DNA from: Owenia fusiformis
Taxonomy: Eukaryota; Annelida; Polychaeta; Sabellida; Oweniidae
Reading direction: 5' to 3'
NCBI GenBank assembly: GCA_903813345.2
Contig: CAIIXF020000012.1
Coordinates: 29,090,684 to 29,154,683, forward strand
Length of the DNA: 64,000 nucleotides
How positions within the stretch are numbered: the stretch's first letter is position 1; each line of letters begins with the position of its first letter. Below are positions 1-64,000 of this stretch, in pieces. The notes under the pieces are model-generated. The model searched no databases. It was not told the origin of the DNA and worked only from the letters and a program-made list of their open reading frames with translations. The position numbers and the translations under genes were made by a program.

Positions 1-66
1 AGCGAGCGTAGAAATTTTACTGACCGCAGAAATGATAGACCGCATGGTCGCCGTAGGAAATATTAG
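1..66 (+). CDS. Possible C-terminal tail of an arginine-rich protein, cut by the window edge
   Basis: Frame 1 is open from the first base for 21 codons and stops with TAG at 64-66. The encoded tail is very rich in Arg, Asp and Asn and ends GRRRKY. Such basic tails are common in RNA-binding proteins, but also occur in gag-like or other mobile-element proteins. Nothing upstream is available, so neither the exon start nor the family can be judged. A 21-codon open frame at a window edge can arise by chance; the composition is the only support. Confidence 0.25.
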   Translation, partial: SERRNFTDRRNDRPHGRRRKY

Positions 67-119
67 TTATAACATTATAACCTGGTGTTCCAATATTGTG
101 CTTTTATACTGCAAATTAA

Positions 120-266
120 TTCCTTAATAGCCCTTGCATTGGTAATTCCTTAGTATGCCTTCTGGTGCTTTATGGACAGGAAAACACTATAATGGCCTAC
201 TTGGAACCATTATGGATATCTAGGAAACCAAGGCATACTATGGAATCACCAAGGGCTATTAAGGAA
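120..266. repeat. Foldback repeat, imperfect inverted arms of about 35-45 bp
   Basis: The left arm begins TTCCTTAATAGCCCTTG at 120 and its inverted copy CAAGGGCTATTAAGGAA ends at 266. The match continues inward with gaps through a GTATGCC block. Related direct fragments (GCATACTAAGGAATCACCAA) occur near 340-360, so this is a small dispersed family. No target duplication is clear. Confidence 0.55.
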
Positions 267-462
267 CCAGTTTGGGGTATTGCATCACAACCAGGGCATA
301 CTAGCTTATCATATCAGGGAATCTATTGAAGCATCCTCAAGCATACTAAGGAATCACCAATCATCATTTGGGGGTATTAAATCAGAATCATGGCATATTA
401 GACTATCAGTCAATATATCAACAATCTAGTTTGAGAATGTGTCGATGGTTTTAGGTTTTATA

Positions 463-558
463 TAGTCCCTCGCTTTTCTTACACTGACGAACGACCAATA
501 TCAGTGTAATATTGGCAATATTAATGCCGATCGTCAGTGTAAGAAAAGCGAGGGACTA
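463..558. mobile_element. 96-bp MITE-like hairpin
   Basis: The ends are inverted copies of about 28 bp: TAGTCCCTCGCTTTTCTTAC starts at 463 and GTAAGAAAAGCGAGGGACTA ends at 558. A second short inverted pair (CCAATAT / ATTGG) lies in the loop. The compact form fits a non-autonomous DNA transposon remnant. I could not fix a target duplication, so no superfamily is given. Confidence 0.65.
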
Positions 559-566
559 AATACGTG

Positions 567-1020
567 AATTGTGTCTTTGTTAACATAACTTCGAGCCAAA
601 TTATTATCCACAACGTGGCTTATAAGTAGGTGTAAATCGGGAAATAAAAAAATCTTACCGAAACCTAGTCCCGGAGGAAGTTCCGCCATGATACACCGAC
701 GATACGTCTGTGTAATTAGCTATAGGTGGGTAGCAGTGATCATACTAAGTTAGAGACTCCTGGTTGTGTTGAAGTGGTTGAGCCAGCACAATCCAGTCAT
801 TGTGTCACCACAATCCAAAATAACAATAGCTCACCATGTGAGCGAAACAGTACACATAAAGTAGTACTGTAATTGTTTTGGTTTCTCTACAGACATTAAG
901 AAACCTGCAAAGAGAGATTTCATCTTTAATTATGTGAGCCTATACATTGGTAAATCACTACCGTTTTATTTAAATGCGAGCTAAAATTTTAAACACAATT
1001 ATCTCAACAGTTCCTGCATG
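567..1020. other. No gene seen
   Basis: AT-rich single-copy-looking DNA between the small hairpin and the first long direct repeat. No convincing open frame, RNA gene or tandem repeat was found on either strand. Confidence 0.5.
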
Positions 1021-1332
1021 AAAATTCTAGGGAATAAGGAATGGGTATCATTTACACAATTTGAGAAATTATTGGGATACGTGAAACCTATTTAAAACAG
1101 CATAAGTATTGTTCAAAAGCGAACATGATCAATGATTCCCAGTCCTCTGAAAAATGAAAATATCTTAATCCATAGATAATCTTTAAAAATGAGAAATAGT
1201 TTTGGGGATTATATGATGCAATTGTACAGTCAATGAAATGTTTTAAAGTGTATTGATGGTTTTTGGATGAAAAACATAAGCGAAATGCATGAAAAAACTC
1301 CGCCGATTCATTCTACGAATAACCCCCTCTCC
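1021..1332. repeat. Long direct repeat, copy 1 (partner at 5262-5575)
   Basis: About 310 bp resemble 5262-5575 in the same orientation. Shared blocks include ATTCTAGGGA, ACCTATTTAAAACAGCAT, TTTTAAAGTGTATTGATG and TTTTTGGATGAAAAACATAA. Identity by eye is roughly 80-85%. The pair brackets the Ty3/Gypsy fossil, so the copies could be decayed ends of that element or an unrelated repeat duplicated with it. Confidence 0.6.
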
Positions 1333-1345
1333 TTTGGCGTTATTG

Positions 1346-1520
1346 GGCTGTAGAATCCATAAGGTTAGGTTTTGAGTCTTGAAAAATCAACAAATGTTGT
1401 GAACATAACAAAAGACTGAGTTTGTAATTAGGCTGTAGACATGTAGATATTCATTGGGCTGTAGAATCCATTAGATTAGGTTTTGAGTCATAAAAAATCT
1501 GCAAATGTGGTGAAAATTAC
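1346..1520. repeat. Tandem duplication, period about 111 bp
   Basis: TGGGCTGTAGAATCCAT starts at 1346 and again at 1457. Each is followed by a near copy of GGTTAGGTTTTGAGTC and a degenerate tail ending in a GTGAA-Nx-AAC/TAC block. Only two units are present. Confidence 0.6.
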
Positions 1521-1544
1521 AAAATGTCAATATAATTTCACTAG

Positions 1545-4500
1545 TCATGAATTCAGGTTATTATCTGGATAGACAATCAGCTGCTGCATAGTACTTTCCT
1601 GGTTTTTGTACGGCTGCAGAATGAGTATCCACCAACCAAGTCTTTGATTTGTGTCTTTCATTTCATTCAGCCATTTCAATGGGTTATGGTCAGTGACTAT
1701 TTCAAATTGCTTGCCAAGTAAGTAATATCTCATGTGTTCTACTGAGCAAACTATTGCTAAGCATTCTTTTTCTATAACTGCATAGTTTCTCTCTTGTGGA
1801 AGCAGTTTCTAGCCTTGCCCAAGTCGGTCTCTTTTACTTATCTTGATTTCTATTATGACCGCCTAGTACCCAAGAGAAAGTCACGTGCTTTACCGACTCA
1901 ATGTTTATGTCGGTAAAACTTGACCAATCAACGACAGCCCTGACGCGTTAGCTCATTATTATGCACGGTCAAAAACAAGTACACTTTTCACCGGGACTTT
2001 TCACGAACAAATCTTGCACGATTTTATAATGAAAATACAAATATTTTATCAGATAAATATCAATCAGAGTTTAGTGGATGCCCGAGCATCGATCGGATAC
2101 CCAGAGGTGAGAAGATTTCAACAAAAAACGTTGAAACGATCGTTGAATTCAAATGATCGAACATCTAGGCTGAGATTCAATCACTGAATCAGATCGACGA
2201 CGGCCGGACGAGGTCTTCGTGCATTTTCATCGCGAATTCAATTTTGAATCAATATTGAATCGCATGATTTAATTTATATTAATTATATTTCATTCCAATG
2301 TTCATTTAATTACGTAATGACGTGTCGCAAAAAGGTGGCGCATTTGTTTTTTAAGGGTATCGCGTGAATGTAACTTTGATTCCCCGGATTATAAGATAAT
2401 ATTCTAATTAAAGTTACATATCATTTTAAAGCTCTTTTGATGAAGTTTTTAGATCAAGTGCACTCCGTTCACGATTCTTGCACGTTCTTTTTTAAAAAAG
2501 AGTTTTTTTACCAAAAACATCTGGCAAATATCCCCTGTTGACACGTTACATTTTGAATTATTTTTCGTCTTTAAACGCTCATGACTCAAACAATATATGA
2601 ATATTATACTTATTTTTCGTCTTCATAAAGGTAGATGGAAGTTTTATTTCAAAGGATGAATTTTAGTAAGCGTCCCATATTTTGACGTCATAGAGTTTGA
2701 AAAATAGAATCTATTGACAGCGACCTTTTTTGCTCATTTTTTGTTACCTTCAACTTTTCAGGTGTACATTAAACAAAAAATACGAGATCAATTTTAATAA
2801 ATCATACATGATTATTTTGCTCTTAAACTCTAGTTTATTAATAAATAGTTGATTTTGTTCGCAAAAGTATGTGTTTTCTGTTGTATGTGGAAAAGTGGAG
2901 GACGAAAGGTTTTCAAAATTCATTAAAATAGGGCTAATTTACGCCAGTCGCCTATTTTCAAGCACAACAACACGTATATTTATTTCACCTAAAATATCAA
3001 ATGATTCGTGTTTTATGATGCTCCTATCCCATTGTTAATACATATACGATATCAGAGTTATTCGCCTTAAATATTTTGAGATATAGAGGCAAATGTGGAG
3101 GACGAAAGGATTTCAATATGTGTACATTTTTCTCAAAAAACGTCACATTCTGTGGTGTTAAAAAGCGAAAATGTGTAACAATGCGTGCGCGACCTTTTTG
3201 CGACACGTCAATATATTGTAACTCTAAAAACACTCGATCAGATCATTGAAACTCAAGTAGACAGGTAGTTTGCTTTGTTTATGCAGGTCAACCTGATAAC
3301 GTTTTGATTGGTCAATCAGCCAGAAGTCACACGTCGATGTCCACGCGATCTTGTCAATCAATAAGGTTTTGCGTACCCCTGACACCGTAGGTACATGTAT
3401 TATGGAAATCTCGAAACCGCTGAATAGCTTAGCATAATATCAGCGGAGATGTATTAGATTGTACAAGGCGGTAATAATTCAAGATCAGATAAGTAAAAAA
3501 TACCGACTTGGGCAAGGCTAAGCAGTTTCCTACTTGCATACATAACAGGGTGTTCACCATGCCCGAATACAGGTATTTGGCTCAGTTCTCTTCTGAGGCA
3601 TCAGTTATCACGATGAACATTCTCTCAAAATCTGGATTTCTCAGAATTAGCTAGTTCAGTGACAAGGGGTTCTTTCAGCTTCTTAGTAGCATTTTCTACT
3701 TCTTCACTGTATGGCAAAATTGTTGGTACGCATTTCCTGGTAAGTTCTGTCAATGGAAAGGCTAGCTCAGCACAATCTGGGATAAATTTCCTGTAATATC
3801 CAGTCATCCCCAGGAAGATTCTCAGCTTCTTCTTGGATGTTAGTTTTCCTAATTTCTTTATGGCTTCAATTTTAGAGCTGCTTGGTTTCACTTTGCCATT
3901 TCCAAATATGTGTCCAAGGTATTCAATATCCTTGTATCTAAACTTACAGTTTGATGGTTTCACTGTAAGGTTTTGTTTTCTCAGTTTCTCCATTATAACT
4001 TGTATTTGTGTAAGATGATCTGCATAATGTGTACTAAAGATGACCACACTATCGAAATAAGCTGCGGAAAAATTTTCAGATCCTTGAATCATCATATCCA
4101 TAGCTCGTTGAAAAGAAGCAGGGGCGCCATGCAGCCCAAATGGCATTCTAACGGACTGGAATGTTCGAAATGGTGTAAGGACACTAGTCTTCTCTTTGTT
4201 AGCCTCATTCATGGGTAGTTTCTCCCTCATCTCAGTCACATAAGTGATGATGTTCTCTGGACTATTTGTATTAGTCACCCACTGCTCGTTAAGTATATCA
4301 ATGGGACCTCTCACTTGTCTCCCATACAATAATTCAAATGGTGAGAATCCTGTTGATACATGTGGCACTTCTCTGTATGCAAAGAGTAAATAGGGCAAGT
4401 AAATATCCCATCTCTCTGATTCATCACTCAAGAATTTCTTCAGCATTTTCACAAGTACTCCATTAAACCGTTCTACTTGACCATTTGTCTGTTGATAGTA

Positions 4501-5239
4501 CGGGGTGGACTTATTCCCTTTATTCCCATCATGTTGTAGAGTTCTTGCAACAGTTTGGACATAAAGTTAGTGTCTTGGTCAGAGAGTATTTCTCTTGCTA
4601 TCCAAACTCGGCAAAATAGCGACATCAGTTCTTCAGCTATCTTCTTAGCATCTATCGTCTTCAGTGGCATAGTATCGGGAAATTTTGTTCCATAGTCACC
4701 AATGACAAGAATAAACTTATTGCCTTTCTTTGATCTTGTGAGTGGACCGACAATATCCATGGCAATCTTGGTAAATGGCTCAGTGATGATTGGAAGTGGA
4801 ATTAATTTAGCTCTATTTGTCATCACTTTCTGGAAGTCTTTTGGCAAATGTCACATGACAGGCAGAATAATTTCGCATCTCTGTGAATACCTGGCCAAAA
4901 GAATTGTTTCAAAACTCTATCTGTAGTCCTCTTGATACCCATATGACCTGATAATGGTATATTATGTGCAAGTTCTAGGACTTTTCTTCTGCAACATCTT
5001 GGTACTACTAACTGTTGTACTCTTTCACCACTCATTTTGGTCGTCTCTCTCATCATCAAGCCCTCCTTCATAATGAAGTATGGTTTTTGATTAGTATCAA
5101 GGTCTTCTTTAAGTGATTTCTTGATAGAATAAAGTGATGAATCATCAACTTGTAGAGTTGCAATATCTGACATCTTTAAATAACAACAATTTGATTTGAT
5201 GATCAGACAGCAACAAAACATATTAAGTGGCCAAGACAA
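1545..5239 (-). mobile_element. Broken Ty3/Gypsy-like LTR retrotransposon fossil
   Basis: Several - strand segments resemble Ty3/Gypsy pol. Integrase-type parts (zinc-binding region and catalytic core) lie at about 4470-5239. A reverse transcriptase part lies at about 3600-4230, preceded by an integrase-like stretch. An RNase H-like part lies at about 1545-1800. The order of parts is not the usual RT-RNase H-integrase order, which suggests a mosaic of two copies or a rearrangement. It is clearly broken in multiple places, and no gag region or confident LTR was seen. A 1.7-kb DNA transposon is inserted between the RT and RNase H parts. Long direct repeats lie outside both ends. The decay suggests an old insertion. 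Confidence 0.8.
1811..3519. mobile_element. Mutator-like non-autonomous DNA transposon inserted in the Gypsy fossil
   Basis: Terminal inverted repeats begin AGCCTTGCCCAAGTCGGT at 1811 and end with its complement at 3519. They stay similar for about 55 bp, through a TTTACTTATCT block and GACCGCC/TACCGCC. The flanks read AAGCAGTTTCT on the left (1800-1810) and AAGCAGTTTCC on the right (3520-3530, one mismatch), a target duplication of about 11 bp. Duplications of 9-11 bp are typical of Mutator-like elements. No transposase is visible in the 1.7-kb interior. A second inner inverted pair containing GTGTCGCAAAAAGGT lies near 2320-2350 and 3180-3210. Confidence 0.75.
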
Positions 5240-5261
5240 AAGAATGTTATTATGATAGGCA

Positions 5262-5575
5262 TTCTAGGGATTAAGGAATGCATTCAGCTTACATAATTTG
5301 AGAAATTATTGGCATACGTAAAACCTATTTAAAACAGCATTTATCGTATTTAAAAGCGTTGAGCATCATTGATTCCCAGCCCTCTGAAGATTGAAAAATA
5401 AAGATACCTGGGTGTTAATCCATGGATTATCTTTGAAAATGAGAAATATATTTTTGGATTACATGGTGTAATCTTAAAGTAAACAAAATGTTTTAAAGTG
5501 TATTGATGTTTTTTGGATGAAAAACATAAGCGAAATTCATGAAAAAAATCCCCCGATTCATTCTACAAACAACTC
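5262..5575. repeat. Long direct repeat, copy 2 (partner at 1021-1332)
   Basis: Same orientation and about 80-85% similar to 1021-1332, beginning at the shared ATTCTAGGGA block and ending near the CCGATTCATTCTAC block. It lies just outside the integrase end of the Gypsy fossil. Confidence 0.6.
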
Positions 5576-5585
5576 GCCCTTCTTT

Positions 5586-5960
5586 TATATGATGATGCCT
5601 AGAGATACAGTCCCTCTGTTTGTCAAAGAATTTTCAAGATGGTAGCTGAATTTTAAAATGGCCGCCATTTTCGTAAAAAATGTAATATTTGATAACTCAA
5701 ATAGCAGTGAATGGATTTTGTTAAAATTTTATATGCTGATGCCTAGGGACACATGAGCTCTGTTCGATAAAGATTTTTAAAATGGCGGCTGAATTTCAAA
5801 ATTGCTGCCATTTTTCGTAAAAAGAGAATGTAAGCTTTGATAACTCAAATGCTAAATTACGGATATGGTTTACATTTTATATGTTGATGCCTAGGGACAA
5901 ACAAGCTCTGCTCAAGAAGGAATTTTCAAGATGGCCACTAATAATCAAAATATGTTTCGT
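5586..5960 (+). repeat. Minisatellite, about 2.7 units of 142-149 bp
   Basis: Units start with TATATGATGATGCCTAG, TATATGCTGATGCCTAG and TATATGTTGATGCCTAG near 5587, 5729 and 5878. Each carries AAGATGG or AAAATGG blocks followed by GGCCGCCATTTT-like text, related to motifs in the arrays at 37.4-38.4 kb and 55.8-56.8 kb. Confidence 0.75.
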
Positions 5961-6401
5961 TTGGCGGGATTTGCTACTCCGTGGAGTTGCTGTTTTTCTT
6001 GTTATTAAAATACAGTACACCTTCTGTCATAGCTTTCACCAAATTATGTATCAATTAGTGTACATTAATATGGCCGATGTATCTGGTTACACGTACATTT
6101 TATTAACAAACTGAAAAATATTAACGTAATCAATACAATTAGGTCAAGAAATCAGAGTTTTTATTTGCCGCAAAAATAAAATATTGGTTTCTTGTCTAGA
6201 AATCCATCAAAAAGCGATATTTTTGAAAAAGATGGGCAATATTCCAAACGTGTACCTTGTGGTAATGATTACTTGAAGTCTTATCAACAAAAAATAACAT
6301 TAGATGTCGACGAAATCAACGCACAAGTCGCAGATTTTTAATAGTCTATATCAATTATCCTAAATTGGCCCATAAATCTTTTGTCATCTGTATTATTGCA
6401 G
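5961..6401 (+). other. Upstream region and intron 3' end of the TRIM gene
   Basis: No coding signal in 5961-6380. At 6385-6401 a pyrimidine-containing tract ends in TATTATTGCAG, a good splice acceptor, seven bases before the TRIM ATG. I infer that an untranslated first exon lies further upstream; its donor was not identified. Confidence 0.5.
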
Positions 6402-6407
6402 GAAAAC

Positions 6408-8081
6408 ATGGCGACTGCAGGAGATGAAAATGTCATAAGGGGTCACCTTGAATGCTCGATTTGCTTTCAACAACTAAAGCTTCCTAAATTTATTCCTGGA
6501 TGTGGCCACACCATTTGTTGTAACTGCTTGAATAGTTGGGCGAAGACCCGGGGAAAGGTACAGTGTCCATGTCCAGAATGCAAAACACCATTCGACATGC
6601 CTGAAGGTGGAGCCCAAAATTTGAAGACCAATTTTAAGATAACGAGTATAATAGATGCTTTAAGCAAAAAGGAGGTTACAAAGAGGGAGATATTTTGTGA
6701 ATCACACCCAGATGAAGCGATCAAGTTTTATTGTACGACCTGCAACGAGGTTTATTGTAGGGACTGTGCTGCCACTGAACACAATGGCCACAAGGGAATC
6801 GATTTAGTCAAAGCTGTTGCCCAAGATATGACTGACATTAAATCACTTATCGAAAGTGCACGTAATAGAGAAGTTGAGATTGAAGCCGCAATTACTGCAG
6901 CCAATTTTTGTGAGCAAAATATCAGGGGAAATGCTGATGATGTAAAAAAGAGCATTGATTCTGCTCGCCAAACCCAAATGGACTTACTTAACAAACATTA
7001 TGACGCATTGAAGGTTGAAGTTGATAAAATGAAAGATGGAAATACTAACAAAATACGAGAACACGTTAACGATCTAAAACTACAAATTACTCCCATTGTC
7101 GATGCTCGGAAACGTCTAGAAACCAAGCAAGTACAAGCCCATCCTGCTGAGATCATCGAAATGAGAAATGAGATTGCACAGAAGAAACGAGAATGGACAA
7201 TACCCCAGGACGTCGAATTCAAGGCATCAGTTGCAATACGACACGATGAAGGGAACGCAACCAAAACAGGTCTACAGTTTGGAAAAGTTTCAGTCTTGAA
7301 GTGTGATGTGTTGGAACCTGTCAAGATCCAAAAGCAAGGTAACACTGGTCCTACGTTGAAAAACATCACCATATTAGAGAACGGAAATCTAGTTACAGCG
7401 CATGAGGAGGAAGGTATTAACATAGTAGACCCTGACACCTTCACCGTAAACAACCACATTGATATGAAATGTATAAGGCTCACATCGATAGGAAATGAAA
7501 TCATGGCAGTGGATCGGAAATCTAAAACCATTAGCATACTGAGCCATGAAGGTGTTAAAGTAGGGTCAGTAGATTGTGTGAAGGCTCCAGTATATTGTGT
7601 TGCAGCAGCTCCAGCACATGAGTTGGCCGTCGTTCGAGGCCATTCAGAGAACAAGTTATTATTCATCAACCTCACTAACAATGCTATAACATCTACTTGT
7701 AACGTAAAGCGTGATGGTAGCGTACCCCACATGGCAATCACCTCTAGTAAGACAGCAATCATTTCATACACCAAAGATAACATCGTTGTCGGTTATACCC
7801 AGAAGGGGGAGATTCTCTTCAGATATGACCCGCAAAATGAAGAACATAAGCTTATTGGATGGGGGTTATGCATAGATCCGTTTGGGAACATTATTGTAGC
7901 TAGTAGCATGACTAACGCAGTCCATCTTCTCAGCTCGACTGGAAAGTTCACGAGGATATTGGTCGATGAGGAAGACATCGAGTTCCCTACTGCTGTCGCA
8001 TTAGACAATGATTGTAACCTAATTGTCGGATGTTGGGGAGGTGAGGTTTACCGCATCAAGTACCTAGAGGAAGTGGAGTGA
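6408..8081 (+). CDS. TRIM-type RING E3 ubiquitin ligase with C-terminal propeller-like region (TRIM2/TRIM56-like)
   Basis: This 557-residue protein probably attaches ubiquitin to target proteins in the cytoplasm. Residues 16-58 form a C3HC4 RING finger (C16, C19, C32, H34, C37, C40, then the CPCPEC cluster at 53-58). Residues 97-128 form a B-box type 2 (C97, H100, C109, C112, C117, C120, H125, H128). A long coiled coil follows to about 270. From about 300 to the end come repeated beta-strand-like blocks with LDNDCNLIVGCW-type turns, as in NHL/propeller TRIMs. I chose the ATG at 6408 because a splice acceptor (TTGCAG) sits immediately upstream and its context is favourable; an upstream in-frame extension lacks an ATG. 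The ORF has no internal intron. Such genes are strongly expanded in molluscs and amphioxus, often linked to innate immunity; this copy's role is inferred only from architecture. Confidence 0.9.
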   Translation: MATAGDENVIRGHLECSICFQQLKLPKFIPGCGHTICCNCLNSWAKTRGKVQCPCPECKTPFDMPEGGAQNLKTNFKITSIIDALSKKEVTKREIFCESHPDEAIKFYCTTCNEVYCRDCAATEHNGHKGIDLVKAVAQDMTDIKSLIESARNREVEIEAAITAANFCEQNIRGNADDVKKSIDSARQTQMDLLNKHYDALKVEVDKMKDGNTNKIREHVNDLKLQITPIVDARKRLETKQVQAHPAEIIEMRNEIAQKKREWTIPQDVEFKASVAIRHDEGNATKTGLQFGKVSVLKCDVLEPVKIQKQGNTGPTLKNITILENGNLVTAHEEEGINIVDPDTFTVNNHIDMKCIRLTSIGNEIMAVDRKSKTISILSHEGVKVGSVDCVKAPVYCVAAAPAHELAVVRGHSENKLLFINLTNNAITSTCNVKRDGSVPHMAITSSKTAIISYTKDNIVVGYTQKGEILFRYDPQNEEHKLIGWGLCIDPFGNIIVASSMTNAVHLLSSTGKFTRILVDEEDIEFPTAVALDNDCNLIVGCWGGEVYRIKYLEEVE

Positions 8082-8475
8082 CAGATGCGTGTTTGAAAGA
8101 TCTTCAAATATAGATACATTCAGAACCGAATTTAGTTAAAATATGAATCGATGTACACTGTGTACGAAAGTGTTTTAGTTTATTTCAATCATAATACAAT
8201 CTAGGACGTGACGTTTCATTTAGTACCCTACCATGGGTGTGTTATGGCAAAAAGCCTCGAAAATACAAAAGTGAAATATTAGCAGAAATAGACAAACATA
8301 ATGAACTCATGTCGAATTTGCATCGATGGACATTGTTAAAGTAAATATAAACAACTTTATGTAGTTAATCCAAGACAATGTTTCTAAACTGAGTCATATT
8401 TAATGGATGAGTCTATTCCATGATGTTTTCGGTGAATATAATAGGAATATTCGATGGTTTAGAAAAGATATCACT
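8082..8475. other. 3' flank of the TRIM gene
   Basis: AT-rich, presumably containing the 3' untranslated region. I saw no canonical AATAAA in the first 300 bases. The far end (about 8450-8475, ATTCGATGGTTTAGAAAAGA) resembles a block at 13198-13220 beyond the LINE. Confidence 0.4.
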
Positions 8476-8641
8476 TATATTTATTATTTATTATTTATTT
8501 GACAGTCACTTTTATAACAGTGGCACTCAAAGGTGCGTCAATATTACATATATGTAGTATACAAACAATACATTTTTTACTAAAATCCGTAGAGGAATAT
8601 GAGACATAAGCTTTTAGTAAAATCATTAGAATAGGCTAAAA

Positions 8642-11600
8642 TCACGCAGTGTTATGTTTCGCATACACCTTTTGCAGAAATCTTTTTGTACAAACATCAA
8701 AATTCCAGCCATTGTCGTGCCCCCAAATGCTAAACACATCATCCCCAAGAATCCACTTTAATTTCATTTGTGGGGGGAAATTAAGGTACTGAGACACAAC
8801 AGGAGCATCACATTTACTACTTAAATCATGTATATATTCAGTTCTTTGTTTCTGGAAATGAGGACAGAGGAGGAAACGATGGATGGGATCATCTATAACA
8901 GTTAAGTTACATAATTTACAAATACCGTTACTTATTTTCCATCTTTTTCTGTCTTCCTCAAGGTTAAAGCAGCCTGTTCTGGCCAGAAACTTAAGTCGAG
9001 AGGTGTGAAAGTCTGTATGGTTCATGAGGTACTTCTTTTTATTTGTATTAAATTTCAACTTTTTATAGAGATTCAAAGACTTTTTATCATCGATTGCTTC
9101 ATTATTCAGATATTCTTTGATCATTTGGGATTTTGAGAAATGAGTCATACCAGTCTGCATTGTCGGATAAAATGCATCCGTCTAGTCCATGGGCAGTTAA
9201 TATCTTTGACACGGAATCAATATATGGCCATACTGAGCTTTTATTTGCTTTAAAGTTAGAGAACATATCACTATAAATATCACCTAAGATCTTACAACTT
9301 TGAGCTCTATTTTTCAAATGAATAAAATAATCTATTTTACGTTTATCTATAACATTTATAATTGGTCTCCAACCTAGGTCACCGAGTAGAGCGTCCCTAG
9401 CTGGTGTACTTTTTATATTAAATATTGCTCTTCCTACATTATACTGATATGAGTTCATAGCATTCACTCTTGTATTATTGTCAAATGAAATAACTCCACA
9501 TGCATGGAGAACTGCTGGTATAAAACATTATTATGTAAAACATCCCCAAATTTGAATCTTTCTAGATTTGAGTGTTTATTAAGGGTGCTACAGATATAGA
9601 ATCTGGTCTTTCGAGCTTTCTCTTTAATAAGTGTATTAAAGTGGTCTGAGTCTTTTAGAGTATTGTTTAAAATAACACCTAGATACTTATATGTTTTGGT
9701 TTCTTTTAATGATAGTTGGCCAAGTTTCCATTGATTATTTGTGTTAATTTTTCTACCAATTGGCATAATTTGAGATTTCTAAGGGTCAAATTTGAATCCC
9801 CAATATTTGGCAAATGAGTATGAAACTTTCAGCATTTCAGTAAGTTGATCTTCAGATTCAGATATCAGAACTACATCATCAGCATATTAGAGTGCAGGGA
9901 CTTTGTAGTTTTTAAATGGTATTCCTAGATTATGTTCTTTAAGTCTTTCTGTCAAACCATTTATAATTAAGAGAAATAGTGTTGGGGATAGAGCACAACC
10001 TTGTCTTATTCCAAACTCTGAATCAAACATGTCACTTTCGAAGTTTCCAAAAAGAACTTTATTCCTTATTTCCTCATAAAGTTTTCTCAAAATGCGCCAT
10101 GGCTTACCCTTGATACCTTTTTCCCACAATTTCTTAAAAAGAAGGTCCCTACTTACTACATCAAAGGCTTTTGAAATATCAAGAAATGCTAGAAAAGTTT
10201 TCAATTTAATGTCTTTTCTTTATGCGCAAAGTCCCTTCAAAGTAAATATACTATCTTCAAGGCGTTTACCTTTCATGAATGCTCCCTGAAAGTCATCAAA
10301 AATTCCTTGTTTCACACAAAAGTCCATTAGTGAGTCTTCCATGAGAGCAGCATAAAGTTTATACATATTTGAGGTTACAGTTATGCCCCTATAGTTGTCT
10401 AAGATTTTCATTGAGTTTTTCTTGTTGATAGGTTTGAGGAGGCCATCTTTCCAATCAGAAGGAAAGTCTTCTCTGATCATGAAAAATTGAAACATTTTAG
10501 ATATAGATTTTGAGACTGCTGGTCCTCCATATTTGAGGAATTCATTTGGAATTCGGTCTATGCCACACGATTTGTTATTTTTCAGTAATTTAATCTTCTG
10601 TTGGATTTCTTCGGCTGTAAAGGTTATATATGAGAAGGATTCTGGTGGGAAAGATGTTTCATTCTCAAAATTTAGCATATCTTGTTCCAAATTGGGTTTT
10701 TTATGTTCTGGATTTTGATTACTTTGACCTACATTCTTCCAATAGTTTTTCAGGCTAATTGATATTTGCTTAGGGTCGGTTATGATCAGATCAGGGTTCT
10801 CTGGGTCAATCAATTCTAAAGGGTATTTACTTCTAGCATTAAACATAGTTAAGGTATTCCAAAATGATCTAGAGCTAGATGATTTGGCAAAACAGTTTTT
10901 CACCATGATATTTATATGATTTTGGGTATGACGCTCCTTTATGTACTCAGATACCTTTCCTTTCCTTTCAAGATATATTTGCCATACCTCCTTTAACATA
11001 TCAGAATTCACATCAGGGATTTTGGAAAAATATCTATGAAATTTACATGCCTCCTTTCGACTTTTTATCAGACCCTTCAATGTGTCATCCCAAAATGACC
11101 TACATTTTGAATCAGTAATTGACTCCCCAATCGTGTTTTTACCAATACTAGTGATTTTACCTTTCCAGTCATTCCACGCTGCATCAGCATTTTCAAAGCT
11201 TTCAGGTTCCCAATCTTTTAAATATTCATGTGCACTTAACTTAAAAGGTACCCAATCTGTATTCTCAGATATTTTCCACTTTGAATGTTTTGATGCAAGT
11301 GCAACATTAACTGGTTTCATAACCTTGGTATGATTAAGGTGCAGTTCAATTGATATTATCGAATGATCGCTTCCAATTGACATATTATGACATTCATCAA
11401 TGAGCATAGTATGTACTGAGTTCAAACACTTAGCATTAACCAAAACATAGTCAATTGTGGAATGGAGATCATTTCTTTGCCACGTTATCTCCCCAGTACA
11501 TTTATCGGATAAGTTCAAAATACTCATGTCAGACACTTCACATAAGATTTCTAATAGATCGCCATTTGGAATCTTTGTTCTCGATTTTCTAAATTGTTTA

Positions 11601-12145
11601 ATTTTACCATTGAAGTCACCCAAGATTAATATATCTTCATCTTCATTCAATTCTGATAAGTTACTTAATATTTCCTCAGTCAAACTTGAGCATTTTGGCA
11701 TGTCCTTACCATCATTAGGAAAATATGTCACACATATGTTAGCTTTAGTAGCGTTTTGCATTTCAACCTTTATCCAATAACGTTCATATAGATCATCTTT
11801 AGATTCAAATAAGTTATCATCAATTAATCTAACATCATTCCTAATAAAGAAACCAATCCCGCCACCATTTTTATTTCTGTTCTTACCCAACCAAGTGTGA
11901 TTATCACTAGACACCGTAAGTTCATTAGTATCATTGAAAAACGTTTCAGTAATTGCACATATATTAAAATCATTACTTAGTAAGAGCTCTTTTAGCTCAT
12001 GTTGTTTAGCAATACCAAGTCGTTGAACATTATTGAACAAAACTTTGAATTTTGATTTATTTTTATGTTTTCTGCTCCTACGTTGTCTGTGATTTCTCAC
12101 ATTTGGAGTGGATTTTTGGGGAGTGTCATCAGTACTAGTATTCAT
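8642..12145 (-). pseudogene. LINE ORF2: endonuclease-reverse transcriptase, inactivated
   Basis: The N-terminal part has APE endonuclease hallmarks: FNNVQRL, AITETFF, ILGDFNGK, STIDYVLVN and GSDHSI. The middle is a reverse transcriptase: KNNKSCGIDRIPNE, FLDISKAFDVV, GIRQGCALSP and YADDVVLI. The end carries a C-x2-C-x8-H-x4-C knuckle (CKLCN...HRFLLC). The frame is interrupted by in-frame stops near 10220, directly before the YADD codons at 9887, and near 9780, plus frame changes near 9500 and 9130, about five lesions. It would supply nicking and reverse transcription if intact. I place the likely original start at the ATG near 12145, because the first part of the open frame lacks another ATG. 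Confidence 0.85.
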
Positions 12146-12181
12146 TTCATCTGGGGGTAAGGCGTGCACTTCACCGAGAAC

Positions 12182-12735
12182 CTAGAATCTGTTACTACAG
12201 GGAAAATTGGCATTATTAGGGCACTTATGAGTTTTATGGCCTAACATGGAGCAGGAGTAACAATGCACGGGGCTTGGATGCCAGCAGGTGCTAGCTAAAT
12301 GTGATGCCTCGCCACATTTGAAGCAGGCTGGTCTAGAGTTATTGGGTGTTTTTTCTGTTACCCTGTCTCAGTGAAAGGTTATTTCCTGCAATATGTACTC
12401 TCGGTGGAGGGGTAATTGAGGGTTGGGGACATGTTTCGTGGTCCTTATGGGCATGGGAATTCAGCTGATTGTTTCTGTGGAATTGGTTATTCCATGGTTT
12501 AGTAACACTTTTCACTTTTTTAGTAAGACCCATATTGTAAACCAGGCGGTTGGTCCCCGAAGGTGCTAAATGCAGTCCATCACGGTTCAGAAACCCTTCA
12601 ACTGTACCATCTTGGAGAATAAATGTAGAGTCATTGTTGACAAAGTAAGTATTTTCCATGTTCTCACACAGAACTTGGAGCTCAGCATTCACGGCTTGTG
12701 CAGTTGTGTGTGCATTGGCATGGCATTATATATCC
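12182..12735 (-). pseudogene. LINE ORF1 remnant: SGNH esterase-like block plus two CCHC zinc knuckles
   Basis: The 5' part encodes a NRDGLHLAPSGTNRL block, like the catalytic DxxH region of SGNH/esterase domains known in ORF1 proteins of several LINE clades. The 3' part, in a different frame, encodes CFKCGEASHLASTC and CYSCSMLGHKTHKC, two perfect C-x2-C-x4-H-x4-C knuckles, and stops at 12182-12184. One frame change lies near 12340. The start is absent: the coding sequence runs back to about 12735, where similarity ends close to the tRNA-like element. ORF1 proteins bind element RNA; this copy is not functional. Confidence 0.75.
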
Positions 12736-12748
12736 ATGAGTGGGTATT

Positions 12749-12966
12749 GATATTGTAACGACCCTTGGGCACGCTCGTCGGGGAGCTGTAGTGTAGCGAG
12801 CCAGATACTAGACTCGAAAGAGAATGTGCCAAATTCAATGCCCCGTACGGGAATCGAACCCAGGACCTCCCGCTCTCGAGTCAGACGCTCTACCCCTGAA
12901 TCATAAGGGCTAGCCACTACAGCTGAGACTGTAGTAGCGACTTGCCTCGAAGGTCATTACAATATC
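12749..12966 (-). mobile_element. tRNA-like short element with terminal inverted repeats, copy 1
   Basis: On the - strand it has an A-box-like block (TGATTCAGGGGTAGAGCGTC) and a clear B box (GGGTTCGATTCCC), as in pol III tRNA-derived SINEs. Its ends are inverted: GATATTGTAACGACC at 12749 and GGTCATTACAATATC ending at 12966. Copies at 35736 and 58057 share the core, the boxes and the ends. TIRs are unusual for a SINE. Confidence 0.75.
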
Positions 12967-13171
12967 GTCAGGAGTGAGCACAGCGAATGAGTGAAGATAT
13001 TGATATTAAAAAAAAGAAAAAAAATTGTAGTTAAACGCTTTATATATCCAGAAGAATATCAATGGGACTAGATTTATATGTAGTATTACTGCTGAAAAAA
13101 ATGAAAACGATTTTTTAAAAAAAATTCAAAAATTGAACAAAATCGAGACTATCGAGCATCACTTCTGAAAT

Positions 13172-13206
13172 CATCGAATATCACTTTTTAAGAAGTGATA
13201 TTCGAT
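13172..13206. repeat. Short perfect hairpin
   Basis: ATCGAATATCACTT at 13172-13185 is inverted at 13193-13206 with a seven-base loop. The same ATTCGATGGTTT text appears at about 8450, on the other side of the LINE. Confidence 0.5.
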
Positions 13207-13299
13207 GGTTTGGGGATTTTTGCTTAAATATGATATCTTGACCCACTTATCAAAATATATCTCCACGTAATATTCGATCTATATCCTTGCAACCATGGG

Positions 13300-14433
13300 A
13301 CAAGGCATTAACATGACAAAATGTCACCACCTAAAACAATTTGGTCAATTTAAAGCAAGTTGGAAAATTGAGAAGGTCATTAAAGGTCAAATGTCAAATG
13401 TAAAGTCAGATTTGAATTTCTGAGAACATGTAGATGATTTTGAAAAAAAAAATTAGTCGATTTGAAGCAAGTTGAAAAAAGACCTTTTTTGACCTTGAGA
13501 AGGTCATTGAAGGTCAAATGTCAAATCTAAAGTCAAATCTAAAGTCATATTTGAATTTCTGAGAACATGTTGATGATTTAGAAAAAAAAATTAAGTCAAT
13601 TTGAAGCAAGGTGAAAAAAGACCTTTTTGACCTTTTTTGACATTGAGAAGGTCATTGAAGGTCAAATGTCAAATCTAAAGTCAGATTTGAATTTCTGAGA
13701 ACATGTAGATGATTTTGAAAAATTTTTTAGTCAATTTGAAGCAAGTTGAAAAAAGACCTTTTTGACCTTTTTTGACTTTGAGAAGGTCATTGAAGGTCAA
13801 ATGTCAAATCTTAAGTCAAATCTAAAGTCAGATTTGAATTTCTGAGACGTAGATGATTTTGAAAACATTTTTTAGTCAATTTGAAGCAAGTTGAAAACAG
13901 ACCTTTTTGACCTTTTTGACCTTGAGAAGGTCATCAAAAGTCAAATGTCAAATCTAAAGTCAGATTTGAATTTCTGAGAACATGTAGATGATTTTGAAAA
14001 AAAAATTAGTCAATTTGAAGCAAGTTGAAAAAAGACCTTTTTGACCTTTTTTGACCTTGAGAAGGTCATTGAAGGTCAAATGTCAAATCTAAAGTCAAAT
14101 CTAAAGTCAGATTTGGATTTCTGAGAACATGTAGATGATTTTGAAAAAAAATTTAGTCAATGTGAAGCAAGTTGAAAAAAGACCTTTTTGACCTTGAGAA
14201 GGTCATTGAAGGTCAAATGTTAAATCTAAAGTCAGATTTGAACTTCTGAGAACATGTAGATGATTTAGAAAAAAATTGAAGTCAGTCTAAACAGTATTTG
14301 TTAAGTTATAGGAAGTTGTAAGAAATTGTTACAGACGCCGGACGCCAACCTCCAACCACCAACCACCAACCGCCGTCGCAAAAAAACGGAGACCATAACA
14401 ATATGTCACCACTTTTGGTGGTGACATAATAAA
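13300..14433 (+). mobile_element. Hairpin-ended element with internal tandem array (Helentron-like by inference), copy A
   Basis: The left end reads AAGGCATTAACATG then AAAATGTCACCACC. The right end is a hairpin, ATGTCACCACTTTTGGTGGT then GACATAATAAAA, at 14403-14433. Between them are seven tandem units of about 127-148 bp containing TGACCTT and AAGGTCA blocks. Just before the hairpin lies a (CCAACCACC)-rich stretch. The same two ends occur without the array at 28982 and 58122. Central tandem repeats and a 3' hairpin recall Helentron-type elements of bivalves. Confidence 0.65.
13371..14215 (+). repeat. Tandem array with spaced AGGTCA direct repeats
   Basis: Seven units. Six carry two AGGTCA hexamers separated by exactly four bases (TTAA or TTGA): 13374/13384, 13501/13511, 13649/13659, 13784/13794, 14063/14073 and 14200/14210. 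The seventh, near 13930, is degenerate. This DR4 spacing is known as a nuclear-receptor binding geometry; any binding here is only a possibility. Confidence 0.85.
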
Positions 14434-15124
14434 ACATATATTTTTGAAACATCTTGGTTTTCAAAATAAATCGTATGTGGGGAAAGAGTATATAGCTGAA
14501 TAAACCACAATTAAAAATCAACATATACTGGATCATATTATATAATCAAATAAATACTGTAGGTGTCAATGTAAATATCGACTTTACATTATGTGTTGAA
14601 AATATCAATGTTAGCAAGCTTTGAGTCCATACTAAGACTAGACATAAAAGTAAATGAACGTTATGTCAGTTACTTACTGCTAAACACACTTCCAATATCA
14701 CATCATATCATTTGATATCATTTTATCAACTTGTTGCTACCAAATAGCAACACTCATTCGACATGCTTTAAGTCGTGTCGATATTTCAACTTGATATCAA
14801 CTAGTTGATTATAATGATATCATTCAAAATGACGTAATATTGTAAATTGGATATGCTACACTTACTGTACTAAATATATATAAATGTAACATTAAAAAAT
14901 AAATTAGATATCTATTGGCAAACTGAATAACTGGAGGATATTGACACGATACTCTGGAAAACCAGTATGCGGAGGATATTGTGAAGATATACTCTGCTTG
15001 TTGATTTACCGCAAGATTGAACTTTTTCGAACTTTTTGGCATGAAATTTCATTTTCAATAATATTATGCATTTAGTACACTACTAGTAAGTGTATGATAA
15101 TAAGAACATCTTATGCAATTTTCA
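14434..15124. other. AT-rich DNA, no gene seen
   Basis: No coding, RNA or repeat signal beyond short TGATATCA palindromes near 14780-14825. Confidence 0.45.
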
Positions 15125-15225
15125 GAATATCATTTTAATCTATTCGGTGATATTGATATCCACACTCGTTATCTTCGCTCTCTCGCGCAGATATCAATAT
15201 CACCTCGTAGATAAAAATGATATTC
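15125..15225. mobile_element. 101-bp MITE-like hairpin
   Basis: Arms of about 36 bp: GAATATCATTTTAATCTA through GGTGATATTGATATC on the left, and GATATCAATATCACC through TAGATAAAAATGATATTC on the right, with only a few mismatches. The loop holds CACACTCGTTATCTTCGCTC. A loop-like fragment (GAGTGAGCACAGCGAATGAG and GATATTGATATT) is also found at 12970-12995. Confidence 0.65.
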
Positions 15226-15472
15226 CTCAAAAGCATAGCTATCCTATAATTATTTTATAATATAATATAATAGAGTTGCAATATATATGTTAATATATAT
15301 ATACAATGTAGTTACACCATTGCTTTTTTTTTGTAGAATGTAGAGAAATGTGAAAGTAGGCTTTTGATCGACATCCTGGTGAATATTCATATTATTATAT
15401 ACATATTCCTCAAAAGCATAGGATATCCTATAATTAATTTATAATATAATTGAAATATATGTTAATATACAG
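15221..15472. repeat. Direct repeat pair of about 70-80 bp
   Basis: TATTCCTCAAAAGCATAG begins at 15221 and 15404. Each is followed by ATCCTATAATTA-N-TTTATAATATAAT and an ATATATGTTAATATA tail. Confidence 0.6.
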
Positions 15473-15475
15473 GGT

Positions 15476-16524
15476 GTCAAAAAACAATGGCACCCCCTCT
15501 ACAGTAAAAAGTACTTAATGTTACATGGTGTGTCATATCTTATTTTAAAGACAATTTGAATCTGGAGTTACCTGAGAAATTAACACCATATATGCATGTC
15601 GGTTTTTGATCGATATCCTGATTATCAATGTTATAAATAATAAAATTGTCAAATGTTAATTTTTTTATTTCAAATAATGGTTTTGAAGGTATTTTTCTTG
15701 CACAGATTATGTTTTTATTCCTACACGTGTCTAATATCTAAAAATCCGTAAAAACTTATTTCAGGGCATAGTTTAACATGTTTCTGCTAATAAAAAAAAG
15801 TAGTGTAGGTTTCCACATTTATTATTTTGGCAAGCTCATTGATGAATTCCAGATTTATGCATCTTTAAATCAAAGCAACTTCATAAATTGAAAAGAAATA
15901 ATGGGTCTTTTATCAGATATTATATTTGAGAAGTAAAATATATAATTGGAAATTATAATTGGTCAGCTTCTGTATCCCATTGTACATTGTTGTACTGTAG
16001 TTCTACTGGTGAGGGAATATGAACTTTAATCTCGGTTAATTACATAATCCTGCCTTGGGATTGAAGGAAAACTGTTTTAACATAGTCTAGATTGGAATAT
16101 ATATTGGCCCTGGTAGTATTTTGATTTCCTGTACAAGGACGCGATGATGGAGATTGGAAATCTTAACCTTTGTCATTATGCCTTGCGGTATCGCTCCTTG
16201 TAGGGAAACAGAATCCACATTCTGAATATCAAGCCACCTTAAAACATTTCATCTTCTGTATATCTTAATATTGTTGACCATAAAGTCGTTGTAGGAATTG
16301 ATTTTTGGATACAGAATCCACATTCATTACATTTTCTGAATGGATATTTGTCACGTTTGTTTCGATTACATTATACTATACATTCAGTATTGTAAATTAA
16401 CAAAGACAATATGATTGTAACACCAGTAAGATTTATTAGAAAAATGAATTGAGACGATCCAAATCTACATGTGCATTTGAGCAACTTCTTACTATGCTCA
16501 CATGATGATTAGAATTATCATATA
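15476..16524. other. No gene seen
   Basis: AT-rich. An ACAGGGTGTCAAAAAACAAT block at 15471 resembles a Tc/mariner-type terminus, but no matching opposite end was found. Confidence 0.4.
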
Positions 16525-16978
16525 CGAGGGTTGTCCCAGAAGTAATACACTATATGCTCTAACTTTATCAATAATTGATATTTTTCCATGACATTTTCAG
16601 TAAATGTTCATTAGAGACATTTTGATTATTCTACAAATTTTCATGTTGACTGATAAAACTATATTGATGTTATAATAAAATCAAGTTGGTGAATAAATTT
16701 AACAATTTCCAAAACATTTTGATCTTTTAAAAAAAGAAATATTAATAAAATAACACTTTGGATCTTTTCGTAATTAGACAAATTGGTACCTGCCCCGCCC
16801 ACCTCTACCCCCTTGTTGCTATAGCAACCATATTAAGACTTAATATTAATGTTTGATGCTGAAACTTCAGGATATAATACATAAAACTTCAATTGTTATA
16901 TCCACAAAATTTCAGCTGAATTGAAGAATATTAAAGAAAGTTAGAGCATATAGTGCATTACTTCTAGGACAACCCTTG
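16525..16978. mobile_element. Mariner-like MITE, 454 bp
   Basis: Terminal inverted repeats of about 45 bp start CGAGGGTTGTCCCAGAAGTA and continue through CACTATATGCTCTAACTTT; the right end is the near-perfect complement. TA dinucleotides flank both ends (16523-16524 and 16979-16980). The CGAGGGTNGTCNNAAAGTA type of end is typical of mariner-like elements. There is no transposase frame inside. Confidence 0.8.
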
Positions 16979-17583
16979 TATACTGATCAAAATGGGTGAA
17001 TGAATTTACAAATCCTGATACAATGGCTCTCAATGAAATACATGTAAATTAACTTAGAAACTTACATTTTTTTGACTGAAGGCTGAACAATAGTGTTGCA
17101 TATTTCCCCATTATACTAATATAATTGCAACTCTTGATTACTTGTAGCTCTAATCTACAGGTATATTAAAAGCAATTGTTAAAACAAAATAAAGATCTAT
17201 ATTCACCTAAAACTTTCTTCTTTAAAGTTAACATAAATGGAATTGGGCTTGGATCTTTTGTGATACTCTCCTTTTACTATACTACAACGGTCTAGTAAAT
17301 TCTATATTGAATATAACAAGCTGACAGTGTAATTTACAAATCTGTTATTCAATTAAGTTGAAGACTAGTGCCAAAATCTCAATATCTCAGGTGAAATGGG
17401 ATGCAAGAAAATAGCATTCTAAATGTAAGTTTCCCAACACAACACATATCAATGGAATGTACAATTTATACTTAATTACAGAATATATTTTCCCAGCTTT
17501 TCATATATGTATAAAAATGCAAAAATAATTTATACCTCCATATTTGTTTTAAGATCTTGTATCATACATAATTAAATTGGTAT
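16979..17583. other. No gene seen
   Basis: AT-rich, single-copy-looking, no supported feature. Confidence 0.4.
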
Positions 17584-17845
17584 TGCCTTGACATCAACAA
17601 TTACAAATATATGTGCCTTGACATCAACAATTGGAAATATATGTGCCTTGACATCAAAAATTGAAAATATATGTGCATTGACATCAACAATTGGAAATAT
17701 ATATGCCTTGACATCAGCAAATAATATGTGCATTGACATCAATAATTGGAAATATTTGTACCTTGACATCAACAATTGGAAATATATGTACCTTTACATC
17801 AGGAAGTTGAAATACACACTTACACTTCACACTTACAATTTGAAA
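17584..17845 (+). repeat. Minisatellite, 30-bp unit
   Basis: Unit TGCCTTGACATCAACAATTG plus GAAATATA-type ending, about eight degenerate copies. The 30-bp period keeps both strands open in some frames, which explains the short open frames here. Confidence 0.85.
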
Positions 17846-18586
17846 TAAATATGCCCTGAAAAACAATATCAAATACAGTGCAATGTATGTCTAATAATAA
17901 TATTTGTATCATATGCATATCAAAGCAATACCCATATAACTGTATTTGATTAAAATATTGCACCTTGCCCAATTTTATATCACATATAGCAAGCAGTACA
18001 GCATATAATCACTAGTATTCCATTTAGTATTTAAAAGCAGAGAGTTATACGCCTTGAACAAATTGTTTATATTTGTTTTAACTCAAATGTATGTCATTTA
18101 AGATCAATTAAAGTGGCTCAACCTGTACTTATCTTGTTCCAGTATACAATTTATTCCTCTCTTCTATGTTCCAAATTTTGAAAGACTTACTGAACACTTC
18201 AAGTAAGATGTTCTTGGTGCAAGATATTTGTTAGTTAATTTAAAATATTCTAGGCTCTCCTCAGAGGTTTTGCCATCTTAATATAAGTCAATACAAAATG
18301 GAATGTGTATCCTGTTACAAATTGGAGTTATATACATATTCATTTTACAAAATGGAATGTGTATCCCATTACAAAGTGGGGTTATATACATATGGTATTA
18401 ATTTTACATACATAATATGACATTGAGCATAGTTTCATTCCAAATATAAATGGCTTATTCACCATTTTATTGCAATATCCCAATAATGTAACATGACAAA
18501 ATATAACCTTCTGGTAAGTTTTTTTTATAAATCGCTACAAAAGTGAAACAATTTTTGCAGGTGTCATACACAATCAAATATCTCAA
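17846..18586. other. AT-rich DNA with one local duplication
   Basis: A segment of about 50 bp (ACAAAATGGAATGTGTATCC through GTTATATACATAT) occurs twice, at about 18292 and 18346. No gene seen. Confidence 0.5.
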
Positions 18587-18636
18587 AAATGAAGGCCATA
18601 ACAATATGTCATCACTTGTTGGTGACATAATAAAAC
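18587..18636 (+). mobile_element. 3' end fragment of the hairpin-ended family
   Basis: Reads GGCCATAACAATATGTCATC then ACTTGTTGGTGACATAATAAAA, matching the right end of copy A at 14390-14433. No left end is nearby. Confidence 0.6.
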
Positions 18637-19244
18637 TGAGCAATGTAAAACCTCTATAGAAAACAAGTATTAAATAATTCTTAAAATCCCTTAAATTATT
18701 CCACGATATACAACAAATATGTACATGATAATATAAATAAAACATATCCTTTCACAATATGTTTCACATTTGTACAAATATTTAATGTGTAGAAGGATAT
18801 GTGGAATTTCAATGTCAGTTCTAATATATAAGAATAAATAAATTATCACAATCAGAAATAGATATTTACAGTTCTCTGTCAAGTTTGCAAAATGATGTTA
18901 AACATCACCTTCAATACTAGTATTAATAAATATGGTTTAAAGACTTTTGATAGATGGCATAAACTTAGCTGGTTGACTTATATATATTATTAAGTTCACA
19001 TATCAATATTGCTTCAAAAATCTTTTATCGATATTTCGATACCAAACATCAATAAAATTCCGACATTTTGAAAGGTAATATGGTTGAAAAACATTAAGAT
19101 TGGTTTAATTCATATATTATCTTTCAAGTTTAAATACAGCAATATTAAGACACAGCATTTTAAAAGTTAATTCCGATGATAACCATTAAAATTTGGAGAG
19201 CAAACACAGCTAATGATCTGCCATCTACAAGTCCTCGTTCACAC
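18637..19244. other. No gene seen
   Basis: AT-rich DNA without repeats or open frames of note. Confidence 0.4.
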
Positions 19245-19455
19245 TGAATGGGCAGTTTTGGGATATATTACATACATTTGCATCTTATATTTGAGGAATA
19301 TTACATATATCTCACCTTTGGGGATATATTAAATATATCTTACCTTTGGGGATGTATTACATATATCCTACCTTTGGTGATATATTACATATATCTTACC
19401 TTTTTGGATATATTACATACATCTTACCTTTGGGGATATATTACATATATCTAAC
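19245..19455 (+). repeat. Minisatellite, about 26-28-bp unit
   Basis: About seven copies of TTGGGGATATATTACATATA followed by TCTTACCT, with variable spacing. Confidence 0.8.
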
Positions 19456-19552
19456 ATTTAACTGGCTAAACCACTGAGCATACTTACAAAGTTACATTGC
19501 ATTCATTATTTAGCAACCATTTTATATACACTAAATACAAATATTAAATATG

Positions 19553-19655
19553 ACATCTTTAGATATATACAGTTCATAACTTGTATACAATAATACCTTA
19601 TATAGATACTGTATATACAGTTCATAACTTGTATACAATAATACCTTATGTAGCA
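19553..19655. repeat. Tandem duplication, about 58 bp
   Basis: ATACAGTTCATAACTTGTAT then ACAATAATACCTTAT occurs at about 19567 and 19616. Confidence 0.65.
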
Positions 19656-20189
19656 TTGAGCATATTCTTAAATTAATATAATACAATTCTTTTCTATGGA
19701 CTTGTACACTTATGTCCATGATATAAATACTAATTATGCTTCTTTCATGAATTACTTTTAAAGTACAGAACATATCAATACTCAATCTACATGTTCCATA
19801 TGAATGTTAGAGAAACACAACACTACTTGCCAACATTTAGATTGATGCCGTTGCCTTCTGCAAAATATGTAAGCAAAATTGCCAAAGGAAAAGGACAAAA
19901 AAGGAAAGGACATGTCAATACTCAGTCTTCATGATCCATATGCATGTTTGAGAAATACAACACTGCTTGCCAATCTTTACACTAATGTGGTTACCTTCTT
20001 CATAATATGTATGCAATATCGCTAAAGTGAAAGGACCAAAAAGGACAGAACACCACAAGAAAAAGAAAACGCCGAAGAGTCGGCGAAGAGTACACCAGTC
20101 ATAAGGAAAACAAACCCGAACACATAATAATCAGAGACACACTGGGTAAAGAACCAATAAAATCCTAGCAAAAACAGCACATCATTGAT
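19656..20189. other. Local duplication, no gene seen
   Basis: Segments near 19765-19880 and 19910-20030 resemble each other (AACACAACACTACTTGCCAA versus AATACAACACTGCTTGCCAA, with similar flanks), a diverged duplication of about 140 bp. No gene is supported. Confidence 0.5.
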
Positions 20190-20740
20190 CAACAAATACA
20201 ACCTTGGTGTCAATCCAAGATTCAAATTTGACTACAATACCTCGAAGTATTAACATTGGTGTCAATCCAAGACTGCCAGATTCAAATTTGACTACAATAC
20301 GTCAAAGCATTAACATTGGTGTCAATCCAAGACTGCCAGATTCATTTACTACACTACTTCAAGCATTAACATTGGTGTCAATCCAAGACTGCCAGATTCA
20401 AATTTGACTACAATACGTCAAAGCATTAACATTGGTGTCAATCCAAGACTGCCAGATTCAAATTTGACTACAATACGTCAAAGCATTAACATTGGTGTCA
20501 ATCCAAGACTGCCAGATTCATTTACTACACTACTTCAAGCATTAACATTGGTGTGAATTCAAGACTGCCAGATTCAAATTTGACTACAATACCTCAAAGC
20601 ATTAACATTGGTGTCAATTCAAGACTGCAAGATTCAAATCTGACTACAATATCTTGAAGCATTAACATTGGTGTCAATTCAAGACTGCCAGATTCAAATC
20701 TGACTACAACACCTCGAAGCATTAACATATTTTCAATCTG
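20190..20740 (+). repeat. Minisatellite with alternating 60- and 54-bp units
   Basis: About nine units of CATTGGTGTCAATCCAAGAC plus TGCCAGATTC. Most are 60 bp (AAATTTGACTACAATACGTC), while a shorter type has ATTTACTACACTACTTCAAG. The order long-long-short repeats, suggesting expansion of a multi-unit block. Confidence 0.85.
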
Positions 20741-21214
20741 TCTCTGATCAACCATTAGAAAATACAATTAAACAAACAGAGGAGTGACAATGCTGATTTC
20801 CTACTACATGTATTATAATCAGCTGATTATAATCTAAGTGTTTATGAGACATCTACCCTCACTACTTATCAGGATATGGTGTGAATGGGACACACACCAA
20901 GTCACTCCACAAACCTGGTGGGACATGGAATAAAAGAATAAACAGATTTTATCCCTGCTGTCTCAACACTGAGTTACACCATGCCGCTGGTGTGAAAATT
21001 AAATATACATGTAATCTCTTCAATCTCTACAAGCCAAAATCCACACCAAGTCACACTGAAATGTTGGTTTTACTTGGGTCCAATTTCCAAAAGTGTTACA
21101 CTGATGTCAAAGTGTTACAATCACCTGTCACATGATTTCAGTTAATATATGAAGATTCACATTTTCCATTGTTGAAATATAAGAGTGAAAATGTAGAAAT
21201 ATTATAAAATCTAC
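20741..21214. other. No gene seen
   Basis: Unique-looking DNA. A + strand frame of 84 codons (20881-21135) has no recognisable domain and no splice context. Confidence 0.4.
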
Positions 21215-21562
21215 AGGTAATTTCCCCGTTAATTTCCAATACACGACTTCCGAAAGAGGGTGAAAAGTTTAGAATTATGTAAATCTAATTTCCTGACTGA
21301 TCCGAATACACGACTTCCGAAAGAGGGTGAAAAGTTTAGAATTATGTAAATCTAATTTCCTTACCAATCCAAATACACGACTTCCGAAAGAGAGTGAAAA
21401 GTTTAGAATTATGTAAATCTAATTTCCTGACCAATCCCAATACACGACTTCCGAAAGAGGGTGAAAAGTTTAGAATTATGTAAATCTAATTTCCTGACCG
21501 ATCCCAATACACGACTTCCGAAAGAGGGTGAAAAGTTTAGAATTATGTAAATCTAATTTCCA
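21215..21562 (+). repeat. Minisatellite, 67-71-bp unit, five copies
   Basis: Very similar copies of CACGACTTCCGAAAGAGGGT then GAAAAGTTTAGAATTATGTA and AATCTAATTTCC. The high similarity suggests recent expansion. Confidence 0.9.
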
Positions 21563-22297
21563 ACACACAACTTCAACAAGTTTATATCTTGCGGCACTGA
21601 GCAATACGTCAACAGACTATTGAAAAGCATAATTTCCACTCTCAGGTTTACATTATCTAACTTGTTTTTCAACTTCAGATTGTAAATGGTCACGTCACCC
21701 CATCCTCCTAAGCAGGTATCCAGAATCTGTACCTCCTTCTTCCCCCTGCTATAACCAATTTGGATGTGCCCGATTTAACTGAATCACATGATCTAATTAT
21801 GCGCAATGACTTATACATGATTTCTGTCGCAGTGTTGCAACAGCCAATCAGATTGCGAGTTCTTTATCGGGGAAATGGTAACTGATTATCGCAGGGGGTA
21901 AAAAGAAAGAATATGTTCTGGATTTTGAAGCCCTGTGATCGGAGGATGCTTCACCCTGATGTGTTTTGTTGAGAATTGATGATGAGAAGCTGAATACCCT
22001 TGTACCAAGGAATGCTTGACCCTACCCCATCAATTAAAGATGCCTTTATGTTATACTCAAAGAATCTGAGAACTTTAAATAATATCACAGATATTACAAA
22101 AATCATTGATAGACACATTGTACTGACCTGACCTCTATTACACAAATATATAAGTTGATCCTATTTTAAGGAAAAATTACAGTGAAACTATCTGTTTTAT
22201 GTTGGCATCATTATACAAAGACTTGCATATGTATGCGTATACAATTCACACAGATTGTTAATACACGACAGCAAGGCCAAGGCGATATCTTGATATA
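21563..22297. other. No gene seen
   Basis: Mixed-composition DNA downstream of the MYND gene; no feature supported. Confidence 0.4.
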
Positions 22298-22348
22298 CGA
22301 GGGGTGATTCAAAAGTAATGGACAAAATTTCTTTTGAATCACCCCTCG
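22298..22348. mobile_element. 51-bp mariner-type mini-hairpin
   Basis: Perfect 18-bp inverted ends, CGAGGGGTGATTCAAAAG and its complement, with only 15 bases between, flanked by TA on both sides (22296-22297, 22349-22350). The end sequence is mariner-like. It is an extreme internal-deletion derivative or a pair of abutting termini. Confidence 0.8.
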
Positions 22349-22905
22349 TACACCTGTACATGTATGCTATAAACATATGTAAAGTTAAAGTAAATCATTG
22401 TTTCATCGTGCATATCAAGTGTCTATTGTACATCAGATGGAGACGTGCTGAACATTACAGACATAAATTATCATTCTCTGCCACTCCTAATGACGTCAAT
22501 CTATGTAACCCACACATCAGGAACATGTTTGTATACGGCAGAAAGGTTCTTGTTCATTGCAAATCTTTTGACTGAGAATTTGTAATTATATTATTAAAGA
22601 CTACACAATCTAATAAACCCAAAGTCAGAATCCTAATTTAAGTTGTACATGAAATGCTAAAATTTTCAGGAAGCAGCAATTCTAAAGCAGATATCATATT
22701 AGCATCTCATCTGTGTTTTCTTTCTATAACAAGTTTTTCCTTTCCATTCTAGTTTTTCTACCAAAAAGGAAGGTTGAGTCCTTAAATTCCATAACTGGTT
22801 GAAAATGTTTTCACCCTTCATTTCCAAAATAATATACGTACAATACATGTTATTTAGCAGTATTCTGAGGCATTTCCATAATAATATACATACAATACAT
22901 GTCAG
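22349..22905 (-). other. Presumed 3' untranslated and downstream region of the MYND gene
   Basis: Follows the stop codon at 22906-22908 on the - strand. A block of about 60 bp (CCATAATAATATACATACAA through TTAGCAGCATTCTGAG) is imperfectly duplicated at 22823-22870 and 22874-22924; one copy overlaps the last coding exon. No confident poly(A) signal was found. Confidence 0.45.
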
Positions 22906-22944
22906 TTAGCAGCATTCTGAGCAGTGTTTTTCCCATGCAGCCAT
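22906..22944 (-). CDS. MYND gene, last coding exon (end of the zinc finger)
   Basis: Thirteen codons, MAAWEKHCSECC and TAA. A strong acceptor (TTTATTTGTTTCAG) precedes it on the - strand. The residues supply the W-x2-H-x3-C end of the MYND finger begun in the previous exon (CQMAAWEKHCSEC at the junction). Both exons meet in phase 0. The protein ends one residue after the last zinc ligand, so the MYND domain is the extreme C terminus. This exon is invisible to ORF-length searches; the zinc-ligand spacing makes it convincing. Confidence 0.85.
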   Translation of the reverse strand: MAAWEKHCSECC

Positions 22945-23383
22945 CTGAAACAAATAAACAAGGCATGAGACTACAGTACTTGTAAAACTGCTATATTTTG
23001 CTGACTATCTACCCCATGGATAATTAAGAAGACCATTTATTATATTATCTGTAAAAGGAAGCCTTCTGATTGGTCAGTTCCTGTGCTTTACCAATCTGTA
23101 TTGCTACTGAAATTGTCCCCATTGATGCACCTCTGTCGCAATAGAGAAAATATTGGTACGAATGAGACATTCTCAGTGGCAATATAGAGGATCACACGAT
23201 CAGTGATGATTTGAGATGTACTCCACTCTCAAAATCCAGTTTAGATCCAAGTTTGAGATTTACATGTTTGATTTTCCTTATGACAGATTGTCTTCTACAT
23301 GTAGCTGTTGCCTTTTCTCAGTGTTATATTTTATGTAATTAGCATTTGTAAAATAATATGAAGTATATAATAAATCTTAATAC
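22945..23383 (-). other. Intron splitting the MYND finger
   Basis: 439 nt with donor GTATTAAG directly after the TGT CAA codons and acceptor TTTGTTTCAG. Phase 0. Contains no other feature. Confidence 0.75.
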
Positions 23384-23512
23384 TTGACATTTGATGCTGC
23401 AGTACCACATTTTCTTGCACCCGCTACAGAGGAAGGTTGCCTCACGTCCACATATACTACACATCTTGCTCCCTGCCACAATGTCTGATTCGCTCATCAA
23501 CACGAGATTTCC
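23384..23512 (-). CDS. MYND gene, penultimate coding exon (zinc finger core)
   Basis: 129 nt, 43 codons, phase 0 at both ends (acceptor TGACCTGACAG, donor GTATTA). It encodes MCSICGREATFLCSGCKK then MWYCSIKCQ. This is a MYND finger: C-x2-C-x7-C-x2-C-x4-Y-C-x3-CQ, completed by W-x2-H-x3-C in the next exon. MYND fingers in ETO/RUNX1T1, DEAF1 and ZMYND proteins bind proline-rich peptides of co-repressors. The sequence is closest in style to those transcriptional types (CGREA...CSGC) rather than to SMYD methyltransferases, judged by eye. The + strand frame over this interval is only a shadow. Confidence 0.88.
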
Positions 23513-23858
23513 CTGTCAGGTCATAAAGAATATATGGAGATACAATATGATAAAGTACAAAAAGATAAGTAACCAGTTCCAAAGTTTGGATGACTAAATT
23601 ACATGGTTGATAATGGTTTTGTCGACCTACTTTTTTAACCCTCAGGAATTTGCTAAAGAAAATGCTAATTTTTGAAGTGTATATGTATATAATGGCACAA
23701 GAGTTAAATACAAGTTGATAAAATTAAAATTACATTTTGCTGATTAACTAAACTGGTAATGTTTTGTTATCAATCTCATTTCAATTTATTTTCAAACAAG
23801 GAAACTATTTGGCAGCACCTTTATCAATATCACTAAAGCAATAAAGTACTGTACTTAC

Positions 23859-26800
23859 ATCTTTTGGAGTATACAATTTTTCTGCTGGAATTATCATTCT
23901 CTGGAGGTAAGCTGGTTCTTGCTTGTCATGACTTCTATGGTGATGACCTTCAGGATGACCTTGATTGGGCTGAGGATAACCTCTAGGGCTAGTCTGTTGT
24001 TTGTATAGCATTTGTTGATGTTCTTGGGGTTTCCCTGGAGAGAAGCCTTGCATAGGGGCAGTCTGCCAATGCTGGTTCATTTGTGGCAGTGTGGGGAGCA
24101 TCTGTCTATAGGTCTCTTGCTGGCGCTGTTTATTCCCGCCTTGCGGCAAGATGAAGGCTTCGGGGATATCTTCTGTTGAATGTCTCTTGGCAATATCTCT
24201 ATTGCCTTCATTTGGGAAGCTAGCTTGATTTTGTCTTAGAACCATCTGCTGATGAAGCTCCCTTCTTGTATCCAACACCTGTTGATTCATAGGCTCATGT
24301 ATAATCTCACTGGACAGCATATTTCTAGGATTATTATGATGATATCCAGATGATAGATTCACCTGGGTAGGCTTTTTAGGAGATAGCATAGTCCTAGGCT
24401 GTTGCTGCATTTCCATGAGATGTGGACCCCTCATTATCTTCTCAGGAGTTGGTTGTCCATTAAGGTCATCATTATCCCTTCCATTTTGCATATGCTGAGG
24501 ATATGGTCGTCCCCTAGACCTTGCAAGATTTTGTTGCTGTAAGTATCCTTGACCTTGATTCATGTGGTTCATTCTTCCAGGAGAGACATGCTGTGGCATA
24601 CCAGTGGGGGAATGTTGTACAACAGTCTGTGAGCCAGGACTGTGCATGACACCCTGTGGCCCAGGACCATGCATAACCCCCTGTACCCCAGGACTATGCA
24701 TAAGACCCTGTGGCCTTGGACCATGGATAAAACCATGTGGCCTTGATGCATGCATATTTCCCTGTGGCCCGGAACCATGCATTACACCATGGGGCCCTGG
24801 ACCGTGAATCATACCAGGTGGCCCTGTACCATGCATTACAGTTGGAGAATCATTACTGGCCACTTCTTGGGATGAATGGATAACACCATCAGCAGTTGAA
24901 ATAGTAGGACCAAAAGGACTCATGTGGCCATGTTGACTAGGTACTTGACTAAAATATGGATGAGTTCCTGGCTGTGCTTGGGATTTAGACCCTTGCGACA
25001 TATGTATTACTGGCTGTGGACTTGGCATACTCTGTGGGCTAATCAACTCATTGGTGTAGAATCGGTGATGTTGACTGGGTATCATCTGACTGGATTTTTG
25101 TGATATTGGCACCATTTGAATCATGCCTTGGGGTGGTCTATTTACCTTTGTAGCATTCTCCATAGTTTGCATATGCTTCATATGTTGCATTTTCTGTTGT
25201 TCCATCAAATGTTGTTTTTTCTGTTCAATTACTTGCTGTTTATGGTGCTCTATCATCCTTTGCGCTTGTTGCTCAAACATTTGCTGCTGTTTATGCTGTT
25301 CCATCATATGTTGCTTTTGGTGTTCCATCATTTGCTGTTGCTTCTGCAGCTCTTTCCTTTTCTGGGCCTCTACTTTCTGTTTCTCTAGTATCTCAGCCTT
25401 TCTTCGCTTTGCTTCAGTTAACTCCATTGGAAAATATTTCTCATTCACACAGTTCTGGCTTTCAATAACATCTACAAACTTCCTCTTTAGATTAGGGTGA
25501 CTCGGAGGCATGGCATACATCTGTACAGCTGATGGGTGTCCCTGCATAAGGGGCTGTCCACGAGGGGGACCAGGCATTCTCTGAGGGGACATGTTTATTA
25601 CTTGTGACTGTAAAAACCTCGGACCCTTGTTATTAGCTATTGGAGCTCTCATTCTGAGACCCTCACCAGAGCTAGTCATCATGAAGTTTGGATCAGTATT
25701 GGATCTCATGTTCTTTTCAGACCGTGGAAGCATTACCAAATTTTCATCATGAGATCTTGGCCTAGGTCTTTGCATATCATTTGCTGGGTTAAACTGGATT
25801 TGTTGATGCTCCATAGAAGTAATATTCTGTGAAGAATTTCTCCTTTGTGCACATTTCTCTGAAGGCACTTTAATGTTTACCTTTGGACTAGGAACAACTG
25901 TTAAATCAATCATATCTGGTAACTTTTTTTTATTATGGACCTGCTCAGCAACATTTTCTATATTGGTGTCCACTGACCTTTTATTCTCATGTATTGGTAC
26001 ATGTTGCACATTGTATTGAGGTTCACTATTGGGCTTTGTTGGGTCAGTTGTCACTGAATTCACTTTGTCAACAGCAACTGAATAAGCTGCCCCAGAATTT
26101 GATGAGACTGAAGTGGACACTAAAGACACATTTGGAGTTGCTGAAGTCAGCTCAGGAGTCTTTCTTCCCACCTTTTGGAATGAGACATTTGATATAGTTG
26201 TTCCTGCCAAATCTGGTAGCACATAGGCAGATTGTCCACTTGTGTTTTGGTCGGGGGTAAGTGCAACTATATCTGGTTTTGAAGGTTGGACGTTTGCAAC
26301 AGTCGCACTTGTGGGTGTACCATTAAAAGCTGAAACAGTTACAATGGTACTGTTCTGTGATATGGGCATATTTCCAGAAGATAGGATACATACAGATGTC
26401 ATAGTTGGAGAAACAGTTGAACCTATGCCGGTTGAAGGAGCTGTTGAACAATCATTAATCTTTTCCAATGTTAATTTAACAGGACTACTTGTATGTTCAT
26501 CCACAGCTACATTTTCACAATTCACAAGATCAACTGTCTCACTTTTCTCTGCTCTTGTTTCAGATCCCTCTGCTCCATTCTCTTTTCTTTCTATTGTGTA
26601 ACTTTGGTCATTTTTTGCATTATGTGATCTTGTACCATTATCTGGTGACTCATTTATATGTTTATCTACTGTGTCATGACTGACATTTGCTTTGTTTTGT
26701 GTCATACTAATGTTATCCGAGGCACTACTGGCAGATGTGATAGAGGATTGAGCAAATGATGTGTTAAAAATAACCTGTGATGATGTCATTGAGGTTACCA

Positions 26801-28663
26801 TGGTATCTAATTTGGCTTTTTCTGCCTGTAAGTAATCAGCAGTATATTTCTTTTTCGGATGTGTTGCAATCTTAGGACCTAGAGTTTCTGTGACAACAGT
26901 GTTATGAATCTTTTGAATAGAATGGGTGGAGATGGAATGAACATCTGGTGATTTTGCAACTACCAGTTCTGAGCTTTTTGGTTTAGGCCCTTCTTGGAAA
27001 GAATTTCTTATTGCATTTTCAATACACTTGTTTACCTCTGCGTGAAGATTAGTTTCAGCTGTGTTTTTAATCATTGACTCATTGTCAGAGTGTTCACGGC
27101 TTGTCAGTTTTGTGTTGTGAAGGGGTCCTTGAACACAGGTTGATACTTTGGTGTTACCATATTCTTCCTTTTTTTGACTAGAATTATTTGAAAGCATATA
27201 CGGAGTTGAATGAGCAAGTGGAGGCCTATGATCAACATTTACCAAAGTGTTTGATTGGTGAGTGTTATTATGTGCAGGCGGGGGCACCTTGGCAGACTTC
27301 ATGGAAGGTGTGTAGTTGTTATGTACAGCAGGACTGGTGCTTTTGTACAATGGAGATGTCGAAGCTCTACGTATTGGTGGACTTGTATTAAGGTATGTTG
27401 AAGGAGTTGTATTACCATATGAGGAAGGTCTGGGATTTGTATATGAAGAATGTTTGTTGTTGTGAACTGAACTTTGATTTGAATATTTAAACTCTGGGCT
27501 ATGCATTCTTTTTGTATTTAAAACAGCCTTAGTCTGTGGCTGGTTCTTCTGATCCATTTCCACACCAATAAAAGGTTTTCTTCCAACAGTCTGTAATGGT
27601 TTGGGTAGCCCCATATGGTTTATATCCCTACTATTTCCAGGCCTAATGTTAGGGTCACTTCCAACATTCATGGAAGCAACAAAGGGTCTTATTGATGCAT
27701 TATTTGTTTGCCTCTGGCTTTGTGGATCTACAGGATCATGTGGAACGTCCATTGTGATGTCATATGCCTGGCGTCGTAATGCCTCAATGGAGCCTAGCAA
27801 CATTTTCATCTGGGTCTGCTTTTGTACCAATTCTTCTTTTTCTTTCTCTTTCTTGGCCGTCAACTCCTGAATGATCTGAATCTCTCTTTGATGTCTCTCA
27901 TATTCAGATTCAAGAAATTCTAACCTGTTCATGGGCCTCAGTTGACTATTAGGAACACCATGTTGGACTGTGGGATCTGGAGAAGGTGATACCTGTTGAT
28001 TTTGATTCATAGGTACATGGTACTTAGCAGCAGGGTGTGTTGCACTGGTAGGTCTTTCTTGTACAGCCACTGTAGGTGTATGAAAGGCACTGTATTCATG
28101 CCTTGATGTCTGTGGTGTCATGGTTGGCCTTGGTGGAACCTCAAAAGGATTGATACACGATTCATCCTTTTGTCGTGGAACATCAGGAAGGTTTCCCATA
28201 AGGGGGTGATATGGTGGAGGAGGAGACCTGATTGAATCAGGGGAGGGAGCAACTTTAGACCAGTTCTTGGGATCACCAGGGAGTCTACTAAACCGAGCCT
28301 GTGGTCGAAACGGCATCTGGTACTGTACAGATGACCCTGCAGGAAAAGCTATACTGTTTTCAATTTCAGGTTGCTTCAAATATTCTCTTTGATTGTGAAT
28401 GTTGTGAAAACTCTGACCCTTCACTGAACCTAGATTATCTTGAATGGGGATGAGGTGAGGGATGGGAGGGGGAGGTTGAGTGCCATCAGGGTGGGTCCTC
28501 ACAGGCTTTATAGGGGCCCCTGGGGAGAAACATTTCTCTTGGGCCTTTAAGTGATGTAGGGTATCATTTGTATATTGAGAGAGATGCTCTCCAATTCCTG
28601 TCTGTTGAACTTGTGGCTGGACTTTCTGCAGAGGCTTAGGACGGACTGTACTGGTTGCCCCAC
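23859..28663 (-). CDS. MYND gene, large central exon (low-complexity co-regulator-like region)
   Basis: 4,805 nt, about 1,600 residues, bounded by acceptor TGTGTTGTAG and donor GTAAGTAC; it starts in phase 1 and ends in phase 0, matching its neighbours. In protein order: a Pro-rich segment, a charged coiled coil (LEFLESEYERHQREIQIIQE onward, about 27730-27930), a long Ser/Thr/Asn-rich region, a basic block (LKRKFVDVIE; EAKRRKAEILEKQKVEAQKR), a Q/M/H-rich coil (about 25140-25360), tandem units of about ten residues of MHGPGPQG type (about 24630-24840), and a Pro/Gln/His tail. No enzyme domain is seen. Composition is typical of nuclear transcription co-regulators. The frame continues 18 codons past the donor by chance. 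Function is inferred from the MYND finger and composition; the family is not recognised. Confidence 0.88.
24630..24840 (-). repeat. Coding minisatellite, 30-bp unit (MHGPGPQG-type)
   Basis: Inside the large MYND-gene exon, about seven 30-bp units encode ten-residue repeats of the MHGPGPQGVM kind (variants MHSPGVQG, IHGPRPQG, MHASRPHG). In-frame unit length means copy changes would not break the gene. Confidence 0.8.
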
Positions 28664-28981
28664 CTACAACACATATTTTCCAACACACTTTAAATTCATG
28701 TTACTATTATTAGAAAATTGGTCTAATCAATTTGATAATTTTAACATTTCTAACATAGAGAACACACATATCAAATAAGCAAAATGATAAACACTATACA
28801 GTTTTCAAAAAACATGTCTGACAGGATAATGATGGAATGAAGATGAGATGAAGAATTGAAGGTGGGTTAAAATGAAAATGGGATTAGTAAAAAATTTATC
28901 TCCGGCTGAGTGGTTCACCGCTTGTTCACAGGATGTAGTATGACTTTCATGTCTATGTATCAGTGCATAATAAAAACACAC

Positions 28982-29132
28982 GAGGCATTAACATGCAAAA
29001 TGTCACTACCTGGCATTTGTTACAGATGCAGACCAGGTAAAACAAACCACTGAATGCCAACCACCTTATATCATCCTCAAAAAATTGGAGACAATATGCC
29101 GCCACTTCTGGTGGTGCCATAATTACCCTTTT
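28982..29132 (+). mobile_element. Hairpin-ended element, compact copy without array
   Basis: About 150 bp with the left end GAGGCATTAACATGCAAAAT then GTCACTACCTGGCATTTG and the right hairpin GCCGCCACTTCTGGTGGTGC then CATAATT. It represents the family without internal tandem repeats. Confidence 0.65.
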
Positions 29133-29989
29133 AAGGTTGGTCTATTTGCATATGTTAAAGGTATATTCCCTCCAGCCCATCCTGTTAGATAACTAACGAT
29201 ACTCCCTAAATATGAAATTGAATAACATTAACTCATTCAAAACTGGGGCAAAAGCACTAAAATACTGAAGAATTTTGAAAATTGCCATACACTGTATATG
29301 GTACCTCTGAGATAATATATAAAGTATATACATGGGCATATGTATGCATATCATTTTAAAGCATATGATATACTCTTTCAGAATCAATAGGTTTTTAAGC
29401 CCCATTTATAGGTTGTCATGGTTACAAGATTCCAAAAAAACATTTGGTTTGTGCTTGGACGTGATATCACGTCCTTCGTAATCAACGTATGTGCTTTATG
29501 ATGTCATATCACGTCATTCGTAGCGAATGAGTCAAAATACAAATAACAATCATACCAAAAATTAGCATTTCCATTACACCCAAATTTCAGTTTATAAGAA
29601 GCTAGGAATATTCAATAGATTCTTGAAGTCAAAGCCAGATAGGTAGCAATTTGAACAAACTAAGAAAATAGTGTAGTGCTTATTTCAAAGGTCTATAGAT
29701 TTGTTACTCTCACTATTAACTACAATTGTATTAACCGATAACATGATGAACAAAAACAGATTATTAAAAAAAGACAAAAATATATTATATACATTAAGGC
29801 AGGCAGGTTGAGATAAAACTGTGCTGCAAATAAAGTCTGATTGGTTTAAAGTTACAAGTCACGTTTAAATACATTTTTAATACCACTAGCACTATGAGTT
29901 TGTTCACTCAGATAAGAATAATCAAAACATCACGGATTGTAATTAGAGTCGTGTTCCATGTTATTAATAAATACTGTTTACTGGCCGGT
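29133..29989. other. Intronic DNA, no gene seen
   Basis: AT-rich. A GTGATATCACGTCCTTCGTA block at 29461 is repeated imperfectly at 29504 (GTCATATCACGTCATTCGTA). No other feature. Confidence 0.45.
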
Positions 29990-30019
29990 TAAAGTCTTTT
30001 AATCCTCTTACATACTTGA

Positions 30020-30785
30020 AACCAATAAACTCTACTAGATTCATACGAATCTACTAGATTCATACGATGAATGAACTGACCACCACTGAACAATGATAGT
30101 AAACAAGATTCAATTGAAATATGATCATAATTAAAATCTACATGAACCCAGTGAAAACTGAGCTCATTAAATAACAGTTTATTGTCCCTAAAGTTCTTCC
30201 ATATTGGAATGAATGAACTGTCCAGCACAGAGTAGATCTGATCATTTAGAATAAACAAGATTCAATTGAAGGATGGTCGTAATTAAAATCTACATGAAAT
30301 GAAGGATGTTAGTAATTAAAATCTACATGAAATGGTGAACTATTGAGCTCATTAGAAAACATAATAGTTTCTTGTCCCTAAATAATGAACTGACCAGCAC
30401 AGAGTAGACCTGATCATTTAGAATAAACAAGATTCAATTGAAGGATGGTCGTAATTAAAATCTACATGAAATGAAGGATGTTAGTAATTAAAATCTACAT
30501 GAAATGGTGAACTATTGAGCTCATTAGAAAACATACATGTAATAGTTTCTTGTCACTAAAGAATGAACTGTCTCCCACAGAGTAGATCTGATATTTAGAA
30601 TAAACAAGATTCAATTGAAGGATGGTCGTAATTAAAATCTACATGCAATGGTGAACTTTTGAGCTCAATAGATAACATAATAGTTTCTTGTCCCTAAAGA
30701 ATGAACTGACCAGCACAGAGTAGATCTGATCATTTAGAATAAACAAGATTCAATTGAAGGATTGTTAGTAATTAAAATCTACATG
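30020..30785 (+). repeat. Tandem array of about 145-bp units, left part
   Basis: Units share AATAAACAAGATTCAATTGA, AGGATGGTCGTAATTAAAAT, CTACATGAAATGGTGAACTA, TTGAGCTCATTAGAAAACAT and AGTTTCTTGTCCCTAAAGAA. Some units carry an extra GAAGGATGTTAGTAATTAAA block. The array continues at 34310, so it was split by the LINE at 30798. Confidence 0.85.
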
Positions 30786-30787
30786 AA

Positions 30788-31636
30788 ATGGTGAACTACT
30801 ACTTATTGCTTCTAATAAGTGGGGACATTGAAACTAATCCAGGTCCATCAAATGATTTAAAAATCTTATTCAACAACATTAACAGTGTGAAGGCAGACTC
30901 ACTAAATCGCTTTGACTTTCTGAAAAATTATGCAGCAAAAGAAGAGTTTCATATAATTGCTTTGTGTGAAGCTGGTCATATCACAACTGATGATCTAAAT
31001 TCAAAAACTTTTGACATTAAAAATTGTGGCGCACCTAAATTTTGCACAAACTCCGGAAGGGGTCTTATCCTCTGGTGTCATGACTCTATTGATGTTCAGA
31101 TTCTCCACCAATTTAGATCAGATAATCTTGTCAATTGCTGGGCTGAAGTGAAATTAAACCACAAAACATTTCTCTATGGTTTTTTCTATAGATCACCATC
31201 ATTAAATGCTAATGATACAAGGCAGTATTTTTTAGATTTTAAAGAAAATATATCAAATGTGGCACTGCATCCAAATGATGGCATCTTTATCAATGGAGAC
31301 TTTAATGCAAGAAATGATTTTTGGTATGAAGATGATCATAATAATTTAGCCGGTTGTGAACTGCTAAGTACATTGGTTGAACTTGACCTCTTGCAGCTTG
31401 TAAACGAAGCTACAAGAATAAGACAGAATTCAAAGTCATGTATTGATCTAATAATAACAAATTCAGAACATTTAATATCACACAGAGTTGATCCCCCAAT
31501 TGGTAACTCTGACCATTGTGCTATTGTGTCGAACATAAGAGTTAAGGTCCCAAGAGAGCCATCTATTAACAAGTCATTCTTGAAAATTCAGTCAATATCG
31601 CAGCTGAAAGGTTTGTTGATAACTTCATGTCTATAA
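30788..31636 (+). pseudogene. LINE ORF2 part 1: 2A peptide and APE endonuclease
   Basis: The frame opens with an ATG that belongs to the host array (ATGGTGAAC), then element sequence encodes LLLLISGDIETNPGP, a 2A-like motif, followed by an APE-type endonuclease: FNNINSVK, IIALCEAGH, FINGDFNARNDFW, CIDLIITNS and NSDHCAIV. Catalytic Glu, Asp/Asn and His positions are recognisable. The endonuclease nicks target DNA for priming. The frame ends early near 31636 because of a frame change around 31580; the continuing protein (AERFVDNFMSIIKVNIPCK) is in another frame. Confidence 0.85.
30824..30847 (+). other. 2A-like ribosome-skipping motif DIETNPGP
   Basis: DIETNPGP is an exact match to the D(V/I)ExNPG|P consensus of 2A peptides, with the usual hydrophobic run (LLLLISG) just before it. 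2A-like sequences at the N terminus of APE-type LINE proteins are known from sea urchin, amphioxus and molluscs. The skip would fall between Gly 30842-30844 and Pro 30845-30847. Confidence 0.85.
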
Positions 31637-33714
31637 TTAAAGTTAACATTCCCTGCAAAACTTTCTCTGTACGGTATAATGATCAACCATGGTTCACTAG
31701 TACCATTAAAAAGGAAATTTACAAGCGTAATAAACTTCATCACAAATATAAAGCAACTGGCAACATTGAATTTTATAACAAATATGTAATTCAAAATAGA
31801 ACTGTGAATCAATTAATCAGTGAAGCTAAAGCAAACCATGAAGTTAAAGTCAGAGAAAAAATTGATAATGTTTCTAAAAATTCTATTGAGTATTGGACGT
31901 TGATCAAAGACTTACTTGGAAAAAATCACGCAAGTTCCTTTCCTGTTCTTATTGACCCGGTGACAAATATTTCAGCATGCAACAGTTATGATAAAGCAGA
32001 GGCTTTTTTAAAATACTTTGTCAGTAAAAACTGTGTGGAAAATGATAATATCAATGTACCACCACTTGAGTTAAGAACAAACAGCATGTTGCAGGAGATT
32101 AGAACTACACCTCAGGAGGTTCTTGAACTATTCTCAAGCCTTGACATTAATAAGTCTCATGGTCCAGATGGAGTTACTAATAGAATGATCAAGTGTTGTA
32201 CCACCAGTTTATGTATTCCAACCAGTCAATTGTTCAACAGAATTTTAGAAGAGAATGTATTTCCTGACATTTGGAAGGAAGGCACTGTAATTCCAATATT
32301 TAAGAAAGGGGACAAAGGTTCGATTAGCAATTACAGACCAGTCACCCTATTATGCACCTTCTCTAAAATACTAGAAAAAATTATTCACGGAAGACTTCTT
32401 TTTCATCTGTTAGACAATAACCTTTTGTACAAATTTCAGAGTGGCTTTCTGCCAAAACATAATACAGTAAATCAACTTGTAAATATCATTCATGACCTTC
32501 ATATTAATATAGATCAAGGTAAAAATGTACGTTCCATATTTCTCGACCTGACGTCAGCTTTTGACCTTGTTCCACACCGGTTATTACTTAAAAAACTTAG
32601 AGCTTATGGTTGCGATAATAATTTTGTTTCACTGATGACATCTTATCTTTCTAACAGGAGAATACAAGTACGGGTCAACAATAGTTTATCAAGATGGTCA
32701 AAAGACCATGAACAGTTGAATCAGTTGAATGCTGAAGTTGAACCAGAAGATAATGGTAACCGTAATCACAACTTGATCATCAATGCCGGTGTACCACAGG
32801 GGTCTGTTTTGGGACCCCTACTTTTTCTAATTTATATTAACGATTTGCCGGATAATCTTAATTCTAAAACTTTCATCTTTGCCGACGACACTTCTCTGTA
32901 TGATGCATATGATAAAAATGAAGTACACATGAACATTAATCAGCCATTACAACATGACCTTGACACTCTAAACAATTGGGCTTCAGTGTGGAAAATGAAA
33001 TTCAAAGCCCAAAAGAGTGCTGATATAACATTTTCAGGGCTACGCACCAAAGTTAACAATCAGTCTCCCCTGTTTTTAGGGGATGAAGAAGTTCCCAAAT
33101 GTATAATGCATAAACACCTCGGATTAGTCATGGACAGTAAACTAAATTTCAATGCACACATCGACCAATTAATTGTAAAGATTAACAACTTAATCAGACC
33201 ATTGAAAGCTCTATGCAAAAAATTATCAGCCAAGCATCTTGAGACAATTTATAATGCTTACTTTATACCTCACTATGACTATTGTGATATAATTTACAAC
33301 AAAGCTTCCTTAACCAAACTCCAAGCTCTAGATAAGTTACACTACAGAGCAGCCTGTTTGATATCTGGTGCAATACATGGATCAAGTACTGACAAGGTAT
33401 TTGCATCCCTAAATTGGAAATCTCTTGCATCTAGAAGAGAAGAACATTTGAAAATATTTATTTTTAAAGCACGGTTTAATTGTTTTCCACCTTTCATATG
33501 TGATTTAGTTCGCTCCTATGAAATCACTCATACTAGAAACTTAAGATCCCAGCCAGACTATCGGATTCCAAACCAGATTAGTGTGTCTAGTGAGAAGTCC
33601 ACATTATTTAAATCCATGACCCTATGGAATAAACTTCCAAATACATCCAGAGTTGGTCAACCTATTTCAAGATTTAAAAAATCAGTAAGAGAGTGCATGA
33701 GCCTTCGAAAATGA
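31627..33714 (+). pseudogene. LINE ORF2 part 2: reverse transcriptase
   Basis: 695 codons continue the LINE protein. Blocks in order: SHGPDGVTNRMIK, WKEGTVIPIFKKGDKG, NYRPVTLLCTFSKILEK, FLDLTSAFDLVPH, AGVPQGSVLGPLLFLIYIND, FADDTSLY and HKHLGLVMDSKLNFNAH. All core RT motifs including FADD are intact. RT copies the element RNA at the nicked target. The listed ATG is internal; the true protein begins upstream of the endonuclease. This type of RT is CR1/L2-like by its GVPQGSVLGP and FADDT blocks. Confidence 0.88.
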
Positions 33715-34094
33715 ATATTTTTATGCCAAGACATATTGAGATAGTTTTTAATAGGCTTAGAGCTGGCCTCCTCTTGAATAGCCATCTATATTCTCACAAC
33801 TTTGTCTCAGTAACTGATCCTAAATGTCCATGTGGTTCTAGGTTTCAAACTACAGAGCATTTTCTGGTTAAATGTCCACTGCTTGTGAATGAAAGAGATG
33901 TTTTACTTGCAGGGCTAACAGACTTAAATCTTTTAAGTGAATTGGAAAACTTTTCAAACCAAAATAAAACTGATTTTCTCTTGTATGGTGACAATTCTCT
34001 AAGTGTTGAAGTCAATGAAAAATTAATTGAGATTTCAGCTCACTTCACTAGTCAAGCTTTTAAAGCTCTTGATCAAGATCTTTTTAATAACTAG
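33693..34094 (+). pseudogene. LINE ORF2 part 3: C-terminal zinc-knuckle region
   Basis: After a frame change near 33705, 133 codons encode NRLRAGLLLNSHLYSHNF and a CPCGSRFQTTEHFLVKCP motif (Cys-x-Cys, His, Cys), as at the C terminus of many invertebrate CR1/L2-like elements. It would normally be fused to the RT. The stop is at 34092-34094. Confidence 0.8.
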
Positions 34095-34309
34095 GGTAAA
34101 GAATTGAGGTAGAGGGTGGGGCAAGCAGAGTAAACACAGTAATACATTCCATATTATTGCAAATGTTCAGTGTATTTTCCTAATCAATCAATATTTTTTG
34201 TCAAAATAGTTACAATTGCCGCTAATGTTATCTAATAACCTTGGCAATTTTTCTTATGTACACATTTGATGATTGATCGAAATAAACTGGAATATTAAAA
34301 AAAAAAAAA

Positions 34310-34880
34310 AAATGGTGAACTATTGAGCTCATTAGATAGCCAAATATAATAGTTTCTTGTCCCTAAAGAATGAACTGTCCACCACAGAGTAGATCTGATC
34401 ATTTAGAATAAACAAGATTCAATTGAAGGATGGTCATAATTAAAATCTACATGAAATGAAGGATGGTCGTAATTAAAATCTACATGAAATGGTGAACTAT
34501 TGAGCTCATTAGAAAACATAATAGTTTCTTGTCCCTAAAGAATGAACTTACCACCACAGAGTAGGTCTGATCATTTAGAATAAACAAGATTCAATTAAAG
34601 GATGGTCGTAATTAAAATCTACATGAAATGGTGAACTAGTGAACTCCTTAGATAATATAATAGTTTCTTGTCCCTAAAGAATGAACTGACCACCACAGAG
34701 CAGGTCTGATCATTTAGAATAAACAAGATTTAATTGAAGGATGGTCGTAATTAAAATCTACATGAAATGGTGAACTATTGAGCTCAATAGATAACATAAT
34801 AGTTTCTTGTCCCTAAAGCATCAGAACAGACCACCACAGAGTAGACTTGATCAATGATAGTAAACAAGATTCAATTGAAG
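34310..34880 (+). repeat. Tandem array of about 145-bp units, right part
   Basis: Continuation of the array at 30020-30785 with the same blocks. It ends at ATTCAATTGAAG, where the palindrome and tRNA-like element intervene, and a last fragment (AAGGATGCTCGTAATTAAAT) resumes at 35944. Confidence 0.85.
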
Positions 34881-34885
34881 TATAA

Positions 34886-35734
34886 CACCCTATGCAGACA
34901 GAGCCTGTGGGAAATATTGGGTGCGGCGCAAATGAGCGGAGGGTGCGGAGCTAACGGTCATTTTTGAATTTAAAATTGGGATATTTCTGAAACTAAGCCG
35001 TTTTGGGACTTCAAATATACCAAGATATGTGTATTTGACACCAAATATCAATAAAATTGTGAAAATAGTAGTGCAATTCATTTTATAGCGACGCAGTATG
35101 CCTTAAACATTTCCCAGACCTATATATTTTGAGACTATCCTTTTAATACTGCGTCCCCAGCATTCATAAAAAATGGTGTTCAAGATACACTACCCATGCA
35201 AATTATTTTTGCATCTTGGAAGCCAGGCAGTATCTGTGTGATTTTATAAAAATTCGGAAATGTTCTTCAGATATGAGCCCCTCTAAATATTGGGTGCGGA
35301 GCTACGTTTATGGAGCTGCTCCGCACCCAATATTTAGAGGGGCTCATATCTGAAGAACATTTCCGAATTTTTATAAAATCACACAGATACTGCCTGGCTT
35401 CCAAGATGCAAAAATAATTTGTATAGATAGTGCACCTTGAACACCATTTTTTATGAATGCTGGGGAATCAGTATTAAAAGGATAATTTCAAAATATATGG
35501 GTCTGGGAAAGGTTTAAGGCACACTGCGTCGCTATAGAATGAATTGCGCTACTATTTTCACAATTGTATTGATATTTGGTGTCAAATACACATATCTTGG
35601 TATATTTGAAGTCCCAAAACGGCTTAGTTTCAGAAATATCCCAAATTTAAATTCAAAAATAACCGTTAGCTCCGCACCCTCCGCTCATTTGCTCCGCACC
35701 CAATATTTCCCACAGGCTCTGTCTGCATAGGGTG
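34886..35734. mobile_element. 849-bp near-perfect palindromic (foldback) element
   Basis: The ends are CACCCTATGCAGACAGAGCC and its complement. The arms of about 415 bp stay roughly 95% identical right up to a central spacer of about a dozen bases near 35310 (flanked by TTGGGTGCGGAGC copies). TATAA occurs directly outside both ends (34881-34885, 35735-35739), a 5-bp target duplication. A 62-63-codon frame near each end is the mirror image of the other, not a gene. The superfamily is not recognised. Confidence 0.85.
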
Positions 35735-35735
35735 T

Positions 35736-35940
35736 ATAATGACCTTTGATGGCAAGTCGCTACTACATCAGCTATAGTGACTAGCTCTAATGGCTCAGGG
35801 CTGGAGCATCTGACTTGATATTGGAAGGTCCTGGGTTCGATTCCCATAATGGGCATTGAATTTAAAACACTCTCTTTCAAGTCTAGTATCAGGCTCGTTA
35901 CACTACAGCTCCCCGAACAGAAGTGCCCAAGGGTCGTTAC
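35736..35940 (+). mobile_element. tRNA-like short element with terminal inverted repeats, copy 2
   Basis: An A-box-like block (AATGGCTCAGGGCTGGAGC) and B box (GGGTTCGATTCCC) lie on the + strand. The right end is GGGTCGTTAC at 35940. The left end (ATAATGACC) is fused to the TATAA target copy of the palindrome. The flanks GAAG / GAAG belong to the 145-bp array, so it inserted into the array and the palindrome then landed at its edge. Confidence 0.75.
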
Positions 35941-37257
35941 AGAAGGATGCTCGTAATTAAATCTACATGAACTTAGTGAAGTAATGCCATTAAATAACAA
36001 TAGTTCCTTGTCCCTAAAGTTCTCCTATAATGGAATAATGTTGACTTTTCATGACTTCTTTTCGAAAGAAGAACAAAAAAACCCAGAAGAACAACAAGAA
36101 GAAAACAAGAGGTTACTGTTAAAACATATTTCATTTAGCCTGTTTAGTAGTAGTTCATACATGTATCTGTATTTAATTGTATGCTGGACAAATAATTGTT
36201 ATTGAAAATGATTGCAAAATCCATATCATCTTGATTTAGAAAGTTTCAGTTACTACAGTACAGCTTCACCTTGATATCTTTAGCATAGGCTATAATTTGA
36301 TTGACTGAGCTTGGACAAATTGCTAAAAATACTCTCAAAACAAATATATTATGTCACTTAACCAATGTCACCCCATGTCAGTACAAGACAAACAAGAAAC
36401 ATCAATCAAGGTTTCATTAGTAGCAGGCATCAGGCGATTTTCACCTGTTGTTTTCACAAAATTGCCTGTTGGTTTTAGGGACTTTTCAACTTTTCCATGT
36501 TAAATTTATGATTTCCATAATTTTTGCCAGTTGTTTTAATTTATTTAGCATGTTGTGAGAAATTCTAGTGAAACCCCTGATCAATCCAAAAACTTCTTTC
36601 AATAAAAATAAAAGTAAGGACCATACAATTGTCATTTATAAATGGGACAGCATCTTTTCCATTCAATCGAAGTTGGGCCATGCAGCCGAAGGTAAGCCAT
36701 ACAACCAAATTTTGCCGATTCAATCTGACGGAGAATGCAGAGCCTCTCTTTTTTTTGACCAATAAAAGACATCCTCTTAACATTCATGGTACTCTCGACC
36801 AACTTCGTTTGCAAAGAAAATCTTTGGCAATCTCCAGCTTTTCTTGAGGTATCTTTGGTTGCAAGCCAAAATTCGACACCCATTTATAAATATAACTAGG
36901 ACAAATATTTGGACACATCTGATTGGTCGCAGAAAGACCTTCCTAAATGACACACCACATAGTAACATGACAGAAAAATAACCATGTGCAACCAGTCTAA
37001 TTGATCAAGCACTTAGATTACACCATATGGGACTTGCTACTGTACATGCCAAGTTGTTTGGTAAAAGGCTAAAGACATGCAATCAGCTCATCTATGAATA
37101 TAAGAGCTTCATCTACTGGACTAATGCCTGGGTCACATTTCCTCCGATCCATTAGCCAGCGCCCAGCCTACTGAGTGTTTTGTTCAATGTCGTATTCAAT
37201 TTTGAACGAAATACTCAATCTCCGGGGCGCCGACGTGAAAATCTGAGCAAATGAGGC
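35941..37257. other. Intronic DNA, no gene seen
   Basis: Begins with a last fragment of the 145-bp array (to about 36020). At 36637-36890 an ATTTATAAATGGG block is inverted as CCCATTTATAAAT, and CGAAGTTGG / CCAACTTCG are also inverted, a weak foldback. The open frames here are short and unsupported. Confidence 0.45.
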
Positions 37258-38648
37258 CAAGGCATCAGACACATGCCCTCCTCTACATTTTACACACAAG
37301 AACACAAATGTGTACAATATGTCCCCACCTATGGGTGATCCTGTCAAATGGTTACCCTAAAAATGAGTAGACAAGACTTTACCGACACAATTTGAGGACG
37401 GAGAATCAAAAATGGCCACCTTAAAATTTACCAAGAATGCCAAAAAATTAGTCAGTTCTAGATTTTCATACTAAGAACCACCCTTGAAAATTTAAAATTG
37501 ATCTACCAAACAGTTCATCTGGAAATGTGTAGACAAGACTTTACAGACGAGATTTTAGGACAGAAAATCCAAAATGGCTGCCTTGACATTTACCCAGAAT
37601 GCCCAAAAACTAATCAGTTCTAGATTTTCATACTAAGAATCATCCCTGAAAATTTGAAATTGATCTACCAAACGGTTCACCTAAAAACGCGTAGACAAGA
37701 CTTTACGGGCAAGATTTTAAGACAGAAAATCCAAAATGGCTGCCTTGACATTTATCTAGAATGCCAAAAAACTAATCAGATCTAGATTTTCATACTGAGA
37801 ATCATCCCTGAAAATTTGAAATTGATCTACCAAACGGTTCACCTGAAAATGCGTAGACAAGACTTTACAGACAAGATTTTAGGACGGAAAATCCAAAATG
37901 GCTGCCTTGACATTTATCCAGAATGACCAAAAACTAATCAGATCTAGATTTTCATACTAAGAATCATCCCTGAAAATTTGAAATTGATCTACCAAACGGT
38001 TTACCGGAAAACGCGTAGACAAGACCTTACAGACAAGATTTTAGGACGGAAAAATCCAAAATGGCAGACAATAAAAAAGTGATTATGAGTTTTTGCTGAA
38101 ATCTTTTTACAAAATTATCACATATAACTACTGTTAACAATAACATAGGCTTTTACAACAAAGTACACCTGAAATTATTTATAAAGCTACTAAAAAGTTA
38201 AAGTATGAAAACTGAAAAACACCATTCAATATGATACAAAGTATTATCGTGCCCTAACTTTTCTTAAAACATTCAAAATGGCTGACATGACTGAGATAAC
38301 AGGTCCAAAACCTAATCAGATCTAGAATGAAGTGAGCTGAACAAGATGTTAAAGTTTTAAAAGCAACTGTGAAGCCGTTTTTCTTAAAGTTTGCAGACAA
38401 GGATTTTAGCATTTGACTTCAAAATGGCCGACAGGAAGTAGGTATCGAGTTAATTTTTTTTCATCCACATCTGTATGCACTCATAAGTTATCCCTGAAAA
38501 TTTGAAGGTGACATCTGTAGCGGTTTTGGAGAAAACTGCCGGACGTACGGACAGACGGACAGACAGACAGACGGACAGACAGACAGACGGACAGACGGAC
38601 GCGCCTAGGCCGACAATATGGCCCCACACTATGTGGTGGGGACATAAA
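37258..38648 (+). mobile_element. Hairpin-ended element with internal tandem array, variant copy
   Basis: Left end AAGGCATCAGACACATG then AATATGTCCCCACC. Right end AATATGGCCCCACACTATGT then GGTGGGGACATAAAAA at 38616-38650. Inside are about five 160-bp units (GTAGACAAGACTTTACAGAC, AATCCAAAATGGCTGCCTTG, GATTTTCATACTAAGAATCA) and a (GACA/GACG)n run at about 38545-38600. Same plan as copy A at 13300, with GTCCCCACC instead of GTCACCACC. Confidence 0.6.
38545..38600 (+). repeat. GACA/GACG microsatellite
   Basis: Run of GGACAGACGGACAGACAGAC type just inside the right end of the tandem-bearing element. Confidence 0.9.
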
Positions 38649-40590
38649 AAGGGGTGGACCTGAAAATCAAGAGGACTTTTGCAGAAAAAATCTGATGGAG
38701 GGAATTGCTTTTCAATTTTGGGCCTAAAAGGCCAGTTTGTTACCAAAATTGGCCAGTTTGTGTGGGGAGAAGCATAATTTTGGCCATTCAATTCTACCCC
38801 CACCCAGCAATATCTATATCTTCAAAGTCAATAAAAGATATAAATGTACAACTTATAATATCACCAGTCTAGCCAATATATCATAGCTTCTTTGATACAC
38901 CAAAAGATGGCAGGGTTAATCGGAAAAGTCAATTATAGGTCGTAATATTGATTAGATGAAAATGAATTTCAAATCTTTTTAAAGTATTGTAGCATACAGT
39001 GACATAGCCAGGAAGAAAAAGCGATGAGGCAAAAAATAGTTCGTAACCTTGCCTCACTTGCCTGGCAATAGAAGAACACGAGGATAACCCTTACGTAATG
39101 AGATTGTTGATTTTTAACATTAAAATGTTATTCAATTAATTTACAACTCATCATTTGTTGCTAGCGGAATATTTCTCAAAAGATGTTAAAAAAGCAATGA
39201 GGCAAGTGCTTCGTCTACCTCATCCTGGCTACGCTAGAGGCATACATATATTTATTGTAAAAATTAAAAAGTTCATTCAATTACGAAAGTCTAATTATAA
39301 CAAAACTGCATATTCTCTAAACTCCTGACTACCTGGAGTGATGAGATATCTTGTCACCTCAGAAATGACCTTGAAACCCAGAGTGACGAGAATATCCGTC
39401 ACAAAATTTTCACTAAAATTGCTCTTATTTGAGCAATTTCCATCCAATTTACACAAAAAGTTTTTTAAAACGTGTAGAAATGATCTCTGCTGTTTAAGTT
39501 TACTAAGTTGAGCATCTCAAGTTGTATAGGTACATGTATGTAGTATAAAATGTCAAAAGGTGGCAAAAATGAAAAATTCTCTGGTTTCAACCCATTTTAG
39601 AGCCTGGGATTCAAGAGGTTAAATTAACCTTTGCCCCACCTATTTAAATTTGCCTCATTATTAATTAATTTAGGCTCACCTACTTTTGGATCATCACTAT
39701 ATCCTTATAAGGAAAGTCTGTAAATTTGACTTTCGTATATGATATGACAAGTAATGTCTTACTTTAAAGGCATATATGAAACATGCAACATCCCTCCTAG
39801 TAATTCTTTTAAATAAATACAGTATCATAGTCGAAGTGAGAAAGAACTATAACAGATCAATACAATGGGCCAACCATACACAGTACATGATGACAATTTT
39901 TGCATTCACTATGAAGCATATTCTAAAGATAAATATAAAAATATAAGAGTATTTGAAAAATCTATTGTTTTTTCAACAATTTTTGAGTAGTGTGAAGTCT
40001 GAGTTTAAATCAATACAGATACAGAGCTGGACAGATACTCAAAGGTCACCTTGATATTATAAAGGTCAATCAATATGGGGTTAAACTAAATAAATCAATG
40101 CCTAGTATAAACTCTCCTATTGCAAACTTCGAAATGAATAAAACCAATCTAGTATTAAATAAACTGACCCCAAAAATAAAAATTTAAACTGAAAAATGCT
40201 GCAACGGGTTTTAAAATTGCCACTTAACTTTTTACACGTTTGCAATTAATAATTGTATATTTTTATAATCTAAATAAAAAATGTGTGGATCTCATGGTGA
40301 AATAAATTGATTTTTGACAACAAATGTAGCTCTTGAGTATGATAATATTTCCCATAATTATTCACCTGCTCCGGGTCTGACATGTTCATATTACTATAGC
40401 AACCACAAAACATTAATTAGACTGATCTAGATACTGAAATACTTGATTATAATGTATAGATGAATTAATACAAATTCTTCTGAAATTTCATGGGAATTGG
40501 GTGAAACTTTAAAATGGCAAATACAATCACCTTAATATACTTTTAGATAACCTCTTGTAAGTACAAAGATTATCTCTGAGTGTTCTATCA
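38649..40590. other. Intronic DNA, no gene seen
   Basis: AT-rich. Contains GCAATGAGGC / GCGATGAGGC blocks (39022, 39194) with CTGGCTACG, related to hAT-like ends, but no complete element. No open frame of note. Confidence 0.4.
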
Positions 40591-40790
40591 AGCCCGTAGC
40601 CAGAGGTTTGCAGGGTTCGGGCAACCCCCCCCCCCCTGGCCAAAAATTCTTACAAAATCATGCAGTTTTTCACCATTTTGAGCACTTCTCAAGTGATTTT
40701 AGCCATATTTGGGCCAAAATTGTCAAATGTGAACCCCCTGGAAATTTTTGAAAACTGAATCCTCCCTTGGCAAATCCTGGCTACGGGCCT
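40591..40790. mobile_element. hAT-like MITE, 200 bp
   Basis: Ends AGCCCGTAGCCAG and CTGGCTACGGGCCT are inverted. Flanks TTCTATCA (40583-40590) and GTCTATCA (40791-40798) form an 8-bp target duplication with one mismatch, as for hAT elements. The interior has a C run (40626-40638) and the CAAGTGATTTTAGCCATA block seen again at 57108. Confidence 0.75.
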
Positions 40791-43317
40791 GTCTATCATC
40801 ACTCTATTATACATGTACCTTGCATTTTGTGTTCATGGGCACCCCATTTGGCTTATCATTAATGATTATGTTATTTGTTTTTGTGTCTGCTGCTTATGAA
40901 TGGTTTATTGGATGACTGTTAGATGTTAATAAGGTACATGTACTTTCAAAAATATACTAAACAATACAACTAGAAAAAGAGAATATCTTATGCATTTCTA
41001 GGGGTGAGGTATAGTAGAGTGATCATTATAGACAGATGAACATTTACAATGTAAGTGTAGAGAATATCAATCTAAAGTGTGCTTACAGTAAAATAAATAA
41101 GACGATGGGATTTTTGCAAGTGATCTATATTTCATCATGATAGACCATGACATCTCTTTTCTTCTCAGCCCTGAGATGTTTCAGGTGAAACAAAAAGGTG
41201 GTATGAGTATCAGAATGTCTATATTTAAGTACGCTTTGAGTTTAAGAGGCTTGGTAGTGCTTAAGTCTTGTTAGATATCTGAACAATTCAGTTAGAAAAC
41301 CTAAATACCCTGTTAGATAACTGAAATACTCTGTTAGATAACTGGAATACTCTGCTAGAAAACTGAAATATCATGTTAAAAAATGTACTATTCTGTTAGA
41401 AAACTGAAATATCCTGTAAGATAACTGAAATATCCTGTTAGAACCGAAAAAGTTGTGTGAATATTGCATGCCATCCTTTTGAAAATCTAAAAAGTACTGT
41501 CTACACCCGGTTTAAAGTGACACATTTAGATTCTTTACTATTGAAACAGGTACAATGAAGAGTTTGCACCCCATTGAGAAAGCACCCTGGGGAAATCACC
41601 GACTGTATTTCTTGAAAATATAATTTAAGGGGTTAAGAGAAACTTATCCTATCAGATTTTATCCTATTATTTAATAAGGTCAAAATGCTACAAGTTCCAA
41701 CATAAAATTTAATAATGGTCTTAATGTAATCTTTGTCTTATATGTATGTTTTTTAAATCGACAAATTGCCTTTAATTGAGTCTTAATAGCCGTGATATTT
41801 AAGGTCATGGTATAATTAGAATCAATACAGTGACATAAATACATTGACATCAATTAGCTTCAAAATTAATTATGTTTTAATAGGATTCTCTATCATAATT
41901 AGTACAGTATTTATTACCTAGATGTCAAATAAAAAAATGCGTTAAAAAAGTATTTTCATGTGTTAAAAATATTAATTTTCTCACATGCTTTATTGGATAT
42001 GATCATTTTATCATTTAAATTAGTAATTAGAATTATGATACGTTCAATAAAATAAGAAGTTGTTTCACTACTTTGTAATGCTTGTTTTGATTTGTGCGAA
42101 TTAAGGTTCATTAACAGATCTAATCTCGATTTAAACAGTTATTATAATTTCATGTGTACTTACAAAATAAAATTAATTTCTAACTGAAAGGTAAGATCAA
42201 TCATAATTATTGACAGAAGGTTGTATTGCATATTGCATTTTATTTATGACCTTTTTGGTAACTGATATCTCAATGTTAGCAAGTTTGTTTATCTTTGTTG
42301 AAGGGGTCATGTGATATTTATTATGCACTGATGCAGATTTAACGAGGCGTATAGCCTTTTTATTTTTTCGTGAAGCCACTCAGTAAAATTACGATTTCTC
42401 TGCAACCTAATGTCCAATCAAGATCATTCAAGTATCTATGTGTTCCTGACACGTTTGGGCATCCGGGTTTAACAACGTCTACCCAAAGTTTGCACACAGA
42501 ATTGATGTAATTCTTGACTGAAATCGGGAAGACAAAATTTGAGATTCACAAACAAAATTGCTTGTGAATACTATTTACAAAAATGTTCCAGAGACTCTAA
42601 TCTACTTGGCTACTTGAAGATACATTACCTTATTAAGCAGGTAGAGGGCCAGAGGGGCAAACAGAACACGGAAGCAAATGCTAGGTTTTCTATATTTCAG
42701 TTTGAACATGTCATTACATGTCACATAGGCCAGTGTTTTATTTCTTGAAAAAAGAATTGAGATGTCTGATCATTCAGTAAAAAGGAGTTGTTGACCCAGC
42801 AATGTCCAAATTCATTAGCAAGGGGACCAACATGTACATCTATATAGAGTAATTTGCAATTGTAAGTCATAGGCCAATAACATAAATGTGGCACTTTGGA
42901 GGAAGTTTGGTTATGGACTTTGGTGGCAAAACAGAAATCACTTCTAAAATGTATGGTCGAAAGGTAAGGTTTAATAAATATATCAACATTCAACTGACGT
43001 GAATAATATGTATTTAATAATGTAAAATAAATCTAGTTTATTTTGTATTATTTTCATTCAAGGAGTCCACCCACTTCCAAGACTGATGGCAACATTGAAC
43101 CTTGTAAATATACACTACGTTGAAAACAAATGAAACAAGGTGAGTTTAACGACCACCATTACAAAGACAGCAGAGTCAATGAAATGTCATTTGAGTTTGC
43201 AAGAATAAAAATTGTTCTTTCAAAGGAACTTCATGATTATTAGTCATAAGTGTCAGCTACATGTAGCAAAATCTCTCATTTATAAAAATAAACTATGAGG
43301 TTCTTAAGTTAACTTAC
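40791..43317. other. Intronic DNA with a small minisatellite, no gene seen
   Basis: A degenerate repeat of about 21-22 bp (TGTTAGATAACTGAAATACTC) lies at about 41290-41445. Short frames at 42197-42379 and 42721-42993 lack domains and splice context. The intron ends with donor sequence at 43311-43317. Confidence 0.45.
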
Positions 43318-44492
43318 CATTTTTTACTGACTTGACGCTGAGGTTGAGCGGGCCTGGACTGGATCTTGCAGTGACGCTAGCTAGTTCCAAATGGACAGGA
43401 CCAGAGGGATTAGATTCTGCAGACATTGGACGTGGAGGTATAGAGCTCTGAGGCCTAGGGCTTGACTGTACAGAACCTTGAGGAATCTTGCCTAAATCTA
43501 CTATGTCTTCTGTATGACTCGCAGTTGCAGTTTTAGATTTTGCTACATCAACATTATCATTATTAGTGTTACCATGACTTCCAGGCTCCATATGTTTATT
43601 ATCATCTATATGCACTATATTGCCGTGAGATGAGTTTTCCTGCATGTTTTCAGTTGTCGCAACTGGCTCTTCAGATCTATGAATACAATGAGCATTGACA
43701 GGGTTTTCCTGTTCATGTCCTTTAATGTCATTACTATCTCTTAACTTAACATTATTGTATACTGACTTATCCACTTGGCAATGAATTGGCTCCACTTGGC
43801 AAGTATTCGACTCCACTTGGCTGATTTGTGGCGTCTCTGGTTGGCAAGACATTTTCTCCATTTTGGAATCAAGGTTTACGTCTCCTTGCAGTTGGGAATC
43901 TTGAATAGGTTGATTTTGCCCTTGTCCCAGTTCACATGGCTGAGGTAAGGAGTGTGCAGGATTAGCACAAGGACTCGTTTTCGTAAGTCTTGAATCGACA
44001 TTATCCAAATTGATACTGCTCACTGCTTTATCTACAGGCTTATCATCTGTAGCAATTGAATTTTGACTGGTTTGTGTCTCAACTTCATCATTCTCCGCAA
44101 CATGGCAAGCATCTTCATTCTGGCAAGCGTTGACAGTTTTACAAGGCACTACAGTCTGACGAGCCTCATTAATGTCATTACTCATTGGCTTATCTTGAGA
44201 ATCATCACTAGGTACACACTCCACAGTTTGAATATTCTCCATGGATTCAGATGTAGCTAACTCCACAGTTTTAGCTTTATAAAGCTTTGAGCAATGTCCA
44301 GGAATTTTGTTATTCATAAAACATTTTTGGGATTCAGCAGTCTTGGACATGTCCCTATCATCTATTGTTGTATTTGAGTTAGGTCTGTATGTTACAGCTT
44401 GAGCATTCATTTGAGATCGCTCAGTTTTAAGATTGTCCCCATTGTACTGTTTAAAAGACTGCTTTATACCGTTTGGGGATGCACTGGAATCT
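43318..44492 (-). CDS. MYND gene exon encoding Ser/Asn/Gln-rich region and PLNLSVK motif
   Basis: 1,175 nt, about 391 residues, acceptor TTCGATTTCAG and donor G|GTAAGTT. Phases match both neighbours: the split codons are AG|A (Arg) upstream and G|GT (Gly) downstream. The region is acidic and polar without a folded domain, with Cys-Gln pairs (CQPETPQ, CQVEP, CQVDK) of unknown meaning. Near its end it encodes SSPGPLNLSVKSVKNG. PLNLSVK (43331-43351) fits the PxDLS/PLNLS motif through which many repressors bind CtBP; ZEB1 has such sites. With the C-terminal MYND finger this supports a transcriptional repressor role, by inference. Confidence 0.88.
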
Positions 44493-45002
44493 CTGAAATC
44501 GAACATAAAATAATGACATATAAAGTACGAATAAACATTTAAACTGCATAATCAATAGTTGTAATCTAAAACAAGCTATAGTTTACGTTTTCAGAAAATT
44601 GAAAAAATGAACATATTTTTTCACAAATTAACGATAGCAAATAAATAATCAAAAATTAAAAAAATACTGGTTTGATTAATTACTGATAATTGTCATCATG
44701 AAACTTCTCATCTTGCAGATGTACCTAAGCTCCAATACTAATGACAGTATCTCAGGAATGAAATTGAAATTGATGGCCTCAAAGCACTCATTTGGTGACA
44801 TATTTGCAATCTTGATAGTGTTGGAGATTGTATCACAATCATTACTGGTTTCTGGGAACAGATTAGTAAGGTATTTGATACTAATTGAGGTTTGCAATTC
44901 ATAATGTCTCATCTATGGACAATTTATAGTATGCCCTTGAAAAAAGTATATTTTCCCCATAGAATGGATTGTGGTGAATTACTATAGGTATTTTGAGGAA
45001 AT

Positions 45003-46245
45003 TACTCTCTGATGAAATGCTATACCTTTCAGCTGACTTGACAACATTACTTTGTGATGAAATGCTATACCTTTTTGTCTGACTTGACAACATTACTTTG
45101 TGATGAAATGCTATACCATTTAAGCTGACTTGAAAACATTACTTTGTGATAAAATGCTATAACATTTAAGCTGACTTGACAACATTACTTTGTGATGAAA
45201 TGCTATACCATTTAAGCTGACTTGACAACATTAATTTGTGATAAAATGCTATACCATTTAAGCTGACTAGACAACATTACTTTGTGATGAAATGCTATAC
45301 CTTTTTGTCTGACTTGACAACATTACTTTGTGATGAAATGTTATACCATTTAAGCTGACTTGATAACATTACTTTGTGATAAAATGCTATACCATTTAAG
45401 CTGACTTGACAACATTACTTTGTGATAAAATGCTATACCATTTAAGCTGGCTAGACAACATTACTTTGTGATGAAATGCTATACCTTTTTGTCTGACTTG
45501 ACAACATTACTTTGTGATGAAATGCTATACCTTTTTGTCTGACTTGACAACATTACTTTGTGATGAAATGCTATACCTTTAAGCCGACTTGACAGCACTA
45601 CTTTGTGATGAAATGCTATACCTTTTAAGCTGACTTGACAACATTACTTTGTGATGAAATGCTATACCTTTTAAGCTGTCTTAACAACATTACTTTGTGA
45701 TGAAATGCTATACCTTTCAGCTGTCTTGACAACATTACTTTGTGATGAAATGCTATACCTTTTAAGCTGTCTTGACAACATTACTTCTTGATGAAATCCT
45801 ATACCTTTTAGCTTGACTTGACAGCCCTACTTCGTGACGAAATGCTATACCATTTAAGCTAACGATTTATGTAAGCGGTGCATTCGGTAATGCGTTCAGT
45901 AATGTATATTTTGAACATAGTGTTTGCAAATTGATGCCTGGGGATAACATGAAATAAGAAAAAACTGTCGAGTTTGAAATTCAAAACTACATAAAATTTG
46001 GTAATTTGTTTATTTTTGTCGTTAGGGCATGGTCTACATTGACTTGACAGCACTACTTTGTGATGAAATGCATGCTATACCTTTTAAGCTGACTTGACAG
46101 CAATACTTCTTGATGAAATCCTATACCTTTTAAGCTGACTTGACAGCAATACTTCTTGATGAAATCCTATACCTTTTAAACTGACTTGACAGCCCTACTT
46201 CATGACGAAATGCTATACCATTTAAGCTAACTTGACAACATTCTT
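45003..46245 (+). repeat. Minisatellite, 46-bp unit, more than 20 copies, interrupted
   Basis: Unit AAGCTGACTTGACAACATTA then CTTTGTGATGAAATGCTATA and CCTTTT. Subtypes (TTTTTGTCTGACTTG versus CATTTAAGCTGACTTG) alternate. About 170 bp of unrelated sequence (45865-46036) interrupts the array before it resumes. Confidence 0.9.
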
Positions 46246-46436
46246 TTAATATCGTGATAAAATCCAATTCTTTATTCTACATCCTTGTCTACTATTTAAT
46301 TTCAGTACATGTACATTTAATTAAATACCCAATGTTATTTTCTGGTACAAAATAAAGTAGGAAGATATGAGTTTGCTTCCTTAGTTTTTCAGGAAAGTAT
46401 TCTTGTTTCTTCTTTGGGTAAATCTGGAAAGACCCA

Positions 46437-46870
46437 TGCTAACTCAATGAAATACTCATATTTCAATTTACTCAATATAATACTCATATTTCAATTTACT
46501 CAATATAATATTCATATTTCAATTTACTCAATATAATACTCATATTTCAATTTACTCAATATAATACTCATATTTCAATTTACTCAATATAATACTCATA
46601 TTTCAATTTACTCAATATAATACTCATATTTCAATTTACTCAATATAATACTCATATTTCAATTTACTCAATATAATACTCATATTTCAATTTACTCAAT
46701 ATAATACTCATATTTCAATTTACTCAATATAATACTCATATTTCAATTTACTCAATATAATACGCATATTTCAATTTACTCAATATAATACGCATATTTC
46801 AATTTACTCAATATAATACTCATATTTCAATTTACTCAATATAATACTCATATTTCAATTTACTCAATTT
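46437..46870 (+). repeat. Minisatellite, 28-bp unit, about 15 near-identical copies
   Basis: TTTACTCAATATAATACTCA followed by TATTTCAA, almost invariant. Units are contiguous with no spacers. The high identity indicates very recent expansion or strong homogenisation. Confidence 0.95.
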
Positions 46871-46911
46871 ACCTAACACAATATGCTTACAAGAATGCTA
46901 TACCAGAAACA

Positions 46912-47000
46912 AGGCAACATTAGCAAAATGTCACCACCTGCCATTTGTTGCAGACACTGACCACCCGCCGAACAATGTCCACAAAAACAGCGTCCATGTA
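46912..47000 (+). mobile_element. 5' fragment of the hairpin-ended family
   Basis: CAAGGCAACATTAGCAAAAT then GTCACCACCTGCCATTTGTT, with a CCACCCGCCG stretch after it. The 3' hairpin was not found. Confidence 0.5.
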
Positions 47001-47976
47001 TTCATACTTATTACCAGAAAATCACAATACTCCGATTAAAGCTCCTTGAGTTTCTGTATATGTTAGTGTTTTACTACATGATTGCTAATTAATCTCATAT
47101 TTTCCATTAGTCTTATCAGCATTACGGCTCGTGCGATAAATTGTCCATATTTGAAAACGGACTCTACAGACAAACTATATATATATTCCCACGTCAGCTA
47201 GTTATATTTCATATATGTGTACAGTTTATACATAGTAAAACCAATATCTGAAATATAGTATAGATACATGTAATTACACCTGTTTATAGTGATACAGTCA
47301 ATCATCATATGATAGCATTGGTGTTTCTATACCATCATATTAGAATATTAAGGCAGATTATACAGCAGTCAATGTTGTTGGTAAAAACTCCTGGAGCAAA
47401 TTCTGTATATTCATTTTATTCAGGTGGGGGGGGCAATTATTCATTGTATTCAGAGCACGTGTCAGTGTATACATGTATTGTATACTCCTGTATTGTATAC
47501 TTATGTTTTCACGTCTGATTGAGGATATAAACTTCCTTGGCTAATATCAGTGTAAAATTGTCGCTTTGAATACCATTCTGATATCTGTAATTTTTCAAAT
47601 AGACCCTCAAGTGCCGGTTTAACTTTATTACTAAAAAATCTAGAGATTTATTTATCAAACTTCAGGAACAATTGTAAAATTGATTCCTGCATATCCTGTG
47701 AACATTTTATTGAAATCCATGCATTTTCAAAAAATATATCAAAATAAAAAATATGGACATTTTTTTAGCCCACCCTGTAGTTTATTAACTGTAATTTTTT
47801 TGTTCATTAATAAATTGTTCTCACACTTGACATGGCCATCATATGCCTTTTTGGTATCATGGTGTTACCATGCCATATTTTATATATACATGTATATATT
47901 AAAAGGAAAATAAATAAATGATGATATTACAGAAAGTCTGGACTGTTTCCTGTTATCGGTTGGATTATAGAAATAT

Positions 47977-48459
47977 TTAAAACCTGATCAAGCTCGTAAA
48001 ACAAGCCCTGTAATGATTATCCTGCTCAACTAAATACACGTACAATATTGACATATCATGTACGCTGTATATAGAAGCATAAGTCATTGTTCGACTAAAC
48101 ATAAGCAATGAGTTCATGTTAATTAAAATTTTCAACATTTGGTTATAATTAACACTGTCGTGATTTTTCATTCTAACTTTACATATGGTTGTTGCCGCTG
48201 TTGCTTTAATATTGGATTTTACACAAATGAATCCTACACAAATTTCTATTTTTAAGACATCCATTAAAACATCAGAATACAATTTAACCTGGTTTCTAAA
48301 CTTGTAAATGGCAAAGCTATTGGTTTCATATAATTTGACACTGGCTTGTCTGTTGGTGTGGGTAGTATCAGATTTAGAGAGTAACCTAAGATGTAATGAA
48401 AATTGTTTCAATTTAGTATAATAGACAGGAAAAGGGGTCTTATCACAGATTTTTTTCAA
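47977..48459 (-). CDS. Unassigned 160-codon open frame in an intron
   Basis: An ATG-started frame encodes MKKICDKTPFPVYYTKLKQF and onward, ending FTSLIRF. I recognise no domain, signal peptide or repeat. It lies on the same strand as the MYND gene but inside its intron, without clear splice sites. In AT-rich DNA a frame this long is unusual but possible by chance. It could be an old mobile-element or gene fragment. Confidence 0.2.
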   Translation of the reverse strand: MKKICDKTPFPVYYTKLKQFSLHLRLLSKSDTTHTNRQASVKLYETNSFAIYKFRNQVKLYSDVLMDVLKIEICVGFICVKSNIKATAATTICKVRMKNHDSVNYNQMLKILINMNSLLMFSRTMTYASIYSVHDMSILYVYLVEQDNHYRACFTSLIRF

Positions 48460-49007
48460 TATTTTAATTTTTTGTTATCTTAAAAAGCACAAAAAGACCT
48501 TTCAAATCAGCCATGGCTTATGTCTTAATAATTTTAATTTTTGTGTAATAAGATAGGTTTTCCTGTTTTGAGGCTAAAATATAAGTTGCATGGCAACTAG
48601 AACATGTGATGGTTGAGGAAGTATCAAAATTACATATGAAAGAGGAAGAATGTTCTACACTGCATACGTCATAAGCACAAGCCCCTCAATAAAATTGGCA
48701 TAAGATCCACTTTTAGATCACTGTTTTTTTAAATGAGGTGAAGTCTTGATTCTAAATACTAAGAGTGAAAAGAATTATTCCTGGGGTCCAAGGTACAATT
48801 TCCAGTTCCAAACTTATGGAGGGGAGTGTATATGCCACTGCAATAAAGACGTGGTCCTGTTTTTTAAATGAAGTGAAGTCTTGATTCTAAATACTAGGAG
48901 TCAAAGTAATTATTCCTTGGGCCAAACGTACATTAATAGGAGTGCAGGTGAGAAAAGGTTTAAATAACTGTTTCACTTTACAGATCTTTGACCACATAAC
49001 AAAATAA

Positions 49008-49075
49008 ACAAGGCATCAACATGCAAAATGTCACCACCTGCCATTTGTTACAAACAACGTACAAAAATATGTAGA
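49008..49075 (+). mobile_element. 5' fragment of the hairpin-ended family
   Basis: ACAAGGCATCAACATGCAAA then ATGTCACCACCTGCCATTTG and TTACAAAC, like the left ends at 28982 and 58122. No right hairpin follows nearby. Confidence 0.55.
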
Positions 49076-51169
49076 CTAACAACCTAACAAGTGTAGACAT
49101 AAAAATGTATATTTTCCTTTAACTTGGATTCTTCAAAAACTCACCATTCTTGCCTTATAAAATTGTTACTTATTCGATTATTTGATATCAACTTCACTAT
49201 TCCGCAACTATGGACATTATACAATATACATTCATCAAACAAAAATGACTTATACTCATTATATTAATATGATAGTAATAGGAGTATAATATAATCAAAA
49301 TTGTTGTTTCATTTGGAAGATACCGACTTTAATTCAGCGAATATTGTCCAATTTCAAGAAAATGATATACTCACTGAAATTTGATGATCAGAGTATCTCG
49401 CCTACATACTTGATTTACATTAAATGTATATTGTACAAAGTTCACAATTATACAGTTTACAATAGCCTTTCTGATAGTCTATTTCTCTTATTTAAAAGAG
49501 AGCTTCGTCAACACTTTCCGAGAGATAATCCTTTTATATAGCCTTAGCCAATCAGAATAGGTCAATCAAAATCCAGCTAGTCAATCAGAATTGCAGACAT
49601 AGAACATTAAGCCTTCATATGTAGCTGACCTTTATTTCATGTTCAAACTTCCATAAAAAATGCACGACAGCTTCTTTAGGAATTATAAGATCTTCTCCAA
49701 ATCTGAAATGTATTGCTATTTGTTGGCCCTATTAAGAGCATAGTTAATACTAGACCTCAGGGTTAATTTACTGTTAAACATATAGGCCAATCAGACTAAT
49801 TTAGCTAATGTTCTTGTTCTGCCTATATCGAGGAGTAAAATTGTATATAGACAGCTATAGTTAATTGTTATGGCCTCATTTATACTCAGTTGACGCATTA
49901 GGAGCAATTAATCAACAATTAGGCCAAGGCAATTTAATTTTTAAAAATTCAAACGGTTGGAATATATGTTAATATACATAGGATAAGCTCATGTCCTTTA
50001 AAACATGTACGTTAATATTAATTTTCATTTGCTAAAATTCCATTTTCTTTTTTTAGTTAAAGGGAGACAGTCATTTTGACAAGCCATGAATTTCCAATAT
50101 ACCATTGGAAAGGTTGGGGTAGAAAGACATGTGTGGTTGTAAAGGTCTAAGTCAGAAAATTGAAAACTATATCGACTCTCCTTCAAGGTCATTTGTCCCA
50201 TGAAAAAAAATAATTTGGCATAAGTTATAAAATTTCTTCTTTCTTTTTGAATTGCCCTCTGTATTGATTAATGAATGATATAAACCTTGAAACATTCCCA
50301 TATAACAGTGAAAAAATGAAACCCTGTAGGAAAACCCTGTCTCACCTTATTCTCTTAGCATAAGCCTTAAAATAATTCATATTACATGGAGAAAAGACAG
50401 ACTACAGGACAGGATATTCAACAAGTTTTTGAACATTTTGCAAGATAAAGATGCAAAATGCATTAACAGTTAGATATGAGAGCCACCTATTGGCAATTTT
50501 AAAAAGTGCAGAATCTTTTTGGCTGGAATTATGCATGACCCTCAAATAGGACAATCAGTGACATACATCTTATACTTTATCTGGGTTGTAGCTAAATCCA
50601 GATGTTGCTCTGAATATTTGAATATGTTATTACTCTAAGTGGTTATATATCATTTATTATAGACTTTGATGAATTATACTCATTACTTCAAGTTTTAGGA
50701 GTCCTGGAACATTACATTGTGTATGATTAGTGTGAATATCTTAGAAATATTGTGTTAATGGCCCTGTTAGTGGAAATTTGGATTTATTAGGTTAGTGGAA
50801 ACCTAGATTTATTTTTTACATGTTTTTCCAAATAGTACTTATAACTGTTATGTAATTGGTGTTATGTAGATTCCTTTGTGTTTCTATCGACAAACTTAAG
50901 GAAATAAACTAAACTAAGGTAACATTCACAAATTCAACTGCTTGCTGACAGTTTAACCAATTTATTTACTCATAAATGAGTCTGATAAAATAGTAAGTTA
51001 AAATGTCAGCCATCAGTTGAATTCACAAATACTACCTTAATCTTTCTAGAGGCAATACATGCCTTTGAACATTCAAATAATGCGTTCATGAATTTGAAGG
51101 GGAGCCAATTAATCTACAAAAAATATTTCTAGAAAAAAGGCAAAAGTAATCAAACCTCATTTATATATT

Positions 51170-51625
51170 GACACCCAATTTCAGTGACATTAGTATTGAC
51201 ACCCAATTTCAGCGACACTAGTATTGACACCCAATTTCAGTGACATTAGTTTTGACACCCAATTTCAGTGACATTAGTATTGACACCCAATTTCAGCGAC
51301 ACTAGTATTGACACCCAATTTCAGTGACATTAGTTTTGACACCCAATTTCAGTGACATTAGTATTGACACCCAATTTCAGTGACATTAGTATTGACACCC
51401 AATTTCAGTGACATTAGTATTGACACCCAATTTCAGTGACATCAGTGTTGACACCCAATTTCAGTGACATTAGTATTGACACCCAATTTCACACCAAATT
51501 TCAGTGACAATATAGTATTGACACCCAATTTCAGTGACATTAGTATTGACACTCAATTTCAGTGACATGAGTATTGACACCCAATTTCAGCGACATTAGT
51601 ATTGACACTCAATTTCAGTGACGTG
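51170..51625 (+). repeat. Minisatellite, 28-bp unit, about 16 copies
   Basis: TATTGACACCCAATTTCAGT then GACATTAG, with a few variant and one partly deleted unit near 51490. Confidence 0.95.
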
Positions 51626-51798
51626 TGTTTCGTTATATAATTGTTAGTATTTTTCCATTAATGTACCTGTATGTATACTGATATTGCATCATGGGCTTTC
51701 AATTTGTATATAGCATAATAACACGTGAACGCATGTAATCTTGTACATCAAATCAAAAGAATCACTTTACATTTACCATATAGCAAATACCAATTTAC

Positions 51799-52017
51799 CT
51801 CATAGATTCTGTCGAAGGGGTTTTTGCCCCACTCGGCATCTCATCATCCATCTCAGCCATAGCCCTTTGTACCTCTTTTTCAATGTCAAGGTCACCACCA
51901 TCTTCTGCTTCTTTAGCCTCACTCTGAGTTTCAGCCTCATTCTGAGATTTCACATCAGCAGGGTCAGCCTCATTTTGACTTTGGTCAACCTTACTCTTGT
52001 TTTCAGGCTTTGAATAT
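51799..52017 (-). CDS. MYND gene exon encoding an acidic segment
   Basis: 219 nt. Acceptor ATTTATATTTCAG, donor AG|GTAAATTG. The reading frame that joins both neighbours has no stop: it encodes YSKPENKSKVDQSQNEADPA onward to EVQRAMAEMDDEMPSGAKTP and STESM, then Arg across the junction. It contains imperfect SQNEAD/SQNEAE/TQSEAK repeats and is strongly acidic. It has no ORF-track support on its own strand because it is short, but exon phases (2 and 2) agree exactly. The + strand open frame over it is a shadow. Confidence 0.8.
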
Positions 52018-54530
52018 CTGAAATATAAATATTGTAAATTAAAATTATAGCTATGACGATCAAATTAGACGTGTAAAAATGGTATAATCTCAAATATCAG
52101 GGTTATTTCAATCTATTAATATATACTACACGTAGGATTCTCGCTATATGTTTAAAGCTTATACCATTATTTCACAAATGGATTTTGTTCAGTTGTTGTT
52201 CAATTTGTTAGCTCATCTTTAGCTTTACCATGTGAGCTACAAGAAGTACAGATAACTTCAAGCTCATGCATAGGGCATTAATTCAATCGAATATCTGTGT
52301 TTAAAAGAATTTCGGACCTATAAGTAATTATAGGAGTTCATGTATAACATTATAAATCTAAAGATAGCATAAAATACAACAATTCAATTTTTGCATTTTT
52401 CATACAATATAACCGCTTCATGTCTTGAATTATGAAATATGTGAAACCTGAAACTCGAAACATGAAGTTGAAACTAATAAACGGCCACGCAGAATATTAT
52501 TAATATTTTGTCATTGGCCCCTGCGGGATTTTAATATCAGATCAGAAAATCTGATCATTGTTGAAAATAAAAAACATTGTTATTTTCTATTTACAAACTT
52601 AAAATAGTTAATAAAAAAACTATGTGCATCGTGGTAATATTTTTTTGAATAACTTTTAATAATATGTGGAATTGCTGTTGTTATTTCGAAAAGCATGTCA
52701 ATCCATCTAAATATAGCACTTCTGATTGGTTGCCTGTAATGTGTCTGCTGACGGGTGTATAACCCTGATGTAACTAACTGCCTTAAAAGGTAGACTGAAA
52801 TATGCCATTTACCATGTTCTGTTATCTATACAGTGCGTTTAAAAAAAATTCAAAAATATTGTAAAACCACAAAACCACTGTTGATTACATCAATTTCATT
52901 CAGTTCACCAAAAAGCCACATTTCTCGTCTCCCCATCGATATGTCACTTGTTCATATGTGATCATGGACCACAATTTTTCTATTTGTTGCATTTTTACGA
53001 ATGCACTGTATACATGTAACTTCCTCTTTTCATAAACAACAATTGCAAATGAGGCAATTAAACAAAATAGCAATTAACACTAAGACGAAACTGTTGTGCA
53101 ACTGTTTTTGTCTATTAAAATATTTGTTGCACTATTTACCTAAAAACATCTTTTCATTAGCAATGTTATCAGCAATCAACAAGTTAGTGTGCAAAAAAAC
53201 ATTTGGATGACGTATCTGGTTAAAATATATGTATTTTGCCCATTTTTGGTCCAAAATTGTCAAATGTGAATTCTGGAATTTTTTTAAAGTGTCTGTTCGA
53301 TGCTCATGGGGTCAAAATACAGCTTATACACGTTCTTAATGAAGTAAATACCACTAACATGTAAAACCAGGTACCGTTCTTGTAAATATTTTTATAAATG
53401 TGAAATTTGATGTTCAAAATCGGGAACACAATGTCAAATGCCAATCATGACATCACGAACAGAACGGGTTTTGAATATGTTGTTGGAGTTCATAATCCCC
53501 GAATGTGCTTATAAAGTGTTAGTGTAATTGATTGCAACTGCATTCAATGAAGTGAGGAATTGACTCAGAGATGACTATGGAGCCACGTTTTTTTCTCCAA
53601 TAAACAAAAAATATGATACCTAAATTAGAGCTTCCGACCCAGCGGTGCGTTTTCACATAGCTAGTCATGCAGAATTATTTTTTGGCCAGTCAGAACACAA
53701 TATAGAAAATAAACACGCTCAGTTGATAGTATTACATAACTAAAGCTGTCTAAAATCTTGTAACCAAAAGGCATTGAACCATGAGGTGAATTCGGTAAGC
53801 GTTACTCCTTTCTGGCCAATCAGAACACAATATAACATAAACAATTTTAACTTGGCACTTAAGTTGCATAACGCATTGCCGTTAAAAACCCATAACCGGT
53901 TCTGTTCGTGACGTCATGTTTTTTCGCGTGAAATCTTATGTTGCCACTAATGAACAAACGGAATGAGTTGAGAGTCTGTTGGAATACTATTTTTACTTAC
54001 TGATATCTGTTTAATCAATTATAGTGAGAAAAAATAAACAGAAATTACCGAATTAGCACTTTAAAAGGTGCATCCCCCTTGTCTGAGCAATTTTGGATTT
54101 TTTGCCAAAATAGTCAAATTAGAACCTCTCAGATATTTTTAAAAGTAGCAAAAGCTGGCTATGGGCCTGATATGGGAGACAGAAGAAATATAGCTGTTTC
54201 ACCATTTGCATTTACTTGGGACAACCATAAACTAGAAATTTCACCATCTTTGAATAAAGTCCTACACTGTATGAAAATGGACTTATATTTATATCACTAG
54301 AAGATCTACATCATATGATCTTATCAAATCAATAGATATTTCACCATATTTGAATATAATAAGATCTATATCATACATGTATGTCCGCCTGTCAGATTAC
54401 TAGTACAAGAAATTTCACAATCATTTGAGAAATAGAGGTTCTTGTATGCGTATCTTTGCAAGATCGTCCATTCTTGATGAGTTGAAGACGTAACATTAAT
54501 TAAACTTTTGGATCAAATAATTGTACTTAC
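52018..54530 (-). other. Intron of the MYND gene, 2.5 kb
   Basis: Donor GA|GTAAGTA at the 54530 side, acceptor ATATTTCAG at the 52018 side, phase 2. Contains an inverted-repeat element (53446-53918) and fragments of a repeat with GTCAAATGTGAA / GGCTATGGGCC text (53230-53290, 54075-54165) related to the hAT-like MITE at 40591. Confidence 0.75.
53446..53918. repeat. MITE-like element with about 27-bp inverted ends
   Basis: CATGACATCACGAACAGAAC at 53446 is inverted as GTTCTGTTCGTGACGTCATG ending at 53918, and both are followed inward by GGGTTTT-like text. Inside, GGCCARTCAGAACACAATAT occurs twice (53685, 53815). No clear target duplication. Confidence 0.5.
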
Positions 54531-54903
54531 TCTTTACTCGGTACTTTTTTGTCCTCCTTTTGTAGACACTTGGTCGACTTATCCAACCCTTCATCTGCCT
54601 TACTTTGAGCGTTTTCATTCTGATTGCCTGAATGTGACTCAGTTTTGAGTTTATCGTCCGGTTTCAGCTTATCAATTTTATCTTTAACTTTGGATGGTTT
54701 ATTCTCGTTCTTTGAGCCCAATTCTACATTTTTCAGTTCAACACCTGACATTAACTGAATTTTCTGTTCGAGCCAATTGTTCCGAGGAAATTCCTGCGAT
54801 AAACGTGCGTTGAATTCACTGTGAACAAGGTCCTGCATCATGTTAGGATTCGATCCTCGAGTATGCGATCTTGTCACTGGCTTCCCGTTATTAGCACTAT
54901 CAA
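54531..54903 (-). CDS. MYND gene, most upstream exon seen
   Basis: 373 nt, acceptor CTGTTTTCAG and donor GA|GTAAGTA. It starts in phase 1, so at least one coding exon lies upstream, probably beyond 64000. It encodes DSANNGKPVTRSHTRGSNPN, then a segment that looks folded (MMQDLVHSEFNARLSQEF and NNWLEQKIQLMSGVELKNVE), then a Lys/Glu-rich tail. The middle segment may be part of a conserved N-terminal domain; I do not recognise it. There is no ATG that must be the start; the annotated-looking GTG at 54877 is internal to the exon. Confidence 0.8.
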
Positions 54904-55789
54904 CTGAAAACAGAAATGTTTAAGTTCTTGCTAATTAGCAAACTATACACAACTTCGACTAATCTTAGTAGGTATGCTATTTGCGACGGCTACAACAGTA
55001 TAAATACATGTAATACAACATGCGCTATATATATAATATGACAATACAGCTAAACCTATCTTCGATGAACACTAGGTGCACTAGCTAAAAATGTTCGCAT
55101 TGAAGAGTGCGTAAGATCACATTTAGAGGCCTAATAACGATAGCCAATGACTAACAAATGATACATCAGTAAGATCAGTGTCTGTAGGTTAAATCATTCA
55201 CTTTCCAGAAGTGTTCACTTTGCGAGGTCTCGTGGTATCATAATATATATCCCCTTACAGTTAAATTCACCAAACATACAAATAAATTAATAATAAATAA
55301 ATATTACAAATCATGTATTTATTCATCGGATGATTAGGCACCGTCTGTAATAACAGATCATTCTTGTTGAGTTTTCTGGTTTAAGTAACATACAAAAGCA
55401 AATCATCAAAGATATTGTATTTCTGAGACAAACATAATTTGCAAGATCACGTTATCATTACCTGTATTTCTTGTATTAATATAAGAAGAAGAACAATATG
55501 AAATTCTACTAAGGGCCTTAATAACTACCATTGAAACATGTGATTTCCACGAATCAATTTTCACTATAATAAGCTAATATATGTTGCTGCATTCAATGTC
55601 AATTAATTCTTAATTTTTCATCTTATTCAATAGCGATACAATTTTTTCATGAGATAACCAGAACAACGGCAACGCCAAAGCGTAGCGAATCCCATCGAAC
55701 AGAAATGGCTGGCATTTTTACAAACGAAATATATAGCAAATATCATAAAACAACACACCAGAAAGGCCACCATTTTCAAAATGGTTAGC
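54904..55789. other. No exon seen
   Basis: AT-rich, probably intronic for the MYND gene. No further exon with suitable phase was found. Confidence 0.4.
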
Positions 55790-56760
55790 CAAGTTGTCAT
55801 CAGAAGAAATAATATGCTTTTAGTAGCCACCTATAAAATTTTTGAAAAATTGCACACATGTACTTGTGAAATAAGTAAAAAATGTAAAAATGACAGCCAT
55901 TTTTTAAAATGGCTGCCTACTATCCGAAGTGTCATGAGACAGTGTGCAAGGCTCGTGAGTATTCACATATCAAATATGAACAAAATCGCTTCACTACTTT
56001 TAAAGTTATAGTAAAAACGTAAAAATGGTGGTCATTTTTCAAAATGGCCGCCTACTACCCAAAGTGTCATTAGACAATGTGCCATGCTTATAGTATTCAC
56101 ATATAAAATATGAAACATACCAAATATGAACAAAATCGCTGAACTACTTTTCGAGTTATAGTAAAATACATTAAAATGGCAGCCATTTTTCAAAATGGCC
56201 ACCTTCTACCAAAAGTGTCATTAGACAATGTGACATGCTTATAATATTCACATACCAAATATGAACAAAATTGCTTCACTACTTTTCGAGTTATTGTAAA
56301 ATACGTTAAAATGGCGGCCATTTTTCAAAATGGCTGCCTTCTACCAAAAGTGTCATAGGACAGTGTGCCATGCTTATAGTATTCACATACCAAATATGAA
56401 CAAAATTGCTTCCCTACTTTTCGAGTTATAGTAAAATACATTAAAATGGCGGCCATTTTTCAAAATGGCCGCCTTCTACCAAAAGTGTCATTGGACAGTG
56501 TGTCATGCTTATAGTATTCACATACCAAATATGAACAAAATCGCTCCACTACTTCTCGAGTTATAGTAAAATATGTTAAAATGGCGGCCATTTTTCAAAA
56601 TGGCCGCCTTCTACCATAAGTGTCATAGGACAGTGTGCCATGCTTATAGTATTCACATACCAAATATGAACAAAATCGCTCCACTACTTTTCGAGTTACA
56701 GCAAAAATCGTAAAATAACGAGTAAAGGCCGCCATTTTTCAAGATGGCTGCCATGTGCTT
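55790..56760 (+). repeat. Minisatellite, 135-bp unit, about seven copies, with ATGGCGGCCAT palindromes
   Basis: AGTGTCA blocks at 56214, 56349, 56484 and 56619 are spaced exactly 135 bp; earlier units are more divergent. Each unit has AAAATGGCGGCCATTTTTCA then AAATGGCCGCC, GTATTCACATACCAAATATG and TACTTTTCGAGTTATAGT. Confidence 0.9.
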
Positions 56761-57009
56761 TTTTAATATCTACATTTGTAGCTTTATTAATGTCCTTTAT
56801 AATTTTTTTACACTTAAAACATATTGCTATTACAGTTTTACATATTGTACCTAAATTACTGTAAAATCGGCACTAAAATGGCCGCCATTTTGAAATGAGC
56901 AGCCATTTTGAAAATCGGCTTTCGAGCAGAACTTCTACTCCCATAGGGTATATGTGTACAAAATATGAACAAAATCCGGCCAACGGTATTTGATAGAGGA
57001 TGACAGCCT

Positions 57010-57125
57010 TCGGGCCTGTAGCCAGGGGGGTTCGCAGGGTTCGGGCGAACCTCCCCCCTGGCCAAAAATTCTTTCAAAATCATGCAGTTTTCACCATTTT
57101 GAGCACTTCTCAAGTGATTTTAGCC
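57010..57125. mobile_element. Truncated copy of the hAT-like MITE
   Basis: GGGCCTGTAGCCAGGGGGGT then TCGCAGGGTTCGGGCGAACC and GGCCAAAAATTCTT through CAAGTGATTTTAGCCAT match 40597-40710. The right half is absent. Confidence 0.7.
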
Positions 57126-57271
57126 ATGACTAATGATTTAGGAATGTGATATCACCATATCACCATGGGGATAGATGAAAAATCCTCATTATCTCAGAAC
57201 TCAAATTTATGGAATCTCGACAGGTTCATTCATGTGGCATAGTTTTGCTACAATCCATTTTCAATAGTAAG

Positions 57272-57378
57272 AATTAGGGGTTCTTAAACAGGAATTAGGG
57301 GTTCTTAAACAGAAATTAGGGGTTCTTAAACAGGAATTAGGGGTTCTTAAACAGAAATTAGGGGTTCTTAAACAGGAC
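57272..57378 (+). repeat. Minisatellite, 21-bp unit, five copies
   Basis: GAATTAGGGGTTCTTAAACA G, with GGAATTAG and GAAATTAG subtypes alternating regularly. Confidence 0.9.
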
Positions 57379-58056
57379 ATAAAAGCTTAATTGCTTTTTT
57401 GAAAATTTTGGTTATAGCCCTAATTCTTTTGGGTGAGGACTTAGCATAGGATCGAGCTTTTTGTCAAATCTTTTTGTTTTTGTTTTATTAATTTATTTAT
57501 GCTGAAAGATAGATGTACATACATGTACTTAAATGAACTTCTAGGGACATGTATTTAGTACTTAAATGAAATTCTATGTACATGTATTTAAAATGTATTT
57601 AAATGAAATACCAGATGTAAATATACTTAGAATGTATGAAAATGAAATACTGATTGTCTTATTAGCCATATTTCTCACGATAAGAGTATACAATTACAGT
57701 ATATTAATTATGGCACAATTACATATTTCATGCTACCCTATTTCCACACAAATTATTGAATCATGCCTGCTTTATCTCAGTCATTAATTTTCAGTCAAAT
57801 ATGTACATTTTAATACGAACGATATGCATTTCCATGGCAACCGGAATACCAAAATTAATGAAACTTGTAATAAATAGATGCTTATTAACCTATTAATGTC
57901 AACATGACTGAATAGATATTTCAGGAATGACATTGGTTTTTCAAATTACCAACTCATGCATCCATATGATTTGAAAACAATTTTTTATATTTTTATAATA
58001 GCTCCAGATTAAATCATTGTATTGTCTACTTAATATTTATTCACTCTGGAGTTAAT
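57379..58056. other. No gene seen
   Basis: AT-rich. At 57535-57650 there are three or four diverged units related to the 39-bp minisatellite of 61.2-61.8 kb (AATGTATGAAAATGAAATAC, ACCAGATGTAAATATACT). Confidence 0.5.
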
Positions 58057-58403
58057 GTAATGACCCGTGGGTGCCCCAGGGGGATGACTAATGAGCATAG
58101 TGTAACAAGCCAGATACAGATAAGGCATTAACATGAAAAATTTCACCACCTGCCATTTGTTACAAGTGCTTGTTTCAGATGAACACCAACCACCGTCTAC
58201 AAAAACTTGGAGACTAGAACAATATGTGACCACTTTTGGTGGTAACATAGAAATGAAAGGAGTGATAAATTCAACACCTCATTTGGGAATCGAACCCAGG
58301 ACCCTTAGATTCAAAGACTGTTGCTTTTCCATCTTTGCTATAAAGGCTTTAGCCACTACAGCTGGGCAATCTAGTAGCAACTTGCTAATTCGAGGGTCCT
58401 TAC
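58057..58403 (-). mobile_element. tRNA-like short element with terminal inverted repeats, copy 3, interrupted
   Basis: Ends GTAATGACCC at 58057 and GGGTCCTTAC at 58403. The B box on the - strand is GGGTTCGATTCCC; the A-box region is more diverged. The element is split by a hairpin-ended insertion at 58122-58250. Confidence 0.7.
58122..58250 (+). mobile_element. Hairpin-ended element, compact copy inserted into the tRNA-like element
   Basis: AAGGCATTAACATGAAAAAT then TTCACCACCTGCCATTTG at the left and ATATGTGACCACTTTTGGTG then GTAACATAG at the right, 129 bp. Compared with copies 1 and 2 of the tRNA-like host, it interrupts the region after GCCAGATAC. No obvious target duplication. Confidence 0.7.
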
Positions 58404-59534
58404 ATTATTATTAGCATAATTTGAGTTTAATGACTCAAATATCTAAGCACAAATGCCAAAGGGAAAGGACCAAAAGTATAAAGAAACCTAGCAAAAAAGC
58501 AAACCCTAACTGTAAACCTGTCATAAGAAAAATATACCTTATATATCCTAAAACCATGAGCTAACATGAAAAGAAATAATGTCTAACACCCTTTCGCATT
58601 CCAATCGAGAACCAATATCACAATCAAGGACCAGAACACCAAGGGACATTTCATTCATACTGAAGCCATTATAATACATGTTCAAGAAAGATTTGAAAAT
58701 CAATAGCCAATATACTTGCTATCTAGGGTCAAAGTGGGCATCAAACTGCAATAGCTGACTCATCTTAATAAGTGAAAGTCTGGATTGTCAAAAACTAATA
58801 GTCCTTTTACTATAAACAGATATTCCAATAATATCATCTCATGGGCGATAATTTACTACTTTTTTTATTAATAGCATCCAGGGAGGTTCCACGTTTCAAT
58901 TTTCAGAGAGACAACAATTTGGTAAATGTTTTGACAAATGTCTTGGACAACTTTACGAAGTTGTGAAAAATAAGTGTCTGGAGAAATAAACAATATTTTC
59001 AAGTTTTGCATAAAACAAGATCACATTTAAGGCCTTAAATAAGATTGCATTAGGCATAAATCATAATTTTCATATTTTTTTGTGATGGCAGCCATTTTGA
59101 TTACATGTAAAGAGCTTGAGATCTGGATTCCAATTCTCACCTTTTCAAGGTGATAATTTACTTTTTTAATAAAGTATTTGTTGAACTACCTCTCCAGTAC
59201 ACATTTTTATAAATTTATATCAGTATATTCTCATCAATAAAAACCTTATTTCTTATAATCTTACCCAAAAATTCATTCATGTAAATATAACCAAATTTAG
59301 TTCATACTAGAGCTTCTTGCTAATAGACTCATGGGCATTTATTTGAAAGAGAGATGCATAAAAAGATTGTTCCCCTCTTTTTAAAGGCCCATGGGTGTTT
59401 TTGAGTGTTATGAGAGCTTCTTTAAATGAACATCTAGCGGGTGAAATATTTAAGAAATATTCAATGACATTGTGAAAAACCTTACCATTATAGTACTTTA
59501 TATGTGTAAAGTGTGAACCTGTATGCTCATGAGC
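58404..59534. other. No gene seen
   Basis: AT-rich without supported exons. A donor-like AAAAG|GTGAGA at about 59150 (- strand) has no coding sequence leading to it. Confidence 0.4.
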
Positions 59535-60240
59535 AAAACAGTGAAATAATGTGATGTCATTGACACATTGATATAATCTGATGTCATTGATACTGTGAAA
59601 CAATGTGATGTCATTTATATAATGTGATGTCATTGATACATTGATATTATGTGATGTCAATGATGCAGTGAAATAATGTGATGTCATTGATACAGTGAAA
59701 CAATGTGATGTCATTGATACAGTGAAACAATGTGATGTCATTGATACATTGATATAATGTGATGTCATTGATACATTGATATTATGTGATGTCAATGATG
59801 CAGTGAAATAATGTGATGCATTGATACAGGGAAATAATGTGATGTCATTGATACAGTGAAACAATGTGACGTCATTGATACAGTGAAACAATGTGATGTC
59901 ATTGATACATTGATATAATGTGATGTCATTGATACATTGATATTATGTGATGTCAATGATGCAGTGAAATAATGTGATGTCATTGATACAGTGAAACAAT
60001 GTGATGTCATTGATACAGTGAAACAATGTGATGTCATTGATACATTGATATAATGTGATGTCATTGATACATTGATATTATGTGATGTCAATGATGCAGT
60101 GAAATAATGTGATGACATTTATACAGTGAAATAATGTGATGTCATTGATACAGTGAAAAAAGTGATGACAATTATGCAGTGAAATAATGTGATGTCATTG
60201 ATACAGTGAAATAATGTGATGTCATTGACACAGAACAGTG
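59535..60240 (+). repeat. Minisatellite, 27-bp unit organised in 135-bp higher-order repeats
   Basis: The basic unit is ATGTGATGTCATTGATACAG plus TGAAACA. Five distinguishable monomers (CATTGATATTATG, CATTGATATAATG, two CAGTGAAACAATG, CAGTGAAATAATG) repeat in the same order about three times, giving a 5 x 27 bp block. Long - strand frames here follow from the multiple-of-three period. Confidence 0.85.
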
Positions 60241-61020
60241 TGTAGAGTGCATTCAACCTGGCATTCAGAATTAATTTGTTTTCAAAAGCCGCAATTACTT
60301 GTATGTGATAATGATCTATACGCTTTCAGACATTTCAGAGGTTGTGGTTGCTTATAATCAACGCCACACTGATTTGGCTTTTCTACATTTAGATTTTTTC
60401 AGTATTTTCCTTTAGAAAAAGTTATATGAGTTTCAAACATATTAAAATGAAACACTGTTGTACATGCTTATTAAAGATTGAAACAAAGCTCGGGTACAAA
60501 CTTGTATGTAAAAAACCAAAACAGATGTACGTGAATGTCCACCGTCTTTTTTCTACAATTCAGATTTTCTTGAAAAAAATCTAGGTGAAAGATATACTGA
60601 TGAATAACAAAATATGTGAAAATTACAGACTGACCCTCTGGTTATTTCTAGAAAAATCTTTTTACTTAACATTGCATCTAATGGGAAAACACATTTTAAT
60701 TAATTTAAAAATTGCACAATTCAGATTCTCTTAAAAAAATTGGGATCATTCTTTGGGACAAGAAATATATTTGTAAAATTATTTAAGACAACTCACTCTC
60801 CGGATCTTGAAAAAAACAGATTATTTTAATTAAAATAATTAATTATGTTATTCCATCATATAATGTATAATGATCAAAATTGACATATAAAGGTCTAAAA
60901 GTAATAAAAATAATTATGTGTCAATTAGGTATATCAAGAAAATACATTTTGGTTCCAAAAGGATGAAAATAAAAATGAAAAATAAATCTGGATTCAAACT
61001 CACTACCGCATGACAAGCCA
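60241..61020. other. No gene seen
   Basis: AT-rich DNA, no feature supported. Confidence 0.4.
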
Positions 61021-61072
61021 AGCCATGACAAAACAAGCGCATTGCCCCTGAGCCATCAGGCCGATTTAAATG
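60985..61072 (-). repeat. Possible degenerate tRNA-derived fragment
   Basis: On the - strand a TGATGGCTCAGGGGCAATGC block resembles an A box and GAGTTTGAATCCAG resembles a B box. The spacing is long, and the pairing needed for a real tRNA is not evident. A SINE or tRNA pseudogene is more likely than a tRNA. Confidence 0.3.
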
Positions 61073-61224
61073 GAAGTGATATTTTTGGGGTATATATAAG
61101 ATATTAGAAAAATAATTCCTTTTACTTCACGAAATGCTTAGATTTTGTTACGGAGAACTAATGCGAGAGCATGATCTAGGATGCACGAACTGACTGTGCA
61201 ATAGACAGTGAACTTCTACCTGAA

Positions 61225-61825
61225 AATATATCGAAATGAAATACCTGATTAACATGTACTAAATATGTGTGAAAATGAAATACCACTTCTACATTACTTA
61301 AAATGTATAAAAATGAAATGGAAGATGTACATATACTCAAAATGTATGAAAGTGAAATACCAGATGTACATATACTCAAAATGTATGAAAATGAAATACC
61401 AGATGGACATATACTTAAAATGTATGAAAATGAAATGTAAGATGTACATGAACTCAAAGTGTATGAAAATAAAATACCAGATGTACATATACTCAAAATG
61501 TATGAAAACAGAAATACCAGATGTACATGAACTCAAAATGTATGAAAATGAAATACCAGATGTACATGAACTCAAAATGTATGAAAATGAAATACCAGAT
61601 GTACATGAACTCAAAATGTATTAAAATGAAATACCAGATGTACATGAACTCAAAATGTATAAAAATGAAATACCAGATGTACATGAACTCAAAATGTATG
61701 AAAATGAAATACCAGATGTACATGAACTCAAAATGTATAAAAATGAAATACCAGATGTACATGAACTCAAAATGTATGAAAATGAAATACCAGATGTACA
61801 TGAACTCAAAATGTATGAAAACGAA
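61225..61825 (+). repeat. Minisatellite, 39-bp unit, about 15 copies
   Basis: AAAATGTATGAAAATGAAAT then ACCAGATGTACATGAACTC. Later units are almost identical, earlier ones diverged, indicating directional expansion. The 39-bp period leaves open frames on both strands; none is taken as a gene. Confidence 0.95.
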
Positions 61826-62834
61826 AAAATTAAGATTAAAATGATATACACTAGATATTACCAGTTTTCTTGTCTGTCAAGTTTCTCATATTAAACATAT
61901 TTCAGGTACTTATTCAGTTTCTTATATTCAATCCATGATCCAATTGACTTGAAAACAGGCACATTCGAGCTTCCACAATCTTTACAAACACTCAAATACT
62001 AAAATGTACCACATTGTCTTTTTTGATTTAATCCCATTAAGAGAGGCATTGACATGTTTAACGAGTGACAGGAAAACTTACTATTTAGAGCTTAGACTTA
62101 TATTGCTCTGAAAATGCTGAGGGGATGGAAATATGTGTAATAACATGAACATAAATGTCAACATGTGACATTAATGTTAACATGTGACATTAATGTTAAC
62201 ACTTGACATTAATGTCAACACTTGACGTTTATGTAAACTGACCCTCTCGAGGCCATACATGTTTTAATATGACATAACTTTATTCTACAACATATCAATT
62301 ATGATCTGTATGGCAACCGTAAGGCGGCCGTAACTTCCTAAAGTCAAAATAAATGCACAGCATAAAACGATGTAGATTTTCTATATCGATTTTGTGAAGT
62401 TACGCCATCACAGAGCAAATGTAACAGAGACTTAATGAGGCTACTGACCTAACAATTATTTTTAAATAACATGAACTCAATTTTTGAAGAAATAGCAACA
62501 TTTTAATGTTTGATAATTTTACCTGAGGTTTTATTCCTTTACAAAAATATTATATTATATATTAATTATTATTTCATTATATATATCAATTTCATAATAT
62601 TTGCTCTCTCTTCAAATTCATAAGAATTTTCTACAAATCACTTTATTCTTTATCATTTCATATATTTTATCAAAGGAAACCTTATGTGTTTTATATTCCT
62701 GTAGATATAAATGTGGATATTCATACATATTGTATTTCTTATTTGGGAGAATTTAAAAACATTTTTGCACTCTACGTAAATCTTAAATAACTTTTAAATT
62801 TGAAATCTTTTTGAGATATATACAGTAAAACTTG
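61826..62834. other. AT-rich DNA with one small tandem repeat
   Basis: At about 62153-62226 four units of ACATGTGACATTAATGTTA type. No gene or exon is supported. Confidence 0.5.
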
Positions 62835-63095
62835 TGTATAGTGAACATTTTTTTGCCAAGAAAAAACGTTCACTGTAGGTAGGTGTTCACTAGAGAGAGG
62901 GTAATTTATACAGAAGTCAGTGGACTATGTGCGTAGGAAGGGTGTCCACTAGGGACAGGTGTTCACTAGAGAGAGGTGTTCATTAAGACAGGTTTTACTG
63001 TAGATGGCTTAGTGGCACTTGTACATACAGTGAACACCTCTAGAGCCACAAGAATGTATTCACTATAGGTAGGTGTTCACTACAGAGAGGTGGTT
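62835..63095 (+). repeat. Degenerate repeats of GTTCACTAGAGAGAGGT type
   Basis: TGTTCACTAGAGAGAGG, TGTCCACTAGGGACAGG, TGTTCACTAGAGAGAGG, TGTTCATTAAGACAGG and TGTTCACTACAGAGAGG occur, some preceded by CACTATAGGTAGG or CACTGTAGGTAGG. Parts around 62860-62930 and 63040-63120 are diverged copies of each other (TTTATACAGAAGTC / TTTATACTGAAGTC). Confidence 0.7.
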
Positions 63096-63110
63096 TTATA
63101 CTGAAGTCGT

Positions 63111-64000
63111 GGAGTAAGTGCTGAGAATGGATGTTTCTGATAGACATACGGACGTAATGACGGAGGGACAAACAGGCACCTGCATGCCTAAACAATCATC
63201 AACATTATCTATGACAATACGACATTTTGAAAAAGTGCCACAAAAATTTAACATATTGGGAATAATGAAACACCACATTTAACTTAAAATGACAACCAGC
63301 TTGATCACAAAACAATACAAATCTGGCAATGAATAATTCATGATAAAAATGTAACATGACATACCCACATTTCTCTAATCAATGAATTCATTCGAGTAAC
63401 TTTTATTGATTTTTAATAATAAAATATTTCATAAGTAATTTATTTAGTAGGTTGCTGGATCACTACATGTTTCCACTTGCGAATTGATAAAGGTAGTCTA
63501 TGCCTTAGGTTTCTGCCCGGACAATCAGTAATATCCCATTATACGAAAAATTCATCAGAATATATTGAAAAATAAAAAAATTAGAGAGTTATTATGAGAA
63601 CTTTATGATATACCCTCGTAATTGCTTATATAATATCTTACATAGCTTAGATATATCTTGAGACCATGTTTAGTATTGCTGATATATTATTGAGAAAATC
63701 GACAGAACAACCAACTGTCAGAATTGAACACAATTAAGTTTGACAATATTGCAGGCTACCTTTGACATACTGTATCTGATGGGTGGACCAATATGTAGAA
63801 GTGGCTGATTGCAATGATTTACAAAATGACCTCGAAACAAAGGTAGATTCAAACAATGTACCTGTCCATTATCATAATAAATAAATGACATCTATGGTAG
63901 CAGTGTCCTTAAATGACTGGAATTCTCTTTAAAAGTACATTTCTAGAAACAAGGCATTAAGTTTTTAATTTTTTATGGAAGATGGTACAGGGTGAGCCAA
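63111..64000. other. No gene seen; partial repeat at the edge
   Basis: AT-rich. The last bases (TACAGGGTGAGCCAA, from 63986) look like the start of a Tc/mariner-type terminus cut by the window. Confidence 0.4.

Follow-up and report, generated by a model that had tools for sequence, protein, structure and literature searches.

A six-exon chain on the minus strand

The window, a 64,000-nucleotide stretch of Owenia fusiformis contig CAIIXF020000012.1, carries on its minus strand a chain of six AG/GT-bounded exons (54903-54531, 52017-51799, 44492-43318, 28663-23859, 23512-23384 and 22944-22906). All five junctions are GT-AG and agree in phase when the spliced sequence is translated; codons are split as GA/A, AG/A and G/GT at the first three junctions, and the remaining two are phase 0. 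Exon 1 (373 nt) is bounded by ttttcag/TTGATA and TAAAGA/gtaagt, exon 2 (219 nt) by atttcag/ATATTC and TATGAG/gtaaat, and exon 3 (1,175 nt), which encodes a disordered segment, by atttcag/AGATTC and AAAATG/gtaagt. The main body is encoded by exon 4 (4,805 nt, donor AAAGAT/gtaagt), followed by exon 5 (129 nt, 43 codons) and the terminal exon 6, which consists of 12 codons and the stop (MAAWEKHCSECC). The joined protein counts 2,245 aa up to the stop, or 2,225 aa if the first in-frame ATG of exon 1 is the start, which bears out the model of an earlier note on this DNA, six phase-consistent exons encoding more than 2,200 residues.

Using a hexamer model trained on a 10.3-kb ORF outside the window, itself argued below to belong to the same gene, exons 1 to 4 scored +49, +69, +190 and +549 bits in frame, with other frames at +8.5 bits or less, and exons 5 and 6 were without coding bias (-9.7 and -1.4 bits). 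The strength of the splice sites varies along the chain. At exon 4 the acceptor (28663) is weak, being outscored by 40% of all AGs, and an in-phase alternative lies at 28519. Exon 5 has a good acceptor (2% of AGs are higher) and a weak donor, CAA/GTATTA (29% of all GTs on the minus strand are higher), and the exon 6 acceptor, tgtttcag, is amongst the top 0.3% of AGs. Neither AATAAA nor ATTAAA occurs within 1,006 bases 3' of the stop.

Upstream exons and the limits of the gene

The earlier note placed the start of the gene at 54903, which is not upheld by the sequence at this position. The frame of exon 1 is open from 54919 and the first 2 nt after its acceptor are part of a split codon, so this exon is internal, and in-phase exons continue outside the window in the sense orientation: a 60-nt mini-exon (70323-70264), an exon at 100775-100491 and a 10.3-kb exon (111545-101213). 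From 55.0 to 100.4 kb, no other sense AG/GT pair shares the phase and open frame of the mini-exon, a result that was the same at three score thresholds, with no antisense matches. Together with the window exons these sequences make up a nine-exon chain of 5,805 residues (5,785 without the mini-exon) with its sole stop at the end, adding at least three exons and approximately 3,560 residues. The window gene is therefore probably the 3' part of a larger gene that does not start at 54903; that the upstream exons are joined to those in the window, and that the chain is spliced in vivo, is predicted from the sequence. The 5' end of the nine-exon chain was looked for without success, and the chain may therefore lack a defining N-terminal domain.

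Composition and motifs of the predicted protein

The body of the protein had been described as Q/M-rich, a term that suits residues 1641-2190, where 80 of the 550 positions are Q and 41 are M; the 2,245-aa protein overall contains 10.3% S, 9.0% P, 8.4% Q and 4.2% M. Disorder-promoting residues account for 76-86% of exons 1-4, AlphaFold2 analysis of exon 1 alone gave a mean pLDDT of 59.2, and helix-permissive stretches are present in exon 4 at residues 833-878 and 1668-1764 (Q/M-rich). We compared 14 linear motif patterns with 500 shuffles. A SUMO-interaction-like MIDLT at residue 1506 was reached by 4/500 shuffles (24/500 for a looser form), a signal that is weak after 14 tests, and the 43 SP/TP sites, compared with a shuffle mean of 34.0, were reached by 29/500. 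The CtBP-type pattern, with two matches equalled in 52/500 shuffles, did not stand out, and neither the two KR-type NLS matches (shuffle mean 2.31) nor a PLNLS stretch near the end of exon 3 rose above shuffles; PxLxP, PPPL, HP1 and the rest of the 14 patterns were likewise unremarkable. Corepressor-binding motifs of known type were not prominent among the patterns tried.

Amongst the window and upstream exons scanned against Pfam, only the MYND finger encoded by exons 5 and 6 reached a cut-off. DUF6092 on exon 4 was rejected (16.5 versus a cut-off of 28.7), and WH_GDS1, VirE1 and TCAD2 in the upstream exons were all under the Pfam cut-off. PDB sequences were searched with exon 4, which had no match up to E 0.1, and with the final 950 codons of the 10.3-kb ORF, for which the limit was E 1 and the sole match, an Alba protein (E 0.0039), was taken as chance. 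The Pfam result agrees with the earlier note, whose author knew of no named family that joins such a long body to a terminal MYND finger, and the titles and abstract openings listed by literature searches contain no account of such a gene.

The MYND finger and its relatives

Exon 5 encodes the first part of the finger, with six of the eight zinc ligands and the Cys-Gln (C-x2-C, C-x2-C, YC-x3-CQ), and exon 6 provides its end (W-x2-H-x3-C), giving all eight ligands in the spliced sequence (C-x2-C, C-x2-C, C-x3-C, H-x3-C) and confirming that an intron divides the finger between two tiny exons of 43 and 12 codons. Exon 5 alone matches Pfam zf-MYND (PF01753) with 34.2 bits over profile positions 1-29 only; exon 6 extends the match, with exact spacing, to position 39, and the last 84 residues of the spliced protein score 40.7 bits over the full length of the profile (positions 1-39), past the cut-off of 22.7 (42.2 bits for a 52-residue query lacking one Leu outside the finger). 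The model thus withstood the refutation that the earlier note had proposed, a MYND HMM score below threshold. Within 2 x 304 kb (608,000 positions) there is a single stop-free AG/xxxWxxHxxxC frame, exon 6 itself, and because the pattern after AG is unique in a search of this size the second half of the finger is no chance pick, although its spacing was copied from exon 6 and the search is thus post hoc. The zinc finger is a genuine, intron-split MYND finger.

Amongst solved fingers the closest is that of DEAF1 (E 8.3e-7), in a near tie with ZMYND10 (9.4e-7) and CBFA2T1 (2.2e-6). Gln529 and Trp533 are described as peptide contacts of DEAF1 (PMC3555993), and their ZMYND8 equivalents, Gln1051 and Trp1055, as serving PPPL peptide binding (PMC13196413). 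Alignment to the solved fingers shows that both residues are kept in the window finger. Of the five DEAF1 contacts, two are identical, one is a conservative change (Thr to Ser) and two differ (Met to Thr and Glu to Leu), so that the contacts made by Met512 and Glu514 are absent. The window gene thus resembles DEAF1 (SAND + MYND) in its C-terminal finger with the Gln and Trp contacts, but is far larger and lacks a SAND match among its scanned exons, the 5' end not having been found. The finger also aligns over its full length with those of the ETO/MTG/nervy proteins (CBFA2T1-3, RUNX1T1), and the ETO-like finger of this genome has the same Ser, Gln and Trp; however, within the same limits, no TAFH (NHR1) domain accompanies it. 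The ZMYND11-like finger of the genome carries YCSTKCQ, a core similar to that of the window finger and to the YCSIKCQ-like core of human ZMYND8 and ZMYND11. These proteins are likewise rich in long disordered stretches, whereas PHD, bromo and PWWP domains are absent from the scanned exons (again short of the 5' end), and PF24324, the model specific to the ZMYND8/ZMYND11 finger, scores 14.3 bits on the window finger against a cut-off of 27, compared with 52.2 and 57.1 on the two ZMYND8/ZMYND11-like fingers of the genome. Unlike SMYD proteins, in which the MYND finger interrupts a SET domain, the window gene has no SET match in its scanned exons.

Searching the genome with the last 84 residues returned 12 matches, three of them the window gene itself; the best non-self match was the ETO-like finger (41% identity, E 0.0026). 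Exons 1-2 gave two matches, both self, and the gene is apparently single-copy. In collections of viral and bacterial contigs, which hold no animal proteomes, no relatives were confirmed among 9, 35 and 53 pattern matches.

Discussion

Our favoured reading, held tentatively and at slightly less than an even chance, is that the window contains the 3' part of a giant gene for a nuclear scaffold that uses its terminal finger to dock a proline-rich partner. Should the upstream exons be part of this gene, the product would have at least 5,805 residues and would be long, mostly disordered and probably nuclear, with some helical stretches and the C-terminal MYND finger as its sole recognised domain. 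Most likely the finger would act as in ETO, DEAF1 and ZMYND8, gripping a short PPPL-type proline-rich peptide of a partner and so tying the scaffold to chromatin or a corepressor complex, while the disordered body may gather further partners. We infer proline-rich peptide binding and repression; since the KR-type patterns do not exceed shuffles, a nuclear location is inferred from composition and analogy.

A gap of 45.6 kb lies between 100491 and 54903, exon 1 has in-frame Met codons at both residues 21 and 22, and the 10.3-kb exon has mediocre splice sites (outscored by 16% of AGs and by 7% of GTs), all of which would suit two genes, the window gene starting at the Met at residue 21 behind a non-coding first exon upstream, and the 10.3-kb and 100775-100491 exons forming a same-strand neighbour. 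We consider this unlikely, given that the first 20 codons of exon 1 already score +14.1 bits in frame versus 7.5 and 0.8, that the splice sites of the mini-exon and of exon 100775-100491 rank within the top 0.1-0.3% and both exons agree in phase with their neighbours at either end, and that the whole chain has a single stop. Somewhat less probable still is that the finger exons represent a minor isoform or another gene and that exon 4 is the last coding exon of the main product: the frame remains open for 54 nt beyond the exon 4 donor, with 17 codons to a stop (ending VSTVLYCFSDIDKGAAK), and the exon 5 donor is weak, but the donor of exon 4, outscored by 0.6% of GTs, is good and in phase with exon 5, and exon 6 fills out the MYND profile.

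We give equally little credence to a divergent DEAF1, ETO or ZMYND8/11 member with its defining N-terminal domain in exons beyond those found. The missing 5' end and the rank of DEAF1, near tie notwithstanding, would allow for it, and no complete DEAF1 gene was seen in the genome, since none of the three SAND matches is near any MYND match. Against this, all three SAND matches lie on C1 or C11 and none on C12, the ETO- (C3:6498691), ZMYND8-, ZMYND11-, ZMYND10- and EGLN-like fingers sit at separate loci, the first three each uncut within one exon, and the ZMYND8/11 model falls short of its cut-off.

The locus shows that two tiny exons can supply the terminal MYND finger of a giant disordered gene, which domain scans and length filters fragment. 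Should transcripts bear out the nine-exon chain, its product would be unusually large for a MYND protein and would count as a candidate chromatin scaffold which, beyond its finger, is unrecognised by Pfam. As a long shot, it may represent an undescribed animal family of giant nuclear scaffolds (approximately 5,800 residues or more) with a C-terminal partner-binding finger switched by splicing, in which the weak mid-finger donor and the open frame past exon 4 could provide two finger-less ends. The intron within the finger, singled out by the earlier note, is in itself ordinary, as two other fingers of the genome are also cut: one at C1:56149279 opens with an acceptor at position 16 of the profile, and the ZMYND10-like finger at C5:1512252 stops at a GTAAGA donor. 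ZMYND10 is a small cilia assembly factor, and the donor in its Owenia counterpart lies inside the YC-x3-C segment, a few residues before the Cys-Gln at which the donor of the window finger is located.

A giant gene with a terminal, split MYND finger

The MYND-finger gene is a real giant gene that, beyond its terminal MYND finger, is unrecognised by Pfam. The earlier note, made from the sequence alone, proposed a six-exon gene on the minus strand at 54903-22906, and sequence reading together with scripted exon joining bears this out. Exons 1 to 4 lie at 54903-54531, 52017-51799, 44492-43318 and 28663-23859, exon 5 (23512-23384) carries the C-x2-C, C-x2-C and YC-x3-CQ motifs, and exon 6 (22944-22906) carries MAAWEKHCSECC and the stop codon. 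All internal borders are AG/GT, phases agree at five of the five junctions, and the joined exons (6,740 nt) encode 2,245 residues with a single stop, at the end. A hexamer model trained on a 10.3-kb ORF outside the window gives in-frame scores of +49, +69, +190 and +549 bits for exons 1 to 4, with no other frame exceeding +8.5 bits; it is uninformative for exons 5 and 6 (-9.7 and -1.4 bits). By a generic site score, the exon 4 acceptor at 28663 and the exon 5 donor are weak, being outscored by 40% of AGs and 29% of GTs, respectively; an alternative, in-phase acceptor for exon 4 lies at 28519.

The finger itself had been proposed to be divided between the two tiny terminal exons, and exons 5 and 6 together do give a full profile match. 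The last 84 residues of the spliced product align to positions 1-39 of the zf-MYND profile (Pfam PF01753) with 40.7 bits, compared with a cut-off of 22.7, and a shorter query, one Leu short outside the finger, scores 42.2 bits. When unspliced, as in the genome search, the finger matches positions 1-29 only (34.2 bits). In a post hoc scan of both strands of 304 kb, with the spacing derived from exon 6 itself, exon 6 is the sole place where a stop-free xxxWxxHxxxC frame follows an AG.

Pfam scans of the exons, taken singly except for 52017-51799 and the mini-exon at 70323-70264, found no family above cut-off other than the finger. Disorder-promoting residues make up 76-86% of exons 1-4 in a simple residue count, and Pro/Gly-free stretches include residues 833-878 and 1668-1764, the latter being rich in Q and M. 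AlphaFold2 modelling of exon 54903-54531 alone, with no alignment, predicts helices 19-37 and 42-52 at a pLDDT of ~72 (model mean 59.2), at most a hint of two helices in this exon.

Probable upstream extension of the gene

The gene is probably larger than first modelled. An acceptor precedes exon 54903-54531, whose first two bases belong to a split codon, and the exon's open frame extends just 16 bases further upstream, to 54919. With window coordinates carried on into the adjoining 240 kb of the chromosome, a coding scan identified three in-phase exons that likely belong to this gene: a long open exon of 10.3 kb (modelled as 111545-101213), a second one at 100775-100491 and the 60-nt mini-exon. 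The resulting nine-exon chain (17,418 nt) encodes 5,805 residues with a single stop, at the end, and is likewise open without the mini-exon (5,785 residues). Exon 100775-100491 and the mini-exon have acceptors and donors that rank among the best 0.1-0.3% of all AGs and GTs, respectively; the 10.3-kb exon has mediocre sites, its acceptor being outscored by 16% of AGs and its donor by 7% of GTs. In a scan of 55.0-100.4 kb for AG/GT pairs 30-400 nt apart, the mini-exon is the sole sense pair of its phase with an open frame at three score thresholds, and the antisense strand yields zero pairs. No convincing further exon was found 5' of the 10.3-kb exon, nor was the 5' end of the gene.

Relatives of the finger

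The finger and its being split are ordinary; the size and architecture of the gene are unusual. Among solved fingers, DEAF1, ZMYND10 and CBFA2T1 are closest and nearly tied. The zf-MYND profile matches 25 places in the genome at E <=0.001, own finger counted, and a query with the own finger adds two more. From likeness to known MYND or solved-finger sequences, we take the fingers at C3:6498691, C5:1512252 and C8:15647314 (C-numbers denote sequences of the same genome) to be ETO-like, ZMYND10-like and EGLN-like, respectively. Those at C1:52269336 and C7:2424513, assigned by likeness and by PF24324, the model specific for the ZMYND8/ZMYND11 finger, are a ZMYND8/ZMYND11 pair, presumably ZMYND8-like and ZMYND11-like in that order. 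Since these fingers lie at other places, the MYND-finger gene was rejected as the ETO-, ZMYND8-, ZMYND11-, ZMYND10- or EGLN-like gene of this genome. The ETO-, ZMYND8- and ZMYND11-like fingers occupy one exon each, whereas the own finger is split over two; the ZMYND10-like finger is cut at a GTAAGA donor inside YC-x3-C, and the own finger a few residues later, at Cys-Gln. Another finger, at C1:56149279, begins at an acceptor within the domain. The three SAND matches in the genome (C1, C11) are not near any MYND match, and none of the 17 matches to the human DEAF1 finger is near a SAND match; therefore, no complete DEAF1 gene was observed in this genome. Titles and abstract openings from literature searches aimed at such a gene contained no description of one.

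Possible peptide docking and splice ends

According to PMC3555993, DEAF1 is predicted to engage corepressor peptides through Met512, Glu514, Thr516, Gln529 and Trp533, DEAF1 itself binds weakly (KD 5.30 and 3.08 mM), and PPPLI in SMRT and NCoR is recognised by the ETO finger. PMC13196413 describes GATAD2A PPPL motifs bound by the ZMYND8 finger, with Phe1037, Trp1041, Gln1051 and Trp1055 located at the docked interface. In an ungapped alignment, the terminal finger conserves Gln and Trp of the DEAF1 contacts; it has Ser in place of Thr (as does the ETO-like finger of this genome), Thr in place of Met and Leu in place of Glu. From this residue comparison, it is plausible that the finger would dock a peptide of a partner.

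The finger intron sits between the conserved Gln and Trp. With the exon 5 donor unused, the frame continues as VLRFIIYFILFYKC and then stops; with the exon 4 donor unused, it ends VSTVLYCFSDIDKGAAK. Either unspliced end loses the complete finger; a splice switch is thus conceivable, although these alternative ends do not argue for one.

Repeats and neighbouring frames

A 52-bp tandem duplication (22819-22921; 2.0 copies, 90% matches) takes in the final 16 bases of the terminal exon, with the stop codon, and extends into the proximal 3' flank. The 14.6-kb intron 43318-28663 contains, in antisense, a non-LTR retroelement (30776-34094, plus strand) with endonuclease and reverse transcriptase frames, the first of which includes GDIETNPGP, presumably a 2A-like peptide. 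Four copies of the 17-mer CAAATGGCAGGTGGTGA with <=2 mismatches (0.01 expected) lie at 29003, 46931, 49031 and 58143, all on the minus strand, and probably represent a dispersed repeat in the introns and 5' flank of the gene. Long minisatellite arrays, built of 27-46-bp units, lie at 45001-46868, 51166-51622, 59538-60233 and 61223-61826, and those at 59.5 and 61.2 kb give rise to long open frames on either strand that are spurious.

Elsewhere in the window, minus-strand retroelement frames occur at 10220-12181 (endonuclease/reverse-transcriptase type) and 3625-5263 (reverse transcriptase and an H2C2 integrase zinc-binding piece). A 578-codon, TRIM-like open frame on the plus strand (6345-8081) contains RING and B-box matches and may be part of an expanded family, because pieces resembling it by eye lie ~240-285 kb away on the opposite strand. 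An open frame of 155 codons beyond the window (L016:4570-5034, minus strand) resembles a Crypton-type tyrosine recombinase in its N-terminal part.
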